NCBI GenBank assembly: GCA_025558095.1
Contig: JAIVFI010000001.1
Coordinates: forward strand, 115,001 to 175,000
Direction of reading: 5' to 3'
Source of the DNA: Hyaloraphidium curvatum
Lineage: Eukaryota; Monoblepharomycota; Hyaloraphidiomycetes; Hyaloraphidiales; Hyaloraphidiaceae
DNA: 60,000 nucleotides
Below the pieces are notes generated by a model, which was given only the letters and a program-made list of their open reading frames with translations, ran no database searches and was not told the DNA's origin. Shown here piece by piece: positions 1-60,000 of this stretch. Numbering within the stretch: the first letter of the stretch is position 1; each line of letters starts with the position of its first letter. Made by a program: the position numbers and the translations under genes.

Positions 1-561
1 TCGGAGCAAGTCGCCGCAGCGCGGCACCGAAGCGCCGCGCTTAGGCCTCCTTGCGAAGCGGTCTAACTTTAGCGATGCACAGCGTGAAGCCGTACACTCC
101 GATTTCCAAGCTCGCGCAGGCCAGCGGCCCCGCGATACTCCGGTCAACCGACCGTGCCTGGCGGCGCGTCCGCGAACCGGAGCTCGTTGCCCCGACTCCC
201 AAACGCGGCTCGCCGGGCCGCCTTCGAGTGCTGTTTAGAGCGCCGCGCTACTAGGCCGCAGCCGTTCGCGGGGCCTACTTCGACTTCCGCACGGTCGGTC
301 GCCCAGCCGCACGGTTCGTCTTTTCGCCGCCCCCCTCGCGATTCGCGCTCTCCTCATAGTACGCACGGCACATGGCGGGCCCCGCGCGGCCCGACGGCAC
401 CTCCTGCGCAAGCTGCAGGCCGAAAAGTGCGTGAACTCGGGCGATTTCGGCGGGGTGGTGCGGGTGGCCGGTGGCGCTTCAAACACAAACCTGGCGGGGG
501 CCCACCAGCCAAAACGGGCCCCGCGGCGAATCAATTGATTTCCGACCACGTCCCCGCCAAA

Positions 562-826
562 ACGGCCCGATTTCGGGGACTATGCCGCTGGAGCCCCTCG
601 GCCCACTAATTGATTGGCCGCACGGTGCGGCCTTCTCGCGGACCCGTCCGCACGGATCCCGATTCTGGCGCGGAAAGCGGGCACCGTGCGGTAGAGGCCT
701 CACTGCACGGATCCCGGTTCTCGCGGACGCACTGCACGGATCCTGATTCTCGCGGTTCTTGACTGCACGGTGCCCGGTTTTCGACACTTGATTTCAAGCA
801 CCGTGCGGCCCGCTCTCACTGCACGG
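562..826. repeat. 265 bp exact direct repeat, copy A
   Basis: This stretch is repeated, apparently without mismatch, at 2697-2961 (offset 2135 bp). Inside it the hexamer GCACGG or its reverse complement CCGTGC occurs about eight times in some 220 bp, often as CTGCACGGATCC or as the palindromic CCGCACGG/CCGTGCGG. The flanking sequence is only partly alike, so the exact block is younger than, or was homogenised after, the surrounding decayed repeat. Confidence 0.85.
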
Positions 827-2696
827 AGCGGGGCAGCCCCGGCCCCGGACCGGCTGCGACGCTTCGGAAGGCGCCATCGACCCTCGGCGCGGGGCTGGCC
901 GAGTTGTGATGGGACCGGGCGGGGCATCTGCCGGCTGGCGAACGGCGGGAAGGGCGGCGATGTGGCCCGTTCGGTCGCGGGCGCCGGCGGCGGCGGGACG
1001 CTTTCCCGGTGACCCAGCGGCTGTCTTGCCGGCTCGAGTGCTTTCTTTGGACGCGTTGCCGCCGCGGACGGGCATGGGAGGCGGTGGCAGCTCCGGTGGA
1101 CGGCGTCGGGGCCGCGCTGTTTGACGTCGGCCTGCACACCTGTTCGCCGGACAGCTGCCGATCCTCTGGAATATCTCGGAGCTCTACAGAGAGCGGCCGG
1201 ACGGCGCCCATCGCGGCCAGGAGGCCGTGGAAGTGCTGCGGGCCGGCCCTTGACTTGTCGCGCCGGCTCGGACCCGCTGCCCCTCGGAACGCCGGTCAAG
1301 CCGTCCCAAACTCCCTTTCTCGGTACCGCACGGACCTTTCTCGCCTCGCAGGAGGCCTGTTGTCGGCGCGGAAAGGACCGACGGTGGCGGAGCCGTTGCT
1401 TGTTCGTGCTCGACTCGTCGCAGGCTCCTGGCCCACCGCCGACCGGACTGCTGCGGGGCTCCTCCCGAGTTCCCTTCGGTGGGGATGGCCCGACCCTGCT
1501 CGTCGTGCGGCGGGCGTTTTGGCAGCCGGGGACAGGGAGGCCTCAGAGCGGGCGCCGGGTTGGTGGATACTGTCACGCGGTCCCTCAGGAGGACGCGTTC
1601 AACGAAGGGCCGACTTGGGCTTGCCGCGGTCGACAGGCACCGTCACGCGTCTTTGGCCGTGTCTGGTGTCCAGGAAACACCGCCCGCTGCCTGCGAGTCT
1701 CGCCGGTCGGCGTCGCGTGCGCTCGCTGGCTCCCCGCAAGCAGACTCCGCTCCGAGTCGGCAACCTCGCTCCGCTTCGTCCCTCTTCCTGCCTCCCGTCT
1801 TGGCTCACCTCGCGCTCGGGCCGGAAACGGACGGGAGATGCCGCTCGGACGATCATTCGGTCGCTCCGGCTCCTTTGTCCGTGCAGTCGGGAGGTCGTCG
1901 ATTCGGCGGCCTTATTCGGACTTGAAGGACGTCGGGCACCTCGCGGGCGGTGTCTTTACCAGCGGTACCGTCGCATCGAACCCGGGGGCTGCACCATCCC
2001 GTCGTTGGCTTCCCTGCGGAGCTTGCCGCCCTGTGCGCAGGCGGACGGCTGTCGCTGTGAACTCGACGGCGCACGACGTGACCTGCAACACCCTGGGATC
2101 GGCCATCTTTCTGCTCTGCCGGGCTCCGGTTCGGACGGAACGGCGGCCAACACGGTGAGCCGGCGCGGGGTTGCCAGGCCCCGGATTCGGGACACGCGGG
2201 GCACGCGCAGGACGACAGACTCCGCGCGACGCCAGCAGGCGCGGGCGGTAGCTGGCGCCATAGAGCACGTGCTGGGCGTCGAGTTGGAAAGACTGCGAAA
2301 CGAACGAAGCTCCGGAATGTTCGGGGGGACTTGCTTTTCGAATGAGGGTGAGGGTTAGACAGAAACACTATCAAGTGAGGTTAATCCTTCCCCGAAGCAC
2401 GGAATTCAAGGAACGAAATGGTAATCCCATTGATTAGTCCCGACCTGTGCTAAACCCTACAGCAGGTGCCCCTCGGCAGCCACTGCATGGATCTCGATAT
2501 CTGCGGAGTCTGCACGGATCCTCATTTTCGCGCACGGTCTGCAGGCCGAGCCGCAACTGGAGCACCGGCTTTGGCACTTTGCACGGCGCCATCGAGGTCT
2601 GGCCCAGTTGCGATGGGACCGGGAAGGGCTGTCCTGCCGACAGGGAGCGGCGGGGAGGGAGGCGGCGCCCTGGCTCGTTCACGGACGCCGCCCGCG

Positions 2697-2961
2697 ACGG
2701 CCCGATTTCGGGGACTATGCCGCTGGAGCCCCTCGGCCCACTAATTGATTGGCCGCACGGTGCGGCCTTCTCGCGGACCCGTCCGCACGGATCCCGATTC
2801 TGGCGCGGAAAGCGGGCACCGTGCGGTAGAGGCCTCACTGCACGGATCCCGGTTCTCGCGGACGCACTGCACGGATCCTGATTCTCGCGGTTCTTGACTG
2901 CACGGTGCCCGGTTTTCGACACTTGATTTCAAGCACCGTGCGGCCCGCTCTCACTGCACGG
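2697..2961. repeat. 265 bp exact direct repeat, copy B
   Basis: Second copy of the block at 562-826, with the same array of GCACGG/CCGTGC motifs. To its right further CTGCACGG motifs continue to about 3000 before the weaker homology to copy A's flank resumes at about 3020. Confidence 0.85.
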
Positions 2962-5497
2962 CTCCTTCTTTTCGCGCACGGCCGGCTCGACTGCACGGTG
3001 CGGGGTTCTCGCGGAGGGGGGGAGCGGGGCAGCCCCGGCCCCGGACCGGCTGCGGCGCCTCGGAAGGCGCCATCGACCCTCGGCGCGAGCTACCCAAGTT
3101 GCGATGGGACCGGGCGGGGCGTCTGCCGGCTGGCGAACGGCGGGGCGGGCGACAACGGCGGCGGGACGCCTCCCCGGCGACCCAAGCGGCTGTCTTGCCG
3201 GCTCGGAATGCCTTGTTTGGACGCGTTGCCGCCGCGGACGGGCATGGGAGGCGGTGGCAGCTCCGGTGGTCGGCGTCGGGGCCGCGCTGTTTGACGTTCG
3301 CTTGGACACCTGTTCGCCGCTCTACCGGACAGCTGCGGATCCTCTTGAGTGTCTCTGGAGCTCTTACCATTGCGGTGAGCGGCCGGACGGCGGCCATCGC
3401 GGCCAGGAGGCCTTGGAGGTGCTGCGGGCCGCGAGTCGTCGAGTCGCTCGGACCCGCTGCCCCACGGAGCGTCGGCCAAGCCCTCGCAAACTCCCTTCTT
3501 CGGGACCGTACGGTCATTCTCCGTAAGCCACGGGGCCATTGCCGGCCGGGAGGGAGTTCAGGCGACGGTGGAGCTCCCATCTTTGCGGGCCACGGCTCGC
3601 CACCGCCCTCGCCGTCACCGCACACCAACCGCCGCCGGCACCCTCCCGAGTTCCCGTCTGCGCTGATGGACGGACGGTTATAGCCGTGCGGCGGGCGTTC
3701 TGGCGGCCGGGAAGGGCTCGGAGCGCGCCCCGGATCGGCGGATTTGGGCACCAGTAGACCCGAACTCGAGCCAGGTTGGGGGCGCGTCGGACAGGTCGAG
3801 CTGGCCTCTTTGCGGCCGAGGAGCACTTTCGCGCGGCTCTGGCCCTGCTTCTTGCCCGGGAAGGACCGAGCGCAGCGGCGAAGACCGCGATCTGGTGTTC
3901 AACAATCTCCGCGGCGGACAGAGAGCAGATCCAACCCCTCGCTCGCAACCTCGATCCACGTTCTCGCCTTCGTAGCCGCCCCCTGCAGTGCGGCGCTTCC
4001 TCTGCCTCGTTGGGTGGGCGGAACTCAGGCGGATGAGGTCGCGTTCGGGTGTCGATTGGATCGCTCTCACCCTGAATTAGCGCAAGGGCGGGCGACGGTC
4101 GTCGGATCTGTGTGCGGATTCAGCTTTGGACGGCTTGAGGGCTCGCTACGGGGTGTCTTCATGCCGCTGGAACCTCACCGCCGCGGATCGCGCCGAGCTT
4201 AGTCGTTGACTTCGCCTGTGCCGGGGTTGGGCGGCCCCGGGCGCGCTCAGGTGACTCCGAGCTACAAAGGCCCAACTGGCGGGGACCGCAGCTGGCCTCG
4301 GCCCTCAACACCACGAGCTCAATCGCGGCGTCGAGTCGGAAAGATCACGAATCGAACGAAGCTTTGGCGGCGCTCATGGCTCCAGCTATTCGGGCAGCAG
4401 CAGGCGCTAGACCCGAAAGATTAATGAGCTGGTTAGGCTTGCAGATCAGGCACAGATTTCACCCACGAAAACAGTAACTGAAGGCACTTGATTCTAGACC
4501 GGCTGCTATGATTGCCCTGGCTCGGTAGTTGCCAAAGTCCCCACAGGGCGTCCCCCAGTGCCGGCGACCCCGGCAGCGCCGACGCCGGAAACGCTCGATG
4601 CCGCCCTTGTAGGTCGCGATTGGACGGAGGCGGTCGCCGCCGCCGCGGCGGGACGCCCGGGAAACCCCTCTGGACGTGCCGGTGACCCGGACCGGCCCGC
4701 GCCGAAACCCTGCCGCTGCGACCCGTTCGGGGCCTTTCCGGACGTTCTACGGATGTCCTTCATCGCGGACGGTGTCCAATTGCGGTCGTTGGTTCCGGTG
4801 GACCGCGGGCTCGACCCGAACAGGCGCGAAGGTGCGCCTCGCGAGTTCCCGGGCACAATCGCACTTCCCTCGTGCTGCGCAACGGGGTCGCTTTCTTTGC
4901 TTGCTCGGTTTGGGCACCGACCGGCATCGGACGAGGACTTGACCTGGGAAGGCCACTCTGGACGCCAGAGACCGTGAACGGGAACATTGCCCTCTCACGC
5001 AGCGGAGTACCCCCAGGGCCCTCAGATTTCGGCTACTGTAACTCGCTGGACCGCCTTTTGTCTCTCGCGGGCGGACCTTGTTTCGGCGCGGGGAGGCCGG
5101 GAACCTAGTGCAATCCGCTCTTGGCATGCCGGGTCGGATCAAGGGCTGCGGGGCGAACACCGCGCTATTGGTTTGTTTCGCTTTGTCTCCTCGTGTTTTG
5201 GGGACCTTCGGACGATGTTTTGCTCGGCACCGACGGCAAAAAGAGGTCGTTGTGCCGTTTCTCTGGGTGATCGCCACCCGGGTATCGCCGACCTCTGGTC
5301 GGCCCGTTGCAGCTCCTCGCCGGACGGCGGCCGCGCGAATCCCTAGAACATTGAGCGACGGTCCTACTCAAAAGCACCAATCGAACGAAGGGCACTGCAC
5401 GGTGCAGAATGACTTTACTTTCCTTGGGATATAATCAAGCAGCTCGGCTATTCTCTCCCCATTACCCTTCCTCCTTCCCGTCCTCCCGACGTGTGTT

Positions 5498-7531
5498 TCA
5501 GGCCACCAGCGCCACAACGGCCGCCACTCCCGCCGCCAGCACGAAACCACACTCCCTCGCCCCCTTGATCCCCCCCGACGCCGGGCAGTTCCTCGTGCAC
5601 GGCGGGCTCGTCACCGGCACGATCGTCCCCGACACGACCGTCAGGCTCGCCGCGGTCCTCGTCGCCGACTGGCTCCTCGTGGCCGTCGGCACCACGCTCG
5701 CCGTCGGCGGCGCCGCGGTCTTCGACGGCGTGGGGAACGTCGGCCTGACCTCGTGGTCGGGCCAGACGACCTCCTCGGGGATGTCCATCAGGGGGTCCGG
5801 GTAGCGCCAGGTGAGCGGGCCCATCTGCTCCTCCCCCTGCGACTCGACCTCGAGGATGCGGCCGTCGCACGAGTAGGTCATGTTGTCGGCCCACTGCATC
5901 ATGGCGTACGGCATGTCCCGCAGCATCGCGCGGCGCACGACCGGGTCCCACGAGATGGTGTAGTCCACGGGGACGCCGCCCTCGAGCTTGGCCTCCTCGA
6001 ACCACGCGAGCATCTTGAGCTGCGTCCAGCGTCCCGAGGTGGTGGCGTTGAAGACCTGCATCCACCAGTTGCGCTTGACGGCCACCTCGGTGTCGTTGCC
6101 CGTCACGTTGCCGAGGTAGTAGCGCGCGCCCGTCTCGGGGACGGACATGGGCTTGTTGTAGCGCAGGGCGAACATGTCGTGGAAGTTGTAGAGGATCGGG
6201 TTCCAGGTGAAGTTGCCCATAATGGCCTCGTTGAAGCGGTCGGGCGGGGGGAGCGAGTTAAGCGCCTCGACGGGGCCGCCCTGGTAGTAGGACTGGCAGG
6301 GGGCAGGGTAGGCAAGATCAGAAGAGCCGCGAGGACCTCCGGCGTTGCAACCCACCGAAATACCGACCCAGTCCACCACGTCCGCGCCCGGCCAGTACGG
6401 TGTGTACGGGTCGTCGCTCGGGTCGATGATGCCGTCGCGGTTGGTGTCCATGGCCCTCGAGTTGGGGTCGCTGATGTTTGTCCGCATCTGCGTCTCGGCG
6501 TAGGGGTACGACTCGCCGATGTTGGGCGCCCACAGCATCGCGGTCATGTTGGTGTAGCTCCTGAGGATGGGCACGAACTCGCGCCACACGCGCACAAAGT
6601 CGACGGGCTGCTGGCCGTACGCGCTCCAGGGCCCGTTCATCTCGTGGCAGAATCGCAGGAGCACGGGGACGCCGTACTCGTAGTTGACGCGGGCGAGGTT
6701 GCGTGAGATGTTGTGGAAGGTGGAGACGTTGATGGGGCGCGGGTTGCCGCGGAAGGTGATCTCGGGCATGAGGGCGACCATGAGCATGGGGGGCGCCGAG
6801 CCGGGGGGGCGGGGGGCGTTGGCGACCCCGACGGCCTAACCGAGCGGGGCGAGGCAAACGAGCGAAACGGGTGAGCTCACTGCGATCTGCGCGGCGTACG
6901 GCGAAACTCGCCATCTTGTAGAGGTTCCAGTCCTCCCAGCTCTGGTTGGGGAAGATCTTGACCCAGCCGCCGATGACGGCCGGCCGCCGGCCCAGGCGCG
7001 CGTCGATCTTGGTTGTCGAGTCGTTCTAAACCATCCGGAGGGGTGAGACCGTCGGCGGTAGATGGGGCTGCAGCGGGAGCAACGCACCAGCCAATCGAGG
7101 CCGAAGCCGAAGATGGGCTTGTAGCCCGGCGGCGGCTCTAGGCGGTTCAGCGTGGCCTGCGGGTCCGCCACCTTGGACGAGTTGAGGCACGTGCCCGCGA
7201 CGGCCTGCTGCAGCTCGCGCTCCTGCGCCGCCGCCGTTGGCGAGAAGAGGGCGAGCAGCGAGAGGACGGCGACGGCGAGCACCGCGATGGAGAGCGGGGC
7301 GGCCTTCCTGGTGACGGCAGATGTCGTAATGGTGAAGGTGTCGCGGCGATAGGAAGGAGGGGAGTTGGTGGTGCGGTGGCCGCGGGAGTTTCCAGCGGCG
7401 ACCAGTGCCGGTCCCCCGGCGGCGGCGGGCCGTGCGGAAGACGCCATCGGCGGCGCGGCACCGCGCGATGCGCTCTCAGGCAGCGCGGGGGCGGCGGTGG
7501 CGGGCGCGGAGGGCGATCGGCTGCCGCTCAT
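5498..7531 (-). CDS. GH26-type beta-mannanase, GPI-anchored (4 exons)
   Basis: Predicted to hydrolyse beta-1,4-mannan or a related wall polysaccharide at the cell surface. Proposed exons on the minus strand: 7531-7088, 7025-6900, 6835-6356 and 6292-5498 (614 aa); all junctions keep the frame. The third intron is 63 nt and has no stop, so an unspliced reading would wrongly add 21 residues. A hydrophobic signal or anchor segment lies near residues 75-98; a downstream ATG at 7447 would place it closer to the N-terminus. The GH26 signature is visible: RFCHEMNG, with the acid/base Glu at about 255, and a VPETGARYY strand whose Glu at about 403 is the likely nucleophile. After a Ser/Thr/Pro-rich region the protein ends in a hydrophobic tail typical of GPI attachment. 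It is divergent with the PH-like gene to its right. Family assignment rests on motifs only. Confidence 0.8.
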
Positions 7532-8120
7532 GGCGTCCGCGGGGCGGCGGGGGAGCGGCGACGAAAGTCGCCGACCGTGCGGAGGGCGTTCGCCGCGGGC
7601 CGGTGGATCTCGCTAAGGAGATCGCGCGGGCGGCGTCGGCGGCCCTCAAACGCCCGGGGAGCCGGGGAGCGCGCCGGGGAGGAAAGCGGATGCGAGTGCT
7701 CGGGGTGCAACGCCGCGCGCGGGGCTGGCAATCAACCATAGTGGGAAAGTGCCGTTTACCCCGGCCACCGAGGTCGGAATCCTGTCCGAATCACCAAGAG
7801 GAGCACTTTGATAGCTAAAGGACCGCTCCAGGTCCCCTGCAGGTCGGAGTGGAGTGTCCGCAGCTGTCCCCCAGCGCTGATGGGCCCCAGCGCAGGCTGA
7901 TCACCCCGGCCGGCGCCGCATCCCGCGATCGGATGCCCGACAATGAGCTAGGCGTGCGATTCAGGCTGGATGGCAGCGTGCTCGGTTGGGATTTCTCAGA
8001 GATGCGGCCGGGAAGGTGATGGGGGATCGGCAGCACTTCGCAGGGCGGCACCGCGGCCGCGACGCTCCAGAGTCACGCGCGCCCGACTTGCAAAGCAACC
8101 GCCGCCACCGCAGCCCCGCG
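7532..8120. promoter_or_regulatory. divergent intergenic region, GH26 / PH-like gene
   Basis: A 589 bp gap between two divergently transcribed starts, so it must carry both promoters. I see no clear TATA box or repeated motif. The short open frames are low-complexity Arg/Ala-rich readings without support. Confidence 0.5.
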
Positions 8121-8576
8121 ATGGCTTCGCACGCGGCCGCCGACAAGGCCGCCAACGCCAGGAAGGACGAGTCCGCGCCCCTTGTCGAACACGGGGACCA
8201 CCGCGCCCCGCTCTTCGAGGACCGCGACGTGGACGTCTTTGACACCTATCTGAAGATTAAGACCTACTACTTTCCGACCGCCACCTCCAAGAAGATCGAG
8301 TTCTCCGCTATCGAAAGGATCGAGACGGTCGAAGAGGCCGGCGTGGACTCCATGGGCTTGAAGAACTGGGGCATGGGCCTCTCCGACATCTGGTGGTCGT
8401 GCGACATGGACCGCGGGATCGGCGTGCAGTTCGGCGGCCTTCCCGCCGGGATGACGGGGGTGGTCGTCACCGTGCGCGGCGACTCGATCCGCAAGGGCTT
8501 CACCACGAACCGGTGGCCGGAGCTGAGGAGCGTGCTGGGGGGGATACCGGCACTGCGGGGGGCGTTCGAACGTTGA
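8121..8576 (+). CDS. small PH-like domain protein, uncharacterised
   Basis: Single-exon gene of 151 aa. I chose the ATG at 8121 because the reading upstream of it is Arg-rich and unlike protein. After a polar N-terminus (residues 1-40), alternating beta-strands carry a YYFPTATSKKIEF segment (about 49-61) and the distinctive WGMGLSDIWWSCD motif (83-95), then a VVVTVRGDSIRKGF strand and a C-terminal helix starting at RWPEL. This order of strands plus final helix suggests a pleckstrin-homology-like fold found in short uncharacterised proteins. There is no signal peptide or membrane segment, so it is probably cytosolic. The function is unknown and the PH-like assignment is tentative. It faces the 3' end of the first giant gene, whose stop is 269 bp away. 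Confidence 0.65.
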   Translation: MASHAAADKAANARKDESAPLVEHGDHRAPLFEDRDVDVFDTYLKIKTYYFPTATSKKIEFSAIERIETVEEAGVDSMGLKNWGMGLSDIWWSCDMDRGIGVQFGGLPAGMTGVVVTVRGDSIRKGFTTNRWPELRSVLGGIPALRGAFER

Positions 8577-8844
8577 GCTGCGGCGGGCGGGAGGTGGGAC
8601 GCAGAGGACGAATTCGAGGCCCTCGGGGTCCGCCTCCGGGCCTGCCTGTTTTCGGACGCGGCGCGCGGCACACGGCACACGGGACGATGCGGACCGCCGG
8701 TAGGCGCGCCGAGGAGTCGTCCTTCGAAAGCCCGCAGGGCGGGCCAACAAGCCATCCAACAGTGGTCACAGGCCATGGAGCAGGGGTAAACCTTGCATGT
8801 ATACACAAGCCAGGACAGAGATGCCATGTCGCCGCCAGCTCCCC

Positions 8845-11800
8845 TCACTCCAACAAGCGGCCGCCCGACTCGACGCCCCCCCAGAAGTCCCCCGCCGCTC
8901 CGTCGTCGTCCCCCTCGTCCGCGCCGCCTTCGACGTCCACGTCCCGCGACGCAGGCCCTTCCTCCTCCTCCTCCTCCTCCTCGTCCTCGGGCGAGGGCGG
9001 CTTGGCCAGCTCCGCGGCGTTGGGCGCCCCCTCGGGCGGCACGGGACGCCAGCACGAGAGCAGCACCCTGTCGGGCTCGGACCCGACGTAGATGTCCTTC
9101 CCCTCCCGGTCCACCCGGATGAAGGCCGACTTGCGCGTCCCGGAACGCAGGCCGAAGGTGATGCCGGGGCAGCCGGCGCCGAGCGCCGGCCGGGCAAGGC
9201 CCGGCGTAGGGAGCCAGCACGCATCCGACTTGCGCTTGGGCTTGTCGGTCACCACGAGCTCGCTCGGGTCGTCCGGGCTCAGGGAGAGGTAATAGCCCGG
9301 CTTCTCGACCGACTCGAGGGTGAAGTGGTAGTTGGCCCCACAGATTGGCTTGAGCACCCTGAAGGCGGCCGACTTGTCCTTCTGCTGCTCGGGGATGTTC
9401 CCGCGCGCCAGCACGACCGTCCCGTCCTTGTCCGTGGTCAGGTAGGCCTTCTGCGGCATCCCCGTCGAGTGGAACGTGACCAGGTCGTCCAGGTTGATAG
9501 ACTCGGCGTTGATCTGCGGCTGGAAGCTCTGCACCTTGAGGTCCGCGCGCTTGCCGTCCTCGGGCACGCACGCCGTCACCCGGACCTTGCCCTTTTTGGT
9601 CGCCGTCATGCACTTGCCGTCGCTGGCCGTCGAGGCCATCACGACGTCCTCGAACGTGACGGGCGAGTCGAAGTCCGTGGCCACGGCGACGCCGGCGCTC
9701 TGGCACGACAGCTGACCGGTGCGGTTGTTGTACGTCCAGATGCCGTTCTGCACGTCCGCCAGGCAGGGCGAAAGGACAATGGAGGATTTGGCGTTGACCG
9801 ACAGGCACAGGTTGCCGTTCACCCGGAACGACTGGCCCTTTGGTTCGTTCCAAGACTAGATCGCGGGCGTGAGACGAGGCGTCGCAAAGCCGATCAGACG
9901 TCAGCAACCCACCATGAACATCGTCGCGCTGACCTTCTTCCGCAGCCGGCAAGGCGGTCCCTCGCGCGAAAACGCGCCGACGGTCGTCTCGCAGCTTAGG
10001 TACAGATCGTTCCCGAACTTGATGCGGAAGTCGTTGTCCTCGCCCTCGGGCATGCCGGGCGGCGCGCCGGGGTCGTAGCCGGGGAACAGCGCGGGCATGA
10101 CGGGGAGCTCCGAGGCGGAGATGTGCTGGCCTACACTGGCACCGGGATCGAGGGGATCGTCCTCCGCGGGCTTCTTGCGCGGCTTGCTTCTCGCCGGCTC
10201 CGAGTCCTCGTCGTCGGCGGCATCGTCGTCGCCGGCATCCCGCTTGCCCAGCTTGCGCTTCAGCAGGCGCTTCCGCCGGCGCTGCTCGAGGTGCAGCTCG
10301 ATGCCCTCCTCGGGCGTCATGTGCCGCGAGTCGTAGAGGATGGTGTCGTAGGCGTCCAGGAGGTCCCGCTTCTTGAAGCGGAAGTGTCCCGTGGGGAAGA
10401 ACTCGAGGTCCTCGAACTCGCGCTCGGCAAGGCGCATGAGCTTGGCGTGGTTGACGGCGCGCTGCTCGACGTTCGCCTTGAAGAAGTCAATGGCGGACTG
10501 GAGGAGGTCTGGAATGGAACGGTGTCAAGCGAGTCCATGCGCCTCCCGAACTAACCCACCATTGAAGTTGATGGTGAAGTCGATGTTGATCGAGGCGCCA
10601 AAGATCACGCCCTGGAACACGAGCCTGACCGACCCGCCCAGGAACCCGGATTTGAAGTCAGCGTCGAGCGACGCGCCGACCCCGACCTTGTCGATCCGGA
10701 TCATGTTGCGCAGTGCGTCGCCAATCATCTGGAAAAGTTTGCCGGCCGCGCGGACGACCGTTGAAAGGCCGTTGAGCACTGATGCACCGTGCAGCGTGAG
10801 ATTCAAATCGAAGTCCGCGAACTGCTCCCGCGCACCTCCTTCGGCCGCCTTCATGGCGCCGACCGCAATATCGAGAGCGCCTTGCGCAACCGTGCAGGCC
10901 GTCTGGCAGGCGCCGTTGATGATCTTGCCCGAGACGTAGTTCCAGCCCGTGCACACCCCCTGCTTGATCTTGTCGAAAGCCGAGATGACGACGGCCTTGA
11001 CCGGCTGGACGATTTTGTCGTCGACCCAATTCACCACCTTTTGGAAGGCCTTTTTCAGCACCCCCAGCCGCCTGACCAGCTCGTGGACGGGGGCATTCCC
11101 GACGACCGCGGTCTCGTAAAATGCATCCTCCCAGCTTTCGGATCTGGCCAACAGGCGGCGACGGCCGCACTTGACGTTGTCCGCGGCCTACGTGAACGGC
11201 CGTGAGACAAGACATAGGAACCCGGGCCGGCCTCTCCCACCTCGGCACACTTGACGGTGAAGTCGCAGGCATCCTTCTTCTTTGCTTCCACGTCCCGTCG
11301 CTTGGCCGCAACGTCGCCTTCCGCGTTGTTGAGCGTCTTTGCGCCTTCCTCGCACCAGGCAGAGAGCTGCTGGAAGACCTTGTCGACAAACTGGTTGAAC
11401 GACTGCATATTAAACTCGACATAGACCGAAAAGGCTGCAGCGTTGGCCAGTGGGTGCTTAGGCGAGCTAAAGAAGGCGGGCGCCCAGTCGGACCCACCAA
11501 GCCGCGCTCCGATGCTTGCGGTGAACTTGAAGTTCGCATCGAATAGGAAGTACTTGTTGTTAAACTCTGCGAGACGATTTGGTCAAGAGACCGGCCCGTC
11601 TGACGATGAGCGCGACGCACCGATGTTCCAATTCGTCGGGGTGATGGAAATCTGGGCGTTGATCTCGAAGAGGAGGACCTTGACGTAGCAGTGGAGCTCG
11701 ATCCTCATGTCCGTGATCTGGGCGTACTGCAGATTGACGAGGAAGTAGGGGCCGCGCGACTGGTCGGTCTTGCTGTAGAAAGCCTGGATCAGGCCTCCAG

Positions 11801-14800
11801 CGAGATTCAAGGGGCTGAGTTCGGCCTCGATCTTGAAGCCCTCGCCGGGGTTGACCTGGATCTCGCACTTGGCGGTGACGTCAAAGAGATTGAGGGTTCC
11901 TTTCAGGTCTGAAACAAGCAATGAGCTGCTAATGCTCGCAACGCGGGGGAACGGCGAGTGACCCACAGAATCGCATGGGGAACTCCTTGTTGGGCGCGAC
12001 ACATCCTCCCATGGGGCAGAACGAAATGGAAGTCTTGCCGGGAAAGCCAGAGTTGAGAATCGGGGCGGGGATCTTGTTCGGATCGGGCATCGTGTCGGTG
12101 AAGGCGGCAATGATGTGCTTGACGTCCAAGTTGTTGATCTCGCCGGCGAACCTGGCACGCAAACAAGGTCAACAGTGGCAGTCACGGTAAGGCAGCGAGC
12201 TACCGACCAGTTTCCCTGCGGGTTAGCTGGGTTCACAGAGACGTAAACTGCGCCGCCAATGCAGAGCGAGTTCAAGTCGAACTGTCCGGCCGGCGTGTAG
12301 CAGTTCTTGCCGATGCCAATCTCGCCCCCGATCAGGATCGAAGGCGCCCCGAGCGCGGCCGTGATGCCAATCTCGACAACGATATTGCCAACATTGAGCC
12401 GGTCCCAACCAAAAGCACGCTGCCAGATGCCTTTCATCGAGGCGCCGAGCTGGACGCTGGCGCCCTTGATGCCGATGTGGGCCTCGAGGAGCAGAGGCGG
12501 CTGCGACTTGTCGACGGCGATCTGCAAAGACCCGAACAGCATGATGGCCATCGACGGGAACGAGGCCGAGAACCCGACGGCTTTGAGCAACAGGCCGTTG
12601 GTGATCTGGATGTCCGAGACCGCGGCCGAAAAGGAGATGTCCGGCGGGTTAATGACCGCGTTGATCTGCAGGCCGGCGTTGGCCCCGAGAAGCTTCTTTA
12701 AGACGTCGCAGAAGCTGGATCCGGCGCAGTCGGGCGGCAGGCCCATGCGGACGTTCATGGTCAGGCCCCGCTTGAGCTCGGGGAGGTAGTCGAGGGGCGG
12801 GTCAAGGGCCATCGGTGTCCCGAGCAGGTTGACGTTGTTGGACGAAACGAGCAAGCCCATCTGTGCGTGACGGCAGTTGAGGATCTACGCGACATGTCAC
12901 AGCCCTTCAGAACACTCACCGACACCCCGGAAGCAACGAGGTTCACCCCGCCGGGCATCTTGAAGCTGGGCATCATCCTGGAAAGCAATGTCGTGAAGGC
13001 GTCGCCTCGGATGGCAAGCGCCAGAGAGCCTCCGAAAGCTCCGCCGTTCTGCTTGCCGGCGATGATCTGGAGCTTGGCGCCCGGCATGAACGAAGCCTCG
13101 CCTCCGACCCGGATGATGGCGTCGCCGCCGCCGAGTACGACCACGAGAGAAAAGTCGTTGATCTTGAAGTTCTTCAAGCCAGTGCTCTCGATGAGCGGGG
13201 CGACCGGTCCTGGGGGCGCCGTTCAGCCACTGTCCATTGAAACACCATCCAGATCGATACTCACCAGCAGGGAAGATCTCCGCAGCAAGGCCGGCAAGAA
13301 GCTTGCCCAGCTCCAGCGTCTCGGCGCGGGCGGTGATGATCCACTTGCCGGCCGAGCCAGGCGGCGCGCGGATGGCCTTCGCAGATGCCAGACTTCCCGG
13401 CGCCGCTGCCGAGCTGGGACGGGGTGTTGCCGGAGCCACAGCTTTCGCAGCACCCTTCTTCCGAAGGGCCTTAAACATCGAGGACCAATCACGCTCCGCC
13501 AGCCGCGGCGGGGAACGTTCCGCCAAGTACGCACTCTCGTTGAGGCCTCGCTTCCGAAGATGGCGCTGGTACATATGATGGTTGAGCTGCGCAAGCGGGA
13601 GGCCGTAGAAGGAGAAAGGATGGTCGTCCGAGATGGACGGGTAAGAGACCCAGGTCGACATGTCAGGCTCGTGGGAAGGCAAGTCGATCAAGGATTCGTC
13701 CTCGTCCGGGCCCACGGACGGTCCGAAACCTTCCCAGTCCCGCGGGACAAGGTGCAAAGTACGCCGCCCGTAGTCGTCGAAGGAAATCATATCCGAGCCT
13801 CCCGTCGGCGAGCGTACGATCGTCGTGGTCAGCGGGGCGCCGCCAACCGTCCACTGGCCCTCGAGCTTAAGGTCCAGCCGTCGTTGAGCACTGAACGGGT
13901 TCGCAATCGCGACCATGATCGTCGCGCTGTCCAGCTTCAGGGGTACGACGTCGCTTTTGATCAACTTGTCGGCGTCAGGAATCAGAGCACGCAGGGTAAG
14001 CCGTGTCGTGCACCCCGAGCCTCCGGGCATGCAGAAGGTGAAGACGATGTCCTTGATCTGAATGGTGAGCAGCGCGGCCAGGCCCGACGAGAGCACGGGA
14101 ATCGGGGGTAGGGAGTCGACGACCGAGTCCAGCTTGACGGCGGACAGCATCGATCGCACGGTGATGGGTTCCGACGCAGCCGATAGCTTCAGCGGTATGA
14201 CGTCCGTCGCTCCAATCAGCGGAAGGGCGAAGGATATCCCCTTTTTGAACAGCGGCAGCTGCGCGGCGCCCCCGAGCTCGAACGACGCCAAGCCCCCGGT
14301 GTAGGCGGCGGTGGCCGTGATGTTGACGAGCCCGAAATCGTCCGCGAGCTTGAGGTCCTTGACGCTCATGACCACGCGCGCGCTCTCCACCGTCGTCGCG
14401 TCCGCCATGTCGAACGACACCGAGCTCAGCTTGGCGATGTCCGGAAGGTATCCAAACACGTCGGGCAGGATGAAGGCCGTGTCCCCAAGCACGATCTTGA
14501 CCAACGGCCCGGCCACCTTGAACGACAGGTCCATCCCCGGCACGCGGAGTGCGAACCGGCGGGCGCTCGTTGCCGAGCACGAGAGCTGGATCTCGCCGCG
14601 CTCGACCGGCGCCATCGCGGCCCGGACCTTCTCCGGCGCCGCGGCCTCGGGCGCGATCTTGCCCGGCTGGTCGACGATGGTCTGCCCGCTGGAGCTGGGA
14701 ACGGAGAGGTCGCGCGAAGCCGTGCCCTTGCAGACCGCCAGGCCCTCGGGGTTGGGATTCGTGGGGAAGGCGCAGGCCGTGCCCTGGCATTTGCCCTTGA

Positions 14801-16449
14801 CGAGGCCGACCGGGCAGCAGAAGCCGCCCCGCTCGTCGCCGAACGGGACGGAGCCCGACGGGCAGCTGAACCGGCTCCCGCCCTTGCAGAGCTCTGAATC
14901 CTCGGCGTCGGGGTTCTGTGTGTGCGCGAGGTTCAGCCCAGTCGTCGTGTATGAAAGCCCAACGGTCGCCACGTACCCTCGGGAACGCGCACGAATCGCC
15001 GCTGCACTTGCCGTTGCTGACCTTGCCGTTGCAGCAGAAGGCACTTTCGGCGGTGCCGACTTTGGAACAGGTCAGCTTCGACAACTCCAAAGACGTGAAC
15101 GAGAACCCACATGGCGTCGTCCCGCTCGGGCAGATGAAGTTGAGCATCTTGCGCGGGTCCACGGGCCCGAAGCTGCCGTCGTTGGCCGGCAGCTTTGCCG
15201 GCGCCGGTGCGTTGCTCCGGAAGGCATCGGTCAGCGACGGCGGCGGAGCGGTCTCGGCGCCGCAGGTGGGGACGTTGGCCCCGAGTCCCCTGCGCGTGTT
15301 CTGGTGGATGGGTCAGCGACGTAGTTCGGAGACAAGGCCGGAATCCGCCCACCCCGGATATCGCACACATTTCCCCCGCGCACGCCATGCCCCCGGGCAC
15401 GACCGTCCCCTTGCAGCAGTACCCGCCGAGCACGTCGCCAAACGCCTTCTGGCCGATTGGGCACTGGATCTCCGAGCCGCCCGTGCAGTACTGGAACGTG
15501 GCGCCCGGCCTGCGCGGCGTCTTGGGGAAGGCGCAGTGGGCCCCCGGGCAGCTGGCTCCATCCAGGGGCACCGAGCAGCAGAAGCCGCCCGACTCGGCGG
15601 CGCCGTAGGCAAAGGTGTTGGGCGGGCACTGGTACGTCCGCGGGCCCTGCATCCATTCCTGCATCTGGCGCGTAAAGTCCACCTCGGGTGAGAGCTGCGG
15701 GGGCGTCGAAGGCGGGACAAAGCCGGCGAGGTTGAGCTTGGGGGCGACGAAGCCGCTGAGCTTCTTGAAGAATGAGGCGCCCATGCGCCTGCTCAGCGCG
15801 TGCCGGTTGGCGGCGCCGTCGCGCATGACGAGCCGGCGCCGCCCTGCTCCGCGCTTGCCCGTGCGCCGCAGGCGCAAGCGCGCTCTCCGCTCCTCCGAAT
15901 CCTCCTGGGCCTCGGCTTCTTCCCCGGGTTCGGCATTCGCTTCCGGTTGGGCCTTCTCCGCTTCGGCCCCGCCTTCCGAGTCGCTAGCGGCGCCGTCGTC
16001 GTCCCCGCCACCCACGTCACCCTCCTCGGCATCGGGACCGAACCCGATGATGATGCGCTTCCCCGCGAGCGGCAGGTCCTTGATCGGACCCGTCACGCAG
16101 CCCAGCGCCGACACAAGCTTGGGCGGCAGCGAGCTGCCCACCGAGATGCTGGAAAGGTTCCTGACCACCAGCACGGCCGGGTTGGCTTCGGCGTCGTCCC
16201 CGCGCACGCTCGCGCACGCGTTGGCGATGGCGCCCTTGTCCTCGCCGGTGAGGCCCTTGATGGAGTCCTGGGCCGAGGAGCAGAGGGCGACGGCGATGCC
16301 GTCCGAGAGGCCTTGGTGCCCAACTTTTGCACATTATCACCCATTTTGTTTTCGGCTGCACCGGCCACATACGCGGCAAGTATACCCACGAGCGCGAGGA
16401 GCAGTGCCGCCGGAAGGCCCCGCCGCCCCGTCGGCCGCCCACGCGACAT
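8845..16449 (-). CDS. giant modular secreted protein, copy 1 (14 exons, no acidic tract)
   Basis: Left-most member of the family described in full at 36701-45022. Exons on the minus strand: 16449-16362, 16311-15353, 15300-14977, 14915-13265, 13209-12920, 12860-12208, 12151-11967, 11908-11621, 11566-11498, 11434-11241, 11187-10836, 10778-10560, 10508-9913, 9855-8845. They total 6879 nt (2292 aa) with every junction in frame. It differs from the others at the N-terminus: the signal peptide (LLLALVGILAAYVAG) is spliced almost directly to the helical domain (GLSDGIAVALC), so the long Glu/Pro acidic tract is missing. The first junction is the least certain; a donor at 16385 joined to 16323 also keeps the frame. 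A shorter Glu-rich stretch after the helical domain remains. The block 12449-13348 is indistinguishable from the same part of copy 2, introns included. Confidence 0.75.
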
Positions 16450-16852
16450 TGCGGCCTTCCTAACAAATTGAAGCTCGGGCCGCGGCCATGGCGGCCGCGG
16501 AAGGTGTGGACGGGCGGGGGCCACGCCACGGGAAATCCCACCCTGGACCCGTCGAAACCCCACGAGCCAGGTGGCCCGGATCTGTTTCACCGCCATCGAG
16601 CGCGAAAGTCTTGTCGATCCAACCAATAGGAACGCGGAAAATCATCGCATGAGGTTCATGAACACGAGATGTCGACTGTGAGCGCGGGTGGAGCTTTGCA
16701 TCTTGGCCGCTTCACACGCTCATCCACCGCTTTCAACAGGGACGAATCCACATGAGAGAAGCCGACACACTTTCTTTCCAACTCTCTTCCGCGGATCCAC
16801 CATGCAACAGCTAACGTCCACGAACAACCATTCCCGAGCATTCCGATGCCCA
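16450..16852. promoter_or_regulatory. intergenic spacer between giant genes 1 and 2
   Basis: Contains the 3' flank of copy 2 and the promoter of copy 1. It is clearly homologous, in inverted orientation, to the spacer 45023-45414 between copies 3 and 4, including the block around 16560-16640 and the segment next to the upstream gene's 3' end (about 16680-16760). This conservation of non-coding sequence shows the two tandem pairs share an ancestor with the same junction. Confidence 0.7.
16623..16627 (+). promoter_or_regulatory. conserved CCAAT box upstream of giant gene 1
   Basis: CCAAT about 175 bp upstream of the start codon at 16449. The same motif, in the same position and orientation relative to the gene, lies upstream of copy 4 (45243-45247). 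CCAAT boxes bind the HAP/NF-Y complex in fungi; use here is inferred. Confidence 0.4.
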
Positions 16853-19800
16853 TCACTCCTCCGGCCCACCGCCCGACTCGACGCCGCTCCAAAACTCCCC
16901 GGCGGCACCGTCGTCGTTGTCGCCCTCATCCGCACCCCCAGCAATGTCCAGGTCCCGCGACAACGCCACTTGTTCCTCCTCCTCCTCGACGATCGGGCTG
17001 GCCAGCTCCGCGGCGTTGGGCGCCCCTTCGGGCGGCACGGGACGCCAGCACGAGAGCAGCACCCTGTCGGGCTCGGACCCGACGTAGATGTCCGTGCCCT
17101 CCTGGCTCACCCGGATGAAGGCGGACTTGCGCGTGCCCGACCGCAGGCCGAAGGTGATCCCCGGGCAGCCGGCGCCGAGCGCGGGCCGGGCAAGGCCCGG
17201 CGTGGGGAGCCAGCAAGCGTCCGACTTGCGCTTGGGCTTGTCCGTAATCACGAGCTCGCTTGGGTCGTCGGGGCTCAGGGAAAGGTAGTAGCCCGGCTTC
17301 TCGACCGACTCGAGGGTGAAGTGGTAGTTGGCCCCACAGATTGGCTTGAGCACCCTGAAGGCGGCCGACTTGTCCTTCTGCTGCTCGGGGATGTCGCCGC
17401 GCGCCAGCACCACCGTCCCGTCCTTGTCCGTGGTCAGGTAGGCCTTCTGCGGCATCCCCGTCGAGTGGAACGTGACCAGGTCGTCCAGGTTGATAGACTC
17501 GGCGTTGATCCGCGGCTGGAAGCTCTGCACCTTGAGGTCCGCGCGCTTGCCGTCCTCGGGCACGCACGCCGTCACCCGGACCTTGCCCTTTTTGGTCGCC
17601 GTCATGCACTTGCCGTCGCTGGCAGTGGAAGCCATCACTACGTCCTCAAGGGTGACCGGCGAGTCAAAGTCCGTGGCCACGGCGACGCCGGCGCTCTGGC
17701 ACGAGAGCTGGCCGGTCCGGTTGTTGTACGTCCAGATGCCGTTCTGCACGTCCGCCAGGCAGGGCGAAAGGACGATGGAGGATTTCGCGTTGACCGACAG
17801 GCACAGGTTGCCGTTGACGCGGAACGACTGGCCCTTGGGCTCGTTCCAGGACTAGATCGCAGGGAGTGAGCGAGGCGCCTCAAAGCCGATCCGGCGGCAA
17901 CCACCCACCATGAACATCGTCGCGCTGACCTTCTTCCGCAGCCGGCAAGGCGGTCCCTCGCGCGAAAACGCGCCGACGGTCGTCTCGCAGCTAAGGTAGA
18001 GGTCGTTGCCGAACTTGATCCGGAAGTCGTTGTCCTCGCCCTCGGGCATGCCGGGCGGCGCGCCGGGATCGTAACCGGGGAAGAGGGCGGGCATGACGGG
18101 GAGCTCCGAGGCGGAGATGTGCTGGCCGGCATTGGCCCCGGGGTCGAGGGGATCGTCCTGCGCGGGCTTCTTGCGCGGCTTGCTTCTCGCCGGCTCCGAG
18201 TCCTCGTCGTCGGCGGCATCGTCGTCGCCGGCATCCCGCTTGCCCAGCTTGCGCTTCAGCAGGCGCTTCCGCCGGCGCTGCTCGAGGTGCAGCTCGATGC
18301 CCTCCTCGGGCGTCATGTACCGCGAGTCGTAGAGGATGGTGTCGTACGTGTCGAGGAGGTCCCGCTTCTTGAAGCGGAAGTGTCCCGTGGGGAAGAACTC
18401 GAGGTCCTCGAACTCGCGCTCGGCGAGGCGCATGAGCTTGGCGTGGTTGACGGCGCGCTGCTGCACGTGGGCCTTGAAGAAGTCGATGGCGGACTGGAGG
18501 AGGTCTGGAATGGAACGGTGTCAAGCGAGTTCGACGCGCCTCGCAAATCAACCCACTGTTGAAGTTTATGGTGAAGTCGACGTTGATCGAGGCGCCGAAG
18601 AGCACGCCCTGGAACACCAGCCTCACCGACCCGCCCAGGAAACCGGACTTGAAATTGGCGTCGAGCGAGGCCCCGACACCGACCTTGTCTATCCGGATGA
18701 GGGAACGGAGCGCGTTGCCGATCATCTGGAAGAGCTTGCCGGCGGCGCGAACGACCGTCGAAAGGCCATTAAGCACTGCTCGGCGGAACGGCGTTAGGAT
18801 CAGATCATGTGCACGAGAGCCCACTACAGCGCACCTCCTTCGGCTGCCTTCATGGCGCCGACTGCAATATCGAGGGCACCCTGAGCGACCGTGCAGGCCG
18901 CCTGGCAGGCGCCGTTGATGATCTTGCCCGAGACGTAGTTCCAGCCCTTGCAGACGCCCTGCTTGATCTTGTCGAAGGCCGAGACGACGGCGGTCTTGAC
19001 CGGCTGGACGATGTTCTTGTTGATCCAGTCCCCCGCCTTTTGGAAGGCCTTTTTCAGCTTCCCCAGCCGCCTGACCAGCTCGTGGACTGGGGCGTTTCCG
19101 ACCACTGCGGTCTCGTAAAATGCATCCTCCCAGCTTTCGGATCGAGCCAACAGGCGGCGCCGGCCGCACTTGACCTTGTCCGCGGCCTGCGTGAACGGCC
19201 GTAAGACATTATGCATAGACACGCGCGGGCGTCTCCTACCTCAGCACACTTGACGGTGAAGTCGCAGGCATCCTTCTTCTTTGCTTCCACGTCCCGTCGC
19301 TTGGCCGCAACGTCGCCTTCCGCGTTGTTGAGCGTCTTTGCGCCTTCCTCGCACCAGGCAGAGAGCTGCTGGAAGACCTTGTCGACAAACTGGTTGAACG
19401 ACTGCATATTGAACTCGACATAGACCGAAAAGGCTGCAGCGTTGGCCAGCGGGTGCTTAGGCGAGCTAAAGAGAACGAGCGACGAGTCGGACCCACCAAG
19501 CCGTGCTCCGATGCTCGCAGTGAACTTGAAGCTCGCGTCGAATATGAAGTACCTGTTGCTGAATTCTGCGCGAGATTTCGTCAAGAGACCGGCCCATCTA
19601 CCGCTGAGCGCGACGCACCGATGTTCCAACTCGTCGGGGTGATGGAAATCTGCGCGTTGATCTCGAAGATGAGGACCTTGACGAAGCAGTGGAGCTCGAT
19701 CCTCATGTCCGTGATCTGGGCGTACTGCAGATTGACGAGGAAGTAGGGGCCGCGCGACTGGTCGGTCTTGCTGTAGAAAGCCTGGATCAGGCCTCCAGCG

Positions 19801-22800
19801 AGATTCAAGGGGCTGAGTTCGGCCTCGATCTTGAAGCCCTCGCCGGGGTTGACCTGGATCTCGCACTTGGCGGTGACGTCAAAGAGATTGAGGGTTCCTT
19901 TCAGGTCTGAAACAAGCAATGAGCTGCTAATGCTCGCAACGCGGGGGAACGGCGAGTGACCCACAGAATCCCATGGGGAACTCCTTGTTGGGCGCGACAC
20001 ATCCTCCCATGGGGCAGAACGAAATGGAAGTCTTGCCGGGAAAGCCAGAGTTGAGAATCGGGGCGGGAATCTTCTTCGGATCGGGCATCGTGTCAGTGAA
20101 GGCGGCAATGATGTGCTTGACGTCCAAGTTGTTGATCTCGCCGGCGAACCTGGCACGCAAACAAGGTCAACAGTGGCAGTCACGGTAGGGCAGCGAGTTA
20201 CCAACCAGTTGCCCTGCGGGTTCGCGGGGTTCACCGAGACGTAAACTGCTCCGCCAATGCACAGCGAGTTCAAGTCGAACTGTCCCGCCGGTGTGTAGCA
20301 GTTCTTGCCGATGCCGATTTCGCCGCCGATCAGGATGGAAGGCGCCCCGAGCGTGGCCGTTATGCCGACTTCAACAACAATGTTGCCCACGTTGAGCCGG
20401 TCCCAACCAAAAGCGCGCTGCCAGATGCCCTTCATTGAGGCGCCCAGCTGGACGCTGGCGCCCTTGATGCCGATGTGGGCCTCGAGGAGCAGAGGCGGCT
20501 GCGACTTGTCGACGGCGATCTGCAAAGACCCGAACAGCATGATGGCCATCGACGGGAACGAGGCCGAGAACCCGACGGCTTTGAGCAACAGGCCGTTGGT
20601 GATCTGGATGTCCGAGACCGCGGCCGAAAAGGAGATGTCCGGCGGGTTAATGACCGCGTTGATCTGCAGGCCGGCGTTGGCCCCGAGAAGCTTCTTTAAG
20701 ACGTCGCAGAAGCTGGATCCGGCGCAGTCGGGCGGCAGGCCCATGCGGACGTTCATGGTCAGGCCCCGCTTGAGCTCGGGGAGGTAGTCGAGGGGCGGGT
20801 CAAGGGCCATCGGTGTCCCGAGCAGGTTGACGTTGTTGGACGAAACGAGCAAGCCCATCTGTGCGTGACGGCAGTTGAGGATCTACGCGACATGTCACAG
20901 CCCTTCAGAACACTCACCGACACCCCGGAAGCAACGAGGTTCACCCCGCCGGGCATCTTGAAGCTGGGCATCATCCTGGAAAGCAATGTCGTGAAGGCGT
21001 CGCCTCGGATGGCAAGCGCCAGAGAGCCTCCGAAAGCTCCGCCGTTCTGCTTGCCGGCGATGATCTGGAGCTTGGCGCCCGGCATGAACGAAGCCTCGCC
21101 TCCGACCCGGATGATGGCGTCGCCGCCGCCGAGTACGACCACGAGAGAAAAGTCGTTGATCTTGAAGTTCTTCAAGCCAGTGCTCTCGATGAGCGGGGCG
21201 ACCGGTCCTGGGGGCGCCGTTCAGCCACTGTCCATTGAAACACCATCCAGATCGATACTCACCAGCAGGGAAGATCTCCGCAGCAAGGCCGGCAAGAAGC
21301 TTGCCCAGCTCCAGCGTCTCGGCGCGGGCGGTGATGATCCACTTGCCTGCCGAACCAGGCGGGGCGCGGATGGGCCTAGTGCCGTTCCCAGCCGCCGTGG
21401 CCCCTCCTGGAGCGGCCGAGACGGCCGGAGATGCCGTCTTTGCCGGTGTGGGAGCCCGCACGGCACGTCGCACGATCCGAGGCGGCGAGCGCTCCGCAAG
21501 ATAGGCCGACTCGTTGAGGCCACGCTTCCGGAGGTGGCGCTGGTACATGTGGTGGTTGAGGTGGGCTAGCGGGAGGCCGTAGAAGGAGAAAGGGTGGTCG
21601 TCCGAGATGACAGGGTAAGAGACCCAGGTCGACATGTCCGGCTCGTGCGGAGGGAAGTCGAGGAAGGAGTCGTCCTCGTCAGCGGCATCATCCGGGTCCA
21701 CGGACGGTCCGAAGCCCTCCCAATCTCGCGGGACAAGGTGCATCGTACGCCGACCGTACTCGTCGAAGGAAATAAAGTCCGAGCCTCCCGTTGGTGAGCG
21801 TACGATCGTCGTAGTCAGCGGGGCGCCGCCGACGGTCCATTGGCCCTCCAGCTTGATGTCCAGCCGCCGTTGGGCATTGAACGGGTTCGCGATGGCGACC
21901 ATGATTGTCGCGCTGTCCAGCTTGAGGGGTATGACATCGCTCTTGAACAGCTTGTCGGCCTCGGGTATCAGCGCCCGCAGCGTCAGCCTCGTCACACACC
22001 CCGACCCGCCCGGCATGCAGAAAGTGAATATGATGTCCTTGATCTGCACGGCGAGCAGCGCGGCGAGGCCCGAAGAAAGCACGGGGATCGGGGGCAGGGC
22101 GTTCACCACCGTGTCCAGCTTGACGGCGGCGAGCATCGACCGCACGGTAATGGGCTCCGAGGCAGCCGATAGCTTTAGCGGAATCACATCCGTCGTTCCA
22201 ATCAGGGGCAGGGCAAACGAGATGCCTTTCTTGAACAGCGGGAGCAGCGCGGCGCCCCCGAGCTCGAAGGACGCCGAACCGCCGGTGTAGGCGGCGGTCG
22301 CGGTGATGTTGACCAGCCCGAACTGGTCCGCGAGCTTGAGGTCCTTGACGCTCATGACCACGCGCGCGCTCTCCACCGTCGTCGCGTCCGCCATGTCGAA
22401 CGACACCGAGCTCAGCTTGGCGATGTCCGGAAGGTATCCAAACACGTCGGGCAGGATGAAGGCCGTGTCCCCAAGCACGATCTTGACCAACGGCCCGGCC
22501 ACCTTGAACGACAGGTCCATCCCCGGCACGCGGAGTGCGAACCGGCGGGCGCTCGTTGCCGAGCACGAGAGCTGGATCTCGCCGCGCTCGACCGGCGCCA
22601 TCGCGGCCCGGACCTTCTCCGGCGCCGCGGCCTCGGGCGCGATCTTGCCCGGCTGGTCGACGATGGTCTGCCCGCTGGAGCTGGGAACGGAGAGGTCGCG
22701 CGAAGCCGTGCCCTTGCAGACCGCCAGGCCCTCGGGGTTGGGATTCGTGGGGAAGGCGCAGGCCGTGCCCTGGCATTTGCCCTTGACGAGGCCGACCGGG

Positions 22801-25233
22801 CAGCAGAAGCCGCCCCGCTCGTCGCCGAACGGGACGGAGCCCGACGGGCAGCTGAAGCGGCTCCCGCCCTTGCAGAGCTCCGAATCCTCGGCGTCGGGGT
22901 TCTGCGTGTGCGCGAGGTTCAGTCGGTCGTCTGGTTACGAAGCCCAGCAGTCGCCACGTACCCTCGGGAACGCGCACGAATCGCCGCTGCACTTGCCGTT
23001 GCTGACCTTGCCGTTGCAGCAGAAGGCACTTTCGGCGGTGCCGACTTTGGAACAGGTCAACTTCGACAACTCCAAAGACGTGAACGAGAACCCACATGGC
23101 GTCGTCCCGCTCGGGCAGATGAAGTTGAGCATCTTGCGCGGGTCCACGGGCCCGAAGCTGCCGTCGCTGGGCGGCAGCTTTGCCGGCGCCGGCGCGTTGC
23201 TCCGGAAGGCATCGCTCAACGACGGCGGCGGAGCGGCCTCGGCGCCGCAGGTGGGGACGTTGGCACCGAGCCCCCTGCGCGTGTTCTGGCAGATGGGTCA
23301 GCGACGCGGCCCAAAGGCCAAGCCGGAATCAACCCACCCCAGTAATCGCGCACATCTGCCCCGTGCACGCCATCCCCCCGGGCACGACCGTCCCCTTGCA
23401 GCAGTACCCGCCGAGCACGTCGCCAAACGCCTTCTGGCCGATCGGGCACTGGATCTCCGACCCGCCCGTGCAGTACTGGAACGTGGCGCCCGGCCTGCGC
23501 GGCGTCTTGGGGAAGGCGCAGTTGGTGCCGGGGCAGCTGGCTCCGGCAAGCGCCACGGAGCAGCAGAAGCCGCCGTTGGTGAGGTCGCCGTAGGCAAAGG
23601 TGTTTGGCGGGCACTGGTACGTCCGCGGCGCCTGCATCCACTCCGCGAGCTGCCGCGGAAAGTCCACCGCGGGCGCGAGCTGCGGCGGCATCGAGGGCGG
23701 GACGAAGCCCTTGAGGTTGAGCTTGGGCGCGACGAAGCCGTTGCCGACGATCTTGGGCACGCCCGCCGGGACGGCGGGCGAGGGAAGCGCCGGCGGCCTG
23801 CCCATCTGCTGCATCTTCTTGATGTTCTTCAGGAACGAGGCGCCCATGCGCCTGCCCAGCGGGTGCGGCTTGGCGTCGCCGTCCCGCCTGACGAGCAGGC
23901 GCCGTCCTGCGCCGCGCTTGCCGGATGCACGGCTGCGTCGCAGCCGCGAGCGCGCCCTCCGCTCCTCGGATTCCTCCTCGGCCTCGGCCTCTTCTTCCGG
24001 TTCGGCTTCCTCCTCCGGTTCGGCCGCCTCTTCCGACTCGCCCTCCCCGCCTTCGCCCTCGTCCCCGCCCTCCCCCGCCTCCGCATCGGGCCCGAACCCG
24101 ATGATGACCCGCTTTCCCTTGAGCCCCAGATCCTTCACGGGCCCCGTCACGCATCCCAGCGCGGCCACCAGCTTCTCCGGCAGCCCCTTGTCCGCCGCCA
24201 ACGCAGCCACGTCCGTGACCACCAGGACGGCCGGGTCGGCCTCGGCGTCGTCCCCGCGCACGGAGGCGCACGCGCTGGCGACGGCGGCTTTCTCCTCCCC
24301 CGTGAGGCCCTTGATGGAGTCCTGGGCCACGGAGCAGAGGGAGAGGGCGAGGCCGGCGGTGGAGGGCCGGTCGAGGAGGGACTGGGCTTTCGCGGGGGTG
24401 ACGCCGAGGAGGCCTGCGAGGTTTTGCAGGGCTTCGGCGGGCTCGGGGGGCTCTTCCGGTTCCTCCTCGGCTGTGGGGCAGCGGGGAATGCGTGAGCAGG
24501 GGTGCGTAGAAGCGCTGGGGGTTTGGGGCGCCGACCTTCCTCTTCCTCCACCTCCGCCGGCTCTTCCTCCTCGGCCGGCTCTTCTTCCTCCGGCTCATCC
24601 TCCTCCGGCTCTTCCTCCGGCTCTTCCTCCTCAGCTTGTTCCTCTTCTTCGGCGGCCTCCTCCTCGGGTTCTTCCTCGGCCTCTTCCTCGCCGGACTCCT
24701 CTTCAGCGGGCTCTTCCTCCTCGGGAGCCTCCTCTTCCGGCTCTTCCTCCTCGGCGGGTTCTTCCTCCTCGGGTTCGTCCTCGGAAACTTCTTCCTCGGG
24801 TTCTGACGAGCGATTTCAGCGCGACAAGCGGAGTCTGGGGAACGGGAGACGCACCCTCGGCCTCCTCGGCCTCCTCCTCCTCTGCCGGCTCCTCCTCGGC
24901 CTCTTCCTCCTCCGGCTCTTCCTCCGGCTCTTCCTCTTGCTCTTCTTCCTCCTCGGGCTCGTCCTCCTCCTCCTCGACGACCTTCTTGCCCTTCCCTTTG
25001 GCGATTGCCTTGGCGTTGCTCTTGGCCGCCCGCGGCACCATCCTCGGCGCGGCCCCGGCGCGCACACGCGGCAGCACGGCGTCCTTCCGCATCGGCGCGG
25101 CGGGCAGCGCGTCGGCGGTCCGCACGGCGGTCGGCCAGATGTCCACGGCGAGTGCGAGGAAGGCGACCGCGAGGACCGCGCCGAAGAGCGCCCGCGGCGC
25201 CCGTCGCCGCCCCCGCGGCCGGAGTCGCGCCAT
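16853..25233 (-). CDS. giant modular secreted protein, copy 2 (15 exons)
   Basis: Second member of the minus-strand pair. Exons: 25233-24855, 24802-24536, 24470-23338, 23285-22962, 22901-21263, 21207-20918, 20858-20206, 20149-19965, 19906-19619, 19565-19497, 19433-19240, 19186-18835, 18775-18557, 18504-17909, 17851-16853. The sum is 7587 nt (2528 aa), all in phase. The start at 25233 gives an Arg-rich n-region followed by a strong hydrophobic core (GAVLAVAFLALAVDIWP). Exons 1-2 encode an almost uninterrupted Glu/Pro/Ala tract, then the helical domain, a second acid patch, a basic segment (RRSRASGKRGAGRR) and the cysteine modules. Unlike copies 3 and 4, the segment joining cysteine modules 2 and 3 has no intron and encodes about 16 extra residues there (exon 4 is 324 nt). 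Its last intron is identical to that of copy 3. Confidence 0.8.
24540..25000. repeat. low-complexity pyrimidine-rich tract (acidic coding repeat)
   Basis: On the plus strand this is an almost pure CT-rich run built from variations of CTCTTCCTCCTCGG. Read on the minus strand it is GAG/GAA/GCC/CCG repeats coding Glu-Glu-Pro/Ala units of copy 2. The long Ser-rich and Arg-rich frames seen over it are artefacts of the repeat. Confidence 0.8.
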
Positions 25234-25771
25234 CGCGGCTGGCCGGCTTTGGACCGAGCTCACGACGCGGCCTGGCAGGGTCAGTTAGGGTGGGACGAGG
25301 GCAGGAAGCGATCCGTGCGCAGCGCCAACGTTCGGTGGACCCGCTTTCGTACCGCGAAAGGACTACCTTCGCACGGAAGCAGGACGCCGCAAAAACCGAC
25401 AAGGAACGGGTAAGCCGATCTACATTAGCACGTCTGATCATGATCCGGGGGCTCCGGGGCCGGATTCGTCAGTTCGCGACGATGGGGGCTTGTGACTCCC
25501 TGGGTGACTCCACGCACGAAGGGACGCCGAAAGCCAGCGAAAGCTTCCATCATGCCTAGAGCATCCTTTCGCTTGTCAGCAAATGGCATGGTGTCGTGCA
25601 GTCGATTATACTGGTCGACGGATGGTCCGGGGGAAGCAACTCGGACCGAGCAGCACAGCCACGATTCGCGCAACGCCCGCTGGATCGACCTGTTTCTCCC
25701 ACCCCATCGCCGCCTCGCCGGGCGTTCTCCTCGCGCCATCTCCCGTCTACCCCCTCTCGACACCTCCCGCA
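25234..25771. promoter_or_regulatory. divergent intergenic region, giant gene 2 / DUF2855 gene
   Basis: 538 bp between two divergent start codons. No match to the 36024-36700 region upstream of copy 3 or to the spacer upstream of copies 1 and 4 is evident, so copy 2 appears to have its own promoter. An ATTATACTGG-like AT-rich spot lies near 25605. Nothing else recognised. Confidence 0.4.
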
Positions 25772-27091
25772 ATGTCGGCCGACCTCGCGAACCCCTCTTT
25801 TTCCGTCAAGCGGAACGCCATCGGCACCACCCGCCTCGACGACACCAAGCTCTCCTCTGAGCTCGCCGACGGCGAGGCCCTTCTCCGCATCGAACGCTTC
25901 GGGTTCACGTCCAACAATGTGACGTACGCGGCCATCGGGGACAGGTTCAAGTGGGTCCATTTGCCGCGGAACCGACCACCGTCGTTGACAATCCGACTTG
26001 GTCCCCCTTTCGTCCCGCTTTCGGCCTCGTTCTGTCATTTCTGCCTTTCGTGTGAAGGTACTTTGACTTCTTCCCGGCACCCGAGGGCTTCGGCGTGATG
26101 CCCGTGTGGGGCATTGCGGTCGTCGAAAAGACCACGCCCGCCGCCAAGCTCGCCGCCGGGGAGCGCGTCTACGGCTACTGGCCCGTCGACAAGTGGATCA
26201 AGTTCAGGCCCGAGGCCGTCACCGCCTCCGGCTTCCGCGTGGACAGGCCCCAAATGGACAGGAGCATGGCCATCTACTCCAACTACACCCGGCTCGGGGC
26301 GGACCCGGCGTACGACCCGTCGGGCGACGACTTTGAGTGCCTCTTCCGGCCGCTTTGGACGACCGGGTTCTGGCTCGGCGACGTCGTCCTGAACCACCAG
26401 CCGCGCCTCTACGGCGCCAAGCACGTCATAATCACTTCGGCCTCGGCCAAGACCTCCTACTCGGCCGGCTTCTGCACGCTCTTCATGGACAAGACCGTCT
26501 CCGTCGTCGGTCTGACCTCGCAGCGCAACAAGTCGTTCGTGGAATCCATGATCGGCGTGTGCTACACCTCCGTCGCGACGTACGACGACCTGGACTCGCT
26601 CCCGCCCGCCTCGGAGGGCGTCGTCATCGTCGACGTCGCCGGCGACCAGAAGGTCCTCCAGTCGCTCTGGAAAAAGTACGGGGAAGAGGGGTGCAAGGGG
26701 ACCATCACCGTCGGCATGTCCCACTTCGACCCCGCGGCAGCCGGCGCCGCGCCCGCGCCGGGGGCCGTCGCGCCGATAAAGCAGGAGATGTTCTTCGCGC
26801 CCACCTGGTGAGAAACGCCTTCCAGACACTGAGTTTGGCAGGTCTGACTCAATGCAATCCAGGATCGTGCAGCGCACCAAGGAGCTCGGGCCCGAGGCCG
26901 TGGAGAAGCTCCGTTCCGCAGCCTGGGCGGCCTCGAAGTCGAACTTCCCCAAGTGGGTGGGGAAGGTCACCCACGCCTTCGGCCCCAAGGAATTCGAGGA
27001 GGTCTACCTCAAGATGCTCAACGGCAAGACGGACGGCAGCGAGGGTTTCATCGGGTCGATGTGGGCAAAGGGCGAGGCCGCCAAGATCTGA
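25772..27091 (+). CDS. DUF2855 family protein (3 exons)
   Basis: Exons 25772-25950, 26058-26807 and 26863-27091 join in frame to 385 aa. DUF2855 proteins are fungal and bacterial proteins related to the medium-chain reductase fold, of unproven reaction. Visible family features are the N-terminal NNVTYAAIGDRFKY strand, which spans the first intron, then DFFPAPEG, VMPVWGIA, GYWPVDKW and the later Rossmann-like stretch with SASAKTSYSAGF and VIVDVAGDQKV. The first junction restores a codon (AA|G) and gives continuous family sequence, which supports the splice. No signal peptide or membrane segment is seen, so it is likely cytosolic. It shares a divergent promoter with giant gene 2 and converges on the NIPA gene (121 bp between stops). 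Confidence 0.82.
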
Positions 27092-27211
27092 GGTCTTGAT
27101 GAAAAAACCAGCAATGGGACTTGGACCGCAAGTGGCTTGATTCACCATTGTATCAAGCGGGCAGACCAACAACAGACAGATCAGACAGAGCCACAACGAC
27201 CTTCTCAGGCC

Positions 27212-29283
27212 CTATTCCGCTTTCTTGACATCCTCCTTTGCCGTCTCCGTCAGCCCCGGCTGCGGATTCGGAATGTCCGACGTCGCAGCGGGTGCCACCG
27301 ACGGCGACGCCCTCACGACCGACGATGGCGCACCCGCTGCGCTCGCCTCCGCCCCCTCGACGCCCTCGGCCACGGCCGGCACCGCGCTTTCCTGCGCCGA
27401 ACCGCCCACCTCCGGCATCTCGATCCCCGCGATCGACTCCCCCAGGCTCCCGTTGGTGCTCCTCCTCTTCAGCTCCGCCCCCTCCTCCGCCGGCACCGCC
27501 CCGATCGCCTCCGGGAACGCCTCGGCGCTCCCTCCCCGCGGGTACTTCCTCCGCAGGCTGCCGCGGTACTCCTGCTGCGCCATGCCGAGCGAGTACTTGC
27601 GCTTCAGCACGTCCTGGTCCAGCTCCCACGCGTGCGAGGTGAGCACGTCGAGGGCGAAGCCGACGGTGGACTTGCGGGTCAGCGCGCGCTGGGCGCGCTG
27701 CGAGGAGGTGGAGACGTTGCGCGCGTGCCGGGCGGGGGGAGGGAGGCCCGAAGCGTCGCCGGCGGTGGTGGGGTATGCGCCGTCGAGATCGGTGTCGGTG
27801 CGGAAGGTGACGCCCGTCGTGTGCGCACGGCGGAGGGAGCCCTCGCCAGAGTGCACGCGGTCCTCGGTCGTCAGCATCTCGGGGGGCACCACGACCGCGT
27901 CGGTCAGGAGGGTGCTGGCCGACAGCGGGGCCGCCTCCGCCGCCGCGACAGCGCCGACCATGGTTGCTGCTGTCCCGGGGTTTACGGCCGAGGATTGCCG
28001 CCGCAGCAGCGACGTGCCGTTCTCCTTCATCGACATCGCCCGCTTGTCCTCCATCTCGGCCATCTCCTTGTCCTCGTCCCCGTCCTCATCCAGGTGGAGC
28101 ATGTTGCCGTCCACCAGCACGTCGTCGTCCTCGCCCTCCTCTGCCTGCCCGGGCCGGAACAGCTCCTTCACCTTCTTTGGCAGCGCGCGAAGGTTGAACG
28201 AATACAGGATCGCCACGCCGCAGGAGATGACCAGGAACCCCATGATAAGCGTGGCCACCTGCACGCCCGGGATGGTCGACGCGCCCGCGTACAGGAACGC
28301 AAACGTGATCATGGTCGCGGTGGTGAACATGACGTAGAAGATGGGCATGACGATGCCGGCGCCGTGGTCGGCCAGGGCGCGGTTGGTGGTGAGCACCTGG
28401 TAGACCGCGAGGACGGCGATGACGAGGACGAGCACGTAGAGGGACCAGTTCCTGAACGCGTTGTCGGTTTCCCAGTGCGAGAAGGAGTAGATGACCGAGG
28501 CGCCGACGGCGCCGGCGAGCTGGACGAGCCAGCTGCCGCCGATAGCGGCCGCGGTGATGTACACGAGGACTTGCAACGTGCGGGAGGTCAGCAACGCGAG
28601 TGCCGCCCCGAACGGCGCCACGAACCATTCTTCTTGCCGTACCGCGGGCCAAGGTACAGCGAGATCACGCCGAGGGCGATGAGGCACAGGATGGCCCACA
28701 GGATGGCCCACCACCGGGCCATGTAGTTCCAGAACATGCCGATGGTGTAGACCGGGTTCTCCGAGTTGGGGCTCTGCAGCACGACGACGATGGACCCGAT
28801 GACGGTCAGGAAGACGCCGACCTTGGCCTCGAACGACAGCTGCTCCTTGAGGAAGTAGGTCGACAGGATGGCCGTGACAAACACGGACATGGAGCCCATG
28901 GGCGCGACTAGCACCGAGGGCGCAAACGAGTAGGCCACCAGGTTGGTGACCTCGGCAAACACCATGCACGCGGTGCCGGTCCACCACACCCAGCTCTTGA
29001 GGTATTCGACGTGGCCGTGCTTGACCTCGCGGCCCTCGCGCAGCATCTTGACCTCGACGTCCAGGATGCCCTTCTTCTGCAGCACGAACGACACGCCGTT
29101 CAGGGTCGACGAGACGATGGCCATCGCCATGCCGATGTAGACGAAGTAGTCCGGGAAGCCGGAGCCACCGCTGCCGCCCGAGCGGCGTTCCAGCGCGGGC
29201 GACCGTGCGGGAACTGGCACAGCGGGGGGCAGCGCGGCGTGGCCGCCCGCGATAAGCGCCGGCGCGCCCGCAAACGGCGCCAT
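27212..29283 (-). CDS. NIPA-like magnesium transporter (2 exons)
   Basis: Exons 29283-28626 and 28569-27212 join to 671 aa. NIPA proteins are multi-pass membrane Mg2+ transporters of the drug/metabolite transporter superfamily. The first membrane segment starts at FPDYFVYIGMAMAIVSSTLN, followed by FVLQKKG, a WWTGTACMVFAEVTNLVAYS segment, APMGSMSVFVTAILSTYFL and further helices. The 56 nt intron falls exactly where the family has N-VLVYI, giving YGKKNVLVYITAAAIGGSW, which supports the splice. About 260 C-terminal residues form a hydrophilic, Ser/Glu-rich cytosolic tail (Asp/Glu cluster GQAEEGEDDD, several Arg-rich Ser sites such as LLRRQSS), much longer than in animal NIPA proteins and possibly phospho-regulated. 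The start at 29283 is the first ATG upstream of the membrane domain in this frame. Confidence 0.87.
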
Positions 29284-29477
29284 TGCGCGCGAAGCGGGTG
29301 TGCCCGCGGAATGCCGCGTGGCCGCGTGGCGGAAGCGGAGGAATGCGGCGATCGACGCGGAGGAGGGGTGGCCGCGATTGCGGTGGTGACTGACCGTGCG
29401 GAAACCTGGGCGGCTGACGGGCCGAGTCCGTGAGGCTGGACAAACAAAGCGTCCTATCCCCACGCAGACCGGCAAAG
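29284..29477. promoter_or_regulatory. short divergent promoter, NIPA / LRR kinase
   Basis: 194 bp separate two divergent start codons, so the two genes share a compact bidirectional promoter. No TATA or CCAAT motif stands out. Confidence 0.45.
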
Positions 29478-30968
29478 ATGCCTGGCTCTTCGGGCCCGGA
29501 CCCGGCTCGGGATGGAAAGCCGCCTGCCAAGATGTCGCTGCGGGCCCTCCCCTCCCCCGACGCCGTCGCGGCCTTCCGCGGAGTCACCGACCTCGACCTC
29601 AGCCGCGCCGGCCTGCATTCGCTACCCGGGTACCTCTTTTCCGCGGCCTCCCCCTTCGCGGATACGCTCGTCAAGCTGGACGTGTCGTTCAATGCCCTGT
29701 CGGCCCTGCCGGACGAGCTGGAGCGGTGCTCAAAGCTGAAGATCCTCTTCGCAGCGAAAAACTCTTTCGAGGCCTTGCCGGCGGTGCTCGGGAAGTTGCC
29801 CTCCCTGGGCATGGTGTCGTTCAAATCGAACCGTATCTCGGACGTGCCCGAAAACTCGCTGCCCCCGTCGGTCTACTGGCTCATCCTCACCGACAACGGC
29901 ATCTCCTCCCTCCCATCCTCTATAGGCCGCCTAGAAGGCCTGCGCAAGTGCATGCTGAGCTGCAACCGCCTCTCCGCCTTGCCGGAATCCATGGCCAACT
30001 GCACGCAGCTCGAGCTGCTCCGCCTGGCCGACAACGACTTCTCCTGCATCCCGCCGTTCCTCCTCTCCCTCCCCCGGCTCGCGTGGGTCGCTTTGGGAGG
30101 GAACCTGCTCCCGCCCAACAGCAAGACGGACCACCTGGAAACGCTGATCGCCGAGGTGCCCGCGGAGCACGTGGTCCCCCGCGACGCGGTGCACCTGGGA
30201 AAGCTGCTCGGAGAGGGCACCAGCGGCAAGATCTTCGAGGGCGTGCTGCGGCTCCCCGGGTCGGAAGAGGTTCCCTGCGCGGTCAAGACGTTCAAGGACA
30301 ACGTGACGACGTCGGACGGCCGCCCGATGGACGAGGCGCACGTGTGGACGCATTTGGAGGCGACCGAGACGCATTCGGAGCACCTCGTCCGCACGCTGGC
30401 GATCTACGCCGACGCCGCGGAGCACCAGCTCGGCGTTGTGATGGAGCGGCTGCCGGGGAGCGTGGCTGCGCTGGGCGGGCCGCCGTCGTTTGAATCCGTG
30501 ACGAGGGACGTCTACGATCCCGAGCGCGTGTTCGGCTCCGAGGAGCCCGCCTTGGAAAGGGACCTGGAGGTAGTGGCGGAGCTCGCGGCGGGATTTGCCG
30601 AGGCCATGGCGGCGCTGCACCGCGGCGGCGTGGTGCACGGCGATCTTTACGGGCACAACCTGCTGGTCACTGCGCCCGGGGAGCGGAGGACGGTCAAGAT
30701 GGGCGACTTCGGCGCGGGGTTCCTGCTTCCCCCGGACGAAACCGTCGCGGGAGCGCTGATGCGGATCGAGGTCCGCTCGTTCGGGTACTTCCTCGAGGAG
30801 ATGCTGGAGCTGCTCGCCGCGCGGCACGGGGAGCAACGAAGCGGGATGGTGGAGGGGATGCGGAAGCTGAGGGATCGGTGTTTGGCCGAGGACGTGGGGT
30901 CGAGGCCCCTGGCGGCCGCGGTGGCAGCGGAGATGCGGCACCTGCGTGGGAGGGCGCTGCCGAACTGA
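29478..30968 (+). CDS. LRR-containing protein kinase of bacterial-like type (single exon)
   Basis: Intron-less gene, 496 aa, from the ATG at 29478; the reading extends upstream only through a GTG. Residues about 30-215 are leucine-rich repeats with xxLPxx spacing (LDLSRAGLHSLP, VYWLILTDNGISSLPSSIG). The rest is a compact kinase domain: glycine loop GEGTSGKIFEG (245-255), Lys270 in CAVKTF, catalytic loop HGDLYGHN with Asp389, and GDFG with Asp410. The repeat phrasing (WLILTDN.I..LP..IG) and the HGDLY.HN plus IEVRSFG segments match my memory of a family widespread in proteobacteria and annotated as leucine-rich repeat-containing protein kinase. There is no signal peptide or membrane segment. 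It is predicted to be a cytosolic Ser/Thr kinase; the substrate is unknown. It ends 54 bp from the stop of the convergent deacetylase gene. Confidence 0.88.
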   Translation: MPGSSGPDPARDGKPPAKMSLRALPSPDAVAAFRGVTDLDLSRAGLHSLPGYLFSAASPFADTLVKLDVSFNALSALPDELERCSKLKILFAAKNSFEALPAVLGKLPSLGMVSFKSNRISDVPENSLPPSVYWLILTDNGISSLPSSIGRLEGLRKCMLSCNRLSALPESMANCTQLELLRLADNDFSCIPPFLLSLPRLAWVALGGNLLPPNSKTDHLETLIAEVPAEHVVPRDAVHLGKLLGEGTSGKIFEGVLRLPGSEEVPCAVKTFKDNVTTSDGRPMDEAHVWTHLEATETHSEHLVRTLAIYADAAEHQLGVVMERLPGSVAALGGPPSFESVTRDVYDPERVFGSEEPALERDLEVVAELAAGFAEAMAALHRGGVVHGDLYGHNLLVTAPGERRTVKMGDFGAGFLLPPDETVAGALMRIEVRSFGYFLEEMLELLAARHGEQRSGMVEGMRKLRDRCLAEDVGSRPLAAAVAAEMRHLRGRALPN

Positions 30969-31022
30969 GCGCGGCGGCAAGAAGTAGGCCAGACCAGATC
31001 GCATAGACGACCTCCTACACAA

Positions 31023-31961
31023 CTATCCCTCCTCGACGCACTCGGCCATCGAGAGGATCCTCCGCCCCTGCGGGTTCGCAAACGGCCCGTCGGTGCCCAC
31101 CAGCGCGCGCGTCAGGTTGGCCGCCGACCGCGACGTCGACGCCACGGTATCGTGCATACAGAGGATCGACCCCGCGTCCGGGAACCCGTTGACGTAGATG
31201 GGGATCTCGCGCCCCGGATCGTCCATCCACCAGTCGATGCAGCCCGCGTTCCACATGACGATCGTGTAGCCCCGTTTCTCGAGGAACCGCCTGACGCCCG
31301 CGCTGACGGCCCCGTAGGGCGGGCGGAGGAGGTACGGCCGCCGGCCCGTGATCTCTTTGATGATCCTTTCGTTTTCCTCGATCTGGAACGCGAGTTCCGA
31401 AGTATTGCCCCGTGCGAAGAGGTCCGTCAGGTTGGCGTGCGAGTACGTGTGGCTGCCGATCGTGTGGCCCTCGGCGACCATGCGGCGGAGCACGTCGGGT
31501 GCCTGGACGGCGTTGATCCCCACGACGAAAAAGGTGGCCTTGACCCCGAGCTCCCTGAGCGAGTCGAGCAGCTCCGGCGTCGTGGCCGACGGCCCGTCGT
31601 CGAAAGTCAGCGCCACGCCGCGGTCCAGGGCGGGGCACGCGTAGAGAATCTGCCCGGGACGCGTGAACGGGTTGCCGCGGTGTTTGTGGGGGGCGACGAG
31701 CAGCGAGACGAGTTGGAGGGACAGTAGAGTGAAGAGGACCAGAAGGCCATTGGCGAGGAGCGCGTTACGGCGCGAGGCGACAAGGTTCGAGGCGTTGAAG
31801 CGCGTTTCAATGGCCGCTGCCGACAAGCGGCGGGTCCCAACGGCCGTCTGCGGTGGGCGTGTCCCGTAGGTCCGCGTTTCCGTGTGGCCGAGCAGCGGGT
31901 CGCCCGGCAGCGGGTCGGCCGAGTACGGCGGCGGGGCGGCGGCGTCCGAAGCGGCGACCAT
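31023..31961 (-). CDS. chitin deacetylase-like polysaccharide deacetylase (CE4), type II membrane
   Basis: Single exon, 312 aa from the ATG at 31961. Carbohydrate esterase family 4 enzymes remove acetyl groups from chitin, and this one would act at the plasma membrane/wall face. One membrane anchor (about 68-90, LLANGLLVLFTLLSLQLVSL) follows a short cytosolic N-terminus. All CE4 motifs are present in order: TFDDGP (119-124, catalytic base and metal Asp), SHTYSH (170-175, metal His pair), RPPYG (213-217), DWW (243-245) and a C-terminal ILCMHD with His270. There is no chitin-binding module. Activity on other N-acetylglucosamine polymers cannot be excluded. The frame upstream of 31961 is open but lacks conserved sequence. 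Confidence 0.9.
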   Translation of the reverse strand: MVAASDAAAPPPYSADPLPGDPLLGHTETRTYGTRPPQTAVGTRRLSAAAIETRFNASNLVASRRNALLANGLLVLFTLLSLQLVSLLVAPHKHRGNPFTRPGQILYACPALDRGVALTFDDGPSATTPELLDSLRELGVKATFFVVGINAVQAPDVLRRMVAEGHTIGSHTYSHANLTDLFARGNTSELAFQIEENERIIKEITGRRPYLLRPPYGAVSAGVRRFLEKRGYTIVMWNAGCIDWWMDDPGREIPIYVNGFPDAGSILCMHDTVASTSRSAANLTRALVGTDGPFANPQGRRILSMAECVEEG

Positions 31962-32272
31962 AGCTTTTGACGATAAATGCAGTACTATCAGACTCGCCAA
32001 GGCCGAGGGTGAGGAGGGAGACGGAACCGTTCTCGCCCTTCCCGTGCGTGTGGCAAGGGGGCGAGCAAGGGCAAAGCAAGGGCGAGTGACAACTCGAACG
32101 AAGGCCAGCATGCCTGACCATCCGAGATGAGAAACAGCCATTCAAACATTCTCGCTGTGCTATTCGGTTCAGCTACGTGCCCTTTCGAATTCTCTTCGAC
32201 CGATCTATCCGATTGACTGATTTGGTTGCGTAATCACTGCTTCTCCAGTCACCCCGGCAGCAAACGTAAGAG
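31962..32272. promoter_or_regulatory. intergenic region upstream of the deacetylase
   Basis: 311 bp between the deacetylase start and the stop of the next minus-strand gene. The part near 32150-32250 is relatively AT-rich (GATTGACTGATTTGG) and may hold the deacetylase promoter together with the 3' end of the upstream gene. No defined motif is recognised. Confidence 0.4.
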
Positions 32273-33484
32273 CTAGACGTTCGTGAAGAACACCTCATCA
32301 TTGCGTCCAATTATGTGCTCCGTACCGGGGTACTGGCCATGCTTGGCCGTTTCCTCGTCCATGTAGACCAAGTCCACGGCGAACTTGGCGGTCGATGACT
32401 CCCGCGAGGCAACAGAGAACGCGATGTAAGGTTGTACGAGAGTGTCAAAGAATGCGTACTTGTGCGAACCTTTGACAATGCCGTTGGGGTACGTGTCCAG
32501 ACCACCGAGTTCGGGGCTTCCAATTAGATCGCCCTGTTTGATGAAGCGTTCGAAAACGTCCTTCAGCTTCTCGCCCCGGAAAAGAACGAGATGTTTCCAG
32601 GGCTCCGAGATCCACATTTCCTTAGGAACCGTTCCTTTGATGGACGCCCAGAACGTGCACTCTTCCGGATCATGAGGATAGGTTGCTATGCGGCAGAGAG
32701 AAAAGCTCGAACACTCCAGGACACATTCGCCTCCTTCTTGTCCGTTCCAGTAGATCTCCGTTTCTATCTTGAACTTAATTGACGATGGCGATCGGATGAT
32801 GAACGGGGGAACCAGATGTGCCAGCTTCCCGGTCTTTCCGTCGTGCGCAGCGGATTTTTCGAAGGAGCTCGAGACCGCTTGGATCTTCTGGAGTGCTCCT
32901 CCGAAAACGTAGACGGGAAGGCGGGGAATGAGGGGCTGAAGCGATCCGGGCCGAGACGGAATGAAGTCCTCAGGGAGGCCGTAGAACTCGACGTCGGCGC
33001 GTAAACGCTTCCGCTTTCTGGGCGAGAGGTCCTGCCAGATGTCCCACGAAGGAGCAGGTCCGCCGCGCAGGTAGGGATCGATGTGCCTGCGGAAACGATG
33101 CACGTTGCGGTCGAGGGTGTAGACAGCCGGCAGCGCACTCTTTCCCTCGTTCAGTCCGCCCGGTCCGAAGTGGTGCGCAAAGATGGAGCTCGGCACGCGT
33201 GGTACTATGCCGGATCTGATGTACTGGAAGTCCCGGGTCTTCTCGCCGACGAAACGCACAGTGACGACGTCCGCCGCAGGAGAGCGAGCGGTGGCATCTC
33301 CCCCGGGGCTACTGTCGGTGCGGGCGCGCTTCGAGGTCTTCTCCGTCATTTTGTCGGTGCGTGGAGCCACAAAGGAGGCAGCCGGCGGTGTTCCGAACGT
33401 GATTAGGAGCCCGGGACAGAGGGAGGCGTCCGTTTCCGGCATGCGGGATGAAACTGTCTCCAACACGGATGATACGCTGGCCAT
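32273..33484 (-). CDS. BTB/POZ (KCTD-like T1) domain protein, uncharacterised
   Basis: Single exon; 403 aa from the ATG at 33484, or 358 aa from an ATG at 33349 just before the conserved part. Residues about 73-142 resemble the potassium-channel tetramerisation type of BTB domain: VVTVRFVGEKTRDF, a VPSSIFAHHF helix, then the tell-tale YTLDRNVHRFRRHIDPYLRGG, matching the LDRNP.xF..ILxYLRxG signature. KCTD proteins are usually oligomeric adaptors, often for cullin-3 ubiquitin ligases. The remaining 260 residues are globular and rich in Trp/Phe, without a domain I can name. No membrane segments, so it is not an ion channel itself. If the upstream ATG is used, only 102 bp separate it from the divergent endoglycoceramidase gene. 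Confidence 0.75.
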   Translation of the reverse strand: MASVSSVLETVSSRMPETDASLCPGLLITFGTPPAASFVAPRTDKMTEKTSKRARTDSSPGGDATARSPAADVVTVRFVGEKTRDFQYIRSGIVPRVPSSIFAHHFGPGGLNEGKSALPAVYTLDRNVHRFRRHIDPYLRGGPAPSWDIWQDLSPRKRKRLRADVEFYGLPEDFIPSRPGSLQPLIPRLPVYVFGGALQKIQAVSSSFEKSAAHDGKTGKLAHLVPPFIIRSPSSIKFKIETEIYWNGQEGGECVLECSSFSLCRIATYPHDPEECTFWASIKGTVPKEMWISEPWKHLVLFRGEKLKDVFERFIKQGDLIGSPELGGLDTYPNGIVKGSHKYAFFDTLVQPYIAFSVASRESSTAKFAVDLVYMDEETAKHGQYPGTEHIIGRNDEVFFTNV

Positions 33485-33586
33485 GCTTCACGCGGATATC
33501 GCGCTGGATGCCGTTGATTTAGCTCGATTCGCGCGTTTCTGCGACCATAGTGCCACTTCCGTTGCTCCGGAGCGCGATTCTCCGGA

Positions 33587-35263
33587 ATGGACGCGTCGGA
33601 AGCGACCCCGTTGCTGTCGGACAGCGCTCCCCGCGTTCCCCCACCGGAGACACAGAATGAAGGACCGTGGCATCGCTTTGAGGCCAAAATCTTCTGGACG
33701 CTCCCGCGCCTGCTCTCCCTCTGCCTTTCCCTGGCCTGCCTGCTGTTCTTTGCGCGATGGTGGCTGCCCGCACTTTCGGTCCCGCCAGAGCCACCGCGCA
33801 GACCGTCGTCGCGGCACGTGGTCACCCACGTTTCCCCGCGGACGCACCGGTTCGTCGACCGGCACGGGCGGACGGTGTTCTTCCGAGGCCTCAACGTCGT
33901 GTACAAGGCCCGGCCGTTCCACCCCGATATCGATCGGTTCCACCCCAACACGTCGTTCTCAGAGGAGGACGTGGACATCCTCGCGGACCTGGGGCTCAAC
34001 GTAATCCGCCTGGCCGTCATGTGGCCCGGCGCCGAGCCCGAGCGGGGAAAGTGGAACAACACGTACTTTGACGTGCTAAAGACGATCGTCGAGCGCTGCC
34101 GTAAGGCCGACATTTCCGTGCTTTTGGAGTTTCACCAGGACAACTTCGGACCCGACTTTTGCGGTGAAGGTTTCCCGTCGTGGCTGCCGCGCTCGTCCGC
34201 GACGCGCAGCACTAGCTGGCGCTCCTTTCCCTTTCCGATCGAGAGCCCGTGGCCGTCGGGCGACCCGCGCTTCCGCAACTGCTCCGCGCGCGACGACTGG
34301 GCAAAATACCAGCTGAGCTGGGCTACCTCGCGCGCGTTCCAGGACGTCTATGGGGATGTCGGCGGCGCTTTGGACCTGTTCAGGCGGTTCTGGACCAAAG
34401 TCGCAAGCGAGTTCCGCTCGTTCGACAACATCTTGGGCTACGAGCTCATCAACGAGGCGTGGGTCGGCAACATCTTCAACGACCCGACGCTTCTGCTTCC
34501 CGGGGTTGCCGACGCTGTCAACCTCCAACCTCTTCAACAAACCGTTGCCTCCGCCGTGCTTGCCGGCGACCCCGACGCCCTCGTCTTTTTCGGCCACGTC
34601 CCCTTCGACAACCTCTGGACGGGCCTCTTCCGCACCCCCGCCGCCCCGAAGCGCAGCGTTCTGGCTTTCCACTACTATTCCCGCTCCCTCGGCGGGCCGG
34701 ACCTCTTTTCCCTCCCGCACGTGCTGAGCCAGCGCGCCTGGGACGCCGCGCGGCTGCACTGCGGCCTCTTCCTCTCCGAATTCGACGTGGGGTTCTACGA
34801 GGGGAACATGACGGGGCTCGCGGAGCGGCTCCGCGCCCTGGACGCCGCGGGCATGTCCTGGACGGGCTACTCGTACAAGCCCTTCATCCCGATAACGGGG
34901 TGGGGCGATTCGCTGATCGATATGCGGACGGGCAAGGTGCGGCCCGCCATGGCGAAAGTCTTTTCGCGCGCGTGGCCGCGGGCGGTTGCCGGGACCGGCG
35001 TTGCCTTCTCGTTCGTCGAGGAGCGCGCCGCGTTCAGGCTGGCGTTCGATGCCGATCCCACCGTCAGCGAGCCGACCGTGGTCTACGTATCGAGAAAGCA
35101 CTGGTACCCTCGCGGCTTCCGCGTCGACGTCGTGCCCGCGCACGCCGCCTCCGTCGAGGTCAAACAACGCGGGGGAGGCGCGTCGCTTGTCGAGGTCCGC
35201 TTCCGAAGGGGAAAGGTGCGAACGGGGGAGAAGGTCGAGGTGCTGATCGCCCCGAGGAAGTAG
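33587..35263 (+). CDS. endoglycoceramidase-like GH5 glycosidase, membrane-anchored
   Basis: Single exon, 558 aa. Members of this GH5 branch cleave the glycan from glycosylceramides or steryl glucosides; fungal relatives act on glucosylceramide or ergosteryl glucoside. A type II anchor lies at about 36-58 (IFWTLPRLLSLCLSLACLLFF). The catalytic barrel follows, beginning with VFFRGLNVVYKARPF, then LNVIRLAVMW, LLEFHQD, the acid/base Glu290 in YELINEAW and the nucleophile Glu398 in LSEFD, with SWTGYSYKPF near the barrel's end. A C-terminal beta-sandwich of about 90 residues, typical of the family, closes the protein. The N-terminal anchor would place the enzyme on the lumenal or outer face of a membrane. 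Whether it prefers glucosylceramide or steryl glucoside cannot be read from the sequence. Confidence 0.87.
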   Translation: MDASEATPLLSDSAPRVPPPETQNEGPWHRFEAKIFWTLPRLLSLCLSLACLLFFARWWLPALSVPPEPPRRPSSRHVVTHVSPRTHRFVDRHGRTVFFRGLNVVYKARPFHPDIDRFHPNTSFSEEDVDILADLGLNVIRLAVMWPGAEPERGKWNNTYFDVLKTIVERCRKADISVLLEFHQDNFGPDFCGEGFPSWLPRSSATRSTSWRSFPFPIESPWPSGDPRFRNCSARDDWAKYQLSWATSRAFQDVYGDVGGALDLFRRFWTKVASEFRSFDNILGYELINEAWVGNIFNDPTLLLPGVADAVNLQPLQQTVASAVLAGDPDALVFFGHVPFDNLWTGLFRTPAAPKRSVLAFHYYSRSLGGPDLFSLPHVLSQRAWDAARLHCGLFLSEFDVGFYEGNMTGLAERLRALDAAGMSWTGYSYKPFIPITGWGDSLIDMRTGKVRPAMAKVFSRAWPRAVAGTGVAFSFVEERAAFRLAFDADPTVSEPTVVYVSRKHWYPRGFRVDVVPAHAASVEVKQRGGGASLVEVRFRRGKVRTGEKVEVLIAPRK

Positions 35264-35297
35264 ATTATGTACAGGATCGGCGGGGAATCGGCGGCCT

Positions 35298-36023
35298 TCA
35301 CTCCTCCGCGGCCGGTTCCGCGTCCATCTCGGTGTCTTTGCTGAGCGATGATTCTTCGTACGCCTCGAGGAGCTTCTTCAGGTCCTCGGTGGTGAAGTCT
35401 TGCTCGAGAGCGGTCTCGGAGGATTCGTCGGCGCTCTCTGTGACAATGGGTGAGAACAGTGCCTGTTAACCCAGTGCGGGAAACCCACCGGCGAGGATGA
35501 CGGCGGGTCCGTTGACGGCCAAAACCTTGTGCTCGGCGGCAAGTCCCGGTCCCGTGAGAATCTTCAGTCGGAAATCGGGCGCGCAACGGGCGCAACCACG
35601 GAAAGCGGCGCGGGCGGAACGGGCAAGGCGTGTGAGCCATTCTCACACGTCCCTGGCCGCCGCCCGGCGCCCGCTTGCCTTGGAGGCGACCGTATTGCGC
35701 GGCATGCCCGCGTTGGCCGCGGAATCCGTGATGACCGTCAGGCGCGGGAAGCCGTGCGCGGCCCAGCCGGCAGCGACGCCGGCTTCCGTCCGCGGCGGGA
35801 AGCCGTTGCCGCCATTTTGCTCCGTCTTGTCTTTCGTAAAGAGCTTCTGAATGGCCTGCGTGTGTTCTGCGGCGCCGAACTTGCTGATGACGGGCAGGCC
35901 GACGTCTTTCGCCGGGCCGTCCACCGGGACGTAGACGGCCTTGTACAGCTGGCGACTCGTCGACGAGCCCCGCTTCCGCGGGGCGCCGGCGGGCGTGGGA
36001 GACTTTGGTTCGGAGGCTGGCAT
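35298..36023 (-). CDS. small orphan protein (3 exons)
   Basis: Proposed exons 36023-35649, 35561-35489 and 35437-35298 give 195 aa with all phases kept. The 87 nt first intron contains an in-frame TGA, so reading through would truncate the protein. The N-terminus is basic and Ser/Pro-rich (SPTPAGAPRKRGSS), followed by QLYKAVYVPVDGP, a KLFTKDK segment, a Gly/Ala-rich part, a short hydrophobic strand (HKVLAVNGPAVILA) and an acidic C-terminus ending in EMDAEPAAEE that is predicted helical (TTEDLKKLLEAYEES). I do not recognise a family. The charge split (basic N-terminus, acidic C-terminus) would fit a nucleic-acid- or ribosome-associated protein, but that is speculation. It is convergent with the endoglycoceramidase gene (34 bp between stops). 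Confidence 0.6.
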
Positions 36024-36700
36024 GCCGAGAGTGGGTCTCGGAGCGGCCTCGGGTGTGCTAAGGGGAAACGGAGTTTGAAGTGCGTGTGACTCGCAGCGTG
36101 AGCTGCTAAGTCTGCCACGGCCGCGCGTGCACATCCATGCCCGCCGCTCGCACGCTCCGTCCAATCCGTCACTTCGAACACTAGCAAACTATGGATGGAC
36201 ATCTCACAAAAGTACCGGTCGCTGTGCTGACCTCGATGTGACCACCGGGCTTCTGGGCGTTATCAATGTCGCGGAAAGCACAACATGGACAGCGAAACGG
36301 CGTGATCAAGTGTCCCAATCAACGAAGCAGACCTGTCCGAGCATAGATGGTCTTTCTTCGGATGTCTGAGCAACGGATTGGCGGATTGTGCCTGACCCGC
36401 TCACTCAAGTCTGGTGGCGTTCGCTCGTCCCATCGGGCGCAAGCACGGTTCTTGAGGCCCGTGGGCAAGCATTCCTTTCCCAGTAATGCCATCCGCAGAT
36501 CGAAGTTCTCTCAGGTTCATTTGCTTGAGCCCCATTGAGTTGTGAAGGCTGCCTCAGGGCGGCGGAGCCAGAACGGGTGCAGGGTTGGTTCTGGTGCACC
36601 CGCGCTCACTCCCACGCGCGAATCGAGGCCTCAGGCCCGTGGCGACCGCGCCAAGCTCTCCTGCGGACGCTTTGGACGCCGTACCTTCGCTTTGGCCGCG
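36024..36700. promoter_or_regulatory. divergent intergenic region, orphan gene / giant gene 3
   Basis: 677 bp holding the promoters of the small minus-strand gene and of giant gene 3. I see no homology with the spacers upstream of copies 1 and 4 or with the region upstream of copy 2. Nothing specific is recognised; the open frames crossing it have no coding character. Confidence 0.4.
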
Positions 36701-39700
36701 ATGGAGGGCGCATCGCGGTCTCCGGGGCGCCGTCGGCCACCGCGCCCCCCCGCGGTCCGCGTCGCCGCCGCGTGCCTGCTCCTCGCGGCGCTGTGGGCGC
36801 TAGTTCCGCCGAAAGATTCTTCATTGGACACTGCTGGACGCGGGATTGAGCCCGTCGGCGGCCGGAATCCCCTCCCGTTTGCCCACGCGCTCCCAATGGA
36901 GCCGCCCCGGGTGGCACGCCCGGCTGCGGGCCGCGCTGCGGTGCCGCGCATGGTGCCGCGGGCGGCCAAGAGCGCGGCAAAGGGAACCAAGGGCAAGAAG
37001 GTCGTCGAGGAGGAAGAGGAGCCCGAGGAAGAGCCCGAGGGCGACGACGAGGAAGAGGAACCGAAGGAGGAAGAAGCGGAGGAAGAGGAGCCCGCAGAGG
37101 AGGAGGAACCGGCCGAGGAGGAGGAACCGGCCGAGGATGAGGCCGAGGAAGAGGAGCCGGCCGAGGAGGAAGAAGCCGCCGAGGAAGAGGCTTCGGAGGA
37201 TGAAGAACCTGAGGAGGAAGCTGCCGAGGAAGAAGAGCCCGTGGACGAGGAGGAAGCCGCCGAGGAGGAAGAGCCGGCGGAAGAGGAAGAGCCGGAGGAA
37301 GTGGAAGAGCCTGAGGAAGAGGAAGAGCCTGAGGAAGAGGAGCCCGAGGAGGAAGAACCATCGGAAGGTGCGTGTTTGCTGCCAAAGTCGCCCCCTCACG
37401 CTCATGGGAAGAACGCATCCGCAGAAGAGCCGGAGGAAGCCGAGGAAGAAGAGCCGGAGGAGCCCGAGGAGGTGGAGCCCGACGAGTCGACGCAGGCCCT
37501 CGCCGCCGTGCTCGGCGTCGGACCCGACAAGCTCCCCTCGCTGCTCCAGGGCCTCTCGGACGGCATCGCCGTCGCTCTCTGCTCCTTGGCCCAGGACTCC
37601 ATCAAGGGCCTCACCGGCGAGGACAAGGGCGCCATCGCCAGCGCCTGCGCCTCCGTGCGCGGGGACGACGCCGAGGCCAACCCGGCCGTGCTGGTGGTCA
37701 GGAATCTGTCCAGCCTGGCGGCGGGCAGCTCGCTGCCGCCCAAGCTGGTGTCGGCGCTGGGCTGCGTGACGGGGCCGATCAAGGACCTGTCGCTCGCAGG
37801 GAAAAAGGTCATCATCGGGTTCGGGCCGGATCCCGAAGCTGAGGGGACCGAGGACGGCGAGGGCGGTGATGCCGACGCCGCGGAAGCGGAACCGGAGGCC
37901 GGCGAGGAAGCCGAGGCCGCGGACGATGCGAGGAGGAAGCTCGCCATGCGCGACGGCGATGCGACGCCGCATTCATTGGGACGGCGGATCTCCTTGATGG
38001 ATAGGCTGCGGGGTGGGGGGAGATTGCCGTTGGGCATTCCGAAGCTGCCGGTCAGGCCCGATCGGCCCGAGCTGCCAGTCAGGCCGGGGCTTCCCGGGCT
38101 GAAATTGCCGGGTGGCGGACCAAAGATGGTCGGGAACGGCTTCATCGGTCTGAAGCTCAACCTTGCCGGGTTTAAACCGCCCGAGCTGCCGCCCTCGCTC
38201 TCGCCCGTGTTGGACCTTCCGCGGCAGATCGCGGAATGGATGCAGGCGCCGCGGACGTACCAATGCCCGCCCAACACCTTTGCGTACGGCGAACTCGCCA
38301 CTGGCGGGTTCTGCTGCTCGGTGCCCCTGGCAGGGGCCAGCTGCCCGGGCGCCAACTGCGCCTTTCCCAAGACACCGCGCAGGCCGGGCGCCAAGTTCGA
38401 GTACTGCACGGGCGGCTCGGAGATCCAGTGCCCGATTGGCCAGAAGGCGTTTGGCGACGTGCTCGGCGGGTACTGCTGCAAGGGGGCGGTTGCGCCCACC
38501 GGCATGGCTTGCACGGGCGAGATGTGCGCCGTGGCTGGGGTAGGTCATTCGCAGGCTGACTTTCCGTACTCGATCTGAGCATTTGATGCAGAACACGCGC
38601 AAGGGACTTGGGGCCAACGTTCCCGTGTGCGGCGCCGAGTCGGCCCCACCGCCGTCGTTGAGCGACGCCTTCAAGTCGGGACCTCCGCCACCCAAAGTGC
38701 CACCGAGCGACGGCAGCTTCGGGCCCGTTGACGTGCGGAAGATTCCCAACTTCATTTGCCCGGGAGGCACGACGCCATGTGAGCTTGCACCCGTGAGCTC
38801 GAGGGTAGCGATTGACTTTTGCCGATCACAGATGGCAACGACAAGGAAGCCTTCTGCTGCAACGGCAAAGTCACCAACGGAAAGTGCAGTGGTGACTCGT
38901 GCCCGTTTCCGAGGGTTAGTGTTGTCCGTGGCGTCTTTCGCCCACGTTTCGCTGATTCGCCAAACAGAACCCCGGCGCCAAAGATTCGGACCTCTGCAAG
39001 GGCGGCAGTCGGTTCTCGTGCCAGCTTGGCTCCGTTCCATTCGGCGACGAACAGGGCGGCTTCTGCTGCCCGACTGGACTCGTGAAGGGCAAATGCCAGG
39101 GCACCGCGTGCGCCTTCCCCTCGAACCCGGCGCCAAACGGCCTCGCGATCTGCAAGGGCACGGCCTCGCGCGACCTCTCGGCTCCCGACGGGCAGACCAT
39201 CGCCGATCAACCGGGCAAGATCGCGCCCGAGGCAGCGGCGCCGGAGAAGGTCCGGGCCGCGATGGCGCCCGTCGAGCGCGGCGAGATCAAGTTGGAGTGC
39301 AGTACCACGAGCGCTCGTCGGTTCGCACTCCGCGTGCCGGGCATGGACCTTTCGTTCAAGGTGGCCGGGCCGTTAATCAAGATCGTGCTGGGAGGTACGG
39401 CCTTCATCCTGCCGGACGTGTTTGGCTATCTTCCAGACATCGCGACGCTGAGCTCGGTGTCGTTCGACATGGCGGACGCGACGACGGTGGAGAATGCGCG
39501 CGTCGTCATGAGCGTCAAGGACCTCAAACTTGGGGACATGTTTGGGCTCGTCAACATCACCGCCACCGCCGCCTACACTGGCGGCTCGGCATCGTTCGAG
39601 CTCGGGGGCGCCGCGCTGCTCCCGCTGTTCAAGAAGGGGATATCTTTCGCCCTTCCGCTGATCGGCGCTACGGACGTGATACCGCTTAAGCTGTCGGCTG

Positions 39701-42700
39701 CGTCGGAACCCATCACTGTGCGATCAATGCTCTCCGCCGTCAAGCTTGACTCGGTGGTCGACTCGCTGCCCCCGATCCCCGTGCTTTCGTCGGGCCTGGC
39801 CACGCTGCTCGCCGTGCAGATCAAGGACATCATCTTCACCTTCTGCATGCCGGGCGGGTCGGGGTGCACGACACGGCTTACCCTGCGTGCTCTGATCCCT
39901 GACGCCGACAAGTTGATCAAAAGCGACGTCATACCCCTGAAGCTGGATAGCGCGACGATCATGGTCGCAATCGCGAACCCGTTCAATGCCCAACGGCGGC
40001 TGGACGTCAAGCTTGAGGGCCAGTGGACCGTCGGCGGCGCCCCGCTGACCACGACGATCGTGCGCTCGCCCACGGGAGGTTCGGACTTTATCTCCTTCGA
40101 CGAGTACGGTCGGCGTACAATGCACCTTGTCCCGCGGGACTGGGAGGGTTTCGGACCGTCCGTGGACCCGGACGACGCCGTGGACGACGACGAATCCTTA
40201 CTCGACTTGCCTCCCCACGAGCCGGACATGTCGACCTGGGTCTCTTACCCTTCAATCTCGGACGACCATCCTTTCACCTTCTACGGCCTCCCGCTCGCCC
40301 ATCTCAACCACCACATGTACCAGCGCCATCTCCGGAAGCGCGGCCTGAACGAGACTGCGTACTTGGCCGAGCGCACCCAGATGCAACTGGCGAAACGTTC
40401 CTCGCAGCGACTGGAGAAGCGTACCGCGGGCGCTGCGGCTCCGGCAACGCCCCCTCCCAGCTCGGCAGCGGCTCCGGGAAGTCCGGCTTCTGCGAAACCC
40501 ATCCGCGCCCCGCCCGGTTCGGCCGGCAAATGGATCATCACAGCCCGCGCCGAGACGCTGGAGCTGGGCAAGCTGCTTGCCGGCATTGCGGCCGAGATCT
40601 TCCCTGCTGGTGAGCATCGTTTTGGTCTTGGCCTCAACAGACCGTGCCTAACTCCCCTTCGAGGACCGGTCGCCCCGCTCATCGAGAGCACGGGCTTGAA
40701 GAACTTCAAGATCAACGACTTTTATCTCGCTGTGGTGCTCGGCGGCGGCGACGCCATCGTGCGGGTCGGAGGCGAGGCTTCGTTCATGCCCGGCGCCAAG
40801 CTCCAGATCATCGCCGGCAAGCAGAACGGCGGCGCTTTCGGGGGCTCCTTGGCGCTCGCCATCCGAGGCGACGCTTTCACGACGCTCCTTTCCAAGATGA
40901 TGCCCAGCTTCAAGATGCCGGGCGGAGTGAACCTCGTTGCTTCTGGGGTGACCGTGAGTGACCTGAATCGGGGCCAAGTCCTGTGTAGATCCTAAACTGC
41001 CGCCGTGCCCAGATGGGGCTGCTCGTGTCGTCCAACAACGTCAACCTGGTCGGGACCCCCTTGGCACTCGACCCGCCCCTCGACTACCTCCCCGAGCTCA
41101 AGCGGGGCCTGACCATGAACGTCCGCATGGGCCTGCCGCCCGACTGCGCCGGATCCAGCTTCTGCGACGTCTTAAAGAAGCTTCTCGGGGCCAACGCCGG
41201 CCTGCAGATCAACGCGGTCATAAACCCGCCGGACATCTCGTTTTCGGCCGCGGTCTCCGACATCCAGATCACGAACGGCCTGCTCCTCAAGGCCGTCGGA
41301 TTCTCGGCCTCCTTCCCGTCGATGGCAATCATGCTGTTCGGCTCACTGCAGATTGCGGTCGACTCGAAGCAGCCGCCACTTCTGCTAGAGGCCCATATCG
41401 GCATCAAGGGCGCCAGCGTACAGCTGGGCGCGACTATGAAGGGCATCTGGCAGCGCGCCTTTGGTTGGGACCGGCTCAACGTCGGCAACATCGTCGTCGA
41501 GGTCGGCATCACGGCCACGCTCGGAGCACCTTCCATCCTGATCGGCGGCGAAATCGGCATCGGCAAGAACTGCTACACCCCGACTGGCCAGTTCGACCTG
41601 AACTCGCTGTGCATTGGCGGCGCCGCCTATGTCTCCGTGAATCCTGCGAACCCGCAGGGCAACTGGTCTGTAGCTCGCCGTCGGACCGTGGCCCACCATC
41701 TTGCTGACCTTCCTCGCCAGGTTCGCCGCCGAAATCAACAACCTGGACATCAAGCACATCATCTCCGCTTTCACTGACACGAAGCCCGATCCGAACAAGA
41801 TCCCCCAACCCATTCTCAACTCTGGCTTCCCCGGCAAAACCTCCATCTCGTTCTGCCCCCTGGGTGGCTGCGTCGCGCCTAACAGGGAGTTTCCGATGGG
41901 CTTCTGTGGGTGCTCGTGCGTCTGCGCGCGGCGCTTTGGACGCTGACGCCTTTTTCCAACTCAGACCTCAAGGGGACGCTCAACATCCTGGACGTCACGG
42001 CCAAGTGCGAGATCCAGGTCGATCCCGGCAACGGCTTCAAGATCGAGGCTGAGCTGAGCCCCATCAACCTCGCGGGCGGCCTGATCCAGGCCTTCTACAG
42101 CAAGACGGACCAGTCCCGGGGGCCCTACTTCCTTGTCAACATGCAGTACGCCCAGATCACGGACATGAAGATCGAGCTCCACTGCTTCGTCAAGGTCCTC
42201 GTCTTCGAAGTCAGCGCGCAGATATCGATCACCCCGACGAACTGGAACATCGGTACGTTGCGCGCTTCGGACCGATCACCACAAACGTATGAAACCCTTC
42301 TACAGAGTTCACCAACAAGTACTTCCTTTTCGACGCGCTCTTCCAGTTCAAGGCCAGCATTGGAGCTCGAACGCGTAAGTTTGAGCGCAGATGAAGCTCT
42401 GCCGTCCCTCAACTGTGTTTCGGCACCCTGCAGAGTTCTCGGTCTACGTTGAGTTCAACATGAAATCCTTCAACCAGTTCGTGGACAAGGTCTTTGCGCA
42501 GCTCTCTGCCTGGTGCGAGGAAGGCGCCCAGAAGCTCAACGCCGCCGAAGGCGACGTCGCGGCCAAGCGACGGGAAGTAGAGGCAAAGAAGAAGGATGCC
42601 TGCGACTTCACGGTCAAGTGTGCCGAGGTAGGTGCAGGTGCTCGTACGGCAAAGTGTTCTCTCACCATCATTTTCCCAGGCGGCCGACAAGGTCAAGTGC

Positions 42701-45022
42701 GGCAGACGGCGCCGTCACCTCCTCGCCCGGTCCGAGTCGTGGGAAGAATCCTTCTACGACAACGCTGTCGTGGCGTCGTCGGGCAACCACGAGCTGATCC
42801 GGCGCTGGTCCGACTTCGTCAACGCCTTCAAGAAGGCGGGAGAGTGGATCGACAACAAGATCATCCAGCCGGCGAAGGAGTTCTTCGTGAGCACATTCGA
42901 CAAGATCAAGCAGGGCGTGTGCGCGGGCTGGAACTACGTCTCGGGCAAGATCATCAACGGCGCCTGCCAGGCGGCCTGCACGGTCGCGCAAGGCGCGCTT
43001 GATCTTGCGGTCGGTGCCATGAAGGTGGCGGAAGGAGGTTTGTACTGCTTCGGCTTGCCCATTTCCTTTCGTGGACATTGACGGTCGCGCCGCGCAGTCC
43101 TGAATGGTCTTTCGCAAATCACCCGTGCCGCCGGCAAGCTCTTCCAGATGATTGGCGACGCGCTGCGGAACATGATCCGGATCGACAGGGTGGGCATCGG
43201 CGCCGCGCTCGACATCAACTTCAAGACCGGCTTCTTGGGCGGGTCGGTGAGGCTGGTGTTCGAGGGCGTGATCTTTGGCGCCTCGATCAACATCGACTTT
43301 ACCATCGACTTCAACAGTAAGCCCCTGCGTTGCCTCGCGGGTGAGCGGCGTTGACGTTTGGCACCTCCAGACCTCCTCCAGTCCGCCATCAACTTCTTCA
43401 AGGCGAACGTAGAGCAGCGCGCCGTCAACCACGCCAAGCTCATGCGCCTCGCCGGGCGCGAGTTCGAGGACCTCGAGTTCTTCCCCACCGGCCACTTCCG
43501 CTTCAAGAAGCGTGACCTTCTCGACACCTACGACACCATCCTCTACGACTCGCGGTACATGACGCCCGAAGAGGGCATCGAGCTGCACCTCGAGCAGCGC
43601 CGGCGGAAGCGCCTGCTGAAGCGCAAACTCGGCGAGCCGGACGTCGGGGACGACGACTGGGCCGCGCAGCCGTTGAAACGCCGAGACGAGGGCAAGCGCA
43701 GCAAGCCGGCCGAGTCGGATCCCCTCGACCCCGGTGCCAATGCCGGCCAGCACATCTCCGCCTCGGAACTGCCCGTCATGCCCGCGCTGTTCCCCGACTA
43801 CGACGCCGGCCCGCCGCCCGGCATGCCCGAGGGCGAGGACAACGACTTCAGGATCAAGTTCGGCAGGGACATGTACCTCAGCTGCGATACCACCGTCGGC
43901 GCCTTCTCGCGCCAGGGAGCTCCGTGCAGGCTCAGGAACAAGGTCGGCGCGACGATGTTCATGGTGGGTGGTTGCCGCCGGATCGGCTTTGAGGCGCCTC
44001 GCTCACTCCCTGCGATCTAGTCCTGGAACGAGCCCAAGGGCCAGTCGTTCCGCGTCAACGGCAACCTGTGCCTGTCGGTCAACGCCAAATCCTCCATCGT
44101 CCTTTCGCCTTGCCTGCAGGACGTGCAGAACGGCATCTGGACGTACAACAACCGCACCGGCCAGCTCTCGGCCCAGAACGCCGGCGTCGCCGTTGCCACG
44201 GGCTTCGACGCGCCGATCACGCTCGAGGACGTGGTGATGGCGTCCACTGCAAGCGACGGCAAGTGCATGACGGCGACCAAAAAGGGCAAGCTGCGCGTGA
44301 CGACCTGCGTGCCCGAGGACGCCAGCCGGGCGGACCTCAAGGTGCAGAGCTTCCGGCCCCAGATCAACGCCGAGTCGATCAACCTGGACGACCTGGTCAC
44401 GTTCCACTCGACGGGGATGCCGCAGAAGGCCTACCTGACCACGGACAAGGACGGGACGGTGGTGCTGGCGCGCGGCGACATCCCCGAGCAGCAGAAGGAC
44501 AAGTCGGCCGCCTTCAGGGTGCTCAAGCCGATCTGCGGGGCCAACTACCACTTCACCCTCGAGTCGGTCGAGAAGCCGGGCTACTATCTCTCCCTGAGCC
44601 CCGACGACCCGAGCGAGCTCGTGATTACGGACAAGCCGAAGCGCAAGTCGGACGCGTGCTGGCTCCCCACGCCCGGCTTGGCCCGGCCCGCGCTCGGTGC
44701 CGGCTGCCCCGGCATCACCTTCGGTCTGCGCTCGGGCACGCGCAAGTCTGCCTTCATCCGGGTCAACCAGGAGGGCACGGACATCTACGTCGGGTCCGAG
44801 CCCGACAGGGTGCTGCTCTCGTGCTGGCGTCCCGTGCCGCCCGAGGGGGCGCCCAACGCCGCGGAGCTGGCCAAGCCGCCCGCGCCCGAGGACGAGGAGG
44901 AGCAGGTTGCGGTGTCGCGGGATCTGGACATCGCAGGGGGTGCGGACGAGGGCGACGACGACGATGGTGCTGCGGGGGAGTTTTGGAACGGCGTCGAGTC
45001 GGGCGGTGGGTCGGACGAGTGA
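36701..45022 (+). CDS. giant modular secreted protein, copy 3 (15 exons)
   Basis: Exons 36701-37367, 37425-38539, 38592-38778, 38832-38914, 38968-40609, 40664-40953, 41013-41665, 41721-41905, 41965-42252, 42306-42374, 42434-42627, 42680-43037, 43098-43316, 43371-43963, 44021-45022: 7545 nt, 2514 aa, all in phase. Approximate order: signal peptide (1-40); Glu/Pro tract (95-245); helical domain with DSIKGLTGE (250-345); basic site RDGDATPHSLGRR (395-410); four six-Cys modules of the type FGDxxGGFCC (500-740); hydrophobic beta-rich region (775-1080); dibasic RKRG (1135); two further beta-rich segments (1205-1700) such as GGEASFMPGAKLQIIAG and AHIGIKGASVQLGA; coiled coil/helices (1725-1910); charged linker (1985-2180); ricin-like region (2182-2480) beginning VNGNLCLSVNAKSSIVLSPC; acidic tail. 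Secretion is inferred; function unknown. Confidence 0.82.
36999..37470. repeat. low-complexity purine-rich tract (acidic coding repeat)
   Basis: Nearly uninterrupted GAG/GAA codons with CCG, GCC and GAC, encoding the EEEEPAEEEEPAE-type tract of copy 3. A 57 nt intron without any stop (37368-37424) interrupts it. Slippage-prone; its length and composition differ in each family member. Confidence 0.8.
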
Positions 45023-45414
45023 TGTGCATCGGAATGCTCGGGCATGGTCGTGCGTGGACGTTAGCTCTTTCATGGTGGAAGAGGGTTTGGGAAAGAAAGT
45101 GTGTCGGCTTCTCGCTACAGCAGATTCGTCCCTTGAAAGAGGTTGGATGAGCGTGTGAAGCGGCCGAGGTGCAAAGCTCCACCCGCGCTCGAAGTCAGCA
45201 TCTCGTGTTCATGAACCTCATCCGATTATTCTCAGCATTCCTATTGGTTGGATCGACAAGACTTTCGCGCTCGATGGCGGTGAAACAGATCCGGGCCACC
45301 TGGCTAGTGGGGCGTCGATGGGTCCAGGGCGGGTTTTCCCGTGGCGTGCCCCCACACCTCTTCCGCGGCCTCCATGGCCGCGCCGTGTGTTTCAACGTCT
45401 TAGGAAGGGCGGCG
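45023..45414. promoter_or_regulatory. intergenic spacer between giant genes 3 and 4
   Basis: Holds the 3' flank of copy 3 and the promoter of copy 4. Large parts match the inverted spacer 16450-16852, for example the stretch around 45240-45300 just upstream of copy 4 and the one near 45140-45185 downstream of copy 3. Frames reading through it into copy 4 begin at GTG and are not real extensions. Confidence 0.7.
45243..45247 (+). promoter_or_regulatory. conserved inverted CCAAT box upstream of giant gene 4
   Basis: ATTGG about 170 bp before the ATG at 45415, at the same relative place as the motif upstream of copy 1, inside a conserved block (CTATTGGTTGGATCGACAAG). Confidence 0.4.
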
Positions 45415-48400
45415 ATGTCGCGCGGGCGGCCGGCGGCGCGACGGGGCCCTCCGCCGGCGCTGCTCCTCGCGCTCATCGGATTCGTCGCCCTCGCGCTCGC
45501 CGCGGACCTATGGCCTCCCGCGCTGCGGACCGCCGACGCGCTGCCCGCCGCGCCGATGCGGAAGGACGCCGCGCTGCCGCGTGCGCGCCCGGCTGCGTTG
45601 CCGCGCATGCTGCCGCGGGCGGCAAAGGGCGCCGCGCACGGAGCAAAGGGCAAGGAGGTCGTCGAGGTAGAGGAGCCCGAGGAAGAGCCCGAGGGCGACG
45701 ATGACAGTGGTGCGGGGGACGACGACGACGGGGCGGGAGACGACGACGGGGCGGGAGACGACGACACCGGGGACGAAGTCCAGGACGCGGTCGAGGAGGA
45801 GGAGGCGCACGCGGACGACCTCGCCTCGAAGCTCGCCAAGCTGCAGGAGGATCTCAAGGACATCGAGGAGGACGCGGACGAGGCCGCGGGAGACGATGAC
45901 GGGGAATCTGGCGAGGGGACCGCAGAGGAGGGAGAGGAAGAGGGCGAGGCAGGTGCGTGAGGGACCGTCTGGACGCTATCTCGGTGCCGGAAAGCTCACG
46001 CCGTGCGCATGCAGAGGAAGAGCCGTCCGACTCCGTGAAGGAACTTGGCGACGATGACGCTGCCACGGACGAATCGTCGGGAGACGCTTCTGAAGGGCAG
46101 TCCGCCGACGATGACGCTTCGGAAGAGGAAGCTGCCGAAGACGAATCCGCGGGAGACGACGACTCCGCGGAGGAAGAAGAACCCGCCGAGGAGGAGGAAG
46201 CCGGGGACGAGGAAGAGCCTGCGGAAGAGCAAGAACCCGCTGAAGGTGCGAGCTCGCAGCGTTGTGCGAGCGCCGAACTCACAATACCACGCCCTTGCAG
46301 AAGCATCCGACGACGACGACGAGGAGGAAAAGGAGCCGGACGAATCCGACCCGACGGCCGCGCTGGCCGCCCTCCTCGGCGTCGGGCCCGACAAGGCCCG
46401 CTCGCTGCTCCGCGGCGGCTCCAGCGGCATGTCCCTCGCCTTGTGCTCCTCAGCCTCGGTGTCCATCAAGGGCCTCACGGGCGAGGAGAAGGGCGCGATC
46501 GCCAGCGCCTGCGCGAGCGTGCGCGGGGACGATAACGAGGTGGACCCGGCGGTGCTCGTGGTGCGGGACGTGGCCGAGCTCGACTCGCTGCCGCCCGATC
46601 TGGCGGAGGCGCTGGGGTGCGTGGCGAGCCCGATAAAGGACCTGGCGCTGGGGGGCAAGAAGGTCATCATCGGGTTCGGGCCGGAAGGGGATGCGGATTC
46701 GGGGGACGGAGGTGACGACGATGCCAGGAGTGGTGACGATGCCGCTGGCGACGATTCCGACTCTGGGGGTGGCGACGATTCGGATGCTGAAGCTGGCGAA
46801 GATTCCGGCGCCAAAGCTGGCGACGGCGCCGATGCCGAAGCTGGGGACGATACCGACGCTGAAGCTGGCGACGATTCCGCTGCGGACGCTGAAGACGATC
46901 CCGACGCCGGCGACGACGATGTCGGGGAGCAGGAAGAAGCTGGCGGGGACGACGAGGAACGGAAAGTGCGCCCCCGCCGGCGACGCAGCAACCGATCCGG
47001 AATCAGCGGGCATCCGCGCCGCCTCATGACATTGGACAGGGACTCCAAGCGGCACTCGCTGGGCAGGCGGCTGGGCAAGGGGCTGCAGAAGAAGATGCAG
47101 CAGATCTCGCAGAACCAAGTCGAGCGGATCATCTCGTCGCCTGCTGTCCCCCCCTCGACGCCGCCCGGCATCGTCGGCAACGGCTTCCTCGCACCCAAGA
47201 TCAACATCTGGAACCCCAAGTCGCTGCTGTCGCCCGAAATCGCGGCCGTGCAGGACTATGCCCGCCAGGTCACGGAATGGGCCGACACGCCGCGGACCTA
47301 CCAGTGCCCGCCCAGCACCTTTGCCTACGGCGACGTTGGCACCGGCGGCTTCTGCTGCTCCGTCGCGTTGCAGGGTAACACCTGCCCGGGGGCCAGCTGC
47401 GCCTTCCCCAAGACCCCTCGCAAGCCCGGCGCCACGTTCAACTACTGCACCGGCGGCTCGCAGATCCCGTGCGCGGCCATGGGGCAGTACGCATTTGGCG
47501 ACGTCCTCGGGGGCTACTGCTGCAAGGGAAGAGTGTCGTCGAACGGCATGGAGTGCAAGGGCGACGTGTGTGCCATACCTGGGGTGGGTGGTGCCCCTTG
47601 CTTTCCGCATCCCGTTCCTGACATCCGTCGCAGAACACGCGCAAAGGGCTCGCGGGGGACTTCCCGACATGTCCGAGTGCTGCGTCGCAGGGATCATTGA
47701 GCGACGCTTTCGGAAGTACGGCACCGTCAAAGATGCCGCCCAGCGACGGCAGCTTCGGGCCAGTCGACGTGCGGAAGCTGCGCAACTTCGTCTGCCCGGG
47801 GGGAACGACGCCATGTGAGCTCGCTGGCGCCCATTGCCGCACGTTCCCTGACTTCCGTCCATCCAGATGGCGACGACAAGGAAGCCTTCTGCTGCAACGG
47901 CAAAGTCACCAACGGCAAGTGCAGCGGTGACTCGTGCGCGTTTCCTAGGGTGAGTATTGCCCTTCCCTCTTGAACCCAGATTTGACCGGCCACCTAGAAC
48001 CCGAGCGCCAAAGATTCGGACCTCTGCAAGGGTGGCAGTCGGTTCTCGTGCCAGCTGGGCTCCGTTCCCTTCGGCGACGAACAAGGCGGTTTCTGCTGTC
48101 CGACTGGCCTTGTCAAGGGCAAATGCCAGGGCACCACGTGCGCCTTCCCCACGAACCCGGCACCGAACGGCCTCGCGATCTGCAAGGGCACGGCGTCGCG
48201 CGACCTCTCCGCTTCCGACGGGCAGACCATCGTCGACCAGCCGGGCAAGATCGGGCCCGACGCCGCAACGCCCGACAAGGTGGCGGCCGCAATGGCGCCG
48301 GTCGAGCGCGGCGAGATCCAGCTCTCTTGCTCGGCCAAGAGCTCCCGCCGTTTCGCACTCCGCGTTCCGGGGATGGACCTGTCGTTCAAGGTGGCCGGGC

Positions 48401-51400
48401 CGCTGGTCAAGATCGTGCTTGGGGACACGGCCTTCATCCTGCCCGACGTGTTTGGATACCTTCCGGACATCGCCAAGCTGAGTTCGGTGTCGTTTGACAT
48501 GGCGGACGCGACGACGGTCGAGAGCGCGCGCGTCGTCATGAGCGTCACGGACCTCAAGCTCGCGGACGAGTTCGGGCTCGTCAACATCACGGCCACCGCC
48601 GCCTACACCGGGGGCTTGGCGTCGTTCGAGCTCGGGGGCGCCGCGCAGCTGCCGCTGTTCAAAAAGGGGATATCCTTCGCCCTTCCGCTGATTGGAGCGA
48701 CGGACGTCATACCGCTGAAGCTATCGGCTGCGTCGGAACCCATCACCGTGCGATCGATGCTGTCCGCCGTCAAGCTGGACTCGGTGGTGGACACCCTGCC
48801 CCCGATCCCCGTACTTTCGTCGGGTCTGGCCGCGCTGCTCGCCGTGCAGATCAAGGACATCATCTTCACCTTCTGCATGCCGGGCGGGTCGGGGTGCACA
48901 ACGCGGCTGACGTTGCGGGCCCTCATACCCGACGCCGACAAGCTCTTCAAGAGCGACGTCATCCCCCTAAAGCTGGAAAGCGCGACGATCATGGTCTCGA
49001 TTGCGAACCCCTTCAAGGCCGATCGGCGGTTGGACGTCAAGCTCCAGGGGCAGTGGACTGTTGGGGGCGCGCCGCTGACCACGACGATCGTGCGCTCGCC
49101 GACGGGAGGCTCGGATATGATTTCCTTCGACGAGTACGGTCGGCGTACTATGCACCTTGTCCCGCGGGACTGGGAGGGCTTCGGACCGTCCGTGGACCCG
49201 GACGACGCCGCGGACGAGGATTCGGAGGACCAATCCTTCCTCGACTTCCCTCCCCACGAGCCGGACATGTCGACCTGGGTCTCTTACCCGTCGATCTCGG
49301 ACGACCACCCCTTCTCCTTCTATGGCCTCCCGCTCGCGCACCTCAATCACCACATGTACCAAGGACACCTCCGGAAGCGGGGCCTCAACGAGACGGCGTA
49401 CTTGGCGGAGCGTTCTCCGATGCGGCTGGCCAAGCGTGGCGCGAAACGTCCAGCGCAGGCGAAGCAAGCTCCAAGCTCTTCGGCGGCGTCCGCCAGTCCA
49501 GCAACGTCGAAGCCGATACGCGCGCCGCCCGGATCGGCCGGCAAGTGGATCATCACCGCCCGAGCAGAGAGTCTGGAGCTGGGCAAGCTGCTTGCCGGTA
49601 TTGCAGCCGACATTTTCCCATCCGGTGGGCTCTGTTTTCTACAAGGCTTCAACGGGAACCCCTAACTCGCTCCCCAGGACCGGTCGCGCCACTCATCGAG
49701 AGCACGGGCTTGAAGAATTTCCAGATCAACGATTTCTATCTCGCTGTGGTGATTGGTGGCGGCGACGCCATTATCCGTGTCGGAGGCGAGGCCTCGTTCA
49801 TGCCCGGCGCCAAGGTCCAGATTATTGCCGGCAGGCAGAACGGCGGGGCTTTTGGCGGCTCGCTTGCGCTCGCCATTCGAGGCGATGCCTTCACGACGCT
49901 TCTATCCAAGATGATTCCGAGTTTCCAGATGCCGGGCGGAGTGAACCTCGTCGCGTCTGGGATGTCGGTGAGTGATCTCAAGGGGATTGATCCCAGTCCA
50001 ATCCTGAGCTGCCGCCGTGCCCAGATGGGGCTGCTCGTGTCGTCCAACAACGTTAACCTGGTCGGGACCCCTTTGGCACTCGACCCGCCCCTCGACTACC
50101 TCCCCGAGCTCAAGCGGGGCCTGACCATGAACGTTCGCATGGGTCTGCCGCCCGACTGCGCCGGGTCCAACTTTTGCGACGTCTTGAAGAAGCTTCTCGG
50201 GCCTAACGCCGGCCTGCAGATCAACGCGGTCATAAACCCGCCGGACATCTCGTTTTCGGCCGCGGTCTCCGACATCCAGATCACGAACGGCCTGCTCCTC
50301 AAGGCCGTCGGATTCTCGGCCTCCTTCCCGTCGATGGCAATCATGCTGTTCGGCTCACTGCAGATTGCTGTCGATTCGAAGCAGCCGCCACTTCTGCTTG
50401 AGGCCCATATCGGCATCAAGGGCGCCAGTGTGCAGCTGGGCGCGACTATGAAGGGCATCTGGCAGGGCGCCTTTGGTTGGGACCGGCTCAACGTGGGCAA
50501 CATCGTTGTCGAGATTGGCATCACAGCCGCGCTGGGCGCCCCTTCCATCCTGATCGGGGGCGAAATCGGCATCGGCAAGAACTGCTACACGCCGACCGGG
50601 CAGTTTGACCTCAACTCGCTGTGCATTGGCGGTGCTGCCTACGTCTCGGTGAATCCCGTGGACCCGAAGAGCAACTGGTTGGTAGCGCGTTTGCCGCTGT
50701 GCAGCTCATGCCAAAGTTCCTGTCCAGGTTCGCCGCTGAAGTCAACAACCTCGACATCAAGCACATCATCTCCGCCTTCACCGACACAAACCCCGATCCA
50801 AACAAGATCCCCCAACCCATTCTCAACTCTGGCTTCCCCGGCAAAACCTCCATCTCGTTCTGTCCCCTGGGGGGCTGCGTCGCGCCTAACAGGGAGTTTC
50901 CGATGGGCTTCTGTGGGTGCTCGTGCGTCTGCGCGCGGCGCTTTGGACGCTGACGCCTTCTTCCAACTCAGACCTCAAGGGGACGCTCAACATCCTGGAC
51001 GTCACGGCCAAGTGCGAGATCCAGGTCGATCCCGGCAACGGCTTCAAGATCGAGGCCGAGCTGAGCCCGATCAACCTCGCGGGCGGCCTGATCCAGGCTT
51101 TCTACAGCAGGAGCGACCAGTCGCGCGGGCCCTACTTCCTTGTCAACATACAGTACGCCCAAATCACGGATATGAAGATCGAGCTCCACTGCTACATCAA
51201 GGTCCTCGTTTTCGAGATTAACGCGCAAATCTCCATCACCCCAACGAATTGGGTCATCGGTTCGTCGCGCTGAGGCTCGCCTCGAATGGCCCACCGACGA
51301 CACCTCTCCGCAGACTTCACCAACAAATACTTCATCTTCGACGCGAACTTCAAGTTCAGCGCGAGCATCGGTGCCCGATCACGTGAGTTGGAACACACGA

Positions 51401-54037
51401 CCGGCATTCGCTTCAGCTCAAGCTCGTTCTTTGCAACGCGGCAGAGTTCTCGGTCTACGTTGAGTTCAGTATGACATCGTTCAGCCAGTTCGTCGAGAAG
51501 ATCGTCCAGCAACTCTCCGCCTGGTGCGAGGAAGGCGCCAAGACGCTGAGCAACGCGGAAAGCGATGTCGCGGCCAAGCGACGGGACGTGGAGGAGAAGA
51601 AGAAGAGCGCCTGCGATTGGATGACCAAGTGCGCAGAGGTACATACCTGTCCCGTGCTTCCCTGCGTCCCGGCTCATCTTCTCGTGCAGGCCGCGGAGAA
51701 TGTCAAATGCGGCAGACGGCGCACCCGCCTCCTCGCCCGGTCCGATGCCTGGGAAGAAGCCTTCTACGAAGGCGCCAGCATCGCGCCCTCGGACAACAAC
51801 GTCCTTCACGCTCTTGCTCGACTGTTCCGGAGGTGGAGCGCTGCCGGAGATTGGCTGAATGACAACATCGCCAAGCCCATCGACAAGGCCGTGATCCAGC
51901 CCGTGAAAGAGGCCGTCGTGAGCACGTTCGACAAGATCAAGAACGGTGTCTGCAAAGGCTGGAACTACGTGTCGGGCAAGGTCATCAACGGTGCCTGCCA
52001 AACGGGGTGCACGGTCGCTCAGGGTGCCCTCGATCTCGCCGTGGTTGCCATGAAGGGAGCCGAAGGAGGTTCGTTCTGCTGCGTGCCCCCGATTCTTTTG
52101 CCGTGGACGCTGACCGCTGCACGTCGTCAGTCCTCAATGGCCTTTCGCAGGTTACCCGTGCCGCGGGCAAGCTCTTCCAGATGCTCGGCAACGCGATGAA
52201 GAACATGATCCGGATCGACAGGGTAGGGGTAGGCGCGTCGCTGGACGTCAACTTCAAGAACGGATTCCTCGGCGGGTCGGTGCGGTTGGTGTTCGAGGGC
52301 GTCATCTTTGGCAACTCGATCAACGTCGACTTCACCATGAACTTCAACGGTGAGTTCCCTTCAGGTCGGCCGACGGCGCCCATCTGACTTCTCCTCTTCC
52401 AGACCTCCTCCAATCCGCCATCGACTTTTTCAAGCAGCAGGTGCAGCAGCGCGCCGTCAACCACGCCAAGCTGATGCGCCTCGCCGAGCGCGGGCTCGAC
52501 GACCTCGAGTTCTTCCCCACGGGCCACTTCCGCTTCAAGAAGCGGGACCTGCTCGACACGTACGACACCATCCTCTACGACTCGCGGCACATGACGCCCG
52601 AAGAGGGCATCGAGCTGCACCTCGAGCAGCGCCGGCGGAAGCGCCTGCTCAAGCGGAAGCTGGCCGAGCCGGACGTCGAGGACGAGGCGGACGTGGCCGA
52701 CGAGCCGTCGAAGCCGTTGGAGCCGAGGAGCAAGCCGGCCGGGTCGGACCCCCTCGACCCGGGCGCCAACGCCGGCCAGAAGATCTCGGCCACCGCGCTG
52801 CCCGTCGTGCCCGCGCTGGTTCCCGGGTACGACCCCGGCGCGCCGCCGGGCATGCCCGAGGGCGAGGACAACGACTTCAGGATCAAGTTCGGGAACGACC
52901 TTTACCTCAGCTGCGACACCACGGTCGGCGCCTTCTCGCGCCAGGGACGGCCGTGCAGGCTGAAGAGCAAGGTCAGCTCGACGATGTTCATGGTGGGTGG
53001 TTGCCGCCGGATTCGGTTCAGCTCGCCTCGCTGACGTGCCCGGATCAAAGTCCTGGAACGAGCCAAAAGGCCAGTCGTTCCGCGTCAACGGCAACCTGTG
53101 CCTGTCGGTCAACGCCAAATCCTCTATCGTCCTTTCGCCTTGCCTGCAGGACGTGCAGAACGGCATCTGGACGTACAACAACCGCACCGGCCAGCTCTCG
53201 GCCCAGAACGCCGGCGTCGCCGTTGCCACAGGCTTCGACGCGCCGGTCACCCTTGAGGACGTAGTGATGGCTTCCACTGCCAGCGACGGCAAGTGCATGA
53301 CGGCGACCAAAAAGGGCAAGCTGCGGGTGACGGCGTGCGTGCCCGAGGACGGCAAGCGCGCGGACCTCAAGGTGCAGAGCTTCCAGCCGCGGATCAACGC
53401 CGAGTCGATCAACCTGGACGACCTGGTCACGTTCCACTCGACGGGGATGCCGCAGAAGGCCTACCTGACCACGGACAAGGACGGGACGGTGGTGCTGGCG
53501 CGCGGCGACATCCCCGAGCAGCAGAAGGACAAGTCGGCCGCCTTCAGGGTGCTCAAGCCAATCTGCGGGGCCAACTACCACTTCACCCTCGAGTCGGTCG
53601 AGAAGCCGGGCTACTACCTTTCCCTGAGCCCCGACGACCCAAGCGAGCTCGTGATTACGGACAAGCCCAAGCGCAAGTCGGACGCGTGCTGGCTCCCCAC
53701 GCCGGGATTGGCCAGGCCGGCGTTCGGGTCGGGGTGCCCTGGGATCACCTTTGCCCTGCGATCGGGCACGCGCAAGTCGGCCTTTGTGCGCGTGAACCAG
53801 GACGGCACGGACATCTACGTCGGCGCCGAGACCGATCGGATGCTGCTCTCGTGCTGGCGGCCGGTGCCGCCCGAGGGGGCGCCCAGCGCGGCGGAGATGG
53901 CCGGCCCCGGTTCGGACGAGGACGGAGGGGGGCCGGCGTCGCGGGATGTGGACATCGAGGGCGGGGCGGCGGACGACGGGGACGATGACGACGGGGCGGC
54001 GGGGGAGTTTTGGAACGGGGTGGAGGGCGGGGCGTGA
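45415..54037 (+). CDS. giant modular secreted protein, copy 4 (16 exons)
   Basis: Exons 45415-45952, 46015-46245, 46301-47583, 47634-47814, 47867-47949, 47998-49624, 49678-49967, 50025-50677, 50728-50912, 50972-51259, 51314-51382, 51445-51638, 51690-52068, 52131-52349, 52403-52992, 53051-54037 sum to 7797 nt (2598 aa), in phase throughout. The signal peptide (PPPALLLALIGFVALALAADLWP) most resembles that of copy 1. The acidic tract is less Glu/Pro-dominated than in copies 2 and 3: mixed Asp/Glu/Gly/Ala (GDDDDGAGDDDGAGDD). After the helical domain there is an extra Asp/Ala/Gly repeat (about 386-468) made of units like DAEAGDD. The helix-rich exon is 21 nt longer than in copy 3. Cysteine module 2 carries a one-residue insertion (CAAMGQYAFGD). 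Confidence 0.8.
46690..46940 (+). repeat. Asp/Ala/Gly coding repeat inside giant gene 4
   Basis: Imperfect tandem units of roughly 24-30 bp based on GAAGCTGGCGACGATTCC, coding for repeats such as DAEAGDDTDAEAGDDS. Absent from copies 1-3, where this place holds a short Glu-rich patch. Confidence 0.75.
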
Positions 54038-54223
54038 TTTTTTGAATGCTCGGGCAAGGTTGAAGGGTTTCGCATCTGAATATTGTTGTTCTTTGTCGGC
54101 TGGAGCGTGGCACGTATGTAGTGTGGGAGAAAGAGATGGAAGAGTGAGATCACCTGCTTGTTGCCGATTCTATCTCATCCACAAGGCCAATCGCCATCTA
54201 CAAGGCCAAGTCACCCCAATCCA

Positions 54224-55279
54224 TCAGCTCGGTGGCGTCCCGCCTCCGCCCAAAAGTTTGCCCAGCCCGCGCATCATCTTCCCCTTTGACGGGCTCCCGA
54301 CCACCGCCTCCCCCGACGACGCCGCGCCCACCGTCTTGTTCAGGCTCGCCAGCGGCACCGGCGCCGTCCTCGTCCGCGGCAGCGTCTGCGTGGTCCTGCC
54401 GCCTGCCGCAGCGGGCCGATCCAGGGCTTCCCACCCGGCCTCCGCGACCGCGTCCATCTTGCCGCACCACGAGTGCAGGTTCCGGACGAACATGCCGTTG
54501 GGCTTGATGCCCTCCCTCCTGTCGTGCAACCAGTCCAGCACCGCGTTCGGGCCGCACCCGGCCCCGAGCTCGCCGTCCGTCAGCGCGCGCAAAAGGGCCG
54601 GGCGCAGGCGGGAGAGGTGCACGAGGTGCGCGGCGACCATGGTCGGGGAGCGGGAGCGGCCGAGGGCGCAGTGCACGAGCACGACCGGGGGCCGCGCGGG
54701 GCGCGAGGCGGAAGGCTGGTGCAGCGGGGGGAGGGAGGCCGAGAGCGCGGAGGAGGGGGAGGCGGAGAGGGGGGAGGGGGGGAAGGGCGGGGGGGACGGG
54801 GTGCCGGGGATTGGCGGGGTGGCGGGCAGGGACGGGGCGGGCGAGGGCGGCGAGCCGAGGGCCGAGTAGCGCGGCTCGAGGGCGGCCTCGATCCACTCCG
54901 AGCCGGCGCGCATGAAGCCCGACATGCTCCACAGCGCGTTGTCCAGGGCCGGGATGCGCAGGTGCTGGATGCGCAGCGGCGGGTACAGGTCGTCTGCCTT
55001 GACGTACAGATCGCCGGCGACGGTGAGCACGTGCGTGACGCCCTCGCGCAGCAGGAAGTCGCGCGAGTTTGCGGCGTCGAGCGTGCCGAGCAGCAGGCCC
55101 GGGAAGACCTCCGAGGCGATGTGCTGCGCGGTCGGGCCGGTGGGCGGTGCGGGCGTCGGCGAGGCGGGGGGCGACTCTCCCCGCGGAGACGCGGCCAGCG
55201 GCGAGGGCTGCTTGTCCGCCGGGCGGTCCGCCGAGAGCGTCAGCCGCGCCAGTGACAGCAGGCTGCGCGTGCGCTTCAT
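54224..55279 (-). CDS. dual-specificity protein phosphatase-like
   Basis: Single exon, 351 aa from the ATG at 55279. The frame continues upstream to 55567, but that part is Arg-rich and runs into the duplicated block, so the later start is preferred. The catalytic domain starts at QHIASEVFPGLLLGTLDAAN, with VTHVLTV, a candidate general-acid Asp in IPALDN, and the P-loop HCALGRSRSP with the catalytic Cys at 204 (CX5R intact), then MVAAHLV and a C-terminal helix with RNLHSWCGKM. A Pro/Ser-rich insertion of about 60 residues (137-198) separates the general-acid region from the P-loop, longer than in typical DUSPs. The C-terminus is basic and Gly-rich (SKGKMMRGLGKLLGGGG). It probably dephosphorylates Ser/Thr/Tyr residues; the substrate is unknown. 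It converges with giant gene 4 (186 bp between stops). Confidence 0.82.
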   Translation of the reverse strand: MKRTRSLLSLARLTLSADRPADKQPSPLAASPRGESPPASPTPAPPTGPTAQHIASEVFPGLLLGTLDAANSRDFLLREGVTHVLTVAGDLYVKADDLYPPLRIQHLRIPALDNALWSMSGFMRAGSEWIEAALEPRYSALGSPPSPAPSLPATPPIPGTPSPPPFPPSPLSASPSSALSASLPPLHQPSASRPARPPVVLVHCALGRSRSPTMVAAHLVHLSRLRPALLRALTDGELGAGCGPNAVLDWLHDRREGIKPNGMFVRNLHSWCGKMDAVAEAGWEALDRPAAAGGRTTQTLPRTRTAPVPLASLNKTVGAASSGEAVVGSPSKGKMMRGLGKLLGGGGTPPS

Positions 55280-55552
55280 GTTGTCCTTTCCGGCGAGCGA
55301 CGACGGCAGCGACTGCGGGACGGGCGCCGCGGGGGACGAGGAGAGCGGCGAAGGTCGCGCCGGGGACCGTGCGCGCGTGCCGTGCCGACGGGGAGCTCGA
55401 CAGTGGCACGGCCGCCGACGCCGTAAACGACGCCATTGTGCGTGCAGCGGGGTTCGGGTTGATAAGCGAGCTCCGAGATTGGCGCTGTGGCGGAACCGCC
55501 CGTCAACCCCGCCGGCCGCGTCATGGTCACCTCGACACACTCCTGCCCGGCC

Positions 55553-56095
55553 GCGCACGACCAACAAGGATGCTGGATGCTACATCTGTCGAATGGAGTC
55601 GCCCAGAGCCGCGATTCCCGCCGCAATGACGGGCGGCCGGCGTGTTTACCGTCGCGTTTCGGGCATCGGACCGCCCCGGCGCCCGATCGGGGCACCTTTC
55701 GACGACATCCGCGTCACAAGAGAGTAGATTCATCAATCAACGTGGGTCAGCCGGCCCCTTCGGTCGCGCGATCCGGTGATGATGTGGCGGTCGATCTGGG
55801 TTGGTCACGTGATGTGCCTAGCGGGAGCACGCGGTGGCCGCCAGCTACCCCTCCCGCCTAAAACCGCTGCCTATCCCCCGCTAAGACCGGCCGCTAATAA
55901 CGGCGCCGCTAACCGCCGGGCCTTCCGCCGCACTCGCGGCGCCGACAACGCGCCGGCGCGGGGCGGGCGAGGGTTCCTGCCCGCCGCCCTCCCCCCGCGC
56001 GCCCGACCCGCTCGCACCCGCTGCCCCGCGCACCGCCGCCCTCCCTGCCCCGCCTGGGACCCGCGTCCCCCTAGCCGGCGGCCCACCCGACGCGG
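55553..56095. repeat. 542 bp perfect tandem repeat, unit 1
   Basis: Everything from 55553 to 56095 recurs at 56095-56637, with an offset of 542 bp and no mismatch that I could find. The unit is non-coding: open frames in it are cut at the unit edges and repeat identically. It has an AT-richer part (AGATTCATCAATCAACG, about 55728) and a very GC-rich right half. Confidence 0.92.
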
Positions 56096-56637
56096 CGCAC
56101 GACCAACAAGGATGCTGGATGCTACATCTGTCGAATGGAGTCGCCCAGAGCCGCGATTCCCGCCGCAATGACGGGCGGCCGGCGTGTTTACCGTCGCGTT
56201 TCGGGCATCGGACCGCCCCGGCGCCCGATCGGGGCACCTTTCGACGACATCCGCGTCACAAGAGAGTAGATTCATCAATCAACGTGGGTCAGCCGGCCCC
56301 TTCGGTCGCGCGATCCGGTGATGATGTGGCGGTCGATCTGGGTTGGTCACGTGATGTGCCTAGCGGGAGCACGCGGTGGCCGCCAGCTACCCCTCCCGCC
56401 TAAAACCGCTGCCTATCCCCCGCTAAGACCGGCCGCTAATAACGGCGCCGCTAACCGCCGGGCCTTCCGCCGCACTCGCGGCGCCGACAACGCGCCGGCG
56501 CGGGGCGGGCGAGGGTTCCTGCCCGCCGCCCTCCCCCCGCGCGCCCGACCCGCTCGCACCCGCTGCCCCGCGCACCGCCGCCCTCCCTGCCCCGCCTGGG
56601 ACCCGCGTCCCCCTAGCCGGCGGCCCACCCGACGCGG
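56095..56637. repeat. 542 bp perfect tandem repeat, unit 2
   Basis: Second unit, directly abutting the first. It ends at the sequence CGACGCGG, after which the unique sequence of the HMG-box gene's 5' region begins. Confidence 0.92.
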
Positions 56638-56758
56638 AGGGCACTAGGGCACTCGGAGGAGAAGGCATCCGGCGCCTGGGACTGCCACCCGCGGGTTAAG
56701 CCCATCGCCGGCACCCAGTCACCCTTCCCCCCTCCCCCTCCCCCTCCCGGTCGGCGGG

Positions 56759-58776
56759 ATGGCCAAATCGCACTCCTCGCCCGCCGGCCGCCTCACGCCG
56801 GCCAAGCGCCGCGCCGCCCCCGAGCCGCCGCCCGAGGACGACGAGGAGATCGACGAGCTCGAGCACGGCGCCGCGCTGGGCGACTACGACGAGCACGCCA
56901 TGCACGCGCACTACGGCGGCGAGGACGACGACGGGCTGGAGATCGAGTCGCCGCAGGCAGAGGAGCCCGTGCAGCGCTTGGGTCCGGGTAAGACTGCTGC
57001 TGGTAACTGGTCCTGATGGCGACTGATCATTTTCGTTGGCCCGCTTCCCCTCCCCCCCCCCCATCTGTCGTCTCCCACCTCGTGTGCGGTTTAGCCCCGC
57101 CCGACGGCGCGGTCGTCAAGCGCCCCCGCGGCCGCCCGCGCAAGGACAACTCGGCCAAGCCCAGGCGCGACCCGCTGGCCCCCAAGCGCCCCGGCTCGGC
57201 CTACACCCTCTTTGTGCACGACCGCTACCCCGAGGTCAAGGCCCGCCTGGCGGTCGAGAACGCCGCGGCCGCGGCCGCCGCCGCCGAGGCCGCCGCCACT
57301 GGCGCGGACCCCGGCGAGGTGTCCAAGACGACGGTGATCGCCGAGGTCGGCCGGATGTGGAAGGCCCTGCCGCCCGAGGAGCGCCGGCCGTACGAGGACC
57401 GCGCGGCGGCGGAGAAGCTCCACTACGACGCCGCGGTGCGGCACTACGTCGAGAGCGGCGCCAAGCAGCGCTGGCTGGCGGCCAACCCGCGCCCCGCGGG
57501 CGCCGCGGGCTCCGCGGGGGGCACCCCCGTGCCGCGCGCCGCGGCGTTGCCGCAGATCCAGATGGTCGCGCACGCGGGGCACCTGCAGCAGGTGCTGGTG
57601 CCACCGGGGTACGCGACCGCGGTGCAGGCCGTGGTGGTGCCCAAGGAGGAGCCCGGGGCGGGCCCGGCGCCGCTGTCGCCGCAGACGGAGCACATCGTGG
57701 CGCTGCTGCACCGGTTCGGGGAGCAGGACGACCTGGAGGGGCTCGATGAGATCGAAAACGCGATCGAGACGCTCGAGGGGCCGTCGCGCGACGAGGCAAA
57801 GAGGCACCTGACCGCGCTGCTGAAGATCAAGAGCAAGATGATGGTCGAGGGGTGGGTTGCTGCACCGTGCTCGGCCCGCGCTTCCTCCCTGACCGATCGC
57901 CACCCCCGCGCCGTCCAGCCTCGAGAAGCTCTTTGTCGCCGGCTCACGCTCCATGTCGCCGCTCCCCGAGCACGTCCCCACCGTCACGGTGCAGCTCCAG
58001 CCCGACCCGACCCCCGTCGCGGCCGTCGAGGCCGTCCAGGCGGTCGCCGACGAGACGCCGGGCAAGTACAACCCGCGGCGCAAGGCCGGCGGCGCGCGCG
58101 CGGAGCAGGAGATGTCTGACAAGATGAAGCTGAGGAAGGCGCAGGCGGCGTACAAGAGGGCGCTGGTGGTGCGTTGCCTGCCGCCCTGCTCGCCGGCACG
58201 TTCCCGGCTGACGCGCGCGCCCGCCGTGCCCCGCAGAAGGACTTTGGCTTCCCCAAGCAGCCCGAGTCGTCGTACCTCGCCTTCCGCACGGCGTACCAGA
58301 AGCCCGTGCGCGAAGAGCTCGCGCAGACCACCCCCGGCGGCCAGTCCCTCACCATGAAGCAGGTCGTCGACGTGCTCGCGGCCCGGTGGAAGGCCCTGAG
58401 CGCCGAGGAGCGCGCCGTGTGGGACCGCAAGGGGGAGGAGAACAAGCGCGAGTACGAGCGCAGGGTGGAGGAGTGGCGGGCGCGCAACCCCGGCATGTCG
58501 ACCGAGGTGCCCGCGGCGGACGTGGAGGCGTGGGCGGCGGTCGAGGTGGGCAAGAGCAAGAAGCGCAAGGCGGACGAGGAGGAGGAGGGGGAGGGAGGGG
58601 AGGGCGGCGAGGCGCCCGAGGGGTACGCCTACGAAGGGCAGGCCTACGAGGAGCAGGGTTACGAGCAGGAGGTGCTGGCGGGCTGGGCCGGGGGGATGGT
58701 GGTTGAAGGAGGCGACGTTGCGGGCTTCGAGGCGCAGCAGGTGGGGCCGGTCTCGCGTTTCGGCGAGCTTGCCTGA
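56759..58776 (+). CDS. two-HMG-box, AT-hook chromatin protein (4 exons)
   Basis: Exons 56759-56987, 57095-57851, 57919-58168 and 58237-58776 join in frame to 591 aa. HMG boxes bend DNA and AT-hooks bind the minor groove, so a nuclear architectural or transcriptional role is likely. The N-terminus is acidic (EDDEEIDELEH). The second exon opens with the AT-hook KRPRGRPRKD (about 85-95), then HMG box 1 (about 105-195; PLAPKRPGSAYTLFVHDRYP, WKALPPEERRPYEDRA), which contains an Ala-rich insertion between helices 1 and 2. A Gly/Pro/Ala linker and a helical segment follow. HMG box 2 starts at residue 413 (FPKQPESSYLAFRTAYQKP) and contains ARWKALSAEERAVWDRKGEE. A basic SKKRKAD stretch, a likely nuclear signal, precedes an acidic, Gly/Tyr-rich tail. 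Confidence 0.88.
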
Positions 58777-60000
58777 TCCGCAGCGCCGTTCGCAGCTCGG
58801 GGCCGATCCCGCGTTCGACATCGAAGGGCCCGAGGAGACGCCGACGGGGAGGAAGGACAAACGCAGGAGGTACTGAGGGCCTGAGGGCCTGATGGGGGGG
58901 TTGATCGGCAGTTGGCTTGGCGGCGTTGGATTCGGAGGGGGCCCGGCCGGGATCGGAGTCTTCATTCTTTTAGCTAGATTTGCTGCAAAATAGCCGGTTT
59001 GACCGCTGTTCGAAACGTGCAGGGGCGAGGCGAGGCCAGGCATACGGGCGTGTCGCAAGAGGATATAGGGACGGCTCCGAGCATTGTAGTCACCATTCCG
59101 TCACGCCCATAGACAGAGTCCTGCAGCAGCTATGCCTTCCCCTCCAGTCGTACGTAGCTCCGGCCCGGGTCAGCGCCCTCGCCGTGACACCGCGTGTCCA
59201 GGAGGACCGGGGCAATGGGGTCGAAAGCTTCGTCCCACCCGACCAGAGCAAAGGAGTGGCGAACTGACGGCATCTAGACCCGCGATGGCACGGCCCGAGG
59301 GCACATTTTCACATGCAGTTGTCCGTCACGGGCTGCCTCCCTCCGCGAAGAAGGCGCACAGCCGAAAATCGTGATTCCGGCCCTGCGAGGCCGACTTTTC
59401 GTCCCTACGTGGCAGACCCTCCATGCGGGCTCCTGGGCAGACCTTGGTTCGGGATCCCATCGCCCAAAGGTATAGTTTGACATCGCAGTGTCGCCGTTCG
59501 GCCCGCGCGATCGCCAGGTGACCCGTTCAGCACGGCTTCCAGCGCAGTCGGGGACCGCGGGCCCCCAGCAGCCTTGAGTAAGGCCCTCGCGGCGATATTT
59601 CGCGTTATTCGCCACGACGCTACTAACCAACTGAGCTAAACGGGCCTCGCTTGTTGGTCTGGGAGGGAGCGAGCTGATGGCGGGAGCGACTGGGGCAGCC
59701 GCGGCGAGCCCGTCGCGGCCGTGTTGCGCCGCCCGGCGCATCGCACTCGGGGTCGCGAATCCGGCCGTCCCCACGCGTTTCGGCCTTTGGCCTGCCCGCG
59801 GGAGGCGCTTGCTGGCCGAGAGCCACTGTTGAGGGAGGGCGGCGAACCCGGAATTGCGCGCCGGCCGCTCCGCCTCGTCGGACCTGGCTGGGGAAGAACG
59901 GCCTGTTCGCGGTCCCTTACCGGTCCTTTCGCGTCGAGAGCGATCCGGAGCGCCCGCCGAGGTTGGCAGTCGGGGCCCCGCGGTGTCCAGTCCCATCCAG
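58777..60000. other. no gene recognised; right end of window
   Basis: After the HMG-box gene no open frame has protein-like composition and no exon-intron pattern is visible. The part 58777-58980 is probably 3' untranslated and trailing sequence. Apart from the tRNA-like fragment at 59600-59646, I see no RNA gene, repeat or mobile element. Confidence 0.5.
59600..59646 (-). pseudogene. 5' half of a tRNA-Ile-like gene (probable relic)
   Basis: Read on the minus strand it begins GGCCCGTTTAGCTCAGTTGG, a good tRNA 5' end with an A-box-like D arm. A TCGTG...CGCGA anticodon stem follows, enclosing GCGAATAA, close to the tRNA-Ile(AAT) loop CTAATAA but one base too long. The D stem has an extra T, and no T-arm (GTTCGAnTC) follows. 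It is therefore most likely a truncated tRNA copy, not a functional gene. Confidence 0.5.

What the first reader, a model, noticed from the sequence alone, without database searches (positions are those of the whole stretch)
8845..54037. Four intact copies of a giant modular secreted protein of unrecognised architecture
All four copies can be spliced to continuous frames of 2292-2598 codons with matching exon sizes, so they are under selection as protein. The combination is: signal peptide, long acidic tract, small helical domain, four six-Cys modules, about 900 residues of hydrophobic beta-rich sequence, coiled coil, charged linker and a ricin-like C-terminus. I know of no described family with it. 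It takes up more than half the window and could be a cell-surface, adhesion or matrix system expanded in this lineage.
Basis: partly seen in the sequence, partly recalled or inferred. Interest (0 to 1): 0.88.

Follow-up and report, generated by a model that had tools for sequence, protein, structure and literature searches.

The report
Unrecognised family of giant fungal secreted proteins
A GC-rich fungus carries at least 13 genes, four of them in this window, for very large proteins that share a conserved core matching no family I could search; most are predicted to be exported, and the core is joined to different sugar-binding-type modules, which suggests a cell-surface or matrix adhesion system that nobody seems to have described.

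Summary
The four genes are real. Reconstructed with an independent gene finder, they read as open frames of 2276, 2495, 2473 and 2547 codons with GT-AG introns. They are under purifying selection (dN/dS 0.22-0.29 overall, mostly 0.06-0.15 in the core and C-terminal domains). One correction: copy 1 has lost the acidic tract and most of its signal peptide, so only three of the four copies show the full architecture. The family is genome-wide: 13 loci carry the core, plus one C-terminal fragment. It has two subfamilies. Subfamily A, the window type, ends in two tandem beta-trefoil-like domains, one ricin-B-like and one AbfB-like. Subfamily B has no trefoils and starts, in the one member scanned, with a LamG lectin-like domain. 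The shared core (about 290 + 520 residues plus a helical part) matches nothing in Pfam, NCBIfam, PDB, GTDB genomes or IMG/VR; PHROGs was tried on one half only, also without a match. Best reading: a lineage-expanded scaffold that displays glycan-binding modules outside the cell, in adhesion or matrix. Function is inferred. AlphaFold2 on window-only rows failed (pLDDT about 30). Other fungi could not be searched, so novelty is provisional.

The parts
8845..16449 (-). Copy 1: 13 exons, 2276 aa; acidic tract and most of the signal peptide missing
16853..25233 (-). Copy 2: 15 exons, 2495 aa, full architecture
36701..45022 (+). Copy 3: 16 exons, 2473 aa, full architecture
45415..54037 (+). Copy 4: 16 exons, 2547 aa, full architecture; weak AAAG acceptor at the last intron, and a 57-nt intron (49968-50024) that is also open when read through
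37487..37819 (+). Copy 3 small helical domain 1
38249..39204 (+). Copy 3 Cys region, four six-Cys modules (24 Cys)
39205..40068 (+). Copy 3 betaA (core part 1)
40546..42251 (+). Copy 3 betaB (core part 2, landmarks)
42436..43180 (+). Copy 3 helical / coiled-coil domain 2 (7 Cys)
43832..44362 (+). Copy 3 trefoil 1, ricin-B-like
44363..44845 (+). Copy 3 trefoil 2, AbfB-like
13809..14672 (-). Copy 1 betaA
11622..13328 (-). Copy 1 betaB
9031..10044 (-). Copy 1 two trefoil-like domains
21795..22658 (-). Copy 2 betaA
19620..21326 (-). Copy 2 betaB
17027..18040 (-). Copy 2 two trefoil-like domains
48235..49098 (+). Copy 4 betaA
49561..51258 (+). Copy 4 betaB
52861..53875 (+). Copy 4 two trefoil-like domains

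Best explanation
These are members of a fungal gene family of large, mostly secreted, modular proteins. Shown by sequence: a signal sequence (three of the four window copies), a conserved core (betaA, charged linker, betaB, helical Cys-containing part), four six-Cys modules, and two C-terminal trefoil-like domains of glycan-binding kind; in a second subfamily the trefoils are absent and a LamG lectin-like domain sits at the N-terminus of the member scanned. Inferred: the protein enters the secretory pathway. Six-Cys modules and core are disulphide-stabilised. The acidic tract gives a cation-rich or repulsive stalk, and dibasic (KR/RR) clusters in the linkers may be cut by a Kex2-type protease. 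The core acts as a rigid scaffold that presents the lectin-type modules outside the cell, where they bind glycans of the fungus's own wall, a substrate or another cell. Several paralogues with different modules would give different binding specificities. No membrane or GPI anchor was found, so attachment would be through glycan binding or disulphides.
For: Open frames, GT-AG introns and recurring exon sizes. dN/dS 0.10-0.13 betaA, 0.10-0.14 betaB, 0.06-0.16 trefoils, against 0.4-0.6 in the N-terminal acidic parts and 0.5-0.7 in helical domain 1. N-terminal hydrophobic segments of mean hydropathy 2.1-2.3 in copies 2-4 and no other segment above 1.9. Ricin_B_lectin match in 7 of 7 C-termini (best E 1.9e-5) and AbfB in 4 of 7 (best E 0.013), on separate stretches. 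The best PDB profile hit is an arabinofuranosidase, its better-scoring stretch (354-383) lying, as I understand it, in the AbfB domain (E 0.8, suggestive only). Lobes of trefoil 2 resemble each other above all 25 shuffles, as do two lobes of trefoil 1. Laminin_G_3 at E 4.9e-20 in subfamily B with the same core. Dibasic clusters are densest in linkers, for example 8 sites in the 125-aa linker before the trefoils and none in the acidic C-tail. Paralogues at nine further core-bearing loci.
Against: Both trefoil matches lie below Pfam's own cut-offs where both were listed (copy 1: 22.7 against 29 bits; 16 against 22.8). No structure: AF2 failed. No transcript, localisation or binding data. Copy 1 has an impaired export signal. 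No classical fungal adhesin feature (GPI signal, long Ser/Thr repeats) in the window copies.
Confidence: 0.5

Rival explanations
1. The hydrophobic beta-rich core is a lipid- or hydrophobic-cargo-binding shell (lipoprotein- or TULIP-like in action), and the lectin modules dock the particle to cells or walls: a secreted carrier rather than an adhesin.
For: The core is unusually rich in short alternating hydrophobic strands, with hydropathy up to 1.9 but no clear transmembrane segment outside the N-terminus. Weak internal repetition of a strand motif (hhalign probability 60-63%).
Against: No profile match to any lipid-carrier family in Pfam or PDB. The domain order does not resemble large lipid-transfer proteins as I know them.
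Confidence: 0.17
2. A secreted effector or toxin-like protein that uses the trefoils or LamG domain to find a target cell and the core to act on it.
For: Lectin modules joined to a large unknown body, multi-copy family and possible Kex2-type cleavage sites are compatible with it. Copy-to-copy change is concentrated in the acidic, linker and helical 1 parts.
Against: No match to any toxin or enzyme family in the window copies above chance. Core and trefoils are strongly conserved between copies, not diversifying.
Confidence: 0.12
3. A non-catalytic scaffold for wall or polysaccharide processing, working with the neighbouring glycosidases and deacetylase.
For: GH26, GH5 and polysaccharide deacetylase genes lie in the same window; AbfB and ricin-B-type domains commonly ride on glycosidases (family knowledge).
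Against: No catalytic domain or docking module found. The neighbours of the other family loci were not examined, so linkage is unproven.
Confidence: 0.12
4. Pseudogenes, mobile-element remains or a gene-model artefact.
For: Copy 1 is damaged at its 5' end and C21 holds a C-terminal fragment. Models are computed, not transcript-based.
Against: Open frames over more than 2200 codons in four copies, dN/dS well below 1, recurring exon sizes, and paralogues at 51-60% and 23-30% core identity.
Confidence: 0.03

Closest known systems
Ricin-type beta-trefoil lectin / CBM13 (Pfam PF00652)
   Same: All 7 C-termini tested match weakly (best E 1.9e-5); two lobes of trefoil 1 are repeats of one another
   Different: Below the Pfam cut-off in copy 1 and copy 3; only one W-containing lobe motif (NGIWTY); attached to a body with no known relatives
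AbfB domain / CBM42-type beta-trefoil (Pfam PF05270; 3akf)
   Same: Motif of the type ...AAFRVV..G...(H)FTLESV..PG(Y/F)YL; three repeated lobes; weak matches in 4 of 7 members
   Different: Below the Pfam cut-off (16 against 22.8 bits); no arabinofuranosidase domain in the protein
Laminin_G_3 / LamG-like lectin (Pfam PF13385)
   Same: Subfamily B member on C10 carries a clear LamG domain (72.6 bits) before the same core
   Different: Absent from the window copies; the combination with this core is not in the libraries searched
Plasmodium LCCL/lectin adhesive-like proteins (LAPs; PMC11285972)
   Same: Large secreted modular proteins combining lectin-type domains; analogy in kind only
   Different: No LCCL domain found in the window copies; organism and core unrelated
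Classical fungal adhesins (Flo, Als, Epa; from general knowledge)
   Same: Possible role in adhesion; expanded paralogues; tandem copies
   Different: No GPI signal and no long Ser/Thr repeats in the window copies; different ligand modules

Membership tests
Ricin_B_lectin (PF00652), trefoil 1 | Score above Pfam's curated cut-off (29 bits) | tested here: not met
   22.7 bits in copy 1, 18 bits in copy 3; 7 of 7 members match at E up to 5, best 1.9e-5
Ricin_B_lectin (PF00652), trefoil 1 | Three repeated lobes with QxW-type motifs | tested here: inconclusive
   Lobes b and c are repeats (hhalign 20.2 against shuffle maximum 10.5), lobe a is not detected; only one W-type motif seen
AbfB (PF05270), trefoil 2 | Score above Pfam's curated cut-off (22.8 bits) | tested here: not met
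   16 bits in copy 1; 4 of 7 members match at E up to 5, best 0.013
AbfB (PF05270), trefoil 2 | Three-fold internal repeat | tested here: met
   All three lobe pairs above all 25 column shuffles, lobes chosen by eye
Laminin_G_3 (PF13385), subfamily B | Score above Pfam's curated cut-off (27.6 bits) | tested here: met
   72.6 bits, E 4.9e-20, in the C10 member; the C8 and C34 members were not scanned
Fungal GPI-anchored adhesins | C-terminal GPI or transmembrane anchor | tested here: not met
   Acidic C-tails; the only clear hydrophobic segment is N-terminal (hydropathy scan, no dedicated predictor)
LCCL/LAP proteins | LCCL domain | tested here: not met
   hmmscan of copy 3 finds only the weak ricin-B match
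Any described family, core domain | Profile match to a curated family or solved structure | tested here: not met
   betaB: no Pfam match at E up to 5, no NCBIfam match below 0.19, best PDB E 0.031 to AopB over 55 residues, judged chance; betaA: no Pfam or PHROGs match
Any described family, core domain | Homologues in other fungi or eukaryotes | not testable with these tools
   No eukaryotic sequence collection available; prokaryote and viral scans negative

The most novel reading that the evidence does not exclude
The core is a new protein fold or domain family, specific to one fungal lineage, that serves as an interchangeable scaffold for different lectin modules, in effect a fungal extracellular-matrix or adhesion system built independently of known ones.
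Probability: 0.3. Interest if true: 0.8.

Novelty: new variant of a known kind. Interest (0 to 1): 0.52.

Why it matters
Large multi-domain adhesion and matrix proteins are best known from animals and alveolates. A 13-locus fungal family in which one conserved unknown core is combined with either ricin/AbfB-type trefoils or a LamG domain would show an independently assembled extracellular binding system. It would also give a concrete new domain family for annotation, structure determination and comparison across fungi.

Tried and rejected
AlphaFold2 on betaA and on the C-terminal exon, using only the four window copies as rows: mean pLDDT 29.9 and 33.2, meaningless, so no fold search was run. 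Pattern scans of 84,980 prokaryote genomes with profiles of betaB and betaA, and of IMG/VR with betaB and with the C-terminus, found no relatives; the Cys-module profile could not be used. tblastn against plasmids gave two chance-level hits. PDB best for betaB was AopB at E 0.031 over 55 residues, taken as chance. Identifying the organism by rRNA failed: 5.8S family and 18S pattern absent from the assembly or withheld; a search for radial-spoke genes was uninformative. Literature searches found no description of such a family. The idea of two duplicated halves in the core gave only weak support (62%). Early automatic gene models contained errors (missing start of copy 1, an out-of-frame acidic linker and a mis-set last exon in copy 4), corrected by frame inspection.
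Full report
What is in the window. The window is G000:C1:115001-175000 of a 31.9-Mb, 55-contig assembly, GC 0.59-0.74 in 2-kb windows. It belongs to a fungus: chitin synthase genes score up to 609 bits, and a polysaccharide deacetylase, GH5, GH26, NIPA and DUF2855 genes lie beside the finding. The lineage could not be fixed, because rRNA is missing from the assembly or withheld.

Gene models. I wrote a small dynamic-programming gene finder (codon log-odds, GT-AG signals) and corrected its output by frame inspection. Copies 1 and 2 lie on the minus strand, copies 3 and 4 on the plus strand, two tandem pairs facing away from each other around about 11.5 kb of unrelated genes. The final models are 2276, 2495, 2473 and 2547 aa, each one open frame. 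Exons of 290, 653, 185 and 288 nt recur at identical size in all four copies. There is no transcript evidence; boundaries in the acidic and basic linkers and around the Cys modules are the least certain.

Selection. Pairwise dN/dS (Nei-Gojobori) is 0.22-0.29 over whole genes. By region it is 0.10-0.13 (betaA), 0.10-0.14 (betaB) and 0.06-0.16 (trefoils), and higher in the acidic parts and helical domain 1. Copies 1 and 2 have dS 0.095 in betaB but 0.33 in betaA and 0.42 in the acidic/basic linker, which suggests local gene conversion (inference).

Copy 1 is not intact at its 5' end. The acidic tract is gone, and the best in-frame start gives a short hydrophobic stretch joined to the helical domain through a poor acceptor. 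Copies 2-4 have clear N-terminal signal sequences.

Domain layout (copy 3, residues): signal sequence and acidic tract 1-243; helical domain 244-354; acidic/basic linker 355-497; four six-Cys modules 498-763 (24 Cys); betaA 764-1051; charged linker 1052-1169; betaB 1170-1686; helical/coiled-coil region 1687-1897; short beta part 1898-1971; basic linker with dibasic clusters 1972-2096; two trefoil-like domains 2097-2415; acidic tail.

The C-terminus. Of seven members, all match Ricin_B_lectin weakly (in copy 1 in the first half; best E 1.9e-5) and four match AbfB weakly (in copy 1 in the second half; best E 0.013). A profile search of PDB brings up the arabinofuranosidase 3akf first, at a non-significant E of 0.8; the better-scoring stretch (354-383) lies, as I understand it, in its AbfB domain. 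Splitting by eye into lobes and comparing profiles, all three lobe pairs of trefoil 2 and one pair of trefoil 1 exceed every one of 25 column shuffles. Formal membership fails the Pfam cut-offs where scores were listed, so I say trefoil-like.

The family. Searching the genome with betaB finds the core at 13 loci: four here, C22, C38, three on C3 (two of them a near-identical inverted pair), and C10, C34 and two on C8 (also near-identical). The search works in both directions: a C8 member's core finds C22 at E 1e-24 and copies 1-4 at about 1e-16. A C-terminal fragment lies on C21. C22 and C38 share the layout but no Cys module was found there. The C8/C10/C34 subfamily shares 23-30% identity in betaB with the rest, no trefoil match was found in it and, in the C10 member, it begins with a clear Laminin_G_3 domain (E 4.9e-20) followed by a Thr-rich stretch. 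The Cys modules were found only in core-bearing genes.

The core. BetaB has no match in Pfam at E up to 5 and none in NCBIfam below 0.19; its best PDB hit is judged chance. BetaA has no match in Pfam or PHROGs. Scans of prokaryote genomes (betaB, betaA) and viral contigs (betaB) found no relatives. A strand motif recurs weakly within it (62% hhalign probability). Structure prediction was possible only with four near-identical rows and failed.

Interpretation. The same core is combined with two different carbohydrate-binding-type arrangements (C-terminal trefoils, or an N-terminal LamG domain), behind an N-terminal export signal and with disulphide-rich modules, and no catalytic domain and no anchor were found. 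The most economical reading is an extracellular scaffold that presents lectin modules, in adhesion or matrix (confidence about 0.5). A hydrophobic-cargo carrier, a lectin-targeted effector and a wall-processing scaffold remain possible. Which cells or glycans are bound is unknown.

Novelty. No described family was found in the libraries and the literature searched. But no eukaryotic sequence database was available, and lineage-specific large secreted proteins without Pfam domains are not rare in fungi (general knowledge). I therefore rate it a new variant of a known kind (modular lectin-type extracellular proteins) with a possibly new core domain.

Noticed in passing
25772-36023, both strands: Between the two gene pairs: DUF2855 protein (E 7e-76), LRR-protein-kinase fusion, GH5 glycosidase with GH5 C-terminal domain, polysaccharide deacetylase and NIPA-type transporter.
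   Followed up: partly
5498-6835, minus strand: GH26-like glycosidase gene next to copy 1.
   Followed up: no
562-826 and 2697-2961; 55550-55849 and 56092-56391: Two pairs of 100%-identical direct repeats of 265 and 300 nt outside the gene family.
   Followed up: no
G000:C3:219-236 kb (L024, L025) and G000:C8:261-290 kb (L039, L040): Near-identical inverted pairs of family members, indicating recent inverted duplication or gene conversion.
   Followed up: partly
Copy 1 / copy 2 (8845-25233): Synonymous divergence is patchy (0.095 in betaB, 0.33 in betaA), pointing to local gene conversion between the tandem copies.
   Followed up: partly
G000:C21:203951-204913 (L041): C-terminal trefoil fragment of the family on another contig; the core was not found there and the automatic model joins it to unrelated sequence.
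   Followed up: partly
54266-58740, plus strand: Gene with an HMG-box beside copy 4.
   Followed up: no
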